Part shown: positions 1-45,333 of the stretch, in pieces
Layout: the number at the start of each line of letters is the position of its first letter
Numbering within the stretch: the first letter of the stretch is position 1
DNA from: Oscillospiraceae bacterium
Lineage (GTDB): Bacteria > Bacillota > Clostridia > Oscillospirales > Oscillospiraceae
NCBI GenBank assembly: GCA_017444665.1
Contig: JAFSWC010000031.1
Coordinates: 1-45,333 of the forward strand
Reading direction: 5' to 3'
DNA length: 45,333 nucleotides
Program-made: the position numbers and the translations under genes
The notes under the pieces: generated by a model
The model's database searches: none
Told to the model about the DNA's origin: nothing
Seen by the model: only the letters and a program-made list of their open reading frames with translations

Positions 1-127
1 AAAATGACTTGACGGGAGGCTGTATTTTTGGAACTGCGCCTACAGGCACACCGTGGAAGATCAGGCCGAAAGACGATCAAGTTGTCACCTTCTTAATGGT
101 TTTCTCCAAATGCGAGCATCGGCAATA
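1..127. other. Left edge, no gene assigned
   Basis: No convincing complete gene lies here. On the minus strand a GAAGGTGA ribosome-site-like sequence is followed by a TTG that opens a frame running off the left edge, so the next gene of the leftward operon probably starts near position 89. Too few codons are present to recognise it. Confidence 0.3.
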
Positions 128-508
128 TCAGCTCGCAGCTTTTCTCTCGAGCTGCAAAAGCTCACTGCAATACAGCACATACTGGTAATTCATCTCTTCG
201 TCTCGGTAAAGGCGGGTGTCTCCGTCGCAGATGACCAGCCACTTGCGTTCCCGGGAAAGGAACTTTCCGCTTATGTGATATCGTTTCTCACAGATCTCGT
301 AAATGCCGTTTTCCTTCAATTGATACAGAAGGTTTATCTTTTTATTATCTCTGTCTCGCATACCATCCTGAAAGCAGCGATTGACAATGTAGTCCGGGTG
401 GGGACCTGTAACCTTAGCAAGGAAGGCCTTGACTTTTGTACCGCTTATTTGCTCAACACGGAAGCGAACAACAAGTCTGTCATTTACCCATTTCAGTTTC
501 AACTTCAT
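128..508 (-). CDS. Hypothetical protein, last complete gene of element operon
   Basis: This encodes 126 residues that I do not recognise. The protein is rich in charged residues (Lys, Arg, Glu, Asp) and in Tyr and Leu, with no membrane segment or signal peptide, so it is likely a small cytoplasmic protein. The start ATG at 508 overlaps the stop of the upstream XRE gene (ATGA overlap), which indicates translational coupling in the leftward element operon. Base composition is lower in G+C than the chromosome to the right of the tRNA, in keeping with an accessory element. No function is proposed beyond belonging to the element's regulatory or accessory operon. Confidence 0.6.
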   Translation of the reverse strand: MKLKLKWVNDRLVVRFRVEQISGTKVKAFLAKVTGPHPDYIVNRCFQDGMRDRDNKKINLLYQLKENGIYEICEKRYHISGKFLSRERKWLVICDGDTRLYRDEEMNYQYVLYCSELLQLERKAAS

Positions 509-972
509 TCGTTTCCCTCTTTCTTCGGATCATACCGCTGATGAAATACAGCTTCCGTCACGCCCTCGCGTCTTGCAAGTCGAGCCACATGTTTCTCATT
601 GGGTGTTTCTGCCTTGCAGAGCACACGCGCCCTTTCCCTCGTTACGCCAAGCTGCCCTCCCAGGGTCTCAAGGGAGATGTTTTTCTCGTTTCGGTAACAG
701 GCAATACAGTTTGCCAGAACGACAGGCTTGTCCTTCCAACGGTAGGTCACCCGGTCGCCCTCCTCAAGGAGCGACTCGTTGTAATCTCTGACAAGCTCGT
801 CCACTGAAACGCCAAGCACAGTTGACAACCGAATATAAGGCCCGGCAAGCGCAGTCGGTGAATAGGCTCTTTCCATATTATTAATGGTGGTTGTAGCAAC
901 TGCAGACGCTTTTGAAAGTGCATCTACCGAAAGGTGACACTTCATTCTCCAGAATTCAACACCTGTAATCAT
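505..972 (-). CDS. XRE-family DNA-binding protein, probably two HTH segments
   Basis: This 155-residue protein has an N-terminal Cro/C1-type helix-turn-helix (about residues 5-60: 'LSVDALSKASAVATTTINNME' followed by 'LSTVLGVSVDELVRD', the usual XRE end). A second helix-turn-helix-like segment lies near residues 95-140 ('SLETLGGQLGVTRERARVLC', resembling a sigma-like recognition helix). I choose ATG 972 rather than the upstream TTG because it forms a TAATG stop-start overlap with the preceding gene. It probably regulates the element. Its own operon is driven by the strong promoter at 2036-2064. The second HTH is a pattern reading and less certain than the first. Confidence 0.7.
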   Translation of the reverse strand: MITGVEFWRMKCHLSVDALSKASAVATTTINNMERAYSPTALAGPYIRLSTVLGVSVDELVRDYNESLLEEGDRVTYRWKDKPVVLANCIACYRNEKNISLETLGGQLGVTRERARVLCKAETPNEKHVARLARREGVTEAVFHQRYDPKKEGNE

Positions 973-1682
973 TACCAATCCTCCTTTATTAGATAATTTG
1001 CCGCTTCCCTTTTCATTTGGAGGAGCTCCTGCGCAGTAAAGGTCTTGATCTGACGCTTCTCTTTGTCAAACACATTGCGGATCCGAACAAACTTGTACGG
1101 GCAATTGTTCTCCGCACAGAATGCCGCATAATTCAATTCGTTTGCACTGATGAAACACTGACGGTCACTGCCGGAAGAACTCTTGACCTCAATATGCATT
1201 GGCGCTGCGTTCTCAGTAAAGGAATAGATATCAAAACCGGCGGATTCATCATCCGCGTAATCAGCCGTCACAAACATGTCCAGGCCGAGCGGCTTCAAAC
1301 GTTCCTTCTCCATCTCAAGCACAATTTTTTCGCCGAGCTCTCCAGCCTCGTCCATTTTCTTTTGTATTTTTTCTCGCCTGCTCTTGGCTTTCTCTTGGCG
1401 TTCAGGCCGATCCGCAGGAAGGGCGGGGGCAATTGCCCGAAAGTCGTTCTTGAGAATCGTATCGATACTAATGTCAAAAAACTCGGCAATCTTCTTTAGC
1501 TTTCCGACCTGAATATTAAAGATACCTCGCTCAACTTTTGATATGTCGTTAGGTCGAAAATTCCACCCACTGCACTTGCATACTTCCGTCTGTGAAAGAT
1601 CAATGCGTGTACGCATATAGCGAACAACAGATGTTGAAGACTGAAAGTTTCCGAATCTTTTACGCTTTACTTTTGCGCCCAT
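972..1682 (-). CDS. XRE helix-turn-helix protein fused to a DUF3883 domain
   Basis: This 236-residue protein has an N-terminal XRE helix-turn-helix (about residues 15-70: 'LSQTEVCKCSGWN', 'ISKVERG', 'KIAEFFDISIDTIL'). A charged linker (residues 80-110) leads into a C-terminal domain that matches DUF3883, with the order GE-K-VLEMEKERL, then 'AGFDIYSF', 'MHIEVKSSSG', a 'FISANEL' strand and a final 'YKFVRIRNVF' segment. The family is related in fold to PD-(D/E)xK nucleases; the IEVKSS motif is the matching E-x-K strand. Whether this copy cuts DNA cannot be told. ATG 1682 overlaps the upstream stop (TGATG). It could be a defence- or stability-linked regulator of the element. Confidence 0.72.
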   Translation of the reverse strand: MGAKVKRKRFGNFQSSTSVVRYMRTRIDLSQTEVCKCSGWNFRPNDISKVERGIFNIQVGKLKKIAEFFDISIDTILKNDFRAIAPALPADRPERQEKAKSRREKIQKKMDEAGELGEKIVLEMEKERLKPLGLDMFVTADYADDESAGFDIYSFTENAAPMHIEVKSSSGSDRQCFISANELNYAAFCAENNCPYKFVRIRNVFDKEKRQIKTFTAQELLQMKREAANYLIKEDW

Positions 1683-1999
1683 CACGCTTCCTCCTTCCCC
1701 GCAAGGGAATCCAATACGCCAACCACTGGGCCGTCATCCATACCGGGGATATAAATAGGCAGATAACCGGAAAGCCGCTGATTCCAGATTGCGCTGAAAA
1801 GCGCGCTCTCTCCTTTGATATCAAGCGTCGAAATAGAATTGTTAGCTATTATTTTCAAATCAAACTCCTTTTTCATCTGTGTCCGAAAGCCACTTGAAGT
1901 CCGGTTTATCAGGTGATACAATGCGGATACAGACGACGTTTTTGTTCTGGATTTCGTTCTGTGCCGCAGCATACGGTGTGCCAGCACCGTATGCTGCAT
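1682..1999 (-). CDS. Small first gene of element operon, probably frameshifted
   Basis: The open frame gives 105 residues from ATG 1999, but this start lies 18 nt after the only good ribosome site (AAAGGAGG near 2018-2025), which is too far. A second minus-strand frame (1860-2009) begins exactly 8 nt after that site and has a protein-like composition, but starts with GTC instead of a normal start codon. It ends at a TGA at 1860-1862. Removing one A from the five-A run near 1869-1873 would join it to the frame that ends at 1682. The alternative internal start is ATG 1876 (64 residues). I read this as one small gene with a homopolymer frameshift and a lost start, or less likely two overlapping genes. 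No family is recognised. Confidence 0.4.
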   Translation of the reverse strand: MQHTVLAHRMLRHRTKSRTKTSSVSALYHLINRTSSGFRTQMKKEFDLKIIANNSISTLDIKGESALFSAIWNQRLSGYLPIYIPGMDDGPVVGVLDSLAGKEEA

Positions 2000-2035
2000 T
2001 CTTATGGACTTTGGCTACCTCCTTTATTTGTATTA

Positions 2036-2064
2036 ATTATAATCTTTTTAGATTATTTTGTCAA
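2036..2064 (-). promoter_or_regulatory. Perfect consensus sigma-A promoter of leftward element operon
   Basis: TTGACA (2059-2064) and TATAAT (2036-2041) are separated by exactly 17 bp. The spacer contains a perfect inverted repeat, AATCT-TTTT-AGATT (2041-2054), well placed for a repressor. This suggests a strong promoter held off by one of the XRE proteins encoded on either side. Confidence 0.85.
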
Positions 2065-2104
2065 CTATTTAGATGATACTTTTTATGCTCTTTCATCTTA
2101 GTAG

Positions 2105-2133
2105 TTGTTAATTACAAGCAATTAGGTTATACT
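2105..2133 (+). promoter_or_regulatory. Promoter of small XRE gene
   Basis: TTGTTA (2105-2110) and TATACT (2128-2133) have a 17-bp spacing. It is divergent from the leftward operon promoter, about 40 bp away. The predicted start falls almost on the GGAGGAG ribosome site, so the leader would be very short. Confidence 0.5.
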
Positions 2134-2155
2134 AATATTGGAGGAGATGAGTCTT

Positions 2156-2371
2156 ATGAGCATGGCAGAGAAGATACGTATTGTTCTCGTAAAAACAGGA
2201 AACATATCTGAGGCCGAGCTTGCTCGACGTCTACATACGAGCTCTCAAAATCTTAACAAGAAGATGAAAAGAGATAATTTTACCGAAGCTGATCTCAATG
2301 AAATCGCAGACGCACTAAACTGCACCTTTGAGGCCGGTTTTCGCCTGAATGATACGGGTGAATATGTTTGA
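2156..2371 (+). CDS. Small XRE-family regulator
   Basis: This 71-residue protein is nearly all one Cro/C1-type helix-turn-helix ('ISEAELARRLHTSSQNLNKKMKRDNFTEADLNEIADALN', turn and recognition helix around residues 20-40). It has a short C-terminal tail ending in 'FEAGFRLNDTGEYV'. Small proteins of this shape are common in Clostridia conjugative elements and pair with a divergent regulator. I choose ATG 2156, 11 nt after GGAGG; an ATG at 2147 overlaps the ribosome site and another lies at 2162. A strong terminator follows. It is a likely partner or antagonist of the XRE proteins on the other strand. Confidence 0.75.
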   Translation: MSMAEKIRIVLVKTGNISEAELARRLHTSSQNLNKKMKRDNFTEADLNEIADALNCTFEAGFRLNDTGEYV

Positions 2372-2408
2372 ATCTTTCCCGTCTTTGTTTTCATTCTGAT
2401 AACAGTCG

Positions 2409-2460
2409 AAAAAAATACCGAAGCAATCCTTATTGTGAGGAATGCTCCGGTATTTTTTTT
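2409..2460. terminator. Rho-independent terminator, probably bidirectional
   Basis: Long inverted repeat AATACCGAAGCAATCCT / AGGAATGCTCCGGTATT, flanked by an A-run on the left and eight Ts on the right. It ends the small XRE gene. Confidence 0.85.
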
Positions 2461-2965
2461 GCCGGCAGAAGCGATCTTCTTCCGGCTATTTGGTTATTTA
2501 TTGATTGGCCTTTTTACTGTCTTTTCGCGAATTAATAAAGCATTTACTTGTTTACATTTTATTGTATTGGAAAGACATTGACGGGATTACTATCTATTCT
2601 TATTTCTTGAACCCACTTTTTGTTTGTCACCAATTCCCATTGATTGTATGACAGTCAATTAAGCCGTCACATTCTTTCAATGGCTAATTAACACAAAATG
2701 TTTCTGACGGAGAGATTCAAGCTCTATGAGATCCGTATTGGTTACCATTGCCGCAGGGAAATCATGTTCAACTTTCTAGTGTTGAACCATAATGGTCACA
2801 TTGTCTGGCATTACCTCCGCGAAGTATTTATATTCCGGTTCTGTGCAAAGGACTACAAAATTCTCTGCCGGTCTTTTCTCGGCCTAATTACCCGCAATCA
2901 AGGCAGTGAATAGATTATTGCATTAGATTAATCTCGCAACTCAACGGCTGCTATACTTGGTGTAT

Positions 2966-3097
2966 ATGGCCCCAGATCCGATCACAATTTCCGCGGCAGC
3001 AGTCGTCGCTAACCAATCACAAGCAAACGCATACAGGTGCGTATTACAAGTGCTAACACAATCAGCAATTATTGCAGGTTATATGCCGGCCCCGTAA
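2966..3097 (+). CDS. Possible 43-residue small protein
   Basis: ATG 2966 opens a 43-codon frame with an Ala/Val-rich composition ('ISAAAVVANQSQANAYR'). Its stop codon lies inside the first arm of a strong terminator hairpin, as would be expected at the end of a short transcript. There is no clear ribosome site and no known family. It may instead be the tail of an untranslated RNA or a gene relic. Confidence 0.2.
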   Translation: MAPDPITISAAAVVANQSQANAYRCVLQVLTQSAIIAGYMPAP

Positions 3098-3117
3098 TCA
3101 CGGGGCCGGCATTTTCT
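3085..3117 (+). terminator. Strong terminator hairpin
   Basis: GCCGGCCCCGT and ACGGGGCCGGC (11-bp perfect arms, 4-nt loop) are followed by ATTTTCTT. Confidence 0.75.
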
Positions 3118-3123
3118 TAAAAG

Positions 3124-3151
3124 CACCCAACAGCGCTCTGTTGGGTGTTTT
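3124..3151 (+). terminator. Second terminator hairpin in tandem
   Basis: CACCCAACAG and CTGTTGGGTG (10-bp perfect arms) are followed by TTTT. It lies 7 bp after the previous hairpin. Confidence 0.6.
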
Positions 3152-3326
3152 GCAAACAAAAAAAATGCTGATTTTTCAATGGTTTTCGGGCAAAAAATTG
3201 GTCTGTTTTTATGAAGCCAAAAATGTCATGTTTTCTGCGTGATTTGTTGTGTTTTCTGAGCGATTTTGTCATATTTTCTGACTATATTCATTGAATTTGT
3301 CAACCGAAAAAAGAGGCGTCTACAAG

Positions 3327-3560
3327 TGAAGTAAACCTCAAAAGTTAGACAAAATTATAGATTAAGCGACCTGAAGGGTCTGGTATCTGTGCTGAGCAGA
3401 TGCCAGGCCCTTTAGTCTTATCTTGATCCTTCGGTTGTTGTAGTAGTCGAGATAGTCGATGAGTTTGGCCTTGAAGTGATCCAAGAAATCAAAGTCTTGA
3501 AGGTATAGCAGTTCGGTTTTTCGAAGGCCGAAGAAATTCTCCGTCACAGCATGAGAAAAT
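3327..3560 (-). mobile_element. Remnant of an IS3-family insertion sequence, 3' end only
   Basis: The outer end at 3327 (TGAAGTAAACCTCAAAAGTT, then AGACAAAA) has the look of an IS3-family terminal inverted repeat. Inside it lies the last part of an IS3-type transposase. The rest of the element towards 3560 and beyond is missing, so this is an immobile fragment. Confidence 0.7.
3362..3556 (-). pseudogene. IS3-family transposase OrfB, C-terminal fragment
   Basis: About 63 residues remain, from 'HAVTENFFGL' to 'HRYQTLQVA'. They match the end of the DDE integrase core (rve) of IS3/IS150-type OrfB: the 'VTENFFGLRKTELLY' helix that bears the catalytic glutamate, then 'LIDYLDYYNNRRIKIRLKGLASAQHRYQ'. 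Upstream of His the frame meets a TGA and homology stops, so the first two catalytic aspartates are gone. It is inactive. Confidence 0.8.
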
Positions 3561-3936
3561 CATCCCTCTGTTTTTTTATGAAAAATAATGCCCTCCCATG
3601 TGTGGAGAGCAGTGTATGGTGTGACCGTAAGCACTTTTCTTTCACTCACTTCAGGTGTGACATTTCTTCATGCAATTATTTGACAATTCTTTTTTGCAAA
3701 GTAAGCTTCATATTGAATGGAGCAGTGCCAATCCCTGACCATTGTTAGGTGTGGCATTACCGCACCCTAAAATTTGACTGGGAAAACCCAAACAGTACAA
3801 TAGTAACAGGATGAACCGTGTTTTTTTGCCAGGCCATTGAACGAAAAAGTTTGATCACACTTTTTTTAGCGGTTTTGTCCTTCAAGATAACGCAACGGTA
3901 GGGCGCGTTAAACTCTTATACAAGGAGGGCTGTTAG
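3561..3936. promoter_or_regulatory. Control region in front of the excisionase-integrase genes
   Basis: No gene is seen. A near-perfect inverted repeat, TTAGGTGTGG-CATTA-CCGCACCCTAA (3745-3770), sits just upstream of a promoter, TTGACT (3774-3779), 16 bp, TACAAT (3796-3801). The repeat could be an operator or an excisionase/integrase arm site. A TTGACA-like hexamer also occurs near 3681. Confidence 0.5.
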
Positions 3937-4113
3937 TTGAAGCCAGAAAAGATGTATCTTACCCCGTACGAAGTTGCGGAATTGCTTCAGATCTCGCTCA
4001 CGAATACTTATGAGCTGCTCAGGAGCGGCCAAATTAGTTCCATTCGTATTGGGCGGCAGTATCGCATTCCCTTCTCTGCGATCGAAGCACTCGGTCGCAG
4101 GGCGGCAAATTGA
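3937..4113 (+). CDS. Excisionase-family small DNA-binding protein
   Basis: This encodes 58 residues from a TTG start at 3937, 7 nt after AAGGAGGG; the frame reads to TGA 4113. The protein begins 'KPEKMYLTPYEVAELLQIS' and continues 'TYELLRSGQISSIRIGRQYRI', the winged MerR-like (HTH_17) pattern of Tn916-type and phage excisionases: helix-turn-helix, a small 'RIG' wing, and a final helix. It sits 66 bp upstream of the integrase in the same direction, the usual xis-int order. Such proteins bend the attachment site to favour excision over integration. The short length and TTG start make it easy to miss. Confidence 0.85.
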   Translation: MKPEKMYLTPYEVAELLQISLTNTYELLRSGQISSIRIGRQYRIPFSAIEALGRRAAN

Positions 4114-4179
4114 CTCAGGTGCCCGCAGAGCGTATACTATGTTGTGAGATGTTCTGCGGGCATGAAGAGAGGAGGAAAA

Positions 4180-5427
4180 ATGCCCAAAGAAAGAAAAAAC
4201 TCCCGTGCCGCAAACGGCTCGGGAAGCATATCAAGAAGAACACGTATAGATGAGAAGAGCGGAAAGAAGCGCATTTGGTGGGAGGCAAAGGTTACCGTCG
4301 GTTACCGTTCCGATGGGAAGCCTGTCCGACGCACGGTAACTGGCTCCTCACAGGCAGAGGCTCGAGCAAAAATGCTTGAACTCCTGGAGGCAGTCGAAAA
4401 TAAAACCTATGTCGATCAGAATGATCTCACGCTCTCTGAATGGCTCCAGACCTGGCTTGAGAATTATCAAATTAATGTTGTTCCTTCGACGGTCCACACC
4501 TATAAAGAGCATATCAAGCGATATATAGGCCCGAATCTTGGTAACATCAAGCTTCAAAAGCTTGACGAAGAGAATATTGCCATTTTTATTTCGGCTTTGA
4601 CGCGCTGCAAGCTCTCTCCCAAGACAATCCATGATATACACGGGGTCCTCCACAAGGCGCTTTCTGTCGCCCTCAAGCTAAAGAAAATCTCAAAAAATCC
4701 GGCAACCGGAACAGATCTTCCCGCCTTGAAAAAGCCGAAGCTGCATCTCCTTGATCATACGGAAATTGCGGCGCTCAAGGTGGCCGCTGTCGGGTATAAA
4801 TATGAGAGGTTTTTTCTCCTTGCGCTATATCTTGGCATGCGTGAAGGTGAGCTGCTAGGGCTGAATGTTGCTCAGATTAACTGGAAGCAGCATGCGATTC
4901 ATATCGATCGTCAGCTTGTCTATGACCGTGACAATCCTCGGATCAAGTATATAGCGGAGCCGAAGGAATGCGAGGATCGAATTCTGGTTATGCCGCCCAC
5001 CGTGGAAGCCATTCTCCGCGAACAGCTTGCCTATGTAGACGATTTGCGGTTGCACGCCGGAAACGCCTGGATCGAGCGCGGTCTGCTTTTTCCCGGACCG
5101 AACGGCGATTTTTTAAGTCGGCAGACTGTTTATGACTGCCTTCAGCGCGTTTCTAAAAATGCCGGCATCGGGCCGATTCGCGTGCATGATCTCCGTCACA
5201 CTTTTGCGGCACTTGCCCTTGAGGCCGGAGTAGATGTGCGTACGGTTCAAGGAATACTGGGCCATGCGACGCCCGAGTTCACGCTGAGGGTCTATGCGTA
5301 TGTCAACGATCATATGCGTAAAACAGCAGCTCAGAAACTCGAGATCGCCATCGGAACGCTGGATAAGATCGCGCGCGGAGAGACCGAGACGGCAGAAGAT
5401 GATACTATTCTCACGTTGAATGCGTAA
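4180..5427 (+). CDS. int: Tyrosine recombinase (integrase) of the element
   Basis: This 415-residue protein has a basic N-terminus with an arm-binding segment (residues 1-70), a SAM-like core-binding domain ('LTLSEWLQTWLENYQINVVPSTVHTY', about 85-170) and a C-terminal catalytic domain. The catalytic residues are visible: the first Arg in 'LGMREGELLGL', then 'HDLRHTF' (His and second Arg), 'LGHATPEFT' (His) and the nucleophile Tyr in 'RVYAYV'. All are present, so it looks active. I choose ATG 4180 after GAGGAGG over the upstream in-frame ATG 4144. It acts as the site-specific recombinase that inserts the element, most likely at the tRNA-Val gene just downstream. Confidence 0.92.
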   Translation: MPKERKNSRAANGSGSISRRTRIDEKSGKKRIWWEAKVTVGYRSDGKPVRRTVTGSSQAEARAKMLELLEAVENKTYVDQNDLTLSEWLQTWLENYQINVVPSTVHTYKEHIKRYIGPNLGNIKLQKLDEENIAIFISALTRCKLSPKTIHDIHGVLHKALSVALKLKKISKNPATGTDLPALKKPKLHLLDHTEIAALKVAAVGYKYERFFLLALYLGMREGELLGLNVAQINWKQHAIHIDRQLVYDRDNPRIKYIAEPKECEDRILVMPPTVEAILREQLAYVDDLRLHAGNAWIERGLLFPGPNGDFLSRQTVYDCLQRVSKNAGIGPIRVHDLRHTFAALALEAGVDVRTVQGILGHATPEFTLRVYAYVNDHMRKTAAQKLEIAIGTLDKIARGETETAEDDTILTLNA

Positions 5428-5519
5428 GCTCTGCAATTGTCGGAAAAACTGTCGGAATGGCATTTCGATGCGATTCTTGTGAGAACTTTCCCATGTGAAA
5501 TGTGACGCTTTTCCGCTGT
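5428..5519. other. Junction between integrase and tRNA; likely attachment region
   Basis: No gene is present. It contains TTGTCGGAA and ACTGTCGGAA side by side (about 5438-5457). The 12-mer AAACTGTCGGAA recurs at 5923-5934 on the far side of the tRNA, which may be chance or part of a recombination site. Confidence 0.3.
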
Positions 5520-5556
5520 AAAAAGAAAAGAACCACACTTTTACAGTGTGGTTCTT
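5520..5556 (-). terminator. Terminator of tRNA-Val, minus strand
   Basis: AAGAACCACACT (5528-5539) and AGTGTGGTTCTT (5545-5556) form a 12-bp perfect stem. On the minus strand the stem is followed by TTTTCTTTTT. It sits 1 bp after the tRNA 3' end. Confidence 0.85.
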
Positions 5557-5557
5557 A

Positions 5558-5633
5558 TGGTGGACGATACAAGACTCGAACTTGTGACCTCCCGCACGTC
5601 AAGCGGATGCGCTACCAGCTGCGCCAATCGTCC
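5558..5633 (-). tRNA. tRNA-Val, anticodon GAC
   Basis: Read on the minus strand, this is a complete 76-nt cloverleaf. Acceptor arms are GGACGAT / ATCGTCC; the D-arm is GCGC-GCGC; the anticodon stem TCCGC/GCGGG holds the loop TTGACGT (anticodon GAC, valine GUC); the T-arm is ACAAG-TTCGAGT-CTTGT; and a CCA end is encoded (5558-5560). The 3' end faces the integrase, the usual target of tyrosine-recombinase elements. Confidence 0.93.
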
Positions 5634-5653
5634 ATCGCTCTGTCAGCTTGGTC

Positions 5654-5682
5654 ATTTTACTCTATACCTTTCCGATTGTCAA
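5654..5682 (-). promoter_or_regulatory. Promoter of tRNA-Val
   Basis: On the minus strand, TTGACA (5677-5682) and TAAAAT (5654-5659) are separated by 17 bp, about 20 bp upstream of the tRNA 5' end. Confidence 0.75.
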
Positions 5683-5871
5683 GGCTTTTTTTCCGCGGAG
5701 CGTAAAAACTTTTTTGATCGCCCCCCATTTCGGTGAACATAATCAGAAAAGCGACCCTTTTTCCGTTATGCTTTTGTAACTATTTTGTTTTTATTTGTTC
5801 TCTGATTCATGTGTTTTTCTGTTTTTCCGCCCTTTTTCTTCAAAAAAAATTCAAAAACATAATAAAAAAGG

Positions 5872-5900
5872 TTGACATAAACTTATTGCTGTGATATTTT
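5872..5900 (+). promoter_or_regulatory. Promoter of lipoprotein gene
   Basis: TTGACA (5872-5877) and TATTTT (5895-5900) are spaced 17 bp apart in an AT-rich upstream region. The leader of about 95 nt has no obvious riboswitch. Confidence 0.6.
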
Positions 5901-6001
5901 TGGTACACAGGATTTATGGTATAAACTGTCGGAAAATCCCCTTACGGGCATTTCGGCGGGAAAACCGTTTCGGTCGTGTGACAGAAAAAGGACGGAGCAG
6001 C

Positions 6002-6964
6002 ATGAAAAAAGCCGGCATTTTTATTGTTATACTGGCTTTGTGCGTTCTTCTCACCGCGTGCGGCGAGCAGAAGGCATATGACGAAGCATGCGCTCTTTTT
6101 GAAAACGGCCGCTATGCCGAGGCGATCGAAATGTTCCGCGCGCTCGGCGATTTCTCCGATTGCCCCGACCGGATCAAGATCGCCGAAACGCGGCTTGAAC
6201 AGACCAGCGCCTGGCGCAGCGGCGACACCTCGGAGGCGGAGCGCGCGCTTCGTTACAAGGACGCCTTCACCTTCATCGAATCCGGCCGCACGCGCGAGGC
6301 GTACGAGGCCTTCTCCTCTCTCGGGACTTACAAGGATTCCGCGGCTCAGCTCCGGCGCTTTACCGTCCTGAAAAACGCGCTCGTCGGCGAAGAGACCCAT
6401 ATCGTCACCGACGGCGAGGACGTGCTGCGCGGCGTCGCCTCTTACACCTACGGTCCGGACGGCAAAGCCGTCTCCCGTTCCGGCTTCTGCAAGCTGGACA
6501 AGTACGGCTGGTTTGAAAACTTTACCTACCATTATTCTTATGACGCCGCCGGCAACGTGGCGCGCATCGACGCGGTAAACGATTCCGGCACGCTCAGCTT
6601 CTCGGTCGATTACGAATACGATGAAAACCGACGCCCGATCCGCGAGTGCTATTCCGACAGCTTCGGCAAAACGCATGAATACGTCAGCGAATACGTCTAC
6701 CACGACGCAACCGACGACGCCGAGCCCTATACCGAGGTCTCCGAGAGCGAGATGTTCAACGGCAACGCCTTTCCCCTGAAAACCTGGCAGGAAAGTTACG
6801 GCCCCTTCGGTCTTTCGATCGCCAGGTGCAGTGAGGGCACGGTGGTGAATCACTACAGCCCCGACGGGAAAAAAGTCGACTCGGTCCAGACCGGCGCCGA
6901 CGGCAGCCGCACCGTCACGACTTACACCTACGACGACGTTTACATCTATACACCGGCTGAATAA
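6002..6964 (+). CDS. Lipoprotein with TPR-like repeats and YD-type segments
   Basis: This 320-residue protein has an N-terminal lipoprotein signal with lipobox 'LLTAC' (Cys about residue 20), so it is anchored on the outer face of the membrane. Two helical-hairpin repeats follow ('ALFENGRYAEAIEMFRALGDF' and 'FIESGRTREAYEAFSSLGTYKDS', about residues 30-115), a common Clostridia TPR-like pattern. The second half has Tyr-rich beta segments of the YD/RHS kind ('YSYDAAGNVARI', 'YEYDENRRPIREC', 'TYTYDDVYIY'). I choose ATG 6002 rather than the longer frame because the signal peptide starts there and GGAGC precedes it. Its role is unknown, possibly cell-envelope binding or scaffolding. It is a single-gene unit with its own terminator. 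Confidence 0.8.
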   Translation: MKKAGIFIVILALCVLLTACGEQKAYDEACALFENGRYAEAIEMFRALGDFSDCPDRIKIAETRLEQTSAWRSGDTSEAERALRYKDAFTFIESGRTREAYEAFSSLGTYKDSAAQLRRFTVLKNALVGEETHIVTDGEDVLRGVASYTYGPDGKAVSRSGFCKLDKYGWFENFTYHYSYDAAGNVARIDAVNDSGTLSFSVDYEYDENRRPIRECYSDSFGKTHEYVSEYVYHDATDDAEPYTEVSESEMFNGNAFPLKTWQESYGPFGLSIARCSEGTVVNHYSPDGKKVDSVQTGADGSRTVTTYTYDDVYIYTPAE

Positions 6965-6980
6965 AAGCAGATAAAACAAG

Positions 6981-7017
6981 GCCGCCGGAAGCGCTTTCGA
7001 CTTCCGGCGGTCTTTTC
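6981..7017. terminator. Terminator between convergent genes
   Basis: GCCGCCGGAAG (6981-6991) and CTTCCGGCGGT (7001-7011) are followed by CTTTTCT. It serves the lipoprotein gene and possibly the leftward gene that ends at 7040. Confidence 0.8.
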
Positions 7018-7039
7018 TCGGTCTGTTGGGCCGATGCTC

Positions 7040-7867
7040 TTATTCGGTAAAATGTATGTGATTGTTGATGTGATCCTCGCAGAAGCAGTGATATCCCGCG
7101 CAGCGCGAGCAATAGCGGAACTGCAGATTGGGATACTCCGTATCCGTCCTGCCGCACACCGCGCACTTGTGGTGGTAAAGCTGATCCCGCTGCTCGCGGC
7201 GGATGCGGGCGGATTCTCTTCTGAAATTGACGGTCTGCGCGCTTGCCCTTTTCGGGATGCGGCTCAGCAGCTCGCCCCCGCAGAACAGCAGGAAGCCAAG
7301 AAACGCCACGATCGGCAGCGTGTTGAACGGGAAGGGATTCGTAAAGATCTCATAGATAAAGAAGGCCGCGTCGATATAGGCCAGATACTTCATCCGCACC
7401 GGGATGATCATCATAAACAGCACCTGCGTGTCCGGGAAATAGACCGCAAAGGCGAAGAACATCGCAAAATAGATATACGTCGGCGTCAGCGAGATCGAAT
7501 AACCCAGCACATGCAGTGCGAAGCCGTACAGGATCGTGATGACCATGTTGACCAGGACGTAGAGCGTAAACCTGCCGCTTCCCCAGTACTGCTCCAGCGT
7601 GCTGCCGATCCAGTAGTAAAAGTAGATCGAAATAAAGCCCAGCCAGGACGTTCCTGCCGGAATGAACATAAAGCTGATAAGCCGCCAGACCTGCCCGTGC
7701 AGGACCGCCGCCGCATTGAAGGGCAGATACGCGTACAGCACGCTGTTGATAAGTCCGATCACCCAGGTGACGCCGCTTGCGATCGCAAGATAGCGCGCAA
7801 GTCCCGGGATGCCGAAATTCGGATGCCGATAGCAGAATTTGTCGACGATACGCATGGGGTCTTTCAT
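7040..7867 (-). CDS. Rhomboid-like membrane protein with C-terminal zinc ribbon, probably not a protease
   Basis: This 275-residue protein has about six hydrophobic segments (residues 25-180) laid out as in the rhomboid fold, including 'GQVWRLISFMFIPAG' and 'STLEQYWGSGRFTLYVLVNM', which match the rhomboid 'WR..T..F.H' and 'E..WG..rF' landmarks. The catalytic serine motif GxSG is not visible; the segment expected to hold it reads 'SISLTPTYIYFAMFFAFAVYFPD'. The tail has a Cys/His cluster ('CAVCGRTD', 'CSRCAGYHCFCEDHINNH') that should bind zinc. ATG 7867 follows AAGGAGGG at good spacing. It is probably a pseudo-rhomboid acting as a membrane adaptor. Confidence 0.75.
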   Translation of the reverse strand: MKDPMRIVDKFCYRHPNFGIPGLARYLAIASGVTWVIGLINSVLYAYLPFNAAAVLHGQVWRLISFMFIPAGTSWLGFISIYFYYWIGSTLEQYWGSGRFTLYVLVNMVITILYGFALHVLGYSISLTPTYIYFAMFFAFAVYFPDTQVLFMMIIPVRMKYLAYIDAAFFIYEIFTNPFPFNTLPIVAFLGFLLFCGGELLSRIPKRASAQTVNFRRESARIRREQRDQLYHHKCAVCGRTDTEYPNLQFRYCSRCAGYHCFCEDHINNHIHFTE

Positions 7868-7959
7868 TGTGACCCTCCTTTTTTCGTAGTACCGATTTGA
7901 TAATACCCTTTTGGCCGTGCAAAGTCTATGTATTTTTTGTAAAATAGCCAAATTGGGCT

Positions 7960-7987
7960 TTGCGTTTGGCATCTGTTGTGGTATAGT
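7960..7987 (+). promoter_or_regulatory. Possible promoter of rlmB
   Basis: TTGCGT (7960-7965) and TATAGT (7982-7987) have a 16-bp spacing. The -35 element is weak. Confidence 0.35.
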
Positions 7988-8018
7988 GTAGTTTGACAAT
8001 CTATATGTGGAGTCCGAT

Positions 8019-8789
8019 ATGGCTGAAATCGAAGAACGCGAACTGAAAAACGAAATGATCGAGGGCCGCAACGCCGTCATCGAAGCGCTGCGCGCGGGAA
8101 GGGCGATCGACAAGATCTTCCTTGCCAAGGGCGACGTGGACAAGACGCTTGGCCACATTGCCTCAAAGGCGCGGGCCGCGGGCGTCGTGGTCGTGGAATG
8201 CGACCGGCGCAAGCTCGATTTTATGAGCGCGACGCACGCCCACCAGGGCGTGATCGCGCTTTGTGCCGTGCGGGAGTACTGCACGGTCGACGATATCCTC
8301 GCCCTCGCCGAAGAGCGGGGCGAAAAGCCTTTTGTGATCGTCTGCGACGAGATCAGCGACCCGCACAATCTTGGCGCGATCATCCGCAGCGCGGAATGTG
8401 CCGGGGCTCACGGCGTCGTGATCCCCAAACGCCGCAGCGCGGGGCTGACCGCGATCGTCGACAAAGCCTCGGCCGGCGCGGCGGAGCATATGCTGATCGC
8501 CCGCGTGCCGAATCTCCCCGCCGCGCTCGACACGCTCAAAAGCCGCGGTCTGTGGGTCTACGGCACGGCGGCGGACGGGCAGAGCGGTCTTTGGAACACC
8601 GACTTTACCGGCCCGACGGCGCTCGTCATCGGCTCGGAGGGAGACGGCATGGGCCGCCTGGTCCGGGAGAGCTGCGACTTTACCGTCAGTCTTCCGATGA
8701 AGGGAAAGGTCAGCTCGCTCAACGCCTCGACCGCAGCCGGCATCGTCATGTACGAGGTGCTCCGCCAGCGTCTCGGCGGCAAACAGTAA
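8019..8789 (+). CDS. rlmB: 23S rRNA 2'-O-methyltransferase, TrmH/SpoU family
   Basis: This 256-residue protein has an N-terminal substrate-binding domain ('IEGRNAVIEALRAGRAIDKIFLA', residues 14-90) and a SPOUT catalytic domain with all three family motifs: motif 1 'DPHNLGAIIRSAE', motif 2 'LVIGSEGDGMGRLV' and motif 3 'LPMKGKVSSLNASTAAGIVMYE'. The length and motifs fit RlmB, which methylates the 2'-O of a guanosine in the 23S rRNA peptidyl-transferase region using S-adenosylmethionine through the trefoil-knot fold. I choose ATG 8019, after a TGGAG site, over GTG 8007. A paralogous TrmH-type rRNA methylase of other specificity is possible. The next gene starts 61 bp on. Confidence 0.88.
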   Translation: MAEIEERELKNEMIEGRNAVIEALRAGRAIDKIFLAKGDVDKTLGHIASKARAAGVVVVECDRRKLDFMSATHAHQGVIALCAVREYCTVDDILALAEERGEKPFVIVCDEISDPHNLGAIIRSAECAGAHGVVIPKRRSAGLTAIVDKASAGAAEHMLIARVPNLPAALDTLKSRGLWVYGTAADGQSGLWNTDFTGPTALVIGSEGDGMGRLVRESCDFTVSLPMKGKVSSLNASTAAGIVMYEVLRQRLGGKQ

Positions 8790-8850
8790 AGAGTATAACG
8801 ACAGATACACGTCTGGGAATAAAACGGGAACGAACAGGGATCGTGCGAAG

Positions 8851-11670
8851 ATGGATTACTTGGGACAGGATTATGCTCTGGCAAGTGAATACGACAGCAT
8901 GTCCGTTGATGCGATCGTGGCGGAATTCAGGGCGCAGCAGTCCGCTGACGCCGATCGAAGCGCGTCGTTCTCCGGTCCTGCGGTCTCCCGAAGGTCCGCT
9001 CAGACAAAGAAACCAAAAGGGGGCCATCTCTCCATGCCTTCAAAGCACCGCAACAAACGGGATAAACAGCGTCCGCGCGCACGCCGGGAAGAGCCTGCGG
9101 CGCAGGATGATTTGGAATACATTGAAAACGAGATCCGTTCCGCGGCGGCCGACGCCTCTTCCGGCGCCGCGCTGTCCGACTATGCCGCCGGCACAGCGCC
9201 GGATGCGCTGATCGAAGAGGAAGCGCCCTCTCCCCTGCCGGCAGATCTTCCGGCGGAGAAGCCCGCGGCCGCACGGGAAGGCGCCGGTGCCGCCCGTCCC
9301 GCCGTCCGGGCCGCGTCCGCGGCTCCGGTACCGTCCAGGGAAGCGACGCCGTCGGTCTCGTACGAAAGGAACAATTCCCGGGTTAAGCCGACGGACGCCG
9401 AGATCAAAGAGTTTCTCGACGCCTTCAAGCGCGGCGATTTCCTCGATCTGACCGAGCACGAGCTGACCAATCCCCCCGTAGAGCCGGACGAGCGCTTTTA
9501 CATGGGCGGGGAAAAGGAAAGCCGCATCCAGTACGACGGTGTCGACGTGGACATGAGCGCGGACGAGAATTATACCGCTCCCCAGGCGCCGGATTCTCTT
9601 TCCAGCTATGTCCGCGAAGAAGCGGGCGACGACGCCGAAGAGGCTCCCGATATGCCTTCCGGTCCGCTCGCCGGGCTGGGCTCAATGGTCTCGGGTCTTC
9701 TGCGCCGCAGCCGCGGCCCCAGGACCACGCCTTCGCGCGAGCGGGTCTATGAAGGCCGCCGCAACGCTGTCGCCGTCGAAGAAGAGCCGGAAGAGCAAAA
9801 GCTCTCGCCCGAGCAGGAAGAGATACAGCTCGAGTCTGCCTTTTCCGATTTTCAGGAGGGCGATTACGCCGTAAAGCGCGAATACGAGACCGCGTCCCCC
9901 GATTACGACGATCTTTATGAAGAAGCGGCCAATCCCGGCAGCTTCAGGGAATACCTTTTCTCCCGTCTCACCGCCATTCTCTACCGCATGCGCGGCAGCA
10001 GCAGAGCCGGCGCGCGCACGATGGAGGACGACGACGAGGATCTCGGGCGCGAGCTCAGCTGCGCCAAGGCTTCCAAGTATTACGGCAGCCATATCCGCTC
10101 GATGCGGCTGCGCCTGCGCATCACCGGTATTCTGCTGTTCATCATGGCGTGGATCTCGCTCGGGCTTCCCGTTCCCGGTATGCTCAAGACCACCGTTGTC
10201 TCCAACGCGGTCTGTCTCGGGCTGCAGTTTGGGATCATGCTCCTGTGTCTCGACGTGGTCACGACCGGCATCATGAACGCCGTGCGCGGCAAATTCGGCG
10301 CCGACAGCATGGCCGTCGCCGCCTGCCTCGTCACTTCGCTCGACGCGATCCTTGTGGCCAAGGCCGAAGTGGGCTCCGCGCACCTCGCCCTGTGTCTGAT
10401 TTCCTCGCTCGCCCTTGCGGGTGAAATGTTCGCCGCCGTGCTCCACGCCCGCGCGATGCGCAAGGCGCTGCGCGTTCCGGCGATCGGCAAGCGCTGCTTT
10501 GCCGTTACCGGCGAGACGGACAGCCGCACGGGCGACGTGACGATCCTTAAATCCGTCCGTCCCGCGCTCGGCTTTGTCCGCCGCAGCGAGCAGTCCTCCC
10601 CCGACGAGGATCTCTTCCGCAAAATCTCGCTGCCGCTTGTCATTCTCTCCTTTGCTCTGGCGCTGCTGATCGCCCTTTTGAAGAAGGACGTCTCGGATAT
10701 TTTCTACATATTCTCGATGACCTTCTGCCCCGCCGTCCCCTTTGCTGCGATGTGCTGCTATTCCCTGCCGTTCTTTCTCGGCTCGATGCGCATCTTCTCC
10801 AGCGGCGCGGCGATCGCCGGCTGGTCCGGCATGAGCGACATCGGCCAAAGCAAAAACCTGATCGTCACCGACCGCGACCTTTTCCCGGACGGAACGGTCG
10901 AAATCGGCACGATCCGCATTTTTGCCGACGAGGATCCGACGCGCATCATCTCCTATGCCGGCAGCATGATGGCCGCCGCGGGCAGCTGCTCGGCTCTGCC
11001 GTTCGGCGGACTGATGGAGCGCAACGGCTGCCGCATCCGCAACATCGAAAACTTTGAATATCTCCCCGGCGGCGGCATGAAGGGCATCATCGACAGCCGC
11101 GTGATCCTGTGCGGCAGCACGGATCTGATGCGGCTGATGAACGTGCGCATCCCCTTCCGTCTGGTCGACAAGACCTCGGTCCTGCTCTCCGTGGACGGCA
11201 TCCTCTGCGGTATCTTCAACATGAAATACACCGCCAAGCCCCAGGTGCGCGAGGCGCTGATCGACCTGATGCGCTCCAACCGCCACCCGGTCTTTGCGAT
11301 CCGCGATTTCAACGTCACGCCCGAAATGCTGCACGTCGCCTTTGACGTGGCCACCGACGGCTATGACTTCCCGCCGTATATCGAGCGCTTCGACATGTCC
11401 TCGGCCGAGCCGGGCGAGGACAGCCAGATCGCCGCGGTCATCTGCCGCGAGGGGCTCGGCCCCCTTGTCCACACCGCGGACACCGCACGCAGCATGTATA
11501 CCGCCACGCGCATCAACACCTATCTCACCGCCGCCGGCGCGCTTCTCGGCGTCATTGTCGCCGCGATCCGTCTGCTCGGCGCGGGAAGCCTTTCGATCGG
11601 CTTTCTCTTCGGCTTCATGCTCTTCTTCGCGCTGCTGACGGCGGCCGTCAGCTTCTTCAACCGCGGATAA
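8851..11670 (+). CDS. Large membrane protein with degenerate P-type-ATPase-like core
   Basis: This 939-residue protein has a long low-complexity, charged, probably disordered N-terminal third (residues 1-390, Ala/Pro/Glu-rich). Membrane helices follow around 415-435, 445-475, 485-535, 595-650 and 885-935. Between the last two groups lies a soluble region arranged like the catalytic domain of heavy-metal P-type ATPases: a post-membrane 'SGAAIAGWSGMS' strand, then 'NLIVTDRDLFPDGT' where DKTGT should be (D674), a nucleotide-domain-like part with 'EYLPGGGMKG' (736-745), and 'VDGILCGIFNMKY'. The KTGT residues, the TGD motif and GDGxND are absent, so ion pumping is unlikely. ATG 9034 after AAGGGGG is an alternative start. 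Confidence 0.65.
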   Translation: MDYLGQDYALASEYDSMSVDAIVAEFRAQQSADADRSASFSGPAVSRRSAQTKKPKGGHLSMPSKHRNKRDKQRPRARREEPAAQDDLEYIENEIRSAAADASSGAALSDYAAGTAPDALIEEEAPSPLPADLPAEKPAAAREGAGAARPAVRAASAAPVPSREATPSVSYERNNSRVKPTDAEIKEFLDAFKRGDFLDLTEHELTNPPVEPDERFYMGGEKESRIQYDGVDVDMSADENYTAPQAPDSLSSYVREEAGDDAEEAPDMPSGPLAGLGSMVSGLLRRSRGPRTTPSRERVYEGRRNAVAVEEEPEEQKLSPEQEEIQLESAFSDFQEGDYAVKREYETASPDYDDLYEEAANPGSFREYLFSRLTAILYRMRGSSRAGARTMEDDDEDLGRELSCAKASKYYGSHIRSMRLRLRITGILLFIMAWISLGLPVPGMLKTTVVSNAVCLGLQFGIMLLCLDVVTTGIMNAVRGKFGADSMAVAACLVTSLDAILVAKAEVGSAHLALCLISSLALAGEMFAAVLHARAMRKALRVPAIGKRCFAVTGETDSRTGDVTILKSVRPALGFVRRSEQSSPDEDLFRKISLPLVILSFALALLIALLKKDVSDIFYIFSMTFCPAVPFAAMCCYSLPFFLGSMRIFSSGAAIAGWSGMSDIGQSKNLIVTDRDLFPDGTVEIGTIRIFADEDPTRIISYAGSMMAAAGSCSALPFGGLMERNGCRIRNIENFEYLPGGGMKGIIDSRVILCGSTDLMRLMNVRIPFRLVDKTSVLLSVDGILCGIFNMKYTAKPQVREALIDLMRSNRHPVFAIRDFNVTPEMLHVAFDVATDGYDFPPYIERFDMSSAEPGEDSQIAAVICREGLGPLVHTADTARSMYTATRINTYLTAAGALLGVIVAAIRLLGAGSLSIGFLFGFMLFFALLTAAVSFFNRG

Positions 11671-11690
11671 GAAAAGCGCCAATTTTTCTG

Positions 11691-11719
11691 TTGCCAAAGG
11701 CAAACGGATAGTGTATAAT
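11691..11719 (+). promoter_or_regulatory. Promoter of EF-G-like gene
   Basis: TTGCCA (11691-11696) and consensus TATAAT (11714-11719) are spaced 17 bp apart. The leader is about 65 nt. Confidence 0.75.
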
Positions 11720-11788
11720 TGATTGGAAATGCTGAATTACTTTGTACCAGTATTCTTTTCACATAACTGACAGAGAGGAATTCATCAA

Positions 11789-13798
11789 ATGGAAACTAAA
11801 AACATCCGCAATATCTGCCTGATCGGCCACGGCAACTCCGGCAAGACCAGCCTGGCGGAGAGCATGCTCTACGTCACCGGCGCGATCGACCGCATGGGCA
11901 AGGTCAGCGACGGCAACACCGTCTGCGACTATGATGCCGAAGAGATCGCCCGCCAGATCACCATCTCCACCGCTGTCGCTCCCGTCAGCTTCGGCGGCTG
12001 CAAGATCAACGTGCTTGACTGCCCCGGCTACTTCGACTTTGTCGGCGACGTGCTTTGTGCGCTCCGCGCGGTCGAGGCCGGCGTGATCGTTCTTTCCGCC
12101 AAGGACACGGCGGAGAGCGTCGCCGTCGGTGCCCAGCGCAGCTGGAAATACCTCAAGAAGGCCGAGCTGCCCGTCATGTTCTGCGTCTCCAAGTGCAACG
12201 AAGAGCACGGCGATTACTTCAAGGCCCTCGCGACCCTCAAGGGCAAGTACGGCAGCATCGTCTGCCCCGTTACGATCCCCACCTCCGACGGCAAGGGCGT
12301 CATTGACCTCGTGCACAACGTCGCCTACATGACGAACGGCGCCAAGGTTGAAAAGGTCTCTGTTCCCGCCGCCGACGCCGGTCACGTGGAAGACCTGCGC
12401 GCCGAGCTGATGGAAGCCGCCGCCGGCGCCACCGAAGAGCTGATGGAAAAGTTCTTCGAGACGATGGAGCTGGAAGAGGCCGACATCATCGAAGGTCTCA
12501 AGGTCGGCGTCAAGGAGCGCGCTGTCGTTCCCGTGTTCGCCACCGACGCCATGACCAACGTCGGCACCGTCGCCATGCTCCAGGGCATCGCGGACTACTG
12601 CCCCGCCCCCGAAGAGAAGGCCGGCCCCACTCTCGGCTTTGTTTTCAAGACCATTTCCGACAAGTTCGGCAAGTACAGCTTCATTAAGGTCCTCGCCGGC
12701 AGCGTCAACGCGGGCATGAGCCTGCGCAACTGCCGCGCCGCCAGCACCGATAAGCTCGGCCGTATGTACACCATGTGCGGCAAGAAGTCCGCGGAAGTCA
12801 CCGATGCCTGCTGCGGCGATATCGTCGCCATCGGCAAGATGGACTGGAAGACCGGCGACACGGTCGTCGACTCCAAGGAAGATGTCGAGCTGCCCGCGAT
12901 CGAGCTGCCCGATCCGATGTACTCCATGGCCATCGCGCCCAAGACCAAGGGCCAGGACGACAAGGTCGCCGCCGGTCTTGCCAAGCTGGGCGAGGAAGAC
13001 ATCTCCTTCAATCTCGTCAACAACGCCGAGACCCACCAGATGGTCATCTCCGGCGAGGGCGACATCCAGATCGGCGTCCTCTGCTCCAAGCTGAAGAACC
13101 TCTACAACGTCGACACCGAGCTTCTGCCCGCCCGCGTTGCCTACCGTGAAAAGATCAAGTCCAAGGTCGAATCTCACGGCCGCCACAAGAAGCAGTCCGG
13201 CGGCAGCGGCCAGTTCGGTGACGTCTGGATCCGTTTCGAGCCGCAGGAAGAGCAGGACGACATGATCTTCGCCGAGGAAGTCTTCGGCGGTTCCGTCCCG
13301 AAGAACTTCTTCCCGTCCGTTGAAAAGGGCCTGCGCAACGCCGTTCAGAAGGGCGTTCTCGCCGGCTACCCGCTCGTCGGTCTCAAGGCCACGCTGTACG
13401 ACGGCTCCTACCACCCCGTCGACTCCAACGATATGGCGTTCCAGACCGCGGCGCGTCTTGCCTACCAGGACGGCATCCCCAAGGCCCGTCCCACGATCCT
13501 CGAGCCGATCGGCCAGCTCTTTGTCACCATCCCCGACGAATACCAGGGCGCCATTATCGGCGACATCAACTCCAAGCGCCGCGGCACGATGATGGGCTCC
13601 ATGCCCGCCGAGGACGGCATGACCACGATCGAGGCCGAGGTCCCGATGGCGGAAATGAGCACCTATACGATCGATCTGCGCTCCATGACGCAGGGCGCCG
13701 GCTCCTTCACCTGCAAGTTCGTTCGTTATGAAGAAGCGCCCGGCAACGTCCAGCAGAAGGTCATCGAGGAAGCCAAGGCTCTGGCCGAGGCCGAATAA
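11789..13798 (+). CDS. EF-G-like translational GTPase, FusA2 type
   Basis: This 669-residue protein has EF-G domain order: GTPase domain (1-265), beta-barrel (280-370), domain III, domain IV ('HGRHKKQSGGSGQFGDVWIRFEP') and domain V ('LEPIGQLFVTIPDEYQGAIIGDINSKRRG'). The P-loop is 'GHGNSGKTS'. The G3 motif is 'DCPGYFDF', with Tyr where EF-G has the catalytic His, and G4 reads 'SKCN' instead of NKxD. These changes, with the 669-residue length (canonical EF-G is about 690-700), place it with the FusA2-like paralogues rather than the essential EF-G. Codon use is strongly biased, which suggests high expression. It has its own promoter and terminator. The cellular role of this subgroup is not firmly known; ribosome recycling or stress functions are possible. 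Confidence 0.85.
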   Translation: METKNIRNICLIGHGNSGKTSLAESMLYVTGAIDRMGKVSDGNTVCDYDAEEIARQITISTAVAPVSFGGCKINVLDCPGYFDFVGDVLCALRAVEAGVIVLSAKDTAESVAVGAQRSWKYLKKAELPVMFCVSKCNEEHGDYFKALATLKGKYGSIVCPVTIPTSDGKGVIDLVHNVAYMTNGAKVEKVSVPAADAGHVEDLRAELMEAAAGATEELMEKFFETMELEEADIIEGLKVGVKERAVVPVFATDAMTNVGTVAMLQGIADYCPAPEEKAGPTLGFVFKTISDKFGKYSFIKVLAGSVNAGMSLRNCRAASTDKLGRMYTMCGKKSAEVTDACCGDIVAIGKMDWKTGDTVVDSKEDVELPAIELPDPMYSMAIAPKTKGQDDKVAAGLAKLGEEDISFNLVNNAETHQMVISGEGDIQIGVLCSKLKNLYNVDTELLPARVAYREKIKSKVESHGRHKKQSGGSGQFGDVWIRFEPQEEQDDMIFAEEVFGGSVPKNFFPSVEKGLRNAVQKGVLAGYPLVGLKATLYDGSYHPVDSNDMAFQTAARLAYQDGIPKARPTILEPIGQLFVTIPDEYQGAIIGDINSKRRGTMMGSMPAEDGMTTIEAEVPMAEMSTYTIDLRSMTQGAGSFTCKFVRYEEAPGNVQQKVIEEAKALAEAE

Positions 13799-13837
13799 CA
13801 AGCGGGCTGCCGCCGGCAGACTGCTCCTTGAAAAGTT

Positions 13838-13870
13838 AAAACAGCGGGGTCTTCCGGCCCCGCTGTTTTT
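13838..13870 (+). terminator. Terminator of EF-G-like gene
   Basis: AAAACAGCGGGG (13838-13849) and CCCCGCTGTTTTT, with an 8-nt loop. Confidence 0.88.
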
Positions 13871-13912
13871 GCAAAAACTTCCGCTTATCTTCTTGAAAGA
13901 GAGGGAACGACG

Positions 13913-14728
13913 ATGTTTGACAGACTCTCCGGATTAAAAAACATCCTTTGGGCGATCGGGATCGTGCTGTGTCTTCTCCTGCTGTTTGTCGGCTTTGTTT
14001 TCTCCGCCGTGACGCCGTACCACGGCGACGCCGATCCGCGTACGCCAAACCTCAACGCGGTCAAGGACGAAAAGACGACCGTCAACGTGGATTCTCTCAC
14101 TTTTGTCGAGCCTGACGGCGAGCTGCACCAGCTTCGCGAGACGGCCGACGCGGGCGAGGACTATATCCGCTCCGCCGTCTTTCTGACCGACAGCGTCATG
14201 ATCGCCATGCGCGACCAGTCGCTCACCGGCGGCGACGTGTGGAGCAGCGAATCCGGCAGCCTTCCGATGGGCAATATCGCCACCTGGAACATCCTCTACA
14301 GCGACGGTTCCAAGATTTCTCCCGTCGATGCCTGCATGATCACCAAGCCGTCCGTCCTCTTCATCTGTGTGGGAAGCGACGGCCTTGCCAGGGTCAAGAA
14401 GGAAGACTTTATCTCCGGCTATGAAGCGCTTGTGCGCGGCATCCTCGCCGCCAGCCCGGAGACGACGGTCGTCTGCTGCTCGATCCCCCCTGTGGCGGAG
14501 GGCTACTCCTCTCTTGATGATCTGACCAGTGATCTCGCCAACGAGGGATCCGAATGGATCCGTGAAGCCTGCCGGGAAGTCGGCGTCTACTTTGTCGACG
14601 TCGCCCAGGCTGTGCGCAGCGGCGTGGACCTCAATCCCAAGTTCGCCGCCGCCAACAACAAATCCCTCAACGCCGCCGGCATTCAGGCGGTGCTCGGCTA
14701 CCTGCGCACGCACGCGCTGGAACATTAA
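13913..14728 (+). CDS. Membrane-anchored SGNH/GDSL-hydrolase-like protein
   Basis: This 271-residue protein has an N-terminal uncleaved anchor (residues 10-33, 'ILWAIGIVLCLLLLFVGFVF') and then an extracellular domain. 'AVFLTDSVMIAM' sits where SGNH enzymes have the GDS block, 'VLFICVGSDGL' where block III (GxND) would be, and 'ETTVVCCSIPPVAEG' and the final 'LNAAGIQAVLGYL' follow the usual pattern of cell-wall-associated SGNH proteins of Clostridia. The catalytic Ser would be S in 'TDS'; a clear C-terminal DxxH is not seen, so activity is unsure. It is possibly an envelope polymer esterase. A strong terminator follows. Confidence 0.65.
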   Translation: MFDRLSGLKNILWAIGIVLCLLLLFVGFVFSAVTPYHGDADPRTPNLNAVKDEKTTVNVDSLTFVEPDGELHQLRETADAGEDYIRSAVFLTDSVMIAMRDQSLTGGDVWSSESGSLPMGNIATWNILYSDGSKISPVDACMITKPSVLFICVGSDGLARVKKEDFISGYEALVRGILAASPETTVVCCSIPPVAEGYSSLDDLTSDLANEGSEWIREACREVGVYFVDVAQAVRSGVDLNPKFAAANNKSLNAAGIQAVLGYLRTHALEH

Positions 14729-14740
14729 ATTGCAAGCACA

Positions 14741-14772
14741 AGAACTCCGGACAGTCCGGAGTTCTTTTTTTT
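14741..14772 (+). terminator. Rho-independent terminator
   Basis: AGAACTCCGGA-CAG-TCCGGAGTTCT is followed by seven Ts. Confidence 0.92.
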
Positions 14773-14782
14773 ACACTTTCTC

Positions 14783-14811
14783 TTGACAGCGCGCTTTCAT
14801 CGTGATATCAT
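14783..14811 (+). promoter_or_regulatory. Promoter of SPFH operon
   Basis: TTGACA (14783-14788) and TATCAT (14806-14811) are spaced 17 bp apart. The -10 lies inside the palindrome listed next. Confidence 0.75.
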
Positions 14812-14822
14812 TTTGATATCAC
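14802..14822 (+). promoter_or_regulatory. Palindromic operator over the -10 of the SPFH operon
   Basis: GTGATATCA-TTT-TGATATCAC is a perfect inverted repeat with 9-bp arms, covering the -10 hexamer and running up to the AAAGGAGGG ribosome site. A repressor bound here would block the promoter. The matching regulator is not identified in this window. Confidence 0.7.
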
Positions 14823-14839
14823 AAAGGAGGGATTTCCCA

Positions 14840-15883
14840 ATGGAAGAAAAAATTCTCAACACCAAGAAAAACGGTATGCCTGTGATGCTGCTGTGCATTC
14901 TTCTTTACGTCGCTGCGATTCTCGGCATCGTTTTCGGTGGGATCAACCTGGACAAGGGCCGCATGATCGGCCTGGCGATGTTCATTCCCGGTATCGTCTG
15001 GGTGCTGCTCGGCTGGATCCCCTTCTGCGGGCTGAAGGTCTTAAAGCCCCAGGAGGCGCTCGTCCTGACGCTCTTCGGCAAATACATCGGCACGCTTAAG
15101 GGCGAGGGCTTTTACTTCGTCAACCCCTTCTGCACCGGCGTCAACCCCGCCGCCGCCACCAAGCTCAGCCAGAGCGGCGACGTGGACAACAGCCAGCAGG
15201 GTCTCCTCGGCGTCCTGTCGAACGCCAACGGTGCCAATGCCGCCGCTGCCGTTCAGGCCGCGGAAAACGGCAAAAAGATCTCACTGAAGATTATGACGCT
15301 CTCCAACAGCCGCCAGAAGATCAACGACTGTCTCGGCAACCCCATCGAGATCGGCATTGCCGTCATGTGGCGCGTCGTCGACACCGCCAAAGCCGTGTTC
15401 AATGTGGATAACTACAAGGAATATCTCTCGCTCCAGTGCGATACGGCCCTGCGCAACATCGTTCGCATCTATCCCTATGACGTCGCGCCCGGCGTGGACA
15501 CCACCGGCGACGGCATCGCCGACGAGGGCAGCCTGCGCGGCTCGTCCGAAACTGTGGCGCAGCGCATTCGCGACGAGATCCAGTCCAAGGTTTCCGATGC
15601 CGGCATCGAGATCCTTGAGGCCCGCATCACCTATCTCGCCTACGCCCCCGAGATCGCGGCCGTCATGCTGCAGCGCCAGCAGGCCAGCGCCATTATCGAC
15701 GCGCGCAAAATGATCGTCGACGGCGCCGTCGGCATGGTCGAGATGGCTCTTGACCGTCTCAGCGAGCGCGGCACCGTCCAGCTTGACGAAGAGCGCAAGG
15801 CCGCCATGGTCTCCAACCTGCTTGTCGTGCTCTGCGGCAACAAGGACGCCCAGCCTGTCGTCAACTCCGGCAGCCTGTACTGA
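14840..15883 (+). CDS. SPFH (band 7 / flotillin-like) domain membrane protein
   Basis: This 347-residue protein has two closely spaced N-terminal membrane helices (residues 14-34 and 43-63). An SPFH/band-7 domain follows ('[34 protein letters not shown]', then '[24 protein letters not shown]' and '[23 protein letters not shown]'), about residues 65-270. The helical C-terminal part holds '[41 protein letters not shown]'. Such proteins oligomerise on the membrane and organise lipid domains or guard membrane proteases. I choose ATG 14840 after AAAGGAGGG. It starts a four-gene operon with an Arc-like protein, a YhfC-type membrane protein and a DUF1648 protein. Confidence 0.88.
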
Positions 15884-15884
15884 T

Positions 15885-16091
15885 ATGGCTGACAACAGCG
15901 CCAAAAAGCAGGTCCCGCTGCGCCTGTCGCCCAAGCTCTACGACGCCATCGCCGCCTGGGCGGAGGATGATTTTCGCTCGATCAACGGCCAGATCGAATA
16001 TCTGCTGACCGAGTGCGTGCGCCAGCGGAAGAAAAACGGCAAATATGTCTCGGACGAGATCGACGTCCCGCCCGAGCTGGACATTTCGTAA
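15885..16091 (+). CDS. Arc-like ribbon-helix-helix small protein, SPFH partner
   Basis: This encodes 68 residues with the start 1 nt after the SPFH stop (TGATATG), so it is likely co-translated. The N-terminal beta strand '[39 protein letters not shown]' is the ribbon-helix-helix pattern of Arc-type proteins. The tail '[12 protein letters not shown]' is acidic and Pro-rich. Small Arc-like proteins are regular neighbours of SPFH genes in Firmicutes. It may be a DNA-binding regulator of this operon or an assembly partner of the SPFH protein. Confidence 0.75.
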
Positions 16092-16105
16092 AGGGGGCTG
16101 TCTTT

Positions 16106-16912
16106 ATGGACGGCATCACAACCGTTTCAACGCTCTCCATGGCCGGCATGGGCGTGAGCATGCTGCTCTCCCTTGCCGCCGTGATCGCGGCCTTTGTATA
16201 CGGCCGCAAACGCTTCCATGCCCCGGTCAGCAGCTTTTTCGTCGGCGTGGGCGTGTTCATTCTCTTCGCTCTCGTGCTGGAAAGTCTGCTTCACAACTTC
16301 ATCATTCTCACGCCGGTCGGCCAGAAGATCTTCGGAAACATGTGGCTCTACGCGCTCTATGGCGGCGCCGCCGCCGCGCTCTTTGAGGAAACCGGTCGGA
16401 TCTTCGCCGCCAAAACCTTTCTGCGCCGCTGCAACGACAGTGAAAACGCCTATATGTACGGCGCGGGTCACGGCGGTGTCGAGGCGATCTTCGTCGGCGT
16501 GGTCTCGCAGATCAGCAATCTCTCCCTCGCCGCGATGATCAACGCCGGCCGGGCCGAGTCGCTGCTCGCTCCCCTCTCCGGGTTCCAGTACGATTCCGCG
16601 CTCGAACAGCTTCGCACGCTCACCGGTCCGTCGTCTCTGTTCTTTCTCGCGGGCTACGAGCGCATTCTCGCGCTTTTGTTCCACATCTGCCTGTCTCTGA
16701 TCCTCTTCCGCGGACTGCGCGAAAAACGGCCCGGAATGGTCTTGGCGTGCTATGTGCTGCATTTCGCCCTTGACGCGATCCTTGTCCTCATCAACAGGAG
16801 CTTCGGCGTCATCCCGGCCGAGGCCTTCTGCACGGTCTTCACACTGCTCGTCGTGCTGCTCACAACAAAGCTCGCGCCCCTGCCGCCCCGCGAAGAGGAG
16901 GCGGCAGCATGA
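16106..16912 (+). CDS. YhfC-family (glutamic-type) intramembrane protease-like protein
   Basis: This 268-residue protein has seven or eight membrane helices. The family motifs are present: 'LFEETGRIFAAKTF' (an E-E-x-x-R-like motif near residues 93-107) and 'YGAGHGGVEAIFVG' (near 121-134, with His and Glu). Later it has 'LHFALDAILVL'. These match the YhfC family related to CPBP/PrsW glutamic intramembrane proteases. The substrate is unknown. I choose ATG 16106 after AAGGGGG over the longer frame at 16013, which would overlap the Arc-like gene. Its stop overlaps the next start by 4 nt. Proximity to an SPFH protein fits the common pairing of SPFH scaffolds with membrane proteases. Confidence 0.8.
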   Translation: MDGITTVSTLSMAGMGVSMLLSLAAVIAAFVYGRKRFHAPVSSFFVGVGVFILFALVLESLLHNFIILTPVGQKIFGNMWLYALYGGAAAALFEETGRIFAAKTFLRRCNDSENAYMYGAGHGGVEAIFVGVVSQISNLSLAAMINAGRAESLLAPLSGFQYDSALEQLRTLTGPSSLFFLAGYERILALLFHICLSLILFRGLREKRPGMVLACYVLHFALDAILVLINRSFGVIPAEAFCTVFTLLVVLLTTKLAPLPPREEEAAA

Positions 16913-17373
16913 AGACGAAGCCGCGCCTCGTCGACTATGTTTTTCTCGGTCTCTCCGTGCTCTGCTTTCTCTTTACACTGATCTACGGCTGCATCAAGCT
17001 GCCTCAGCTGCCCGACTTTCTGCCGAGCCACTTCAATTTTGCCGGGGAGGTCGACGGCTGGAGCGGCAAGGCGGGCGCGGTCTCGGCGCCGATTGTCTTC
17101 GGTTTTATTCTCCTCGTCATCCTCGGGCCGATCCAGTTTTTCCCCCAGGTCTGGAACAACACCCAGGGCGTCCCGGCCTATAAGCTGCCGCGCCTGATCC
17201 GCACGACGCGCACGATGATGAGCCTGATGCTCCTCTCGTCCGAGGCGTTCATGGCCTACACGCTCCTCTGCTCCGTGCGCCTCTCTCCGCTCCACCCAGC
17301 CGCGACGCCGATCTATTTTGTCCTCATCGGCGTTCCGATCGTTATCGTGCTCTTCGAGACTTTCCGCAAATGA
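16909..17373 (+). CDS. DUF1648 membrane protein (SdpI-like)
   Basis: This 154-residue protein has four hydrophobic segments. The DUF1648 signature lies between the first two ('LPQLPDFLPSHFNFAGEVDGWSGKAG', residues 29-54), as in the N-terminal part of SdpI-type immunity proteins. It is the last gene of the SPFH operon, overlapping the YhfC-like gene by 4 nt (ATGA). A possible role is protection against a membrane-active peptide or stress, but that rests on distant family knowledge. Confidence 0.75.
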   Translation: MKTKPRLVDYVFLGLSVLCFLFTLIYGCIKLPQLPDFLPSHFNFAGEVDGWSGKAGAVSAPIVFGFILLVILGPIQFFPQVWNNTQGVPAYKLPRLIRTTRTMMSLMLLSSEAFMAYTLLCSVRLSPLHPAATPIYFVLIGVPIVIVLFETFRK

Positions 17374-17380
17374 TTCCCTC

Positions 17381-17421
17381 GCGGGCCGCCCCACTGCGGC
17401 GCGGCCCGCCCGTTTTCCCTT
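17381..17421 (+). terminator. Terminator of SPFH operon
   Basis: GCGGGCCGC (17381-17389) and GCGGCCCGC (17401-17409) are followed by a T-rich tail with C interruptions. Confidence 0.65.
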
Positions 17422-17458
17422 TTCTTCGATAATTTTTTCACGAATTTGTAAAGTTCAC

Positions 17459-17487
17459 TTGACATATGCCGTGCCGTATGCTATTCT
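17459..17487 (+). promoter_or_regulatory. Promoter of XRE-ABC operon
   Basis: TTGACA (17459-17464) and TATTCT (17482-17487) are spaced 17 bp apart. Confidence 0.8.
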
Positions 17488-17492
17488 GCAAA

Positions 17493-17510
17493 TGTAAAGC
17501 TAACTTTACA
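17493..17510 (+). promoter_or_regulatory. Palindromic operator for XRE-ABC operon
   Basis: TGTAAAG-CTAA-CTTTACA is a perfect 7-bp-arm inverted repeat at the expected transcription start. A further half-site, TGTAAAG, lies at 17447-17453 just upstream of the -35. This arrangement fits autoregulation by the XRE protein encoded next. Confidence 0.7.
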
Positions 17511-17526
17511 AAAGGAGCTTGATGCT

Positions 17527-17736
17527 GTGAAGAACCGAATCGAAGAGATCCGCCGGATGCGCGGCGTCCGGCAGGAGGAATTTGCAAAGGCCATGGGCGT
17601 CTCGCGCCAGACGATCAGTTCGCTCGAAACCGGGCGCTACAATCCCTCGATCTTTCTGGCGTACAAGATCGCGCGGTATTTCTCCATGACGATCGAAGAG
17701 GTTTTTCTCTTTGAGGAAAGTGAGGATAACAGATGA
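17527..17736 (+). CDS. Small XRE-family regulator of the ABC operon
   Basis: This 69-residue protein from a GTG start (9 nt after AAAGGAG) is a single helix-turn-helix: 'IEEIRRMRGVRQEEFAKAMGVSRQTISSLETGRYNPSIFLAYKIARYFSMTIEEVF'. It belongs to the YozG/YgzD-like small XRE group found in front of membrane-protein and ABC-exporter genes. It overlaps the next gene by 4 nt. It most likely binds the TGTAAAG palindrome at 17493-17510 and represses its own operon. Confidence 0.9.
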   Translation: MKNRIEEIRRMRGVRQEEFAKAMGVSRQTISSLETGRYNPSIFLAYKIARYFSMTIEEVFLFEESEDNR

Positions 17737-18134
17737 ACAACAACAGAAGGTTGATAAACTCCTCCGTGGAGATCGTGGTCGGCGCGGTGCTGCTCCTTGC
17801 TGTCAAGCTCACGGGCGGAGACAGCATCTGGCTCGGTATGGGCGGCGCGCTCATCGTCGTAGGCGCGATACAGCTTTTTCTGGGTCTGCGATACCGTGCG
17901 GATGCGGAATACCGCGAGCGGACGGATACCGAGGCCACAGACGAACGCAATCAGTTTATCCGCTCGCGCGCCTGGGTCTGTGCCGGGACCGGCTTTGTGA
18001 TCGTCGGCGGCGTGATGACGGTCGTATTCCAGATCCTCGGCAGGCAGGAACTCAGTACCCTCTGCGGTACCGGCGTAAGCCTGCTTGTGCTGCTCTACTG
18101 GCTCTCATACCTCGTTTTGAAGAAAAAATACTGA
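17733..18134 (+). CDS. Four-helix membrane protein (DUF2178-like)
   Basis: This 133-residue protein has hydrophobic segments at about residues 10-25, 30-50, 80-103 and 108-127. The central soluble loop reads 'EYRERTDTEATDERNQFIRSRAW', whose DERN...R pattern is typical of the small membrane proteins encoded next to YozG-type regulators. It lies between the XRE gene (overlap) and the ABC ATPase (20-bp gap), so it is part of the same operon. Its function is unknown, perhaps sensing or modulating the transporter. Confidence 0.72.
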   Translation: MNNNRRLINSSVEIVVGAVLLLAVKLTGGDSIWLGMGGALIVVGAIQLFLGLRYRADAEYRERTDTEATDERNQFIRSRAWVCAGTGFVIVGGVMTVVFQILGRQELSTLCGTGVSLLVLLYWLSYLVLKKKY

Positions 18135-18154
18135 CTACACAGGAGGAACACGCC

Positions 18155-18862
18155 ATGCTTCGTATCGAACATCTGACCAAGACCTTCGGCGACAAGGTCG
18201 CCGTGGACGATCTTTCGCTGCACATCGCTCCGGGCGAGATCTACGGCTTTATCGGCCACAACGGCGCGGGCAAGACCACGACGCTGCGCTCGGTCGTCGG
18301 CATCCAGAGCTTTGATTCCGGCGAGATCACGATCGCCGGCATCCCGCTCCGATCCGATCCCCTCGCCTGCAAGCGACAGATCGCCTATATCCCTGACAAT
18401 CCCGATCTCTATGAGTTCATGTCCGGCATCAAGTACTTAAATTTCATTGCTGACGTTTTCGGCGTTCCGGCGGATCTGCGCGCCGCCCGGATCGCGGATT
18501 ATGCCGCCCGCTTTGAGCTCACCGACGACCTCGCCCAGCCTATCTCCGCCTATTCCCACGGCATGAAGCAGAAGCTTGCGATCATCTCGGCCTGGCTGCA
18601 CGATCCGAAGCTGATCCTGATGGACGAGCCCTTCGTCGGGCTCGACCCCAAGGCCTCCTTCCTGCTCAAGGGCATGATGCGCGAGCTCTGTGACCGCGGC
18701 GGCGCGATCTTCTTCTCCACGCATGTGCTCGAGGTCGCCGAAAAGCTCTGCGACAAGGTGGCCATCATCAAGCAGGGCCGCCTGATCCGCTCCGGCACAA
18801 TGGAAGAGGTCAAGGGCGACGAATCGCTCGAAGAGGTCTTTTTGGAGCTGGAGGCGGACTGA
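18155..18862 (+). CDS. ABC transporter ATPase
   Basis: This 235-residue protein is a complete nucleotide-binding subunit: Walker A 'GHNGAGKTT', Q-loop region 'IAYIPDNPDLYEFMSG', signature 'YSHGMKQKL' (an SHG variant of LSGGQ), Walker B 'LILMDEPF' and H-loop 'FFSTH'. It resembles the ATPases of ABC-2-type exporters. I choose ATG 18155 after AGGAGG; the longer open frame from 17711 only overlaps the neighbouring genes out of frame. The permease gene begins 2 nt after its stop. Confidence 0.93.
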   Translation: MLRIEHLTKTFGDKVAVDDLSLHIAPGEIYGFIGHNGAGKTTTLRSVVGIQSFDSGEITIAGIPLRSDPLACKRQIAYIPDNPDLYEFMSGIKYLNFIADVFGVPADLRAARIADYAARFELTDDLAQPISAYSHGMKQKLAIISAWLHDPKLILMDEPFVGLDPKASFLLKGMMRELCDRGGAIFFSTHVLEVAEKLCDKVAIIKQGRLIRSGTMEEVKGDESLEEVFLELEAD

Positions 18863-18863
18863 T

Positions 18864-20459
18864 ATGGTCAAAACGCTTTTGAAAAAGCAGTTTGCGGAGA
18901 TCTTCCGCAACTACTTCTACGATTCCAAGAAGAATAAAGCCCGCTCGAGGGCGGGCACCGTCGGGTATATCGTTTTCTTTATTCTGGTCATGGTCGTCCT
19001 GCTCGGCGGTACCTTCGCCGTCACGGCCTCCTCTCTCTGCGCGCCGCTGTACGAGGCAGGAGCAGGCTGGCTGTATTTTGCCATCATGGGGCTGATCGCG
19101 ATCCTGCTCGGCATCTTCGGCAGCGTCTTTTCCACCTATACCGGGCTGTATCTAGCCAAGGACAACGACCTGCTGCTCTCTCTGCCGATCCCGGTCGGCA
19201 CGATCATGCTCGCGCGGCTGATGGGCGTGTATCTGATGGGGCTGATGTACGCCGCCGTCGTCATCGTCCCGGCCATCATCGTGTATCTTATCACGGTTCC
19301 CTTCTCTCTCTCCGCCCTGATCGGCTGCCTCGTTTTCCTGCTTCTGCTCTCCGTTTTTGTGCTGACGCTCTCGTGTCTGCTCGGCTGGGTCGTGGCAAAG
19401 CTCAGCACAAAGCTCAAAAACAAAAGCATTGTCACGGTGCTCGTCGCTCTTCTGGGTATCGGGGTGTACTACTTTGCCTATTTCAAGGCCATGAACCTCA
19501 TTCAGGACCTCATCGCCAACATTGCCGTCTACGGTCCGGCGATCCGGGAAAAGGCCTATGGGCTCTATCTCTTCGGCAGCGCGGCCGAGGGAAACCTGCT
19601 CGGCATGGCCGCAAGTACGGCTTTTGTCGCGCTCTGCTTCTTTATGATGTGGCGCCTGCTCGGCCGCAGCTTTCTCAATCTTGCGACCGCGACGGGCGGG
19701 AGTGAAAAGATCCGATACACCGCCCGCCGGGAAAAGCAGCGCAGCGTCTCCTCCGCCCTGCTCGCCAAGGAATTCGGCAAGCTTACTTCCAACGCCAATT
19801 ATATGCTCAACTGTGCGCTCGGCACGCTTCTGATCCCGATCCTCGGCGCAGCGCTTCTCCTCAAGGGCTCCACCGTGGTCGACGTCCTCTCCTCCGTTTT
19901 CGGCAGTGTCGACACGACGGCGGTGCTTCTGTGCACGGCGCTGTGCATGGCCTGCTCGATGAACGACAGCGCCGCGCCCTCGGTTTCGCTCGAGGGCAAA
20001 AACATCTGGATCCCGCAGTCGCTGCCTGTCGAGGCATGGCAGGTCCTGCGCGCCAAGCTGCGCGTCCAGCTGCTGCTGACGATGCCAGTGCTGCTCTTCG
20101 CCTCGCTCTGCGCCGTGTTCGTCCTCAAAGCGTCTCTTGCCGTTTCGCTCGCGCTGCTCGTGCTGCCGCAGCTCTATACTCTTTTCTTTGCGCTGCTTTC
20201 CCTGACGCTTGATCTTGGACACGCCAACCTTGGTTGGACGAACGAACTCGCCCCGATCAAGCAGAGCATGCCCGTCACGGTCGCGATCCTGGGCGGCTGG
20301 GGCTATTCCATCCTGCTTGCGGGGGTGTATCTGCTGCTGACGCCGCCCTTCGGCGCCGCCGTTTATCTCGCGCTCTTTGCGCTTGTCACGGCCGCTGCCT
20401 CCCTTGTGCTTTATCTGCGGCTGAGACGCCGCGGCGGGAAAGACTTTATGGAACTCTGA
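18864..20459 (+). CDS. ABC-2-type exporter permease
   Basis: This 531-residue protein has about twelve hydrophobic segments, grouped as residues 30-290 and 315-520. The intervening cytosolic stretch includes 'RYTARREKQRSVSSALLAKEFGKLTSN', which is typical of large two-fold permeases of Firmicutes ABC exporters. It pairs with the ATPase just upstream (start 2 nt after its stop). The substrate cannot be told; the small XRE control suggests response to a membrane-active compound. It is the last gene of the operon before a terminator shared with the convergent neighbour. Confidence 0.85.
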   Translation: MVKTLLKKQFAEIFRNYFYDSKKNKARSRAGTVGYIVFFILVMVVLLGGTFAVTASSLCAPLYEAGAGWLYFAIMGLIAILLGIFGSVFSTYTGLYLAKDNDLLLSLPIPVGTIMLARLMGVYLMGLMYAAVVIVPAIIVYLITVPFSLSALIGCLVFLLLLSVFVLTLSCLLGWVVAKLSTKLKNKSIVTVLVALLGIGVYYFAYFKAMNLIQDLIANIAVYGPAIREKAYGLYLFGSAAEGNLLGMAASTAFVALCFFMMWRLLGRSFLNLATATGGSEKIRYTARREKQRSVSSALLAKEFGKLTSNANYMLNCALGTLLIPILGAALLLKGSTVVDVLSSVFGSVDTTAVLLCTALCMACSMNDSAAPSVSLEGKNIWIPQSLPVEAWQVLRAKLRVQLLLTMPVLLFASLCAVFVLKASLAVSLALLVLPQLYTLFFALLSLTLDLGHANLGWTNELAPIKQSMPVTVAILGGWGYSILLAGVYLLLTPPFGAAVYLALFALVTAAASLVLYLRLRRRGGKDFMEL

Positions 20460-20470
20460 AACAGCAAGAA

Positions 20471-20502
20471 AAAGACAGGCTCTGAAAAGAGCCTGTCTTT
20501 TG
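20471..20502. terminator. Bidirectional terminator
   Basis: AAAGACAGGCTC-TGAAAA-GAGCCTGTCTTTT lies between the converging ABC permease and maturase genes. It has an A-run on one side and a T-run on the other. Confidence 0.9.
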
Positions 20503-20524
20503 TTGTTCGAGCCGATGCGCCGTT

Positions 20525-21652
20525 TTATCGTCCGGCATATTCGAGTTCCGCCGCTGCTATCTCCTGAAGCCGTGTGATGCTGTGGGCAAAAAAGGCGCGG
20601 TACGCGGCGCAGAAATAATTGACCGTTTCCCCCTCGCGCTGTATCCAGTCCCGTTTGCACCCGCCGCGGCAGATCGGAAACCAGCGGCAATCGCGGCAGC
20701 CGTCCGGGCGGCGCTCCCCTTCGGCGAGAAACCGCCGTTCCGTCTGCCCGCCTATGACAGACGCAAGCGGCTCTTCTCCGACCGTTCCCAGTCTCCAGGG
20801 GTCCAGTACGTAGAAGTCACAGGGGTACAGCCCTCCGTCCGCCTCCACGACAAGATACCTGCCGCAGTGCCCGGACGCCGTGCAGGCGCTTACTTCCCCG
20901 CCCGTCAGCAGATGAACATAATCGTCAAACTGGCGAATGCTGCAATAGCGTCCGTTTTTCCAGTCGTCATACCAGGCGTCGAACAGACGGCACAGAAAGC
21001 TGCCGTAAGCTTCCGGCGTAAGCGAAAACTTCTCTCTTCCGCGCTCTTCCCCGATCGGATCCAGGCAGGGAATAAACTGCAGATACCGCACGCCGAGACG
21101 CTTGAGGGCGCCGTACACCTGCTGCGGATGACGCGCGCAGCTTCCGGTCACCACGCACAGGAGATTGACGTCGACCTCGTATTTCTGCAGGCAGCGCAGC
21201 GCCCTTACGGCGTCGCTCCAGCTTCCTTTTCCGTTCGCATCCACCCGATTCAGATCATGCAGCCCGCGGTCTCCGTCGACCGACAGTCCGACAAGGAGGC
21301 GTTTTTCTTTGAAAAAAGCCGCCCAGGCGTCATCAAGCAGCGTCCCGTTGGTCTGGATCGAAAAGCTCACACGCTGCCTTCCCTGCGCGCAGTTCTCCGC
21401 GCTCAGGACAAAGCGCCGGAAAAAATCCAGCCCGGCCAGCGTCGGCTCGCCGCCCTGGAACGCGAAATGCAGTTCTCCGCCCTTCCCGCTCTCTTCGCAG
21501 GCCGCGCGGATCAGCTTCTCCGCCGTTTCGTCCGACATAACGCCGTAGCTTTTCTTCTCTCTCTTGTCGCTGACGTCCTCATAAAAGCAATAGCGGCACC
21601 GCAGATTGCACCGGGAGGAGGCCGGCTTGATCAGAAAGCTCAGCCGTCTCAT
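20525..21652 (-). CDS. Anaerobic sulfatase-maturing radical SAM enzyme (anSME)
   Basis: This 375-residue protein has the radical-SAM cluster motif CNLRCRYC (C17, C21, C24), then 'FAFQGGEPTLAG' (SAM binding) and 'SIQTNGTLLDD'. A C-terminal SPASM region holds further Cys ('CTASGHCGRY', 'YPCDFYV', 'CRDCRWFPICRGGCKRD', and a last Cys in 'NYFCAAY') for two auxiliary 4Fe-4S clusters. anSMEs convert the active-site Cys or Ser of sulfatases to formylglycine without oxygen. Its client should be the Cys-type sulfatase two genes upstream in the same operon. Start ATG 21652 overlaps the upstream stop by 4 nt. This is the last gene of the ten-gene leftward operon. Confidence 0.9.
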   Translation of the reverse strand: MRRLSFLIKPASSRCNLRCRYCFYEDVSDKREKKSYGVMSDETAEKLIRAACEESGKGGELHFAFQGGEPTLAGLDFFRRFVLSAENCAQGRQRVSFSIQTNGTLLDDAWAAFFKEKRLLVGLSVDGDRGLHDLNRVDANGKGSWSDAVRALRCLQKYEVDVNLLCVVTGSCARHPQQVYGALKRLGVRYLQFIPCLDPIGEERGREKFSLTPEAYGSFLCRLFDAWYDDWKNGRYCSIRQFDDYVHLLTGGEVSACTASGHCGRYLVVEADGGLYPCDFYVLDPWRLGTVGEEPLASVIGGQTERRFLAEGERRPDGCRDCRWFPICRGGCKRDWIQREGETVNYFCAAYRAFFAHSITRLQEIAAAELEYAGR

Positions 21653-22308
21653 TCTTCGGGCTCCTGCGGCCCGTCGCCGTCAGCGGCGGGCGCGGTTTCC
21701 TCCAGCGCCGCGAAGATTCCTCTCAAAAGGCCGGAATTGAAAAACGCGGTCAGCGCAAAGCCGAAGAGGAGCCAGAAAATCATCAGCCTCAGTGCCAGCT
21801 CGGCGTTCCACAGAAACAGCAGCGCCGGCAGGCAGACGGCCAGCATCATCAGCAGGGTCTTGGGCAGATAGCGCAGCGCAAGCGCAAGGCTGAGCCGGAC
21901 GTATTGCGGGATCGTGTTGGTAAAGCGCGCGATCAGCGGAAAGAGATACAGCGCCAGGCAGCCCGCGAAGAAAGCCAGCACGTAAAGCCCGTAGCGCAGG
22001 AAAGCGGGCGCCGCCGGATTCAGCTTCAGATAATACCCGTCCAGCGCAAGCAGGGCGGCCAGCGCAAAAATCAGCCCTCCCGCTTTGAGCGACACGACAA
22101 ATTCCCGTTTCCAGACCTGCCAGAAGCGCGACAGCTCCAGCTTTTCTCTTCTGGCCATGCACAGCGTGCAGCTGTACAGCGCCGTTACCGCCGCTGGAGC
22201 CGTCACCACGGGCAGACAGCACAGCAGAAACATCAGATTCAGCAGCACCAGATTGCCCATATTGTCGATCAGCCTGATCCAGGGCGAATCGCTTTGAAAA
22301 AGCTTCAT
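21649..22308 (-). CDS. YesL/DUF624-family membrane protein
   Basis: This 219-residue protein has five or six membrane helices. It starts with the family pattern 'SPWIRLIDNMGNLVLLNLMFLLCCLPVVTAPAAVTALYSCTLCM' (residues 8-51), diagnostic for DUF624/YesL. These proteins are regularly encoded in Firmicutes operons for uptake of plant or host glycans by MsmX-powered ABC importers, but their exact job is unknown. The start follows GAGGTGAGAGA. It lies between the sulfatase (9-bp gap) and the maturase (4-nt overlap). Confidence 0.85.
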   Translation of the reverse strand: MKLFQSDSPWIRLIDNMGNLVLLNLMFLLCCLPVVTAPAAVTALYSCTLCMARREKLELSRFWQVWKREFVVSLKAGGLIFALAALLALDGYYLKLNPAAPAFLRYGLYVLAFFAGCLALYLFPLIARFTNTIPQYVRLSLALALRYLPKTLLMMLAVCLPALLFLWNAELALRLMIFWLLFGFALTAFFNSGLLRGIFAALEETAPAADGDGPQEPEE

Positions 22309-22317
22309 TCTCTCACC

Positions 22318-24084
22318 TCAAAAGGTTCTGCCGTTCAGTCTCGCATAGTAGACCGCGATCTCCCGATCTTCGCCGCGCACGAGCGGAAGGAGCAGCCTTT
22401 CCATGCCCTCTCCGTCCACAGGCGTTCCCTCGTCCAGCGCGGCCAGCTTTTCTTCCGCTTCCTCCGCCAGATAAGGCAGCAGCGCGGTCAGAACGCGGTA
22501 GGTCGCCGCCGCGGCGGGACTCAGCCGAAGATGCCGCAGCTCGTTTTGCGCGGCGTAGCTCTCGCGTCTCCGCAGGATGGCGGCATAATCGTCATCGTCC
22601 AGCGCCGTTCTGTCCGCAGGCAGCCCCATGCGCTCATACTGCTCCTGCGGACAGTGGTTTTCCTTCAGCGCACGCAGCATCAGCTCAAGCATCCGCTTTT
22701 CCAGCGCGGGATCACGAAGCTCGCAAAGCTGCGCGCGGTCGGTCGCGTTGTCAAAAAGCTTTGCGCCGAAGCGGGCCATATTGGCCTGCGGCGTTTTGCG
22801 CGGGATACGAAGCACCGGCACGCCCTTTGTCCCGGCGCAGCCCGGCTCGATCGCGGCGCCGCGCAGCTCCTCAACAGAAAACATCCTGTCGTGATGGGTC
22901 GGCATGATCGTGTACTCGTTCAGCGGCTCATTGTCCGGCGTCGCGGGCGGCAGCATATAGACGTAGCGCCCGTCCGTGATATTGATATACCCGCCGTGTA
23001 TGCCGAAGAGCGCATAATCGTGCAGCTTTTTCTTTTCCTCCACGGCCGCGCGCAGCGGAAGACCGCACATCGTGTCGGGCCGCGGCAGGCCGAAGAATTC
23101 AAGCACCGTTGGCGCCAGGTCGATATTTTCCGTCAGCATATCCCGGGCCGTGCCATCCGCCTCGGGGAAACGCGGATCGTGGACAAACAGCGGCGTATTG
23201 GTCAGATCGTTATACAGCGGCATGACCGACTTCCCCCACCAGCCGTGTTCTCCCAGCAGGAAGCCGTGGTCCGTGTTCACGATCAGCATCGTGTCCTTCC
23301 ACATGTCATAGGCGTCCATTTTGTCCAGCACGCGGCCGAGCTGCGCGTCGCACAGCTTCAGCAGCTTCGCGTAGCGTTTCCGCACGCGCTCCACCACATC
23401 GCCGCTCTCCCGAACGGGGTAATACGGCGGCCAGTCATAACGCACGCCGTCCTCATCCAGATCCGGCGGCAGATAAAACGGCTCGTGCGGATCAAAGGTT
23501 TCGATCTGCAGGAAAAAATTGTCCTGATCGTGATTGCGCTCAAGAAACTCCAGCCCCAGATCGAAGGTCCGCACCATCGGCATCTCCGCCTCGCAGCGGA
23601 TCTGACGCCTGTCATTCTGGTTGGCCGTGATCGTCGGGCGCTCCGCGACGTAGGGGTTGTCCGGGCTGCCGAAGTCGTTGGAAGGATCGCAGCGGAAAGC
23701 AAGATCCGGCTTCCAGCAGTCGCCCTCCTGTCCGCGCGTGACCTCCCAGCCGGAATACCGGTTGTGATAGGTCGCGCCGCCGTCGCGCCAATAATGCCAG
23801 TGGTCGCTCATCAGCTGGCTGTGGATCCCGTTCTGCTTTAAGATCTCGGGCATCGAGTCGTCAAAGGGCTCCACCGGGCCCCAGCTGCGGTGCAGGAAGT
23901 TATATCGGCCGGTGTGCAGCTCGCGCCGCGCCGGCATGCAGGGCAGGCTGTTGGCGTAGTGATTGTCAAACCGAACGCTGTGCCGCGCAAGGCGCAGAAA
24001 GTTTGGCGTCTCCGTCCAGTCGCAGCCGTACGGCTGCAGCATTCTGCGGTTGAGCGAATCGTACATGACCATGATCGCTTTCAT
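22318..24084 (-). CDS. Cytoplasmic Cys-type (formylglycine) S1 sulfatase
   Basis: This 588-residue protein has the sulfatase signature 'CMPARRELHTGR', with Cys49 in C-x-P-x-R, the residue turned into formylglycine. Other landmarks are the N-terminal Asp9 strand ('IMVMYDSLNR'), 'MLIVNTDHGFLLGEHGWWGK' for the metal site, and 'NDLTNTPLFVHDPRF'. No signal peptide is visible, so it should act inside the cell on imported small molecules. S1 enzymes hydrolyse sulfate esters, not C-S bonds. The dedicated maturase lies in the same operon, as does a sulfoquinovosidase 45 bp upstream. The start follows AAGGAGG. The exact substrate is unknown and its presence here is unexpected. Confidence 0.9.
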   Translation of the reverse strand: MKAIMVMYDSLNRRMLQPYGCDWTETPNFLRLARHSVRFDNHYANSLPCMPARRELHTGRYNFLHRSWGPVEPFDDSMPEILKQNGIHSQLMSDHWHYWRDGGATYHNRYSGWEVTRGQEGDCWKPDLAFRCDPSNDFGSPDNPYVAERPTITANQNDRRQIRCEAEMPMVRTFDLGLEFLERNHDQDNFFLQIETFDPHEPFYLPPDLDEDGVRYDWPPYYPVRESGDVVERVRKRYAKLLKLCDAQLGRVLDKMDAYDMWKDTMLIVNTDHGFLLGEHGWWGKSVMPLYNDLTNTPLFVHDPRFPEADGTARDMLTENIDLAPTVLEFFGLPRPDTMCGLPLRAAVEEKKKLHDYALFGIHGGYINITDGRYVYMLPPATPDNEPLNEYTIMPTHHDRMFSVEELRGAAIEPGCAGTKGVPVLRIPRKTPQANMARFGAKLFDNATDRAQLCELRDPALEKRMLELMLRALKENHCPQEQYERMGLPADRTALDDDDYAAILRRRESYAAQNELRHLRLSPAAAATYRVLTALLPYLAEEAEEKLAALDEGTPVDGEGMERLLLPLVRGEDREIAVYYARLNGRTF

Positions 24085-24129
24085 GCGCCTGTTCCTCCTT
24101 TTGGGTTTTTATCGTGTCCTCTGCGCTTT

Positions 24130-26127
24130 TTAAAACTGCCCGGCGATCGCGGCGAAGAGCGCGGCGTCCGGGGCAGACGCGCGGTAGAATACCGGCGGAT
24201 AGCCAAGCGGCGCGTCGACCGTGATTTCTCCCCCGCCGCAGCGTTTGCCGCTCCACAGATGGACCCAGTCGTCCGCGGGAAGATAGAGCGAGCGCGTCTG
24301 TGCGCCCTCCTCGTATACGGGCGCCACCAGTACGTCGCGGCCGAGAAGATATTCCGTCTGCTCCGTCAGGCAGCGCGGATCACTTTCGTAGTGCAGCAGC
24401 AGCGGGCGCTGTACGCCGATGCCCTTTTCGCTGTTTTCCTTCACCGCCTTGCGCAGATATGGCGCAAGCGCGGCGTAGATGCGCGTAAGACGGCCGAAGC
24501 GCACGATGCAGTCCTCATCGTCATAGTACTGGAAATTATCATCCGGCCGGTTTCCCTCGTGCGTACGCATGACCGGGCTGAAGGCGGCCATCTCCGCCCA
24601 GCGGAGAAACAGCTCCTTCGTCCGGCAGTTTCCGAACAGCGACGTATAGCCGCCGATATCGCTGTGATTCAGTCCGCAGCCGCACATGGCCGCGCTCAGC
24701 GTACCGGAGACGACGGAGATCAGCCCGTCGTGCACGCTGAAGTCCACGCTCTGATCGCCCGCCCAAAGCAGGGGGCAGTATTTCTGCGTCCCGACGCCGC
24801 CGGCGCGCATAAAGACCAGCGCTTCCCCCAGCAGGCCGCACTCCGTCAGCGCCTCATAATTGCACCGGGCCCACAGCACAGGCCATGCGTTGTGCGCAAG
24901 CATGGGGTCCTCGCCGCTGAAAAGGCGAACGTCGATCGGCAGATACTCGCCGAAGTCCGCCATCCATCCGCGCAGCCCGAAAGCGATCAGGTTTTTCTTG
25001 ATGATCTCCTTGAACCACGCAAAGGCGGCCGGATTGGTAAAGTCCACGACGCCGCAGTAGAATTCGCCGAAGTCGACGAGATAGATCTCGCCCTTGTCGT
25101 TCAGCGCAAAATAGCCCTTTTCCGCGCCCTCCCGGAAGAGCAGACCGTCGCTGACGAGATACGGGTTGATATAGCCGAGAAAGCGGATGCCGTCCTTTTC
25201 ATACGCCTTGATCTGCTCCGGCAGACCCGGATACATGCTCTCGTTCCAGCGCCAGTCCCACTGCAGGCGCTTGCCGAAGGAGGTGACTCGTTTTCCCTCC
25301 CAGTCCTGGCACCACACGCCCGACACGGCGACGCCCAGCCGACGAGAGCGTTCCACAAGCTCGCTCACGCGCTCTGTGCCGCCCTGCAGGCCCAGGATCG
25401 CTCCGTTATACACCCAGTCCGGCAGCACGCTCTGACGCCCAAAAAAGGCGCTCAGATCGCTTACAAGCGCAAGCAGGCTCTCCCCCGTACGGATCCGGAT
25501 CCGGCTCGGCACCGCCCAAAACTGCAGCTCGTGGAAGCTCTCGTGCCGAAAGTCGAAATTGGCGTACGCCGTGCAGTCCGCCCACAGCCAGTAACGGCGG
25601 GACGAGACAAACAGCGGCGCGGGGAAATTGGTGTTGTAATAGTCGCCGCCGGCCTTGTTCTCCACGTCCGAGCGCCATGTCACATAGGTGCTTTTGTCGC
25701 GGCCGACTCCGGGCTCCGACGTCCACAGCGGGAAATGCCTTCCCCGCAGGTCAAAATACGACATCTGCTCGCCGCAGCCGTAGCAGTGCTCGTTCTTCTC
25801 CGCCGGAACTCTCAGCCAAATCCGGTTGATATCCGGGTCAAGCGCGGTAAACACAAGCTCCAGCGTGTCGCCGTCGTCGCTGCTGATCGCAACGCGCAGC
25901 AGGCTTTCAAACGTGAGCTCCACCCCTGCTTCTGTCTTCTCCGCGGAGAAGCTGCGGAGCGGGATGCGGCTCTCGACGTAATCTTCGATTTTGAAATTGC
26001 CCCGATACATATCGATCGAAGGCTCTCCCCGACCGACAAAAAGCATGGGAGCCTCCGAGCTGTGGCTCAGTAGCTCCCCGACACGGCTGCAAACAGACAG
26101 GGTCCCGTTATCGCAGCGAATATCCAT
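24130..26127 (-). CDS. yihQ: Sulfoquinovosidase, GH31, YihQ-like
   Basis: This 665-residue protein aligns along its length with E. coli YihQ (as I recall that sequence), with a constant offset of 14 residues through the catalytic core. The nucleophile is D391 ('GWMADFGEY') and the acid/base is D458 ('LLWAGDQSVDF'). The sulfonate-binding QQRWY set is complete: Q248 ('LGLQGG'), Q274 ('VWCQDW'), R287 and W290 ('FGKRLQW'), and Y494 ('HSDIGGY'). It should cleave alpha-sulfoquinovosides such as sulfoquinovosyl glycerol, releasing sulfoquinovose. With no signal peptide it should be cytoplasmic. It is seventh in the import operon, 6 bp after the Gfo/Idh gene, with an AGGAGG site. An ordinary alpha-glucosidase is unlikely because of the sulfonate residues. 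Confidence 0.92.
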   Translation of the reverse strand: MDIRCDNGTLSVCSRVGELLSHSSEAPMLFVGRGEPSIDMYRGNFKIEDYVESRIPLRSFSAEKTEAGVELTFESLLRVAISSDDGDTLELVFTALDPDINRIWLRVPAEKNEHCYGCGEQMSYFDLRGRHFPLWTSEPGVGRDKSTYVTWRSDVENKAGGDYYNTNFPAPLFVSSRRYWLWADCTAYANFDFRHESFHELQFWAVPSRIRIRTGESLLALVSDLSAFFGRQSVLPDWVYNGAILGLQGGTERVSELVERSRRLGVAVSGVWCQDWEGKRVTSFGKRLQWDWRWNESMYPGLPEQIKAYEKDGIRFLGYINPYLVSDGLLFREGAEKGYFALNDKGEIYLVDFGEFYCGVVDFTNPAAFAWFKEIIKKNLIAFGLRGWMADFGEYLPIDVRLFSGEDPMLAHNAWPVLWARCNYEALTECGLLGEALVFMRAGGVGTQKYCPLLWAGDQSVDFSVHDGLISVVSGTLSAAMCGCGLNHSDIGGYTSLFGNCRTKELFLRWAEMAAFSPVMRTHEGNRPDDNFQYYDDEDCIVRFGRLTRIYAALAPYLRKAVKENSEKGIGVQRPLLLHYESDPRCLTEQTEYLLGRDVLVAPVYEEGAQTRSLYLPADDWVHLWSGKRCGGGEITVDAPLGYPPVFYRASAPDAALFAAIAGQF

Positions 26128-26133
26128 CTTTCC

Positions 26134-27201
26134 TTATCCTCCTGTTCTCTCCCAGCGCCCCGTCTTGGCGGAGCGGGCAACTGTATCCATCACACGCTGA
26201 ACGGCGATCCCGTCATAGAGCGAAGCCGCCAGTCCGCTCCCGTCACCCCGCAGCAGTCTCTCAAAGGCCTCCATCTGCGTGCAGCGGAATTCTTCCGGGA
26301 TCGCAAGCGGAACATAGCGATTGGCGCGAAAATCCTCTTCGGTCAGACAGCCCTCCAGGCTGCTGCACAGCTTTCCGCCGATCAGGTCCTGCCTGTAGAG
26401 CAGGCCTCCCTTCGAGCCGTATATCGCAAGCTGCTGCAGATTCCGGTGCCCGTACGCGAAGCGTGTGGTCTCCAGCATGGCGCTCACGCCGCCGGACAAT
26501 CTGGCCAGGAACATGGCGTAATCGTCTACCGTCACCTCGCCCTCTCCGCCTTCCGGCAGGATGCGCTTCGGCATCAGCACGCCCATGTCCGCCGTTACGG
26601 ACTCGATCTCTCCGGCGGTAAAGCGGACCAGATCGATCAGATGCGATCCGAGATCGCCCAGCGCGCCGTAGCCGGCCAGCTCTCTGCGAAAGCGCCAGGA
26701 AAGCGGACGGCTCTCGTCGTTGCCCCATCCCTGGTCGTACCGGGCAAATACATGCCGCAGCTGCCCCAGGGCGCCGCTTTTCACCAGATACCGCGCATAA
26801 CGCGCGGCGTCCATAAAGCGATAGGAGAAGCAGATCATATGCGGGATCGGCCTTTCCCCCATCCGCTCCTTCAGATCCAGCGCCTGCTCCATCGTCAGAC
26901 ACAGCGGTTTTTCCACCGCAAAGGGGACCCCCGCCTCGATCGCCGCCCTGACCATCTCGTAGTGCTGCACGTTCGGCGTGCAGATCGAAACCGAATCGAC
27001 TTCTCCGGACGCAAGCAATTCCCGGTAATCCGAAAAGCGCAGTCTCTCCGGAACGCCCAGTTCTTTCCCTACCCGGGCAAGCGTTTCCGCGTTCCGCGTG
27101 CAGATTGCGGCGACGCGCATGCCCTCAAGCTGCGCGATGCCGCCGATATGCTCCTGTGCGATATTACCCAGCCCGATGATGCCGTGGCGGATCTGCTTCA
27201 T
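26134..27201 (-). CDS. Gfo/Idh/MocA-family NAD(P)-dependent oxidoreductase
   Basis: This 355-residue protein has an N-terminal Rossmann fold ('HGIIGLGNIAQEHIGGI', residues 5-21), the family 'EKPLCLTM' motif (Lys about residue 95) and 'GDLGSHLIDLVRF' in the C-terminal domain. Members oxidise or epimerise sugars; some work as NAD-dependent glycosidases. A Gfo/Idh/MocA-related family of NAD-dependent sulfoquinovosidases is known, so a second SQ-glycoside hydrolase is one possibility, and sugar dehydrogenase another. I choose ATG 27201; a TTG at 27222 overlaps the upstream stop. It lies directly before the GH31 enzyme and 17 bp after the zinc dehydrogenase, so it probably acts on the same imported sugar. 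Confidence 0.82.
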   Translation of the reverse strand: MKQIRHGIIGLGNIAQEHIGGIAQLEGMRVAAICTRNAETLARVGKELGVPERLRFSDYRELLASGEVDSVSICTPNVQHYEMVRAAIEAGVPFAVEKPLCLTMEQALDLKERMGERPIPHMICFSYRFMDAARYARYLVKSGALGQLRHVFARYDQGWGNDESRPLSWRFRRELAGYGALGDLGSHLIDLVRFTAGEIESVTADMGVLMPKRILPEGGEGEVTVDDYAMFLARLSGGVSAMLETTRFAYGHRNLQQLAIYGSKGGLLYRQDLIGGKLCSSLEGCLTEEDFRANRYVPLAIPEEFRCTQMEAFERLLRGDGSGLAASLYDGIAVQRVMDTVARSAKTGRWERTGG

Positions 27202-27218
27202 GTCGCTCGTCTCTCTTC

Positions 27219-28163
27219 TCAAAAGCGCAGGATGGATTTGATAAAATTCCCGGAGCGCGCGGTCGATTCCTCCATCGCCCGCTCAATGTCGGTAAAGTCA
27301 TATTCGTGGGTGATCAGCCGGCTTTGCTCGATCTTGCCCAGCTGCATCAATCGGTCTGCTCCGATCCAGGGGTTGAGATACTCCTTCTTGCAGACCAGCC
27401 AGTGGTTGACGTTCAGCAGCGACAGTCCCTTGGTGTGCCACAGATGGCCGTCGAACGTACGCTGGCCGTGATGCCAGGCGTAAACGCCGAGTTTTCCGCC
27501 TTTCCCCAGCAGCCTTTCGCAGGAAGAAAAGCAGCTTTGCACGCCCGCGCACTCAAAGGCGATCTCAAAGGGCTCGTTCTCCAGTTCTTCCAGCCTGGCG
27601 CGTCCCTCCGCCGTCGAGCTGTCGATCAGTTCCGTCGCGCCGTACAGCCCGGCAAGCTCCAGATTCTGCTTTTTGATATCCGCCACCACAAGCCTTGACA
27701 GCGGATACTGGCATAATAGCTGCACCAGCAGCAGGCCCATGTAGCCGGCGCCGAACAGGATCACGCTGTCGCCGGGATAGATGTTCAGCTCGTCCGCCGC
27801 CGTCACGACACAGGATACCGGCTCGACGAGATGCGTTTTCAGTTCGAAGTCCGGATTCGGATGGATCGGCAGAAAACGCCCGACGGGAATGTTGACATAC
27901 TCGCCCCAGGTCGTGGTCGTAACAAGGTCTCCCTCTTTTACGTCCGCCACGTCAGAGCCGACTTTTGCAACGATACCGATCCCCTCGTGTCCCGGGAGGA
28001 TCGGCTCGTTGTGATGAACGCCTGTGTATTTCCAGACCTCCGCCATACAGATGCCGTTGTACAGCGTTTTGGCCTGGATCTCGTTTGGCTGCGGATCGCG
28101 CAGTTCAATCTCGCGCAGATAGACGTGACGGGTCCCGTCGAAGAAAGCGGTCAGGCTCTTCAT
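27219..28163 (-). CDS. Zinc-type medium-chain alcohol/polyol dehydrogenase
   Basis: This 314-residue MDR protein has a GroES-like domain with zinc-site residues C39 ('NGICMAEVW') and H-E in 'LPGHEGIGIVAKVG'. Its Rossmann domain begins 'SVILFGAGYMGLLLVQLL' (about residues 133-150). The structural-zinc four-Cys lobe is missing, as in shorter sugar and polyol dehydrogenases (sorbitol or threonine type). The usual substrates are secondary alcohols of sugars. It is co-transcribed between the ABC permease (9-bp gap) and the Gfo/Idh enzyme, and the two redox enzymes may form an oxidation-reduction pair on a sugar carbon. Substrate is not determined. Confidence 0.82.
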   Translation of the reverse strand: MKSLTAFFDGTRHVYLREIELRDPQPNEIQAKTLYNGICMAEVWKYTGVHHNEPILPGHEGIGIVAKVGSDVADVKEGDLVTTTTWGEYVNIPVGRFLPIHPNPDFELKTHLVEPVSCVVTAADELNIYPGDSVILFGAGYMGLLLVQLLCQYPLSRLVVADIKKQNLELAGLYGATELIDSSTAEGRARLEELENEPFEIAFECAGVQSCFSSCERLLGKGGKLGVYAWHHGQRTFDGHLWHTKGLSLLNVNHWLVCKKEYLNPWIGADRLMQLGKIEQSRLITHEYDFTDIERAMEESTARSGNFIKSILRF

Positions 28164-28172
28164 CGGACCTCC

Positions 28173-29024
28173 TCAGCCTTTAACGGCACCCACAGTCAGG
28201 CCGGAAATGACCTGCTCCTGGAACAGGAAGTAAATCGCGAGGCTCGGTGCGATCGCCACGCAGATGGCGGCATAGAGACGGACATAGTCCGTTGTAAATT
28301 CGTTGGTAAACCAGCGTACGCCTGTCTGGATCGTGCGCTTGGCGGCCGTATTGAGCATCAGGTTCGCATACACGAATTCATTCCAGCAGGTAATGAAAGC
28401 AAAGGTGCCGGCCGTGACGAAGCCGTTTTTCGTCAGCGGCAGGACCATGTGGAAGAAGCGGCCGAAAAAGCCCAGTCCGTCGATGTTCGCGGCCTCCTCC
28501 AGCTCGGTGGGGAAGGTGTCCATAAAGCCGCGGATAATAAAGATCGACATGGGCAGGTTGATCGACGCGTACAGCAGGATCAGGCCGATGTGCGAATCCA
28601 GCAGGTGCAGCGTGCTGTACATCCGGTAATACGGGATCATGAAGGCGTTGAGCGGGATCATGACGCCCAGGCTGATGGCCATGAAGATCGCCTCGCGCGC
28701 GCGGAAGCGATAACGCGAGATCGCGTAGGCCGCCATACCGGACAGCAGCAGATTGATGATAACGGCGCCGAAGGCGACGACGATCGAGTTGATGATCTGC
28801 CGTCCCATGCCGGCCGAAACGAAGGCGTCGGCAAAGTTATGCCACTGCGGCGTCTTGGGGAAAGAGAAGGGGCTCTGAAAATACTCGGCGTTCGTCTTCA
28901 GCGCCGTGACGAACAGCCACAGCAGCGGAAAGATCGTATAGATCGCCAGCGCGATCAGAAGGACCCATTTCAAAACACGCAGAATGACGCTTCCGACGTC
29001 ACGCGATTGAATCATGTTCTGCAT
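28173..29024 (-). CDS. Sugar ABC importer permease, MalG type
   Basis: This 283-residue protein has six membrane helices and the EAA loop 'ELEEAANIDGLGFFGRFFHMVLPLT' (about residues 175-199) that docks the ATPase. The C-terminus 'FQEQVISGLTVGAVKG' is typical of CUT1 permeases. I choose ATG 29024 after AAAGGA, 4 nt beyond the partner permease stop; the longer frame would overlap it. It works with the other permease (29029-29889) and the binding protein (30822-32147). No ATPase is encoded nearby, so a shared MsmX-type ATPase elsewhere should power it. Confidence 0.92.
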   Translation of the reverse strand: MQNMIQSRDVGSVILRVLKWVLLIALAIYTIFPLLWLFVTALKTNAEYFQSPFSFPKTPQWHNFADAFVSAGMGRQIINSIVVAFGAVIINLLLSGMAAYAISRYRFRAREAIFMAISLGVMIPLNAFMIPYYRMYSTLHLLDSHIGLILLYASINLPMSIFIIRGFMDTFPTELEEAANIDGLGFFGRFFHMVLPLTKNGFVTAGTFAFITCWNEFVYANLMLNTAAKRTIQTGVRWFTNEFTTDYVRLYAAICVAIAPSLAIYFLFQEQVISGLTVGAVKG

Positions 29025-29028
29025 ACGA

Positions 29029-29889
29029 TCAGTCCTTTCCCGCAACGATTTTGCGAACCAGCGACATCACCAGGATGCCCATGATGATCAGAAGCACTGC
29101 CGCGGCATTGGCCGTACCGTAGACATTGGCGTTCATTTTCTTGTAGATGAACAGCACCATAGTCATCGTGCGGTTGGCCGGTCCGCCTTCCGTCAGCAGA
29201 TACACCTGCTCAAAGGCGCGCAGACCGAACACCGCCGCCAGCGTGATACAGGTTGCCAGCGAGCTGCGGATCATCGGGATCGTGATGTGGATGTCCGTCT
29301 GCAGGTTCGTGGCGCCGTCGATAGCCGCGGCCTCGTAATAGGTCGTGTCGATACCCGTGATCTCGGCCATCATGATGACCATGAAATAGCCGATATACAG
29401 CAGGCCGTAGGCGATCACGCAGATAAAGGCGACCTTGACGTTGCCCAGCCAGTTGACCGGCTGCCCTCCGAAGAGCTTGACCACGCCGTTGAGAAGACCG
29501 TAGTCAAGGTTGTACACCGCCGACCACATGGCGGCCATGGCGATGCCGGAAATGACCTGCGGAAGGAAATAGACCGTACGGAAAAACTTCCAGCCGCGGA
29601 TCTTCTTTGAAAGGATGAGCGCCATCATCATCGCCAGCGGCACCTTGATCGCCATGTCCACGCCGGCCCATGTCAGGTTGTTGCCCAGGGCGCGGCGGAA
29701 GGTCAGGTCCTTGAAGAGAGCGGCATAGTTGGCAAAGCCCCTGTACTCGGGCGGATGGAAGGCGTCCCACTTGTAAAAGCTCATCACGATCACGTAAATG
29801 AGCGGATACAGGAAGTAGGCGATGAACAGCACAACAGCCGGAAGCAGAAAGACCAGCAGCTTCCAGCGGTCTTCTTTGCGCAGATACAT
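29029..29889 (-). CDS. Sugar ABC importer permease, MalF/UgpA type
   Basis: This 286-residue protein has six membrane helices starting with 'LLVFLLPAVVLFIAYFLYPLIYVIVMSF' and carries the EAA loop 'YYEAAAIDGATNLQTDIHITIPM' (about residues 196-218). It is a typical CUT1 partner of the permease downstream and overlaps none of it. The likely cargo is a sulfoquinovoside such as SQ-glycerol, given the co-transcribed sulfoquinovosidase; O-sulfated sugars are possible given the sulfatase. Confidence 0.92.
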   Translation of the reverse strand: MYLRKEDRWKLLVFLLPAVVLFIAYFLYPLIYVIVMSFYKWDAFHPPEYRGFANYAALFKDLTFRRALGNNLTWAGVDMAIKVPLAMMMALILSKKIRGWKFFRTVYFLPQVISGIAMAAMWSAVYNLDYGLLNGVVKLFGGQPVNWLGNVKVAFICVIAYGLLYIGYFMVIMMAEITGIDTTYYEAAAIDGATNLQTDIHITIPMIRSSLATCITLAAVFGLRAFEQVYLLTEGGPANRTMTMVLFIYKKMNANVYGTANAAAVLLIIMGILVMSLVRKIVAGKD

Positions 29890-29943
29890 AAGCGAGTCCC
29901 CTTTCCTTGATTAACGTATATCCGAAAACGCCGCAGCGTTAGA

Positions 29944-30729
29944 TCAGCGAATGTTGTCGCTCCGGTAAAAATACCCCTCCGGGAACACCGGCGTTTCCAG
30001 CCGGAGGGTATTGGGCCATCGGCTCTCCGTCGGGACGCCGACGCAGCGGCCGTCAAGGATTTTCTCTGTCGCATCCAAAACGGCTTCGGCCCAGGCAAGG
30101 TCACGGCTCTCCGTTCCGATACCGTGGCCCGTGTAGATTTTCAAGCCGGGGATTTTCTTTATTATAGCAAGAAAACCGCCCATCTGTACAGCAAATTTTT
30201 CAAGGCTTTCCGCACCGTCTACCTGCATCCAGAACGAGCGGTTCCCCATCGCGTCCCCTGAGAATAGCCGGCCTTTTTCTCTCTCCAGCAGCATGGCGGC
30301 GCGCGGTGTGTGTCCGCCAAGGCTTCTGATCTCAAGCGTCGTTCCGCCCAGATCGAATACCTGGCCTTCGTCCAGAAAATGCAGGCCGTATTCTTTCTCA
30401 CAGCGGACGGGAAGCGCCGCGTCGCCGAGCGGTGCGTACAATTCTATCTCCTCGCGAAAGACCCATACCGGGATCTTCCGGCGCAGGAAATCCTCTGTCG
30501 CGGGACCAAGATGGTCGGGATGGGCATGTGTGATCACAACCTGCAGCGGCTTGTCCGTCAGGCTTCGGACGACCTCTCCCAGATCGTTTTCACAGCGCTG
30601 TGTGTCGACAAGAAGCGCCGCGCGCTCGCCCACGATCAGATAGCTGTCGACAAAGCGGCCGCTCTCCTCTGTTTCGACGATACGGAAAAGCCCCTCTTCC
30701 GGTTTAAAAACCGATTCCTTAACGGCCAT
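29944..30729 (-). CDS. Metallo-beta-lactamase-fold hydrolase (first of two)
   Basis: This 261-residue protein has the MBL metal motif 'THAHPDH' (H68, H70, D72, H73), a later His in 'LGGHTPRAAML', Asp in 'LFSGDAMG' and a final 'YTGHG'. The zinc site is therefore complete. Known MBL hydrolases cut thioesters, lactones or phosphodiesters; the target here is unknown. It lies between the binding-protein gene and the permeases, an unusual place for a hydrolase. I choose ATG 30729 over the longer frame because the extra N-terminus would run through the hairpin at 30759-30790. It shares the fold and C-terminal 'LDGR..GVP' segment with the protein at 32495-33376, so the two are probably paralogues. 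Confidence 0.8.
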   Translation of the reverse strand: MAVKESVFKPEEGLFRIVETEESGRFVDSYLIVGERAALLVDTQRCENDLGEVVRSLTDKPLQVVITHAHPDHLGPATEDFLRRKIPVWVFREEIELYAPLGDAALPVRCEKEYGLHFLDEGQVFDLGGTTLEIRSLGGHTPRAAMLLEREKGRLFSGDAMGNRSFWMQVDGAESLEKFAVQMGGFLAIIKKIPGLKIYTGHGIGTESRDLAWAEAVLDATEKILDGRCVGVPTESRWPNTLRLETPVFPEGYFYRSDNIR

Positions 30730-30758
30730 GCCTGCACCCCTGTCCTTAATAAAGCAAA

Positions 30759-30790
30759 GCGGCCCGCAGCTCACGGGAGTTGCGGGCCGC
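30759..30790 (-). terminator. Hairpin after binding-protein gene (attenuator or mRNA stabiliser)
   Basis: GCGGCCCGCA and TGCGGGCCGC (10-bp perfect arms) are followed on the minus strand by TTTGCTTTATT. Its place between the binding-protein gene and the rest of the operon suggests partial termination or 3' end protection, which would make more binding protein than permease. Confidence 0.65.
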
Positions 30791-30821
30791 CCATTGGAAC
30801 TATCTTACGCGGATAAGCGGT

Positions 30822-32147
30822 TTATTCCGCGGCAGCAGCCAGGGCCTGGCAGAACTGCTCAGCGGTGATCTCGCCAAGGACGAGAGCGTCGATGTTCTCC
30901 AGATACGCGCCCCAAACCTGCGGGCTCATGCTGTTCTGGATGGTGTTGATGGTGAAGCTGGCAGCCTTGCCGGCGTTGAGGATCTGGGTCTGGAGGCCCG
31001 GATCGAGCTGGCTCTCGTCATAGTCGACGGAGAACAGAGCGCCGGAAGACTTGGACAGAGGCAGAACCTGCTCGGCACGGGTGATGAACTCGAAGAAGGC
31101 TTCGACAGCGGCGATGTGCGCCGGGTCGTCGGAGCGGGCAGCGCCCAGGTAGCCCTGGTTGACGTTGATCATGCCGCCGCCGTTCTTGCCGTTGTAGGCA
31201 AGGCTGCCGCCGATGGTCAGGCCTTCGGCCAGACCGGGAACGCCTTCATTGGCGATACGGCCGCAGATCCAGGTGCCGTTGACGTAGATGGCGGTCTTCT
31301 CATTGAAGAACAGGCCGTTGGCTTCCTGCGTGCCGCCGCCGACAAGGTCAGCCTCGGAGATCGGAGCCAGGGTCTTGTACAGCTCGGCTGCCTCGATCCA
31401 TTCGGGGCTGTCGTAGGCAAGCTCAAGCGCATTCTCGCCGGCAACGGAGGCCAGGCAGTAGGTGAACCACAGCTGGGAGAACCAGGCATTGCCGCCGGTG
31501 ACGTGGGTCAGCGGGGTGACGCCGGAAGCGGTGATCTTCTCGGCCGCGGTGTACAGCTCGTCATAGCTGGTCGGGACTTCAACGCCGGCAGCCTCAAGGA
31601 GCTTGTTGTTGTACATCAGGGGGATGTACGCGGTCTCGTAGGGGATGCAGTAGATGCTTCCGTCAAAGTCCAGGCCGTTGAAGGTGCCGGCTTTGAAACG
31701 GCTGGCGATCTCGTCCTTCGCGAGGAAAGCCGTCAGATCCATCAGCTGGCCGCTGGTGCAGTAGTCGTTCAGGACCTGGCCCTTGAAGGTGAAGAGGTCA
31801 GGCGTGTCGCCGCTGGCGACGAGAGCCTTCATCTTCAGCTCATAGTCGTCGTAGTTGGGCTGATCCTCAACAACGATCTCATACACGCCTTCATACTCGG
31901 CGTTGAACTCGTTGATGATACGGGTCCACTCGGTGGTCTTGCTGTCGGCGCCGCACCAGATGTTCATCAGGGTCAGCGTGACTTTTTCGGCGGGGGCGGC
32001 TTCCTCGGCGGGAGCGGCCTCCCCGGCGGGAGCGGCTTCCTGGGCGGGGGCAGCTTCCTGGGCGGGGGCGGGAGCTGCGCTCTGTCCGCACGCGCACAGC
32101 GCGAAGCACATGACGGCCGCAAGGAGAAGTGCGATCAATCTTTTCAT
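30822..32147 (-). CDS. Extracellular solute-binding lipoprotein of sugar ABC importer
   Basis: This 441-residue protein has a lipoprotein signal with Cys about residue 20 ('CFALCACGQ'). A linker of repeated EAAPA units (about residues 30-53) keeps the domain off the membrane. The family-1 binding domain follows ('LTLMNIWCGADSKTTEWTRIINEFNAEYEGVYEIVVED', 'IYCIPYETAYIPLMYNNKLLEAAGVEVPTSYDELYTAAEKI'). It is the first gene of the ten-gene leftward operon, with a consensus-like promoter and operator upstream, and its codon bias and following hairpin suggest high expression. It should capture the imported sulfonated or sulfated sugar. It falls in the CUT1 class, but direct ligand residues cannot be assigned. 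Confidence 0.92.
   Translation of the reverse strand: MKRLIALLLAAVMCFALCACGQSAAPAPAQEAAPAQEAAPAGEAAPAEEAAPAEKVTLTLMNIWCGADSKTTEWTRIINEFNAEYEGVYEIVVEDQPNYDDYELKMKALVASGDTPDLFTFKGQVLNDYCTSGQLMDLTAFLAKDEIASRFKAGTFNGLDFDGSIYCIPYETAYIPLMYNNKLLEAAGVEVPTSYDELYTAAEKITASGVTPLTHVTGGNAWFSQLWFTYCLASVAGENALELAYDSPEWIEAAELYKTLAPISEADLVGGGTQEANGLFFNEKTAIYVNGTWICGRIANEGVPGLAEGLTIGGSLAYNGKNGGGMINVNQGYLGAARSDDPAHIAAVEAFFEFITRAEQVLPLSKSSGALFSVDYDESQLDPGLQTQILNAGKAASFTINTIQNSMSPQVWGAYLENIDALVLGEITAEQFCQALAAAAE
31985..32085 (-). repeat. Tandem EAAPA-coding repeats
   Basis: Five near-identical 15-bp units encode the Ala/Pro/Glu linker of the binding protein. Short in-frame tandem repeats like this can change length by slippage. 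Confidence 0.75.
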
Positions 32148-32245
32148 GTTCTTTCCTTCCTTTTTTCGGTATAATTTCCGCTTTTCATTATATTACGGCG
32201 GCAGCCAAATACCGGGAGATCCCCTTTTTCACGATCTCCCTGCAA

Positions 32246-32266
32246 TTGATTAACGCCGTAAAATAA
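32246..32266 (-). promoter_or_regulatory. Operator-like palindrome 1 (import operon)
   Basis: In the direction of transcription it reads TTATTTTAC-GGC-GTTAATCAA, an imperfect palindrome just downstream of the predicted start. It matches the palindrome at 34790-34810 at 17 of 21 positions and the one at 34913-34933 at 14 of 21. Confidence 0.6.
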
Positions 32267-32276
32267 CTATGTAAAA

Positions 32277-32306
32277 ATTGTACAGGAAAACAAGCCCGTT
32301 CGTCAA
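32277..32306 (-). promoter_or_regulatory. Promoter of ten-gene import operon
   Basis: On the minus strand, TTGACG (32301-32306) and TACAAT (32277-32282) are spaced 18 bp apart. A weak cre-like sequence, TGTCAACGCTTTCCT (32367-32381), lies upstream with two mismatches to the Firmicutes CcpA consensus. Confidence 0.7.
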
Positions 32307-32380
32307 TAGACATTTCCACCATATTCCGGGTCATATTTTGTTCAAAAATCACAAATATTCAGCGCGTGTCAACGCTTTCC

Positions 32381-32409
32381 TTGACGGATAATCGTCAGAA
32401 TGATAGTTT
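32381..32409 (+). promoter_or_regulatory. Possible promoter of second MBL gene
   Basis: TTGACG (32381-32386) and TAGTTT (32404-32409) are spaced 17 bp apart. The -10 is weak, and the promoter lies next to the cre-like sequence. Confidence 0.45.
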
Positions 32410-32494
32410 TTCAGACAAGAAGCTCCGGAAGGTGCTTCCCTCTTGCTGCGCAAACGTAAAAGGCCGTCTTTGTCTTGAAGGAGGGAAAACGAAC

Positions 32495-33376
32495 ATGCGC
32501 TCTTTTCTGCGTTACACCTGTGTGTGTGACAACGTCATCCGCATCAACGGTCTGCTTGGACTGACGAATGAATACTTTTATCTTGTGATCGGGCAAAAAG
32601 CCGCCGCCTACATCGATACCGGCTACGGCTTCGGCAACCTGCCTGCCTTTGCCCGGCAGTTTACCGACCTGCCGCTGATCGTGCTCAATACGCACGGACA
32701 CCTCGACCATGCGGGCGGAGACTTCCAGTTTCCCCGGGTTTATGCCTGCGAAGAAGACTGGGAGATGCTGCGTCAGTCCTATGATGAACACGCCATGAAT
32801 CTGAAGGCGGAAAAGGCGCTTGCCGACGCCGGCATCTGGACGGAAAAGGACACGGTGTTTGCTCCCCCGGGCGCGGTGCCCGAGCTGCTTCCGATCCGTG
32901 ACGGCGATCTGTTTGATCTCGGCGGTGTGACGCTCGAGGCCATCACCATGCCCGGTCACTCGGCAGGCTGCGTCTCCTTCCTCTATCGGGAGGCGCGGAT
33001 CCTCTTCTCCGGCGACAACTGCGGTCCGCAGCCGCTGATCATGCTGCCCGGCCGCACCGAGGGGCAGGGAAAATACTCCTCCTGCACACTTGCCGTCTTT
33101 TCGCAAAGTCTTCACAAGCTTACCGCGCGCGAGCATGAATTCGACCGGATCCTCAACTGTCATAAAGCGGGCGAGCTGCCGTTAAGCTGCCTCCGCGGCG
33201 TGACGGACGCCGTAGACGGCGTGCTTGACGGGCGCTATCCGGGCGTTCCCGTCGCCGTCATGCAGGGAAAGATCACGGGCGTCTATTCTGCGCGCGGCCT
33301 GGATCCCGAGCTGGTCGGCAAGCTGCCGGACAGCTATATCGGCGACGTTGTCTTTGCCAAAGACAATCTTCGCTGA
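32495..33376 (+). CDS. Metallo-beta-lactamase-fold hydrolase (second of two)
   Basis: This 293-residue protein has a complete MBL motif 'NTHGHLDHAGG' (H67, H69, D71, H72), a His in 'MPGHSAGCVSF', Asp in 'LFSGDNCG' and a last His in 'LNCHKAGEL'. It is glyoxalase-II-like in layout, but the substrate is unknown. I choose ATG 32495 after AAGGAGGG. It is divergent from the binding-protein operon and converges on the isomerase gene at 33431, so it sits in the middle of the sulfoquinovose locus. Having two related MBL enzymes here points to a real step, for example ring-opening of a lactone made by the dehydrogenases. That is a guess from context. Confidence 0.8.
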   Translation: MRSFLRYTCVCDNVIRINGLLGLTNEYFYLVIGQKAAAYIDTGYGFGNLPAFARQFTDLPLIVLNTHGHLDHAGGDFQFPRVYACEEDWEMLRQSYDEHAMNLKAEKALADAGIWTEKDTVFAPPGAVPELLPIRDGDLFDLGGVTLEAITMPGHSAGCVSFLYREARILFSGDNCGPQPLIMLPGRTEGQGKYSSCTLAVFSQSLHKLTAREHEFDRILNCHKAGELPLSCLRGVTDAVDGVLDGRYPGVPVAVMQGKITGVYSARGLDPELVGKLPDSYIGDVVFAKDNLR

Positions 33377-33386
33377 GCGTCTGAAT

Positions 33387-33420
33387 AACAGAGCGCCGCC
33401 CTGAAGGGCGGCGCTCTGTT
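33387..33420. terminator. Bidirectional terminator
   Basis: AACAGAGCGCCGCCCT / GGGCGGCGCTCTGTT is a very strong stem between the converging MBL and isomerase genes. Confidence 0.88.
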
Positions 33421-33430
33421 ATTCTGTCTT

Positions 33431-34771
33431 TCAGTACCGGCATACCTCAAAGCCGTACATGCTCGCCAGCGCCTCCAGCGCGGCAGCGTGGCGGCCTTTT
33501 ATCACGACGAAGTGCGGCTCAAAGCCGTCCTTCACGCTCTTCTCCACGACCTCGCGCGCGGGGCTGTCGGTCTTGACGACGATCGACGTGCCGATAAACT
33601 GCTTGGGCTTGTCAAGCGCCTCGCCCTCGGTAAGGAAGAAGCGGAAGAAGCCGTCCGGCTCGCGGCCGATGCGGAAGATCGTGGCCTCCGGGAAGGCCTC
33701 GCAGCCAAAGTCCATCGCCGGGCCGATCTTGCGGTTGGGGTGCACGCCGACGACCGCGCCGGTGTCACGCCGTGCCAGACTACAGGCGGCCGCTCCGCAG
33801 TGCCAGAAGGTCACGGTGTTCTCGCCCTCGTCAAGCGAGACGGGGTCGCCAAAGAACACCGGCTCGCCGGAGAGCTGCATGCCGATCCACATCGACAGCG
33901 CGCCGTAGATATCCGCCTCGCACGCGGCGGCAACGCCCTCGTCGTTGAGCATGGACAGCACCGTGCACACCGGCGTGCCGAAGGCCGTAAAGAAATCCGG
34001 CCAGCAGCGGGAGGCCAGCGCACCGATGTTGTGCTCGCGCACGTAATCGCTGTAGGCCTTGAGCAGCCGCGCGTGGTCAATGCGGTTATGCTCCGGCGTC
34101 CTGTCAAGACCGCAGGTCATCTGCTCAGTCTTTTCAAGATACGCGGCAACTTCCTCGTCCGTATAGGTCTTGGCCTTGTCGATCAGCTCGCGCGCCTCGA
34201 TCGCCTCCAGCTCCACGCCGAAAGCGTTCATCAGCTCACTGTCGAGCGCCCGGCCAAAGCCAAAGCCCTGCGGCGTATGGCCAACGGCGGACATTTTCAG
34301 ACTGCGCATCCCTTTTTTCAGCGCCGCCGCCTTCACAACAGCCTCGATCGTCTCGCGCGAGCGCTCCTCGGAAGGCGCCCCGAAGAGATATTCAAAGCTG
34401 CGGTCGTCAAAGGCGCGCAGCGCGTTCGCCGCGCTGTAAGCGCCGGTGAGCGAATTGAGGCGCAGCCGTCCCCCGTCGATCACGGGCTCGCGCAGCGTCC
34501 ACAGAAGCATGGGGCAGTCAAAACGGCGCAGCACCTCGGACATATAGGCCGCGTTGGCAAAGGTCAGATTCTGAAACACGATCAGATCGGGCGCAAGCGT
34601 ATCGAGATACGCGCGCAGATCGTCAAGATTCAGCAGCATCTTGTCCGGTACGGCAAAGCGCTCGTCGATGCTTTTTAAGAGCGCGACAGAAGCGTCAAAC
34701 TGGGCCTGCGCGCTTTCCAGATGAAAGGTCGGCACGCCGACCGGGATATAGACGGGAGAAAAGGATTTCAT
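33431..34771 (-). CDS. Fucose/arabinose-isomerase-like aldose-ketose isomerase, probable sulfoquinovose isomerase
   Basis: This 446-residue protein has the three-domain L-fucose isomerase layout. Likely metal ligands are E285 and D287 in 'CEADIYGALSM' and H324 in 'FWHCGAA'; 'SRCWPDFF' (about 254-261) is another family landmark. It is shorter than true L-fucose isomerase (about 590) and near the size of the divergent fucose-isomerase-like proteins. In this context the expected reaction is sulfoquinovose to 6-deoxy-6-sulfofructose (the SqvD/SftI step). It has its own strong promoter and a shared operator, and is divergent from the transketolase genes. Another hexose isomerisation cannot be excluded from sequence alone. 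Confidence 0.78.
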   Translation of the reverse strand: MKSFSPVYIPVGVPTFHLESAQAQFDASVALLKSIDERFAVPDKMLLNLDDLRAYLDTLAPDLIVFQNLTFANAAYMSEVLRRFDCPMLLWTLREPVIDGGRLRLNSLTGAYSAANALRAFDDRSFEYLFGAPSEERSRETIEAVVKAAALKKGMRSLKMSAVGHTPQGFGFGRALDSELMNAFGVELEAIEARELIDKAKTYTDEEVAAYLEKTEQMTCGLDRTPEHNRIDHARLLKAYSDYVREHNIGALASRCWPDFFTAFGTPVCTVLSMLNDEGVAAACEADIYGALSMWIGMQLSGEPVFFGDPVSLDEGENTVTFWHCGAAACSLARRDTGAVVGVHPNRKIGPAMDFGCEAFPEATIFRIGREPDGFFRFFLTEGEALDKPKQFIGTSIVVKTDSPAREVVEKSVKDGFEPHFVVIKGRHAAALEALASMYGFEVCRY

Positions 34772-34789
34772 GGAAAAGTCCTCCGTATA

Positions 34790-34810
34790 TTATTTTACTG
34801 CGTGAATTAT
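34790..34810 (-). promoter_or_regulatory. Operator-like palindrome 2 (isomerase promoter)
   Basis: The plus strand reads TTATTTTAC-TGC-GTGAATTAT. It matches the import-operon palindrome at 17 of 21 positions, including the whole TTATTTTAC arm and the central GCGT. It lies immediately downstream of the -10 of the isomerase promoter. Confidence 0.65.
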
Positions 34811-34837
34811 CATAGTCCGCCCCGATTGCGATGTCAA
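34809..34837 (-). promoter_or_regulatory. Promoter of isomerase gene
   Basis: On the minus strand, TTGACA (34832-34837) and TATGAT (34809-34814) are spaced 17 bp apart. Confidence 0.8.
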
Positions 34838-34879
34838 CAGAAAACCAAAAAGATTTCCCCTTTTTCCCGCGCTTCTCCC

Positions 34880-34908
34880 TTGACAAAGGGATAGGCAGGG
34901 ATTACAAT
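34880..34908 (+). promoter_or_regulatory. Promoter of transketolase operon
   Basis: TTGACA (34880-34885) and TACAAT (34903-34908) are spaced 17 bp apart. It probably drives 34951 to 40571. Confidence 0.82.
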
Positions 34909-34912
34909 TCAA

Positions 34913-34933
34913 TTAGTTAAACCTTTTAATCAA
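34913..34933 (+). promoter_or_regulatory. Operator-like palindrome 3 (transketolase promoter)
   Basis: TTAGTTAAA-CCT-TTTAATCAA covers the predicted start site. It shares the arm TTAATCAA and 14 of 21 positions with the import-operon palindrome. Confidence 0.6.
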
Positions 34934-34950
34934 ATTAGGAGGAACTGACA

Positions 34951-35778
34951 TTGAACAAGGATCTTAAAGAACTCTGCAAGGATATCCGCTGCGATATCAT
35001 GACCTGCATCGGTCACTTGGGCGTCGGCCACATCGGCGGTTGCCTCTCCGTTGTCGAGCTGTTGGCCGTGCTGTATTTTGAAGAGATGAACATCGACCCG
35101 GCAAACCCGAAGATGGAAGGCCGCGACCGCTTCGTCTGCTCAAAGGGTCACGCCGGCCCCGCCGTGTATGCCACGCTGTCCAACCGCGGCTACTTCGGCA
35201 AGGAAGAGCTCCTGACGCTCAACCAGGGCGGCACGCACCTGCCCAGCCACTGCGACATGAACCTCACCACCGGCATCGATATGACGACCGGCTCCCTCGG
35301 CCAGGGCTTCTCCTGTGCCGTGGGCGTTGCGCTCGGCTCCAAGCTTGCCAAAGACGGCGCCACGATCTACGCGCTGATCGGCGACGGCGAATCGCAGGAA
35401 GGCCAGATCTGGGAGGCCGGCATGTTCGCCGCCTCCAAGAAGCTTTCCAACCTCATCGCCTTCACCGACTACAACAAGCTTCAGATCGACGACACGGTCG
35501 CCAAGGTCAACGACATCGCCCCGCTTGCCGACAAGTGGAAAGCCTTTGGCTGGAACGTGATCGACGTGGAAGACGGCAACGACGTGGACCAGGTCTCCGC
35601 CGCTGTCAAGCAGGCCAAGCGCAACCGCACGACCGACAGGCCCACCATGGTCATCCTCAACACCCGCAAGGGCTGCGGCGTCAAGTGGATCGAGGATCTC
35701 GGCGCCGGCAACCACAACACCAACATCAGCGAGGAGCAGGCCCGGGCCGCCATTCGCGAAATCAGAGGGGAGGACTAA
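34951..35778 (+). CDS. Transketolase N-terminal subunit (probable sulfo-TK subunit)
   Basis: This 275-residue protein starts at TTG 34951, about 8 nt after AGGAGG. It is the thiamine-diphosphate pyrimidine/PP half of a split transketolase: 'CIGHLGVGHIGGCLS' (active-site His), 'FVCSKGHAGPAVYA', and the ThDP motif 'GDGESQEGQIWEAG' ending in 'FTDYNKLQIDD'. It must pair with the C-terminal subunit 4 nt downstream. In the sulfo-TK route this enzyme (SqwGH) removes two-carbon units from sulfofructose and then from sulfoerythrulose, passing them to glyceraldehyde-3-phosphate. Split transketolases also serve the pentose-phosphate path, so the assignment rests on the surrounding genes. Codon bias suggests strong expression. 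Confidence 0.9.
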   Translation: MNKDLKELCKDIRCDIMTCIGHLGVGHIGGCLSVVELLAVLYFEEMNIDPANPKMEGRDRFVCSKGHAGPAVYATLSNRGYFGKEELLTLNQGGTHLPSHCDMNLTTGIDMTTGSLGQGFSCAVGVALGSKLAKDGATIYALIGDGESQEGQIWEAGMFAASKKLSNLIAFTDYNKLQIDDTVAKVNDIAPLADKWKAFGWNVIDVEDGNDVDQVSAAVKQAKRNRTTDRPTMVILNTRKGCGVKWIEDLGAGNHNTNISEEQARAAIREIRGED

Positions 35779-35782
35779 TCAC

Positions 35783-36706
35783 ATGGAAATGAGAGCTGTT
35801 TACGCCGAATGCCTGGCGAAATTCATGGAAGAGGACAAGCATGTCGTCGTCCTCGACGCCGACCTGGCCAAGGCCAGCGGCACCCGCAAGCTGTACGAGC
35901 AGTTCCCCGAGCAGATGTTTGACTGCGGCGTGGCCGAGCAGGATATGGCCTCCATCGCGGCCGGTCTTTCCAGCTATGGCTTCAAGCCCTGGATCGAAAG
36001 CTTCACGCCCTTTGCCACGCGCCGCATCTGCGACCAGATCGCGATCTCGATCTCCTATGCCAAGCAGAACGTCAAGATCGTCGGCACCGACCCCGGCATC
36101 TCGGCCGAGCTCAACGGCGGCACCCATATGAGCATGGAGGATATCGGCGTCGTCCGCTCCATCCCCGGCGTCGTCATTTTCGAGCCTGTGGACGAGACCC
36201 AGCTGCGCGCCGCGATGCCCGTCCTCAACGACTACTACGGCCCCGTCTACATGCGTCTGTTCCGCAAGGTCACGCCCGACGTGTTCGGTCCCGACTACAA
36301 GTTCGATCTCTTCAAGGCCGATACGCTGCGCGAAGGCAATGACCTCTCCATCTTCGTCTCCGGCATGTTCACCCGCGACGTCGTCGACGTTGCCGACGAG
36401 CTGGCAAAAGAGGGCGTCACCTGCGACGTGATCAATGTCCACACCATCAAGCCTATCGACCGCGAGACCGTTATTGCCTCCGCCCGCAAGACCGGCGCCG
36501 TTCTGACCGTGGAAAACCACAACGTCATCGGCGGTCTGCACTCCGCCGTGTGCGAGGCTCTTGCGCTCGAGCGCGTCCCTGTCAGCGCCTTTGGCGTGCA
36601 GGACCGCTTCGGCGAAGTCGGCAAGGTCCCCTACCTGCGTCAGGCTCTCGGTCTGACGAAGGAAGACATCCTCGCCGCCGCCCGCAAGGCCGCGTCCCTC
36701 AAGTAA
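35783..36706 (+). CDS. Transketolase C-terminal subunit (probable sulfo-TK subunit)
   Basis: This 307-residue protein carries the catalytic Glu of the ThDP site in 'FDCGVAEQDMASIAAGL', the aromatic 'SFTPFATRRICDQI' segment, 'ELNGGTHMSMEDIGVVRSIPG' and the C-terminal regulatory fold ('TLREGNDLSIFVSG', 'NVHTIKPIDRETV'). It completes the split transketolase encoded just upstream, which it follows by 4 nt after a GAGGGGAGGA site. The two subunits should form a heterotetramer with the active site at the interface. Confidence 0.9.
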   Translation: MEMRAVYAECLAKFMEEDKHVVVLDADLAKASGTRKLYEQFPEQMFDCGVAEQDMASIAAGLSSYGFKPWIESFTPFATRRICDQIAISISYAKQNVKIVGTDPGISAELNGGTHMSMEDIGVVRSIPGVVIFEPVDETQLRAAMPVLNDYYGPVYMRLFRKVTPDVFGPDYKFDLFKADTLREGNDLSIFVSGMFTRDVVDVADELAKEGVTCDVINVHTIKPIDRETVIASARKTGAVLTVENHNVIGGLHSAVCEALALERVPVSAFGVQDRFGEVGKVPYLRQALGLTKEDILAAARKAASLK

Positions 36707-36719
36707 AAACACAAAACCC

Positions 36720-36751
36720 GCTCCATGCGCCCATTCAGCGGCGCATGGAGC
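36720..36751 (+). terminator. Intra-operon hairpin
   Basis: GCTCCATGCGCC and GGCGCATGGAGC (12-bp perfect arms) have only TTTCC after them. It is more likely an mRNA stability or partial termination element than a full stop, since the next genes lack an obvious promoter. Confidence 0.5.
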
Positions 36752-36802
36752 TTTCCAACGAGGAAATAAAACAATGCCGTCAAGCGGCAAAAGGAGTTCA
36801 TT

Positions 36803-37279
36803 ATGAAGATTGCAATCGGCAGCGACAAATCCGGTTTTTCCGCCAAAGAGGCCATCAAGGCCTATCTCACCGAGGCGGGCATTGAATTCGACGATCTCGG
36901 CACCCGGGATCTCGACCACGTCATCCCCTATTACGCCGTGGCCAACAAGGTCGCTCCCCTGGTCCAGAACGGCACCTATGACAAGGCCGTCCTGATCTGC
37001 GGCACCGGCGCCGGCATGTGCGTCGTCTCCAACAAGTTCAAGGGCGTCTACGCCGTCGCCTGCGAGGGCGTGTACTCCGCCAAGATGGCCCGTGCGATCA
37101 ACAACGCCAACATTCTCGCGATGGGCGGCTGGATCGTCGGCCCCGAGATGGCCGTCGAGATGACCAAAACCTTCCTCGCAACCGAGTGGTGCCAGGATCT
37201 GGAGGATTGGCGCAAGGAGAACATGAAGAAGTTTGCCGTTCAGGTCGCCGCGATCGAGGATGAGATCTATGGCAAATAA
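36803..37279 (+). CDS. RpiB/LacAB-family isomerase, probable sulfoerythrose isomerase
   Basis: This 158-residue protein has the family landmarks 'MKIAIGSDKSGF', 'VLICGTGAGMCVVSNKF' (catalytic Cys66) and 'RAINNANILAMGGWIVG'. Against E. coli RpiB, phosphate-binding His10 is Lys9 and ring-opening His99 is Ile99 here, and the C-terminal arginine pair is not clearly kept. This fits a substrate that is not a pentose phosphate. 4-Deoxy-4-sulfoerythrose has no C4 hydroxyl and cannot form a furanose ring, so it would not need the ring-opening His. LacB also lacks that His, so the evidence is supportive only. It would play the role of SqwI. It overlaps the next gene by 11 nt. Confidence 0.82.
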   Translation: MKIAIGSDKSGFSAKEAIKAYLTEAGIEFDDLGTRDLDHVIPYYAVANKVAPLVQNGTYDKAVLICGTGAGMCVVSNKFKGVYAVACEGVYSAKMARAINNANILAMGGWIVGPEMAVEMTKTFLATEWCQDLEDWRKENMKKFAVQVAAIEDEIYGK

Positions 37280-38366
37280 TTTCGTCTATTCCCAGCCGGT
37301 CAAGATCTTCTTCGGCGAGGGCAAATTCGCCTCTCTCGCCGATATTCTTGCCGAGCTTGGCGTGGAGCGCTGCGTCATCGCCTGCGGGAAGCATTTTGCC
37401 CCCCAGGCCGAGAAAATGCGCGAGGAGATCGACGCGATCGTCGGCGTGTTCGGCGGCGTTGAACAGAACCCCCAGCTCTCCGGCATCATCGAAACGGTCA
37501 AGCTCTGCCGTAAATTGAACGCCGACGCCGTCATCGGAATCGGCGGCGGCAGCTCGCTTGACACGGCCAAGTTTGCGGCCGCCATCAGCCTTGGCGACGG
37601 CGAGGCCGAGGAATACTACCGCGGCACGCGTCCCTTCCCGGACAAGCGTCTTACGATCATCGCCGTCCCGACGACGGCCGGCACCGGCAGCGAAGTCACG
37701 CAGGTCTCCGTCGTCTCCCACGGCACCGAGAAAAAGACCATTAACAATCCGGTCTTCATGCCCCGCGCCGCGATCGTCGACCCGGTCCTGTCTTCCACCG
37801 TTCCTCCGCGCACGACGATGAACACCGGTCTCGATGCGCTTGCCCACGCCCTTGAAGGCTACTGGAGCCGCAACCATCAGCCGATCTCCGACCTGATGGC
37901 GATCGAGGCCGTCCGCATCATCCTTGCCAATCTGGAAAAGGCCTACCGCGACGGCTCCGACATGGAAGCGCGCGGCAATATGGCCTATGCCGCCCTGCTC
38001 GGCGGGCTGTCCTTTGCCCTGCCCAAGACCGCGGCCAGCCACGCCTGCAGCTATCCGCTCAGCGAGGATTATCATCTTCCCCACGGCGAAGCCTGCGCCT
38101 TCACGCTCGACAGTCTTGTTCGCATCAACGCGGACGAGCGGCTTGAATACCTCTGCCGCGCCGTCGGTCTTTCCGGCACGGACGAGCTGGCCGATCGAAT
38201 TGCCGCGCTCAAGGCCCTCGGCGGCCTGCGCACGCGTCTTTCCGATCTCGGCGAGGTCGATCTTGACAAGCTCTGCCGCGACTGCGCCGCGCATCCCCTG
38301 ATGAACAATAACCCGGTCCGCTTGGACGAGGCCGCTCTGCGGAGGATGTTTGAAGCGCTGAAATGA
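37269..38366 (+). CDS. Iron-containing alcohol dehydrogenase, probable sulfoacetaldehyde reductase
   Basis: This 365-residue group III dehydrogenase has 'GIGGGSSLDTAKF' (NAD binding), 'AVPTTAGTGSEVTQVSVVS', and metal ligands in 'NTGLDALAHALEGYWS' and 'SHACSYPLSEDYHLPHGEACAF'. In the sulfo-TK route the final step is reduction of sulfoacetaldehyde to isethionate, re-oxidising NADH (the SqwF role). Position directly after the isomerase (11-nt overlap) and before the exporter supports this. ATG 37269 is chosen because the family begins a few residues before 'PVKIFFGEGKF'. A general aldehyde reductase is the alternative. Confidence 0.85.
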   Translation: MANNFVYSQPVKIFFGEGKFASLADILAELGVERCVIACGKHFAPQAEKMREEIDAIVGVFGGVEQNPQLSGIIETVKLCRKLNADAVIGIGGGSSLDTAKFAAAISLGDGEAEEYYRGTRPFPDKRLTIIAVPTTAGTGSEVTQVSVVSHGTEKKTINNPVFMPRAAIVDPVLSSTVPPRTTMNTGLDALAHALEGYWSRNHQPISDLMAIEAVRIILANLEKAYRDGSDMEARGNMAYAALLGGLSFALPKTAASHACSYPLSEDYHLPHGEACAFTLDSLVRINADERLEYLCRAVGLSGTDELADRIAALKALGGLRTRLSDLGEVDLDKLCRDCAAHPLMNNNPVRLDEAALRRMFEALK

Positions 38367-39331
38367 AAGAGGGACTGAAAAACGCCGGCATGATCGGCGC
38401 GATGGTCGTCTCCTGGTCGATCTACTATGCCGTGTCCAAGGTCATGGTCAGCGCTACCGGCTCGCCTTATCTTGCGGGCTTTCTGCTACGCAGCGCCGCG
38501 CTGCTCTTCTTAACGGCGCAGCTGCTCCTTGACAAAAACTTTGCCCGCCTCTTTCATCAGGGCAAAGCCGTTCTGATCCTTGTCGTGATCGGCGTCTTCG
38601 GCTTCCTGCTCGACCTCTTTGCCAACCTCGGCTACGCTCACGGCGCGCTGTCCACCGGCACGGCGCTTCTCAAAACCGACGTGCTGATGGTCAACCTCGT
38701 CACAGTGATCCTCTATCACAAAAAGCTCTACCTTTCCGACTGGATCGGTACGCTTGTCATGCTCTTCGGCGTGCTGCTTGTTCTGGGGGTCGACTTCGGC
38801 GGGATGCGCCTGAATCCGACCGACCTGTTTTTTATCCTCAGCGCCATGTGCGTTACGGCAAACGCCTTCATCATCAAAACCGCGCAGGAGCGTTTTCACG
38901 AGGACGCCGACATGATCTCGTATTACAACAACTTTGTCGTGCTCGTCCTCTTCGGTTCGTCCGCTGCTTTTGTCGGTGATCTTCGCCTTCCGGCTGCCGA
39001 AGCGCTCCACAGTTTCTGGTGGCTCGTCCTGCTCGGCGGGCTCGCGCAAACCGGCATCTATTTCTTCTACTACCGCAATCTCAAGCATTATGAAGTCTGG
39101 GTCGTCAAGCTCTATCTGCTGCTGATGCCTGTGGTCAGCTGCTTTATCGGCGTTCTCTTCCTCGACGAGGAGCTTACGCTGAAAAAAGCGCTCGGGATCC
39201 TGGTCGTGCTGCTCGGCGCGGCGGTCATCCTGCTGCGCAGCAAGCTCCACCGGGAAGAGACTCTTCCCGACGATCAGCTTCGGCACCACCATCATCACCA
39301 CCACGATCACCGCGTAAAGAACCATCACTGA
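38363..39331 (+). CDS. EamA-type transporter with His-rich tail, probable sulfonate exporter
   Basis: This 322-residue protein has ten membrane helices in two EamA repeats (residues 8-140 and 150-290), typical of the drug/metabolite transporter superfamily. 'YYNNFVVLVLFGSS' and 'GIYFFYYRNLKHYEVW' fall in the second half. After the last helix it has a soluble tail with seven consecutive His and further His residues ('HHHHHHHDHRVKNHH'), encoded at 39283-39330. Its start overlaps the dehydrogenase stop by 4 nt. In context it is a good candidate for export of isethionate, the dead-end product. The His tail may bind metal or be neutral drift. Confidence 0.8.
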   Translation: MKEGLKNAGMIGAMVVSWSIYYAVSKVMVSATGSPYLAGFLLRSAALLFLTAQLLLDKNFARLFHQGKAVLILVVIGVFGFLLDLFANLGYAHGALSTGTALLKTDVLMVNLVTVILYHKKLYLSDWIGTLVMLFGVLLVLGVDFGGMRLNPTDLFFILSAMCVTANAFIIKTAQERFHEDADMISYYNNFVVLVLFGSSAAFVGDLRLPAAEALHSFWWLVLLGGLAQTGIYFFYYRNLKHYEVWVVKLYLLLMPVVSCFIGVLFLDEELTLKKALGILVVLLGAAVILLRSKLHREETLPDDQLRHHHHHHHDHRVKNHH

Positions 39332-39350
39332 AGAAAGAGGTGAGCTTAGC

Positions 39351-40571
39351 ATGCCATACGAAGGCGACAACATGATGGGCGTCAAACGCACCAATCGCAG
39401 CGCCGCGCTGCGCGTTCTGCACGAGAGCGGCAGCATGTCGCGCAAGCGCCTGTCAGAGAGCATCAAGCTCACCCCGGCCGCCATTACCAAGATCGTCGGA
39501 GAAATGATCGCCGAAGGCCTGTTGACCGAGGGCAGCCTTCTGCCCGGCAGCGGCGTCGGCCGGCGCGAGGTCATGGTTGAGCTCAATCACCATGCCCACA
39601 GTGCGCTTGGCATCTTCATCAATCTCCGCCAGGCTGTCCTTTCGGCCGTCTGGCTCGACGGAGCGGTCATTTTCACGGAAAGGCTCGTTCTTCCCGAGCA
39701 CGCCCCCGCCGACGAGACCGTCTCCTTTCTCTGCGATCGTCTCCTGGCTCTCGCCGAGGCGAACGGGCTCAAGCGCGCTGAGATCCTCGGCGTCGGCGTG
39801 GCCATGCGCGGTCTTGCCTCGTCGGATGCGAGGGTCGTTCAAAACAGCTTTGGCGCGCTTGATACCTTTGACTATCCGATCTGTGACCGGGTGGAAACCC
39901 TGACCGGCCTGAAATGTGTCATGAGCAACAACGTCCGCGCGCTTTTCTCCGCCCAGATGTTTCTGTCAAGGGACCGCAGCCTCGGCAGCCAGTTTTTCCT
40001 CCGCTGCGAGGTCGGCATCGGCGCCTCCTTCGCGATTGGCGAAAAGATCTGGCTCGGCAGCTCCGGTCAATGCGCAGAGATCGGCCATATCCCCGTCATC
40101 AAGCGCGGCGGAAAGCCCTGCTCCTGCGGCAAAACCGGCTGTTTAGAGACGATCGCGTCCCCCAGCGCCATCCTGCGCGACGCGCGCGAACTGCTGGACG
40201 CAGATCGTGCGCCGGTCCTCTATCGTCTTTCACAAGCCCGCGATAACGGGCTTCCGACCCTGGACGACGTTTTTGAAGCTGCCCGCAGCGGCGACGGTGA
40301 GATCGCGGCCCTGGTCGACCGAGCGGTCGAAGCGCTCTCTGCCGCGCTCAAAAGTGTGATCTACACGCTCGATCCCGGCAAGATCGTCCTGTACGGCGGC
40401 ATGTTTGACAATCCCTATTATCTTTCCAAGCTGATCGCCGAGATGCGCGAGGGCGTTGATTCATCCCACAGTGTGCCGATCGAGCCCAGCCGTCTCAATC
40501 ACTGTCTGGAGGATAAAGCTGCGCCGCTTCTTGTGGTCGAAGACTTCTTTGCAAACGGCGGTCTTTGCTGA
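39351..40571 (+). CDS. ROK-family transcriptional repressor, probable regulator of the locus
   Basis: This 406-residue protein has an N-terminal winged helix-turn-helix ('NRSAALRVLHESGSMSRKRLSESIKLTPAAITKIVGEMIAEGLL', residues 14-57). A ROK sugar-binding domain follows, with zinc motif 'CSCGKTGCLE' and 'CAEIGHIPVIKRGG' (metal-coordinating His). Such NagC/Mlc/XylR-like proteins repress sugar operons until the sugar or its product binds. It is the last gene of the transketolase operon (19 bp after the exporter). The most likely targets are the three related palindromes at 32246, 34790 and 34913. The inducer would be sulfoquinovose or an early intermediate. Confidence 0.9.
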   Translation: MPYEGDNMMGVKRTNRSAALRVLHESGSMSRKRLSESIKLTPAAITKIVGEMIAEGLLTEGSLLPGSGVGRREVMVELNHHAHSALGIFINLRQAVLSAVWLDGAVIFTERLVLPEHAPADETVSFLCDRLLALAEANGLKRAEILGVGVAMRGLASSDARVVQNSFGALDTFDYPICDRVETLTGLKCVMSNNVRALFSAQMFLSRDRSLGSQFFLRCEVGIGASFAIGEKIWLGSSGQCAEIGHIPVIKRGGKPCSCGKTGCLETIASPSAILRDARELLDADRAPVLYRLSQARDNGLPTLDDVFEAARSGDGEIAALVDRAVEALSAALKSVIYTLDPGKIVLYGGMFDNPYYLSKLIAEMREGVDSSHSVPIEPSRLNHCLEDKAAPLLVVEDFFANGGLC

Positions 40572-40587
40572 ATAAGCGATCAACCCA

Positions 40588-40639
40588 AACCTCTCCCCAA
40601 GGCATGCAAATGCTCTTTGTACGCCCCGGGGAGAGGTTT
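40588..40639 (+). terminator. Terminator of transketolase operon
   Basis: AAACCTCTCCCC (40588-40599) pairs with GGGGAGAGGTTT (40628-40639). A smaller hairpin (GCATGCAAATGC region) lies in the loop, and CCTTTGTCTTTTT follows. Confidence 0.75.
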
Positions 40640-40642
40640 CCT

Positions 40643-40671
40643 TTGTCTTTTTCCCTTGCGTATGATAAGAT
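40643..40671 (+). promoter_or_regulatory. Possible promoter of flavodoxin-family gene
   Basis: TTGTCT (40643-40648) and TAAGAT (40666-40671) are spaced 17 bp apart. Confidence 0.5.
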
Positions 40672-40702
40672 AGTTTTATCCAAGAAAAAGGAGAGAAACA
40701 GC

Positions 40703-41326
40703 ATGAAAGTACTGGTCATCAACGGCAGCCCGCACATCCACGGATGCACGGCCCGCGCGCTTGACGAGGCGATCGCCGCCCTGAACGCTGAAGGGATCGA
40801 AACCGAGCTCCTGCAAATCGGCAGCAGAAAGCTCAGCGGCTGCCTCGCCTGCAGTTACTGCCACCGTGAAAAGGGCTGTGTGCAGAAAGATGTTGTCAAC
40901 GAGGCTGCGGAAAAGCTCATGGCGGCCGACGGCCTTCTTGTTGGCAGTCCGGTGTATTACGCTTCCCCGAACGGCACGCTCATTTCCTTCCTTGACCGTC
41001 TGTTTTACAGTCTCGAGGGTTCTCTTCACATGAAGGTCGGCGCGGCTGTCGTCAGCTGCCGCCGCGGCGGCGCGGCCTCCGCCTTTGAAGTGCTCAACAA
41101 GTATTTCACCATCGCCGGCATGCCCGTCGCCTCCTCCAGCTACTGGAACAGCGTCCACGGTTTCACCGCCGCCGACGTGGAAAAGGATCTGGAAGGCCTT
41201 CAGGTCATGCGCAATCTCGGCCGCAACATGGCTTTTCTCATCAAGTCCATCAGCGACGGGAAAGCAAGCATCGGCGCCCCTGTGGTTGAACGCGGTGCTT
41301 TTACCAGCTTCCCGGACGGAAAGTGA
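40703..41326 (+). CDS. Flavodoxin-like FMN reductase with a compact Cys motif
   Basis: This 207-residue protein has a flavodoxin-like fold: 'KVLVINGSPHIHGCTARAL' (FMN phosphate loop, residues 2-20), 'LLVGSPVYYASPNGTLISFLDRLFY' and 'GAAVVSCRRGGAASAF'. Residues 47-59 hold C-x2-C-x2-C-x5-C ('GCLACSYCHREKGC'), the spacing of iron-sulfur flavoproteins, so it may carry a 4Fe-4S cluster as well as FMN. It could be a NAD(P)H-dependent electron-transfer or quinone/nitro reductase. I choose ATG 40703 after AAAGGAGAG. It lies outside the sulfoquinovose operon (own promoter, preceding terminator), so a link is not assumed. Confidence 0.85.
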   Translation: MKVLVINGSPHIHGCTARALDEAIAALNAEGIETELLQIGSRKLSGCLACSYCHREKGCVQKDVVNEAAEKLMAADGLLVGSPVYYASPNGTLISFLDRLFYSLEGSLHMKVGAAVVSCRRGGAASAFEVLNKYFTIAGMPVASSSYWNSVHGFTAADVEKDLEGLQVMRNLGRNMAFLIKSISDGKASIGAPVVERGAFTSFPDGK

Positions 41327-41332
41327 GCGGCC

Positions 41333-41605
41333 ATGGGCGAAAGGTTGTTTCAGGTGGGCGACGTCGTTCGCCACTTCAAGCGGGAAACAGTCGACCCCTC
41401 GACCGATCTGTACCTTTACATGATCGTCGGCACGGCCACGCATTCCGAGACCGGCGAGCAGATGATGGTCTACAGTCCGCTTTACGGCGACGGCGGTCTC
41501 TTTGTACGTCCTCTCGACATGTTCCTGTCCGAAGTGGACCATGAAAAATATCCGGAGATCCGGCAAAAGTACCGCTTTGAGCTCCTCGAGCGGGCAGAGC
41601 CCTGA
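41333..41605 (+). CDS. DUF1653 protein
   Basis: This 90-residue protein matches DUF1653: 'FQVGDVVRHFKRET', 'YMIVGTATHSETGEQMMVYSPLYGDGGLFVRPLDMFLSEVD'. The family is widespread in bacteria as a small cytoplasmic domain of unknown function. It starts 6 bp after the flavodoxin-family stop, so the two are probably co-transcribed, and a strong terminator follows. Confidence 0.85.
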   Translation: MGERLFQVGDVVRHFKRETVDPSTDLYLYMIVGTATHSETGEQMMVYSPLYGDGGLFVRPLDMFLSEVDHEKYPEIRQKYRFELLERAEP

Positions 41606-41636
41606 TTTCTCCGTTCCCCAATTGCGTTGGAAATCC

Positions 41637-41675
41637 AAACAGGCGGTGCTTATCTTAAGCGCCGCCTGTTTTGTA
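41637..41675 (+). terminator. Terminator of flavodoxin-DUF1653 unit
   Basis: AAACAGGCGG-TGCTTA and TTAAGCG-CCGCCTGTTT form a long stem ending in TTTT. Confidence 0.8.
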
Positions 41676-41724
41676 TCTGTCTCTGTTATTTTGTCCCGGC
41701 AGCATGCTTGACCCCATACAGCAA

Positions 41725-41752
41725 ATCGCCCCCTCCGTTTGGAGGGGGCGAT
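41725..41752. terminator. Hairpin, probable terminator of the surface-protein gene
   Basis: ATCGCCCCCTCC-GTTT-GGAGGGGGCGAT is a 12-bp perfect stem 50 bp past the stop of the leftward gene. It has only a weak T-tract on that side. Confidence 0.6.
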
Positions 41753-41804
41753 CGCTATTGTATTTGCTTTGCCGAGTATTTATCGACTACCTTTTCGCTG
41801 CTGA

Positions 41805-44800
41805 TCAGCCAGCTGCGGTTTCGGTATTCTTATCCTCGGGCTTCTTGTTGCGGGTCAGGTATGCAACGATACCGTTTGCAGCAAGGATCAGAACCATCGG
41901 GATGGTCCACTTGTCGACCAGCGCCATCGGGTTGTGCATGTTCTCGGTCAGGATGAAGATCACAACCGATGCCACCGCGGGGATCAGGCCGAAGAACTTG
42001 GACTTCTTGCCCTTGTTCTCGTCGCTCTCCTCGTCCGGATTCGCCTTCGTGCCGTCGTCCTCATCATCCTTCTTCTTGAAGAAGGTGATGATCATGCCGA
42101 CTGCCGTTGCAACCGTTCCGAGCGCCGCCAGCAGGTTGATCAGAGCCCACGCTGCGACCGGCGCAGCCTGAGGCACTTCCTCATCGACGATCTCTTCCTC
42201 AACAGGAGGAGTCGGCTCGGGAGTGGGTTCCGGCGTTACCTCGGGCGGGACCTCGACCGGGGCCCACTGCGCGGTGTAAACGTTGTTGCCCGTTACCGTG
42301 GCGGACACGGCGGGACTCCAACCGGTGAAGGTGTAGCCTTCGCGCGTCGGCGTTCCGTTGAAGGCCGGCGTGTTGGCGCCGATTCTCAGATTACCGGTGA
42401 CCTGATCGGTGAACACGACCTCGCCTGCAACACCGTCGGTGTAGGTTACCGTGTAGAAGACGATCTGGACCGTCCACGCGCCGTGGATCACGGCGTCAGC
42501 CGTTACGTCTTTGACGCTGTCCTTGACGTTCTTGGTGTTCCAGCCCTGGAAGCGCAGCACAGAGATCGGATTGCCGCTCGGCGCAATTGCGAACGGGATA
42601 TCCGCATAACCGGTCTTGCTGACGGTAAATCCGCTGTGTCTGTAGACCTTCTGATCCTTGGGTTCCTTGGGAGCGCCCGCGGGAGCGTTGCCGCCCGGCC
42701 AATCGAACACGTACTTGATGGTGTACTGTACCGCATTGATGGTAAGCGTGCCATCTTCTAATGTGATCCGGTAGCCGCCGGTGACGTCATTTTCGTCCTC
42801 GCCGTCCGTGCCTTCCACGATGATCTTCACGTCAGTTACAACGTTCGGTACGCTGGAGCTCTTCTCACCGGGCTTGACGTCGGTGATCGTGCCCTTTACC
42901 GTGACGATCTCCGCATGGCCTTCGGCGAGCTTGCCCTTGGTGATCTCGTAGCCGTCGTTCGTCAGCGGGGTTCCGTCGTAAGTCTTGGAGTCGCTGGCCG
43001 CCTTGATCGTGATCTCGATCGGCTCAGTCTCAACGGTGTCGTGGCCCGTCTTTTCCAGGTCGCCAATCTTGACTGTGACGTCGTTGGTAATCTGCTTGGG
43101 CTTGCTGTCTTCACTGTTGTCGATGTCGCTCGGCTTGACCACGTACGTAGCTGTGATCGTAACATCTTCGCCGGGTTGAAGCGTCTTGGGATACTCGCTG
43201 AGCTCCACGCCTTCCATCGCGTCAGTGACGGTCAGAGACTTCTCTTCGTCATAGATGTTCTTGACCCAGATCGTCCAGGTGATCGTATCGCCGACATGGT
43301 AGACCTTATCGTCCTCGCCATCGTCCTTGGTAACGACCAATTTGTCGGGAACAGGAATGTCAGGAGGAATCGTACCGTCGGTGACTGTCAGCGTGCCGAA
43401 TACGGTCTCGATTTCATAGTTGGCTTCCTTGGTGTTGTCCTTGAGCGTGTAGGTGAACTCGTTTTCGCTATCGCCGACCAGGGTCTGTTCGCCGGTGAAC
43501 TCATACGTCGCGCCTTCGCCATCGATCCAGCCTTCCTCTACGATCAGGCCGTTGTCGTTCTTGCCTTTGACGTCTTCGTTCGTCAGCGCTTCGGCGTCAT
43601 AGACCTTCTGCGCGTCGCCGCTCTTCAGCGTGACCTTCGCCTTTGTGATTTCCAGCGTACCGTCAGCGGTCGTCACCAGATAGTTGCCTACCGCGGTTTC
43701 CGTACCGGTGGTCACGGCAACGCCGTCGACCGTCGCGATCACGTTGGGCTGCGTGCCGAAGTTGGTGATCGTGCTGTCGTCAGTCATCACAACTTTGAAG
43801 ACGTGCTCGTCGCCGCTTTCAAGGGCGCTCGCCTCAAAGCCGCTCTCCGTCAGCGCTTTTCCGTCATAAGGCTTATCCGCACTGCCGGCCGTAATCGTTA
43901 CGGTCTTCGGTTCGACCGTCTGGTAACCGTCGGTCACGTTGAAGGTAACAGTCTTGAAGTTGGCGTTCTTGTTGGTGAACTGATCGGCCGCCAGGTTCAT
44001 GTAGGTCGTACCGATATTGGTCCGCACTGCCGAAGCCGTGCCGCTGAACGTGAAGTCAGCTTCCTTGTACAGCGGGTTGCCGATCACGACGTCATAGCCC
44101 GTTACCTTGTGCTCGGCGCTGTTATAGGTCGCCGTGTTGTTGTGGCCGGTAATGGTAACCGTAACGTCGATCGGGTCGATCTTCTGGTAACCGTCGGTCA
44201 CGTTGAACGTGACGGTGCCGAAGTTCGTGTTGGTGTTCGTGAACTGCTCAGCCTTCAGACCCATCTCGGTCTTGCCGGCGTCGGTGCGCTTCGCCTCAGC
44301 TGTGCCGCTGAACGTGAAGTCAGTTTCCTTGTAAAGCGGGTTGCTGATCTCGACGTCATAGCCGCTGACGCTGTGCTCCTCGCCGTCATAGTCCGTCGTG
44401 TTGTTGTGGCCGGTAATAGTGACCGTGATGTCGATCGGGTCGATCTTCTGGTAACCGTCGGTCACCTCGAAGGTGACGGTCTTGAAGTTCTCGTTGGTGT
44501 TCGTGAACTGGTCCGCAGCCAGACCCATGTCGGTCTTGCCAACGTTGGTGCGCTTCGCCTCAGCCGTGCCGCTGAATGTGAAGTCGTTGTCAACGTCATA
44601 CAGGTCGCTGCTCGCAGTGGCGGTGTAACCGGTGACCGTGTGCTCTTCGCCGTCATAGTCCGCCGTGTTGTTGTTGCCGACAATCGTTACGGTAACGTCG
44701 ATCGGGTTGATCGTCTGGTAACCGTCGGTCACGTTGAACGTGACGGTGCCGAAGTTTTCGTTGGTGTTCGTGAACTGCTCAGCCTTCAGACCCATCTCGG

Positions 44801-45333
44801 TCGTGCCGGCGTCGGTGCGCGCAGCCTCAGCCGTGCCGCTGAACGTGAAGTCGTTGTCGACGTCGTACAGCGTGCTGTTGGCGGTGGCGGTGTAACCGGT
44901 GACCTTGTGTTCCTCGCCGTCATAGTCCGTCGTGTTGTTCGCGCCGACGATCGTTACGGTAACGTTGATCGGGTTGATCGTCTGGTAACCGTCGGTCACG
45001 TTGAACGTGACGGTGCCGAAGTTTTCATTGGTGTTCGTGAACTGGTCCGCAGCCAGACCCATGTTGGTCGTGCCAGCGTCGGTGCGCTTCGCCTCAGCCG
45101 TGCCGCTGAACGTGAAGTCAGACTCCTTGTAAAGCGGGTTGCTGATGGAAACATCATAACCGGTGACCTTGTGCTCCTCGCCGTCATAGTCCGTCGTGTT
45201 GTTGTGGCCGGTAATAGTGACCGTGATGTCGATCGGGTTGATCGTCTGGTAACCGTCGGTCACATTGAACGTGACGGTCTTGAAGTTCTCGTTGGTGTTC
45301 GTGAACTGGTCCGCAGCCAGACCCATGTCGGTC
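41805..45333 (-). CDS. Large repeat-bearing surface protein, C-terminal part (5' end outside window)
   Basis: At least 1,175 residues are visible; the N-terminus and signal peptide lie beyond the right edge. Read from that edge: five copies of an 88-89-residue unit (to about 43985) with the 'YDGEEHKVTGY' motif of MBG-type Ig-like repeats; two further MBG-like domains ('KPYDGKALTESGF', 'KVYDAEALTNED'); a DUF11-like repeat ('VTKDDGEDDKVYHVGDTITWTIWVKN'); another 'KTYDGTPLTNDGY' domain; and an InlB-B-like repeat ('FNGTPTREGYTFTGW...YTAQW'). A Pro/Glu-rich stretch and three hydrophobic helices end the protein. No LPxTG is seen, so it is probably held by its C-terminal membrane helices. A role in adhesion or surface architecture is likely. 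Confidence 0.85.
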   Translation of the reverse strand, partial: TDMGLAADQFTNTNENFKTVTFNVTDGYQTINPIDITVTITGHNNTTDYDGEEHKVTGYDVSISNPLYKESDFTFSGTAEAKRTDAGTTNMGLAADQFTNTNENFGTVTFNVTDGYQTINPINVTVTIVGANNTTDYDGEEHKVTGYTATANSTLYDVDNDFTFSGTAEAARTDAGTTEMGLKAEQFTNTNENFGTVTFNVTDGYQTINPIDVTVTIVGNNNTADYDGEEHTVTGYTATASSDLYDVDNDFTFSGTAEAKRTNVGKTDMGLAADQFTNTNENFKTVTFEVTDGYQKIDPIDITVTITGHNNTTDYDGEEHSVSGYDVEISNPLYKETDFTFSGTAEAKRTDAGKTEMGLKAEQFTNTNTNFGTVTFNVTDGYQKIDPIDVTVTITGHNNTATYNSAEHKVTGYDVVIGNPLYKEADFTFSGTASAVRTNIGTTYMNLAADQFTNKNANFKTVTFNVTDGYQTVEPKTVTITAGSADKPYDGKALTESGFEASALESGDEHVFKVVMTDDSTITNFGTQPNVIATVDGVAVTTGTETAVGNYLVTTADGTLEITKAKVTLKSGDAQKVYDAEALTNEDVKGKNDNGLIVEEGWIDGEGATYEFTGEQTLVGDSENEFTYTLKDNTKEANYEIETVFGTLTVTDGTIPPDIPVPDKLVVTKDDGEDDKVYHVGDTITWTIWVKNIYDEEKSLTVTDAMEGVELSEYPKTLQPGEDVTITATYVVKPSDIDNSEDSKPKQITNDVTVKIGDLEKTGHDTVETEPIEITIKAASDSKTYDGTPLTNDGYEITKGKLAEGHAEIVTVKGTITDVKPGEKSSSVPNVVTDVKIIVEGTDGEDENDVTGGYRITLEDGTLTINAVQYTIKYVFDWPGGNAPAGAPKEPKDQKVYRHSGFTVSKTGYADIPFAIAPSGNPISVLRFQGWNTKNVKDSVKDVTADAVIHGAWTVQIVFYTVTYTDGVAGEVVFTDQVTGNLRIGANTPAFNGTPTREGYTFTGWSPAVSATVTGNNVYTAQWAPVEVPPEVTPEPTPEPTPPVEEEIVDEEVPQAAPVAAWALINLLAALGTVATAVGMIITFFKKKDDEDDGTKANPDEESDENKGKKSKFFGLIPAVASVVIFILTENMHNPMALVDKWTIPMVLILAANGIVAYLTRNKKPEDKNTETAAG
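43985..45333 (-). repeat. Tandem 264/267-bp coding repeats
   Basis: Units begin near 45326, 45062, 44795, 44528 and 44264 (minus strand), with a diverged one at about 44000. They differ by few bases, and several 40-60-bp blocks look identical. Unit length varies between 88 and 89 codons because one sub-type ('TASSDLYDVDNDF') has an extra residue compared with the other ('EISNPLYKETDF'). Copy number may vary by recombination, and short-read assembly could have collapsed copies. Confidence 0.88.

Follow-up and report, generated by a model that had tools for sequence, protein, structure and literature searches.

A probable sulfo-transketolase regulon for sulfoquinovose, with a sulfatase gene, in an Oscillospiraceae bacterium

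Genes at the Locus

The window analyzed in this work is a stretch of 45,333 nucleotides from an Oscillospiraceae bacterium (contig JAFSWC010000031.1), for which a genome of 69% completeness was recovered. Positions 20525-40571 carry 18 genes, listed in Table 1 together with two predicted operators. A previous sequence-only reading described a complete locus for sulfoquinovose (SQ) of the sulfoglycolytic transketolase (sulfo-TK) type. Within this span, each gene named there was identified as an open reading frame free of internal stop codons, and profile matches confirmed the families listed for GH31/YihQ, SQ isomerase, split transketolase, RpiB/LacAB, iron alcohol dehydrogenase, EamA, and ROK. 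Genes left unnamed code for a sulfatase, its maturase, a DUF624/MusI-type protein, a Gfo/Idh/MocA dehydrogenase, a zinc-type (MDR) dehydrogenase, and two MBL-fold proteins. For the ABC importer, two permeases and a solute-binding protein are present, but an ATPase gene is not located at the locus.

Table 1: Predicted genes and operators at positions 20525-40571.
Feature	Position	Strand	Evidence
Anaerobic sulfatase maturase (anSME-type radical SAM/SPASM)	20525..21652	-	TIGR03942 379.6 bits (cut-off 349.45); PF04055, PF13186
DUF624/MusI-type membrane protein	21649..22308	-	PF04854; MusI 91.6 bits, under cut-off 160
Sulfatase, Cys-type (C49-M-P-A-R53)	22318..24084	-	PF00884
GH31 sulfoquinovosidase (YihQ/SftG type)	24130..26127	-	NF007746 965 bits (cut-off 553)
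Gfo/Idh/MocA dehydrogenase	26134..27222	-	Nearest levoglucosan and scyllo-inositol dehydrogenases
Zinc-type (MDR) sugar/alcohol dehydrogenase	27219..28163	-	PF08240/PF00107
ABC sugar permease	28173..29045	-	50-54% identity to near-full-length permeases in related sulfo-TK loci, leaving out L078 (26%)
ABC sugar permease	29029..29889	-	51-57% identity to permeases in related sulfo-TK loci, leaving out L078 (30%)
MBL-fold hydrolase 1	29944..30774	-	Weak MBL-family matches
ABC solute-binding lipoprotein, first of ten-gene run	30822..32147	-	Profile
Predicted ROK operator, weaker, upstream of importer/sulfatase operon	32244..32266	-	18.7 bits
MBL-fold hydrolase 2	32495..33376	+	PF00753; start (ATG after GGAGGG) picked by eye
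Sulfoquinovose isomerase SqvD/SftI	33431..34771	-	NF048012 394 bits
Predicted ROK operator, 23 bp, just downstream of sqwG promoter	34913..34935	+	Shuffles; relatives
Transketolase N-terminal subunit SqwG	34951..35778	+	Profile; TktA positions H26, H66, H100, D155, N185, H261 kept
Transketolase C-terminal subunit SqwH	35783..36706	+	Profile; TktA positions E411, H473, R520 kept
RpiB/LacAB-type isomerase SqwI	36803..37279	+	TIGR00689 116 bits (cut-off 88.3)
Iron-containing alcohol dehydrogenase SqwF (putative sulfoacetaldehyde reductase)	37269..38366	+	Profile; in 62/80 related loci
EamA/DMT transporter, putative isethionate exporter	38363..39331	+	PF00892
ROK-family (NagC-like) repressor	39351..40571	+	PF00480; 145 bits with the NagC model (cut-off of 650 not reached)

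Predicted Enzymes of Sulfoquinovose Breakdown

For GH31, the QQRWY residues, the five contacts of YihQ with the sulfonate and SQ, are kept along with both catalytic aspartates (Asp405/Asp472), and the protein is 53% identical to E. coli YihQ. A second kind of GH31 protein from the same kind of locus fails this test of contacts and aspartates, which shows that the test discriminates; upstream of this second kind, the best of 27 regions reached only 6.0 bits as an operator. The published literature was searched for the YihQ contact motif and nothing was found. In the PDB, the best match of the window GH31 was 6pnr (969 bits), the characterized sulfoquinovosidase SftG of E. rectale.

The Gfo/Idh/MocA protein was considered as a second sulfoquinovosidase of the SqgA type (GH188), for which the structures 8qc2/8qc3 are available and Arg166/Lys172 were described as sulfonate contacts (PMC10755693). 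This candidate was rejected, since the two structures gave 92 and 80 bits versus 153 for the best match; they were absent at E<=1e-8 when the middle 187-residue stretch of the protein was used.

For SqvD, NF048012 is the sole NCBIfam match at E<=1e-5. The match is nearly full-length and lies under the 700-bit cut-off of the model, which was passed in none of the 250 genomes searched in the bacterial family of the window. The SQ isomerase had no match in the PDB. E. coli FucI has three metal ligands, including E337 and D361; E285 and D309 of SqvD align with these, giving two of three ligands in an hhalign comparison with a probability of only 3.4%.

The catalytic positions of transketolase fail to separate sulfo-TK from other split transketolases (six N-halves and three C-halves), and R358 and D381 of TktA were unreadable, owing to a poor alignment at the beginning of the C-half. 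TktA position 30 is occupied by Cys or Ser in the N-halves of 83 sulfo-TK proteins, and by Val or Asp in the 6 others. Models for SqwGH, SqwI, and SqwF were not among the NCBIfam matches of the locus proteins. When best matches were checked against non-sulfonate families, the isomerase went to the SQ-isomerase model, whereas the transketolase and the dehydrogenase went to general or neighbouring families.

The generality of the models matched by transketolase, RpiB, and alcohol dehydrogenase would be expected if the genes formed an ordinary pentose- or hexose-phosphate cluster with an accidental likeness to sulfo-TK. However, the SQ-isomerase model is the only one matched by the isomerase, a GH31 with the QQRWY contacts lies in the same locus, and all but one of the 80 related loci contain both isomerase and transketolase, so that this explanation is regarded as extremely improbable.

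The iron-containing dehydrogenase scored 206 bits with TIGR03405 and 171 bits with the sulfoacetaldehyde reductase SarD, both under cut-off; its family and position fit a role as SqwF. A sulfo-TK variant in which sulfoacetaldehyde is oxidized to sulfoacetate by SqwD/SqwKL is described in PMC12890257 and PMC11659671. In the window, however, sqwI is followed by the iron alcohol dehydrogenase and not by a CoA-acylating dehydrogenase and a CoA ligase, which makes a sulfoacetate-forming route very unlikely here.

In NCBIfam searches with all 18 genes of the span, the best match was never to a family marking one of the other SQ routes (sulfofructose kinase, aldolase, transaldolase, or dehydratase), as had been read from the sequence before. 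A transaldolase was not found in the recovered genome (69% complete), while 10 of 14 control genomes were positive; this speaks against a sulfo-TAL or a bifurcated route.

Conservation in Related Loci

For comparison, the loci of the 80 best isomerase relatives were used, with matches at E<=1e-8 and partial matches included. The transketolase is encoded divergently from the isomerase in 79 of them, showing that the pairing is not due to chance, and in the 77 loci where the sqvD-sqwG spacer could be measured, its length is 20 to 700 nt. Matches were obtained for the transketolase N-half in 79 loci, the C-half in 76, RpiB in 71, the iron alcohol dehydrogenase in 62, EamA in 54, and ROK in 40. 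In contrast to these, the sulfatase, the maturase, the zinc-type dehydrogenase, and both MBL-fold proteins had no match in the 80 loci at this threshold.

Based on the families, the SQ-contact residues, and the gene order kept in relatives, the previous preference for sulfo-TK over other SQ routes was upheld. The term "complete" was too strong, given a genome of 69% completeness and the lack of any sighting of an importer ATPase or a DUF4867 protein (SqvB/SftX). DUF4867 was not identified in the recovered genome, nor in the control genomes. Related genomes contain the gene in 17 of 18 cases, the exception (G004) belonging to the window's own genus, and DUF4867 is frequent in sulfo-TK loci, although missing from some clusters according to PMC11968277.

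Probable Regulation by a ROK Protein

The operator in front of sqwG was matched by none of 100 shuffled sequences at up to three mismatches. It is also seen in relatives, with training sites in 42 of 77 sqvD-sqwG spacers; the other 35 are without an operator-like site. For the weaker site, the next independent match in the window reached 7.6 bits, and its score was reached by 15 of 5000 simulated spacers. In the 77 related loci, 29 further sites were identified, of which 20 (in 15 loci) lie just upstream of the gene for the importer binding protein. No operator-like sites were found in 530 kb of shuffled DNA. Further operator-like sites elsewhere in the window's own genome (C14, C22, and C92) were rejected, since they resemble members of a palindromic repeat family located between genes.

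Sulfatase and Its Neighbours in the Probable Importer Operon

The motif C/S-x-P/A-x-R is that of formylglycine sulfatases. C49-R53 (CMPAR), D9, D272, and H273 are invariant across six aligned sequences, and with TIGR03942 matched above cut-off by the product of 20525..21652, the two genes are assigned to a formylglycine sulfatase and its anaerobic maturase. The sulfatase is probably cytoplasmic, because an N-terminal signal was not apparent by eye. Of 300 genomes, 7 contain close relatives of the sulfatase, including the window's own. For the other six, the surrounding stretches were examined, and SqvD, transketolase, and GH31 were not found nearby. One of these stretches (L132) contains weak matches to MDR (93 bits) and ROK (80 bits) proteins. 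A conserved association of sulfatase and SQ genes was rejected, as it was found neither in the 80 sulfo-TK loci nor in the six stretches. Relatives of the MDR protein were limited to the gene itself in 300 genomes of the family (E<=1e-40) and 391 of the class (E<=1e-45), as were those of MBL-fold hydrolase 1 in the 300 family genomes (E<=1e-35).

These distributions would also be explained if sulfatase, maturase, Gfo, MDR, and MBL proteins belonged to an unrelated sugar or inositol module, being mere passengers in the importer operon. The combination of Gfo, MDR, MBL, and ABC proteins resembles an inositol operon of Thermotoga, on which nothing was found in the literature; MDR matched IolM with 74 bits and Gfo matched IolG with 111 bits, both far under cut-off. 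However, the genes lie in a ten-gene run around the sulfoquinovosidase with intergenic gaps of at most 54 nt, the GC content per gene is alike across the locus (0.57-0.63), and the run is preceded by a site resembling the operator of the SQ regulon. The passenger explanation is considered a serious one, at somewhat less than even odds.

The weaker operator copy precedes the importer/sulfatase operon, much as 20 sites in 15 related loci precede the importer binding protein, and this suggests that the sulfatase is a member of the SQ regulon. The sulfatase gene and that of its activating enzyme are an unusual addition, apparently in the same regulated operon as SQ genes. A further proposal is that one ROK operator controls the use of a sulfonate (C-S) by sulfoglycolysis and of a sulfate ester (C-O-S) by a cytoplasmic sulfatase with its own anSME, so that the community would receive both isethionate and free sulfate by way of one importer operon. 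Gfo, MDR, and MBL proteins would then provide a side route by which these glycosides are oxidized. This wider scheme is considered speculative and rather unlikely.

Proposed Pathway

Overall, positions 20525-40571 are read, with good support, as a sulfo-TK regulon for SQ with a probability of about 0.88, and assignment to the isethionate-making type is supported at the sequence level. The reading is based on the family assignments, the SQ-contact residues in GH31, the gene order kept across many related genomes, and the match to the Oscillospiraceae pathway of PMC13219744.

The families, contact residues, gene order, and operator-like sites were taken from the sequence, and from these we infer the reactions, transport directions, regulation, and sulfatase role. 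The ABC importer would bring in an SQ glycoside such as SQ-glycerol, from which the GH31 enzyme would release SQ. This would be converted to sulfofructose by SqvD, and SqwGH would transfer a C2 unit from sulfofructose to glyceraldehyde-3-phosphate. SqwI is predicted to isomerize sulfoerythrose to sulfoerythrulose, so that a second C2 unit could be removed by SqwGH, and the sulfoacetaldehyde would be reduced by SqwF to isethionate, which probably leaves via the EamA transporter. Both divergent transcription units are likely repressed by the ROK protein at the 23-bp operator, with SQ or one of its derivatives as the probable inducer. The sulfatase, the maturase, the two dehydrogenases, and the MBL-fold protein may widen the substrate range, for example, to a glycoside bearing a sulfate ester.

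Comparison to Known Systems

For the cow rumen, PMC13219744 describes sulfo-TK with isethionate as product in Ca. Limivicinus of the Oscillospiraceae, in Caproiciproducens, and in Sphaerochaetaceae. By this description, SftI/SqvD, SqwG, SqwH, SqwI, SqwF, and YihQ are shared with the window, as is, by inference, the family Oscillospiraceae. The window has a sulfatase, a word absent from the main text of that paper.

With Clostridium sp. MSTE9 (Liu et al. 2021; as described in parts of PMC9594981 and PMC11659671), the set of SqvD, SqwGH, SqwI, and SqwF is shared. However, MSTE9 contains a candidate mutarotase of the SqvB kind, which was not found in the recovered genome of the window, and SqwE, a sulfite/sulfonate transporter according to a passage of PMC12890257, in place of which the window has the EamA protein. 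A bifurcated sulfo-TK/sulfo-TAL cluster of Faecalicatena, partly described in PMC11659671, shares a transketolase of the SqwGH type and an ABC importer, and its candidate exporter is likewise a drug/metabolite permease. There, transaldolases and an SqgA-like sulfoquinovosidase are present, whereas the window has a GH31 enzyme and its genome yielded no transaldolase. The sulfo-SFT cluster of E. rectale, as far as outlined in PMC11968277, contains SftG (6pnr), the closest solved relative of the window GH31, but cleavage there is by a transaldolase, unlike the sulfo-TK of the window.

Significance

The bacterium is probably a gut dweller of a ruminant host. In general, sulfo-TK supplies isethionate to sulfite-respiring bacteria which form hydrogen sulfide. 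In the cow rumen samples of PMC13219744, as far as given there, sulfo-TK is the predominant SQ route. The pathway is already described in Oscillospiraceae (PMC13219744, 2026), and the present locus adds one member. In an apparent single operon, it also links the pathway, unusually, to the hydrolysis of sulfate esters, and it offers a directly testable operator that may define the SQ regulon in many genomes.

Organisation of the locus

The sulfo-transketolase (sulfo-TK) locus is of a kind already known, and its importer operon is unusual. The window corresponds to contig C85 in a genome of 1.63 Mb and 94 contigs, with a completeness of 69%. The genes at 20525-40571 are arranged in two divergent blocks. 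The minus-strand block is a run of ten genes with a largest gap of 54 nt, coding in order for a solute-binding protein, a metallo-beta-lactamase (MBL)-fold protein, two ABC permeases, a zinc-type dehydrogenase (MDR), a Gfo/Idh dehydrogenase (Gfo), GH31, a sulfatase, a DUF624 protein and a sulfatase maturase. The plus-strand block codes for the transketolase N half and C half, an RpiB-type isomerase, an iron alcohol dehydrogenase (ADH), EamA and ROK. Between both blocks, a second MBL-fold gene (plus strand) and the sulfoquinovose (SQ) isomerase gene (minus strand) are placed, the latter divergent from the transketolase gene. Outside the locus, an integrase-like frame recognised by eye adjoins a tRNA-Val gene, perhaps forming the end of an integrated element, and a long repetitive frame, surface-protein-like by eye, continues past the window edge.

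Positions of features in the window
Feature	Position	Strand	Operator matrix (bits)
Integrase-like frame	4144-5427		
tRNA-Val gene	5558-5633		
Sulfatase maturase	20525-21652	-	
Sulfatase	22318-24084	-	
GH31	24130-26127	-	
Predicted operator, upstream of importer operon	32244-32266		18.7
SQ isomerase (SqvD)	33431-34771	-	
Predicted operator, sqvD-sqwG spacer	34913-34935		38.2
Transketolase N half (sqwG)	34951-35778	+	
Repetitive frame	41805-45332	-	

SQ isomerase and core pathway

For the isomerase, the sole NCBIfam match was the SQ isomerase model NF048012 (394 bits, almost full length), below its 700-bit cut-off, which was passed by none of 250 genomes of the window's family. A scan of named genomes with an isomerase alignment identified at least 459 confirmed relatives, the best 80 of which were examined. 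These are labelled Oscillospiraceae, Ruminococcaceae, Clostridia, Clostridiales or Eubacteriales, with few Bacillota, Lachnospiraceae or Christensenella, and ruminant sites appear in many isolate names. At E<=1e-8, partial matches included, the transketolase N half was present in 79 of these 80 loci, the C half in 76, RpiB in 71, GH31 of either kind in 64, iron ADH in 62, EamA in 54 and ROK in 40; since the loci are akin to one another and often truncated, these counts are neither independent nor full. In L049, the sole locus without an N-half match, the contig ends about 200 bases away from the isomerase. No transaldolase was found in the recovered, 69% complete genome, and its only other transketolase C-half match lies in a frame that is DXS by eye. 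A sulfo-TK route with isethionate as product is described in the accessible parts of PMC9594981, PMC13219744 and PMC11659671.

In four loci (L017, L019, L020, L027), a distant SqvD-like isomerase (24-26% identity) adjoins another split transketolase (N half 39-42%), and the pair perhaps serves a similar route that handles another sugar. DUF4867 genes are present in 17 of 18 related genomes. In G036 (contig C12) and G187 (C49), one is separated by about 470 nt from a further match to the fucose isomerase family; in G238 (C64) and G062 (C44), one shares its contig with the sulfo-TK genes, at a distance of some 6-7 kb from SqvD.

Two kinds of GH31

The window GH31 shares 53% identity with E. coli YihQ, and both catalytic Asp residues are kept. 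Also kept are the YihQ residues at 262, 288, 301, 304 and 508 (QQRWY), which we take to be the contact motif; a literature search found no printed source for it. The top solved relative was 6pnr (969 bits), which is E. rectale SftG, an SQase, according to the accessible part of PMC11968277.

Among 54 near-full-length GH31 genes from 52 of the 80 loci (L040-L119; for example L059, L076, L105 and L118), two kinds were identified: 27 with QQRWY as in YihQ, and 27 with QQQWF, the latter 35-38% identical to the window GH31. Both occur together in 2 loci. QQRWY-only loci contain an ABC importer in 16 of 25 cases and a GPH-type symporter in 2, and QQQWF-only loci a GPH-type symporter in 20 of 25 and an ABC importer in 1. 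The QQQWF enzymes may form a second SQ glycosidase class, and perhaps correspond to the 'long branch' yihQ in the accessible part of PMC13219744.

Sulfatase, maturase and other added genes

The sequence-only reading, which had proposed a complete sulfo-TK locus, did not list the sulfatase, the maturase, both MBL-fold proteins, MDR or Gfo. The CMPAR motif of the sulfatase is intact, and the maturase scores above its family cut-off (TIGR03942). At E<=1e-8, the sulfatase, the maturase, both MBL-fold proteins and MDR had no match in the 80 related loci, and Gfo a single weak one; at E<=1e-3 in 91 loci, four weak matches of 39 to 67 bits were obtained, for Gfo (L078, L037), MBL1 (L072) and the maturase (L116). 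A search at E<=1e-60 found close relatives of the sulfatase in 7 of 300 genomes, the own genome counted. In the six stretches (6 to 20 kb) around those of other genomes, SqvD, transketolase and GH31 were not found, and the maturase was present in three.

In L040, the locus of the closest isomerase relative among the matches listed (95%), the GH31 is only 51% identical to that of the window over the matched 64%; an exchange of the importer/glycosidase block may therefore have taken place. The genes range from 0.57 to 0.63 in GC content, which gave no sign of recent import.

According to the accessible part of PMC13219744, rumen bacteria with sulfo-TK, comprising SftI, SqwGHIF and YihQ, include Ca. 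Limivicinus (35.5% of 313 genomes). The word sulfatase is absent from the main texts of PMC13219744, PMC11659671 and PMC12890257, and searches for sulfatase with SQ terms or ROK operators with SQ gave nothing on point among the matches listed.

A predicted operator shared with related loci

The sqvD-sqwG spacer contains TTGACA, a spacer and TTACAAT, followed by TTAGTTAAACCTTTTAATCAAAT, a site recognisable in many relatives and matched by none of 100 shuffles at three mismatches. A weight matrix was built from sites in 42 of 77 relatives' spacers (31 distinct), with the window excluded from training. Besides this site, it identified one (18.7 bits) ahead of the importer operon. Beyond these two, the best independent match in the window reached 7.6 bits, and the best among 20 block-shuffled windows 16.2 bits. 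Since 15 of 5000 simulations of the AT-rich spacer ahead of the importer operon reach 18.7 bits, the importer site is no more than suggestive by itself. A loose pattern, allowed two mismatches, was found at five places in the own genome, namely the two predicted operator sites and three palindromic-repeat copies, and its reversed control at none. This palindromic intergenic repeat, TTATCTGATTAAA...TTTAATCAGATAA, has at least three copies (C14:3940, C22:2629, C92:1627).

In 1.34 Mb of relatives' loci, scanned at 15 bits with each locus's own site removed from the matrix, 29 further sites were identified; 530 kb of shuffled DNA gave none. Twenty of them, spread over 15 loci, precede the gene for the importer binding protein, and nine (L053, L054, L061, L069, L081, L090) have no called gene nearby. 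By eye, the sites in L054 and L061 precede an ABC-type binding protein gene. In L053 (13460) and L090 (8898), the gene that follows looks, by eye, like one for a TctC-type (tripartite tricarboxylate) binding protein, which may belong to a third type of SQ importer. The core site was present in 23 of 27 loci with QQRWY GH31, compared to 6 of 27 with QQQWF GH31, two loci with both kinds being counted twice. From the predicted operator shared by the window and its relatives, it follows that the sulfatase operon probably belongs to the SQ regulon.
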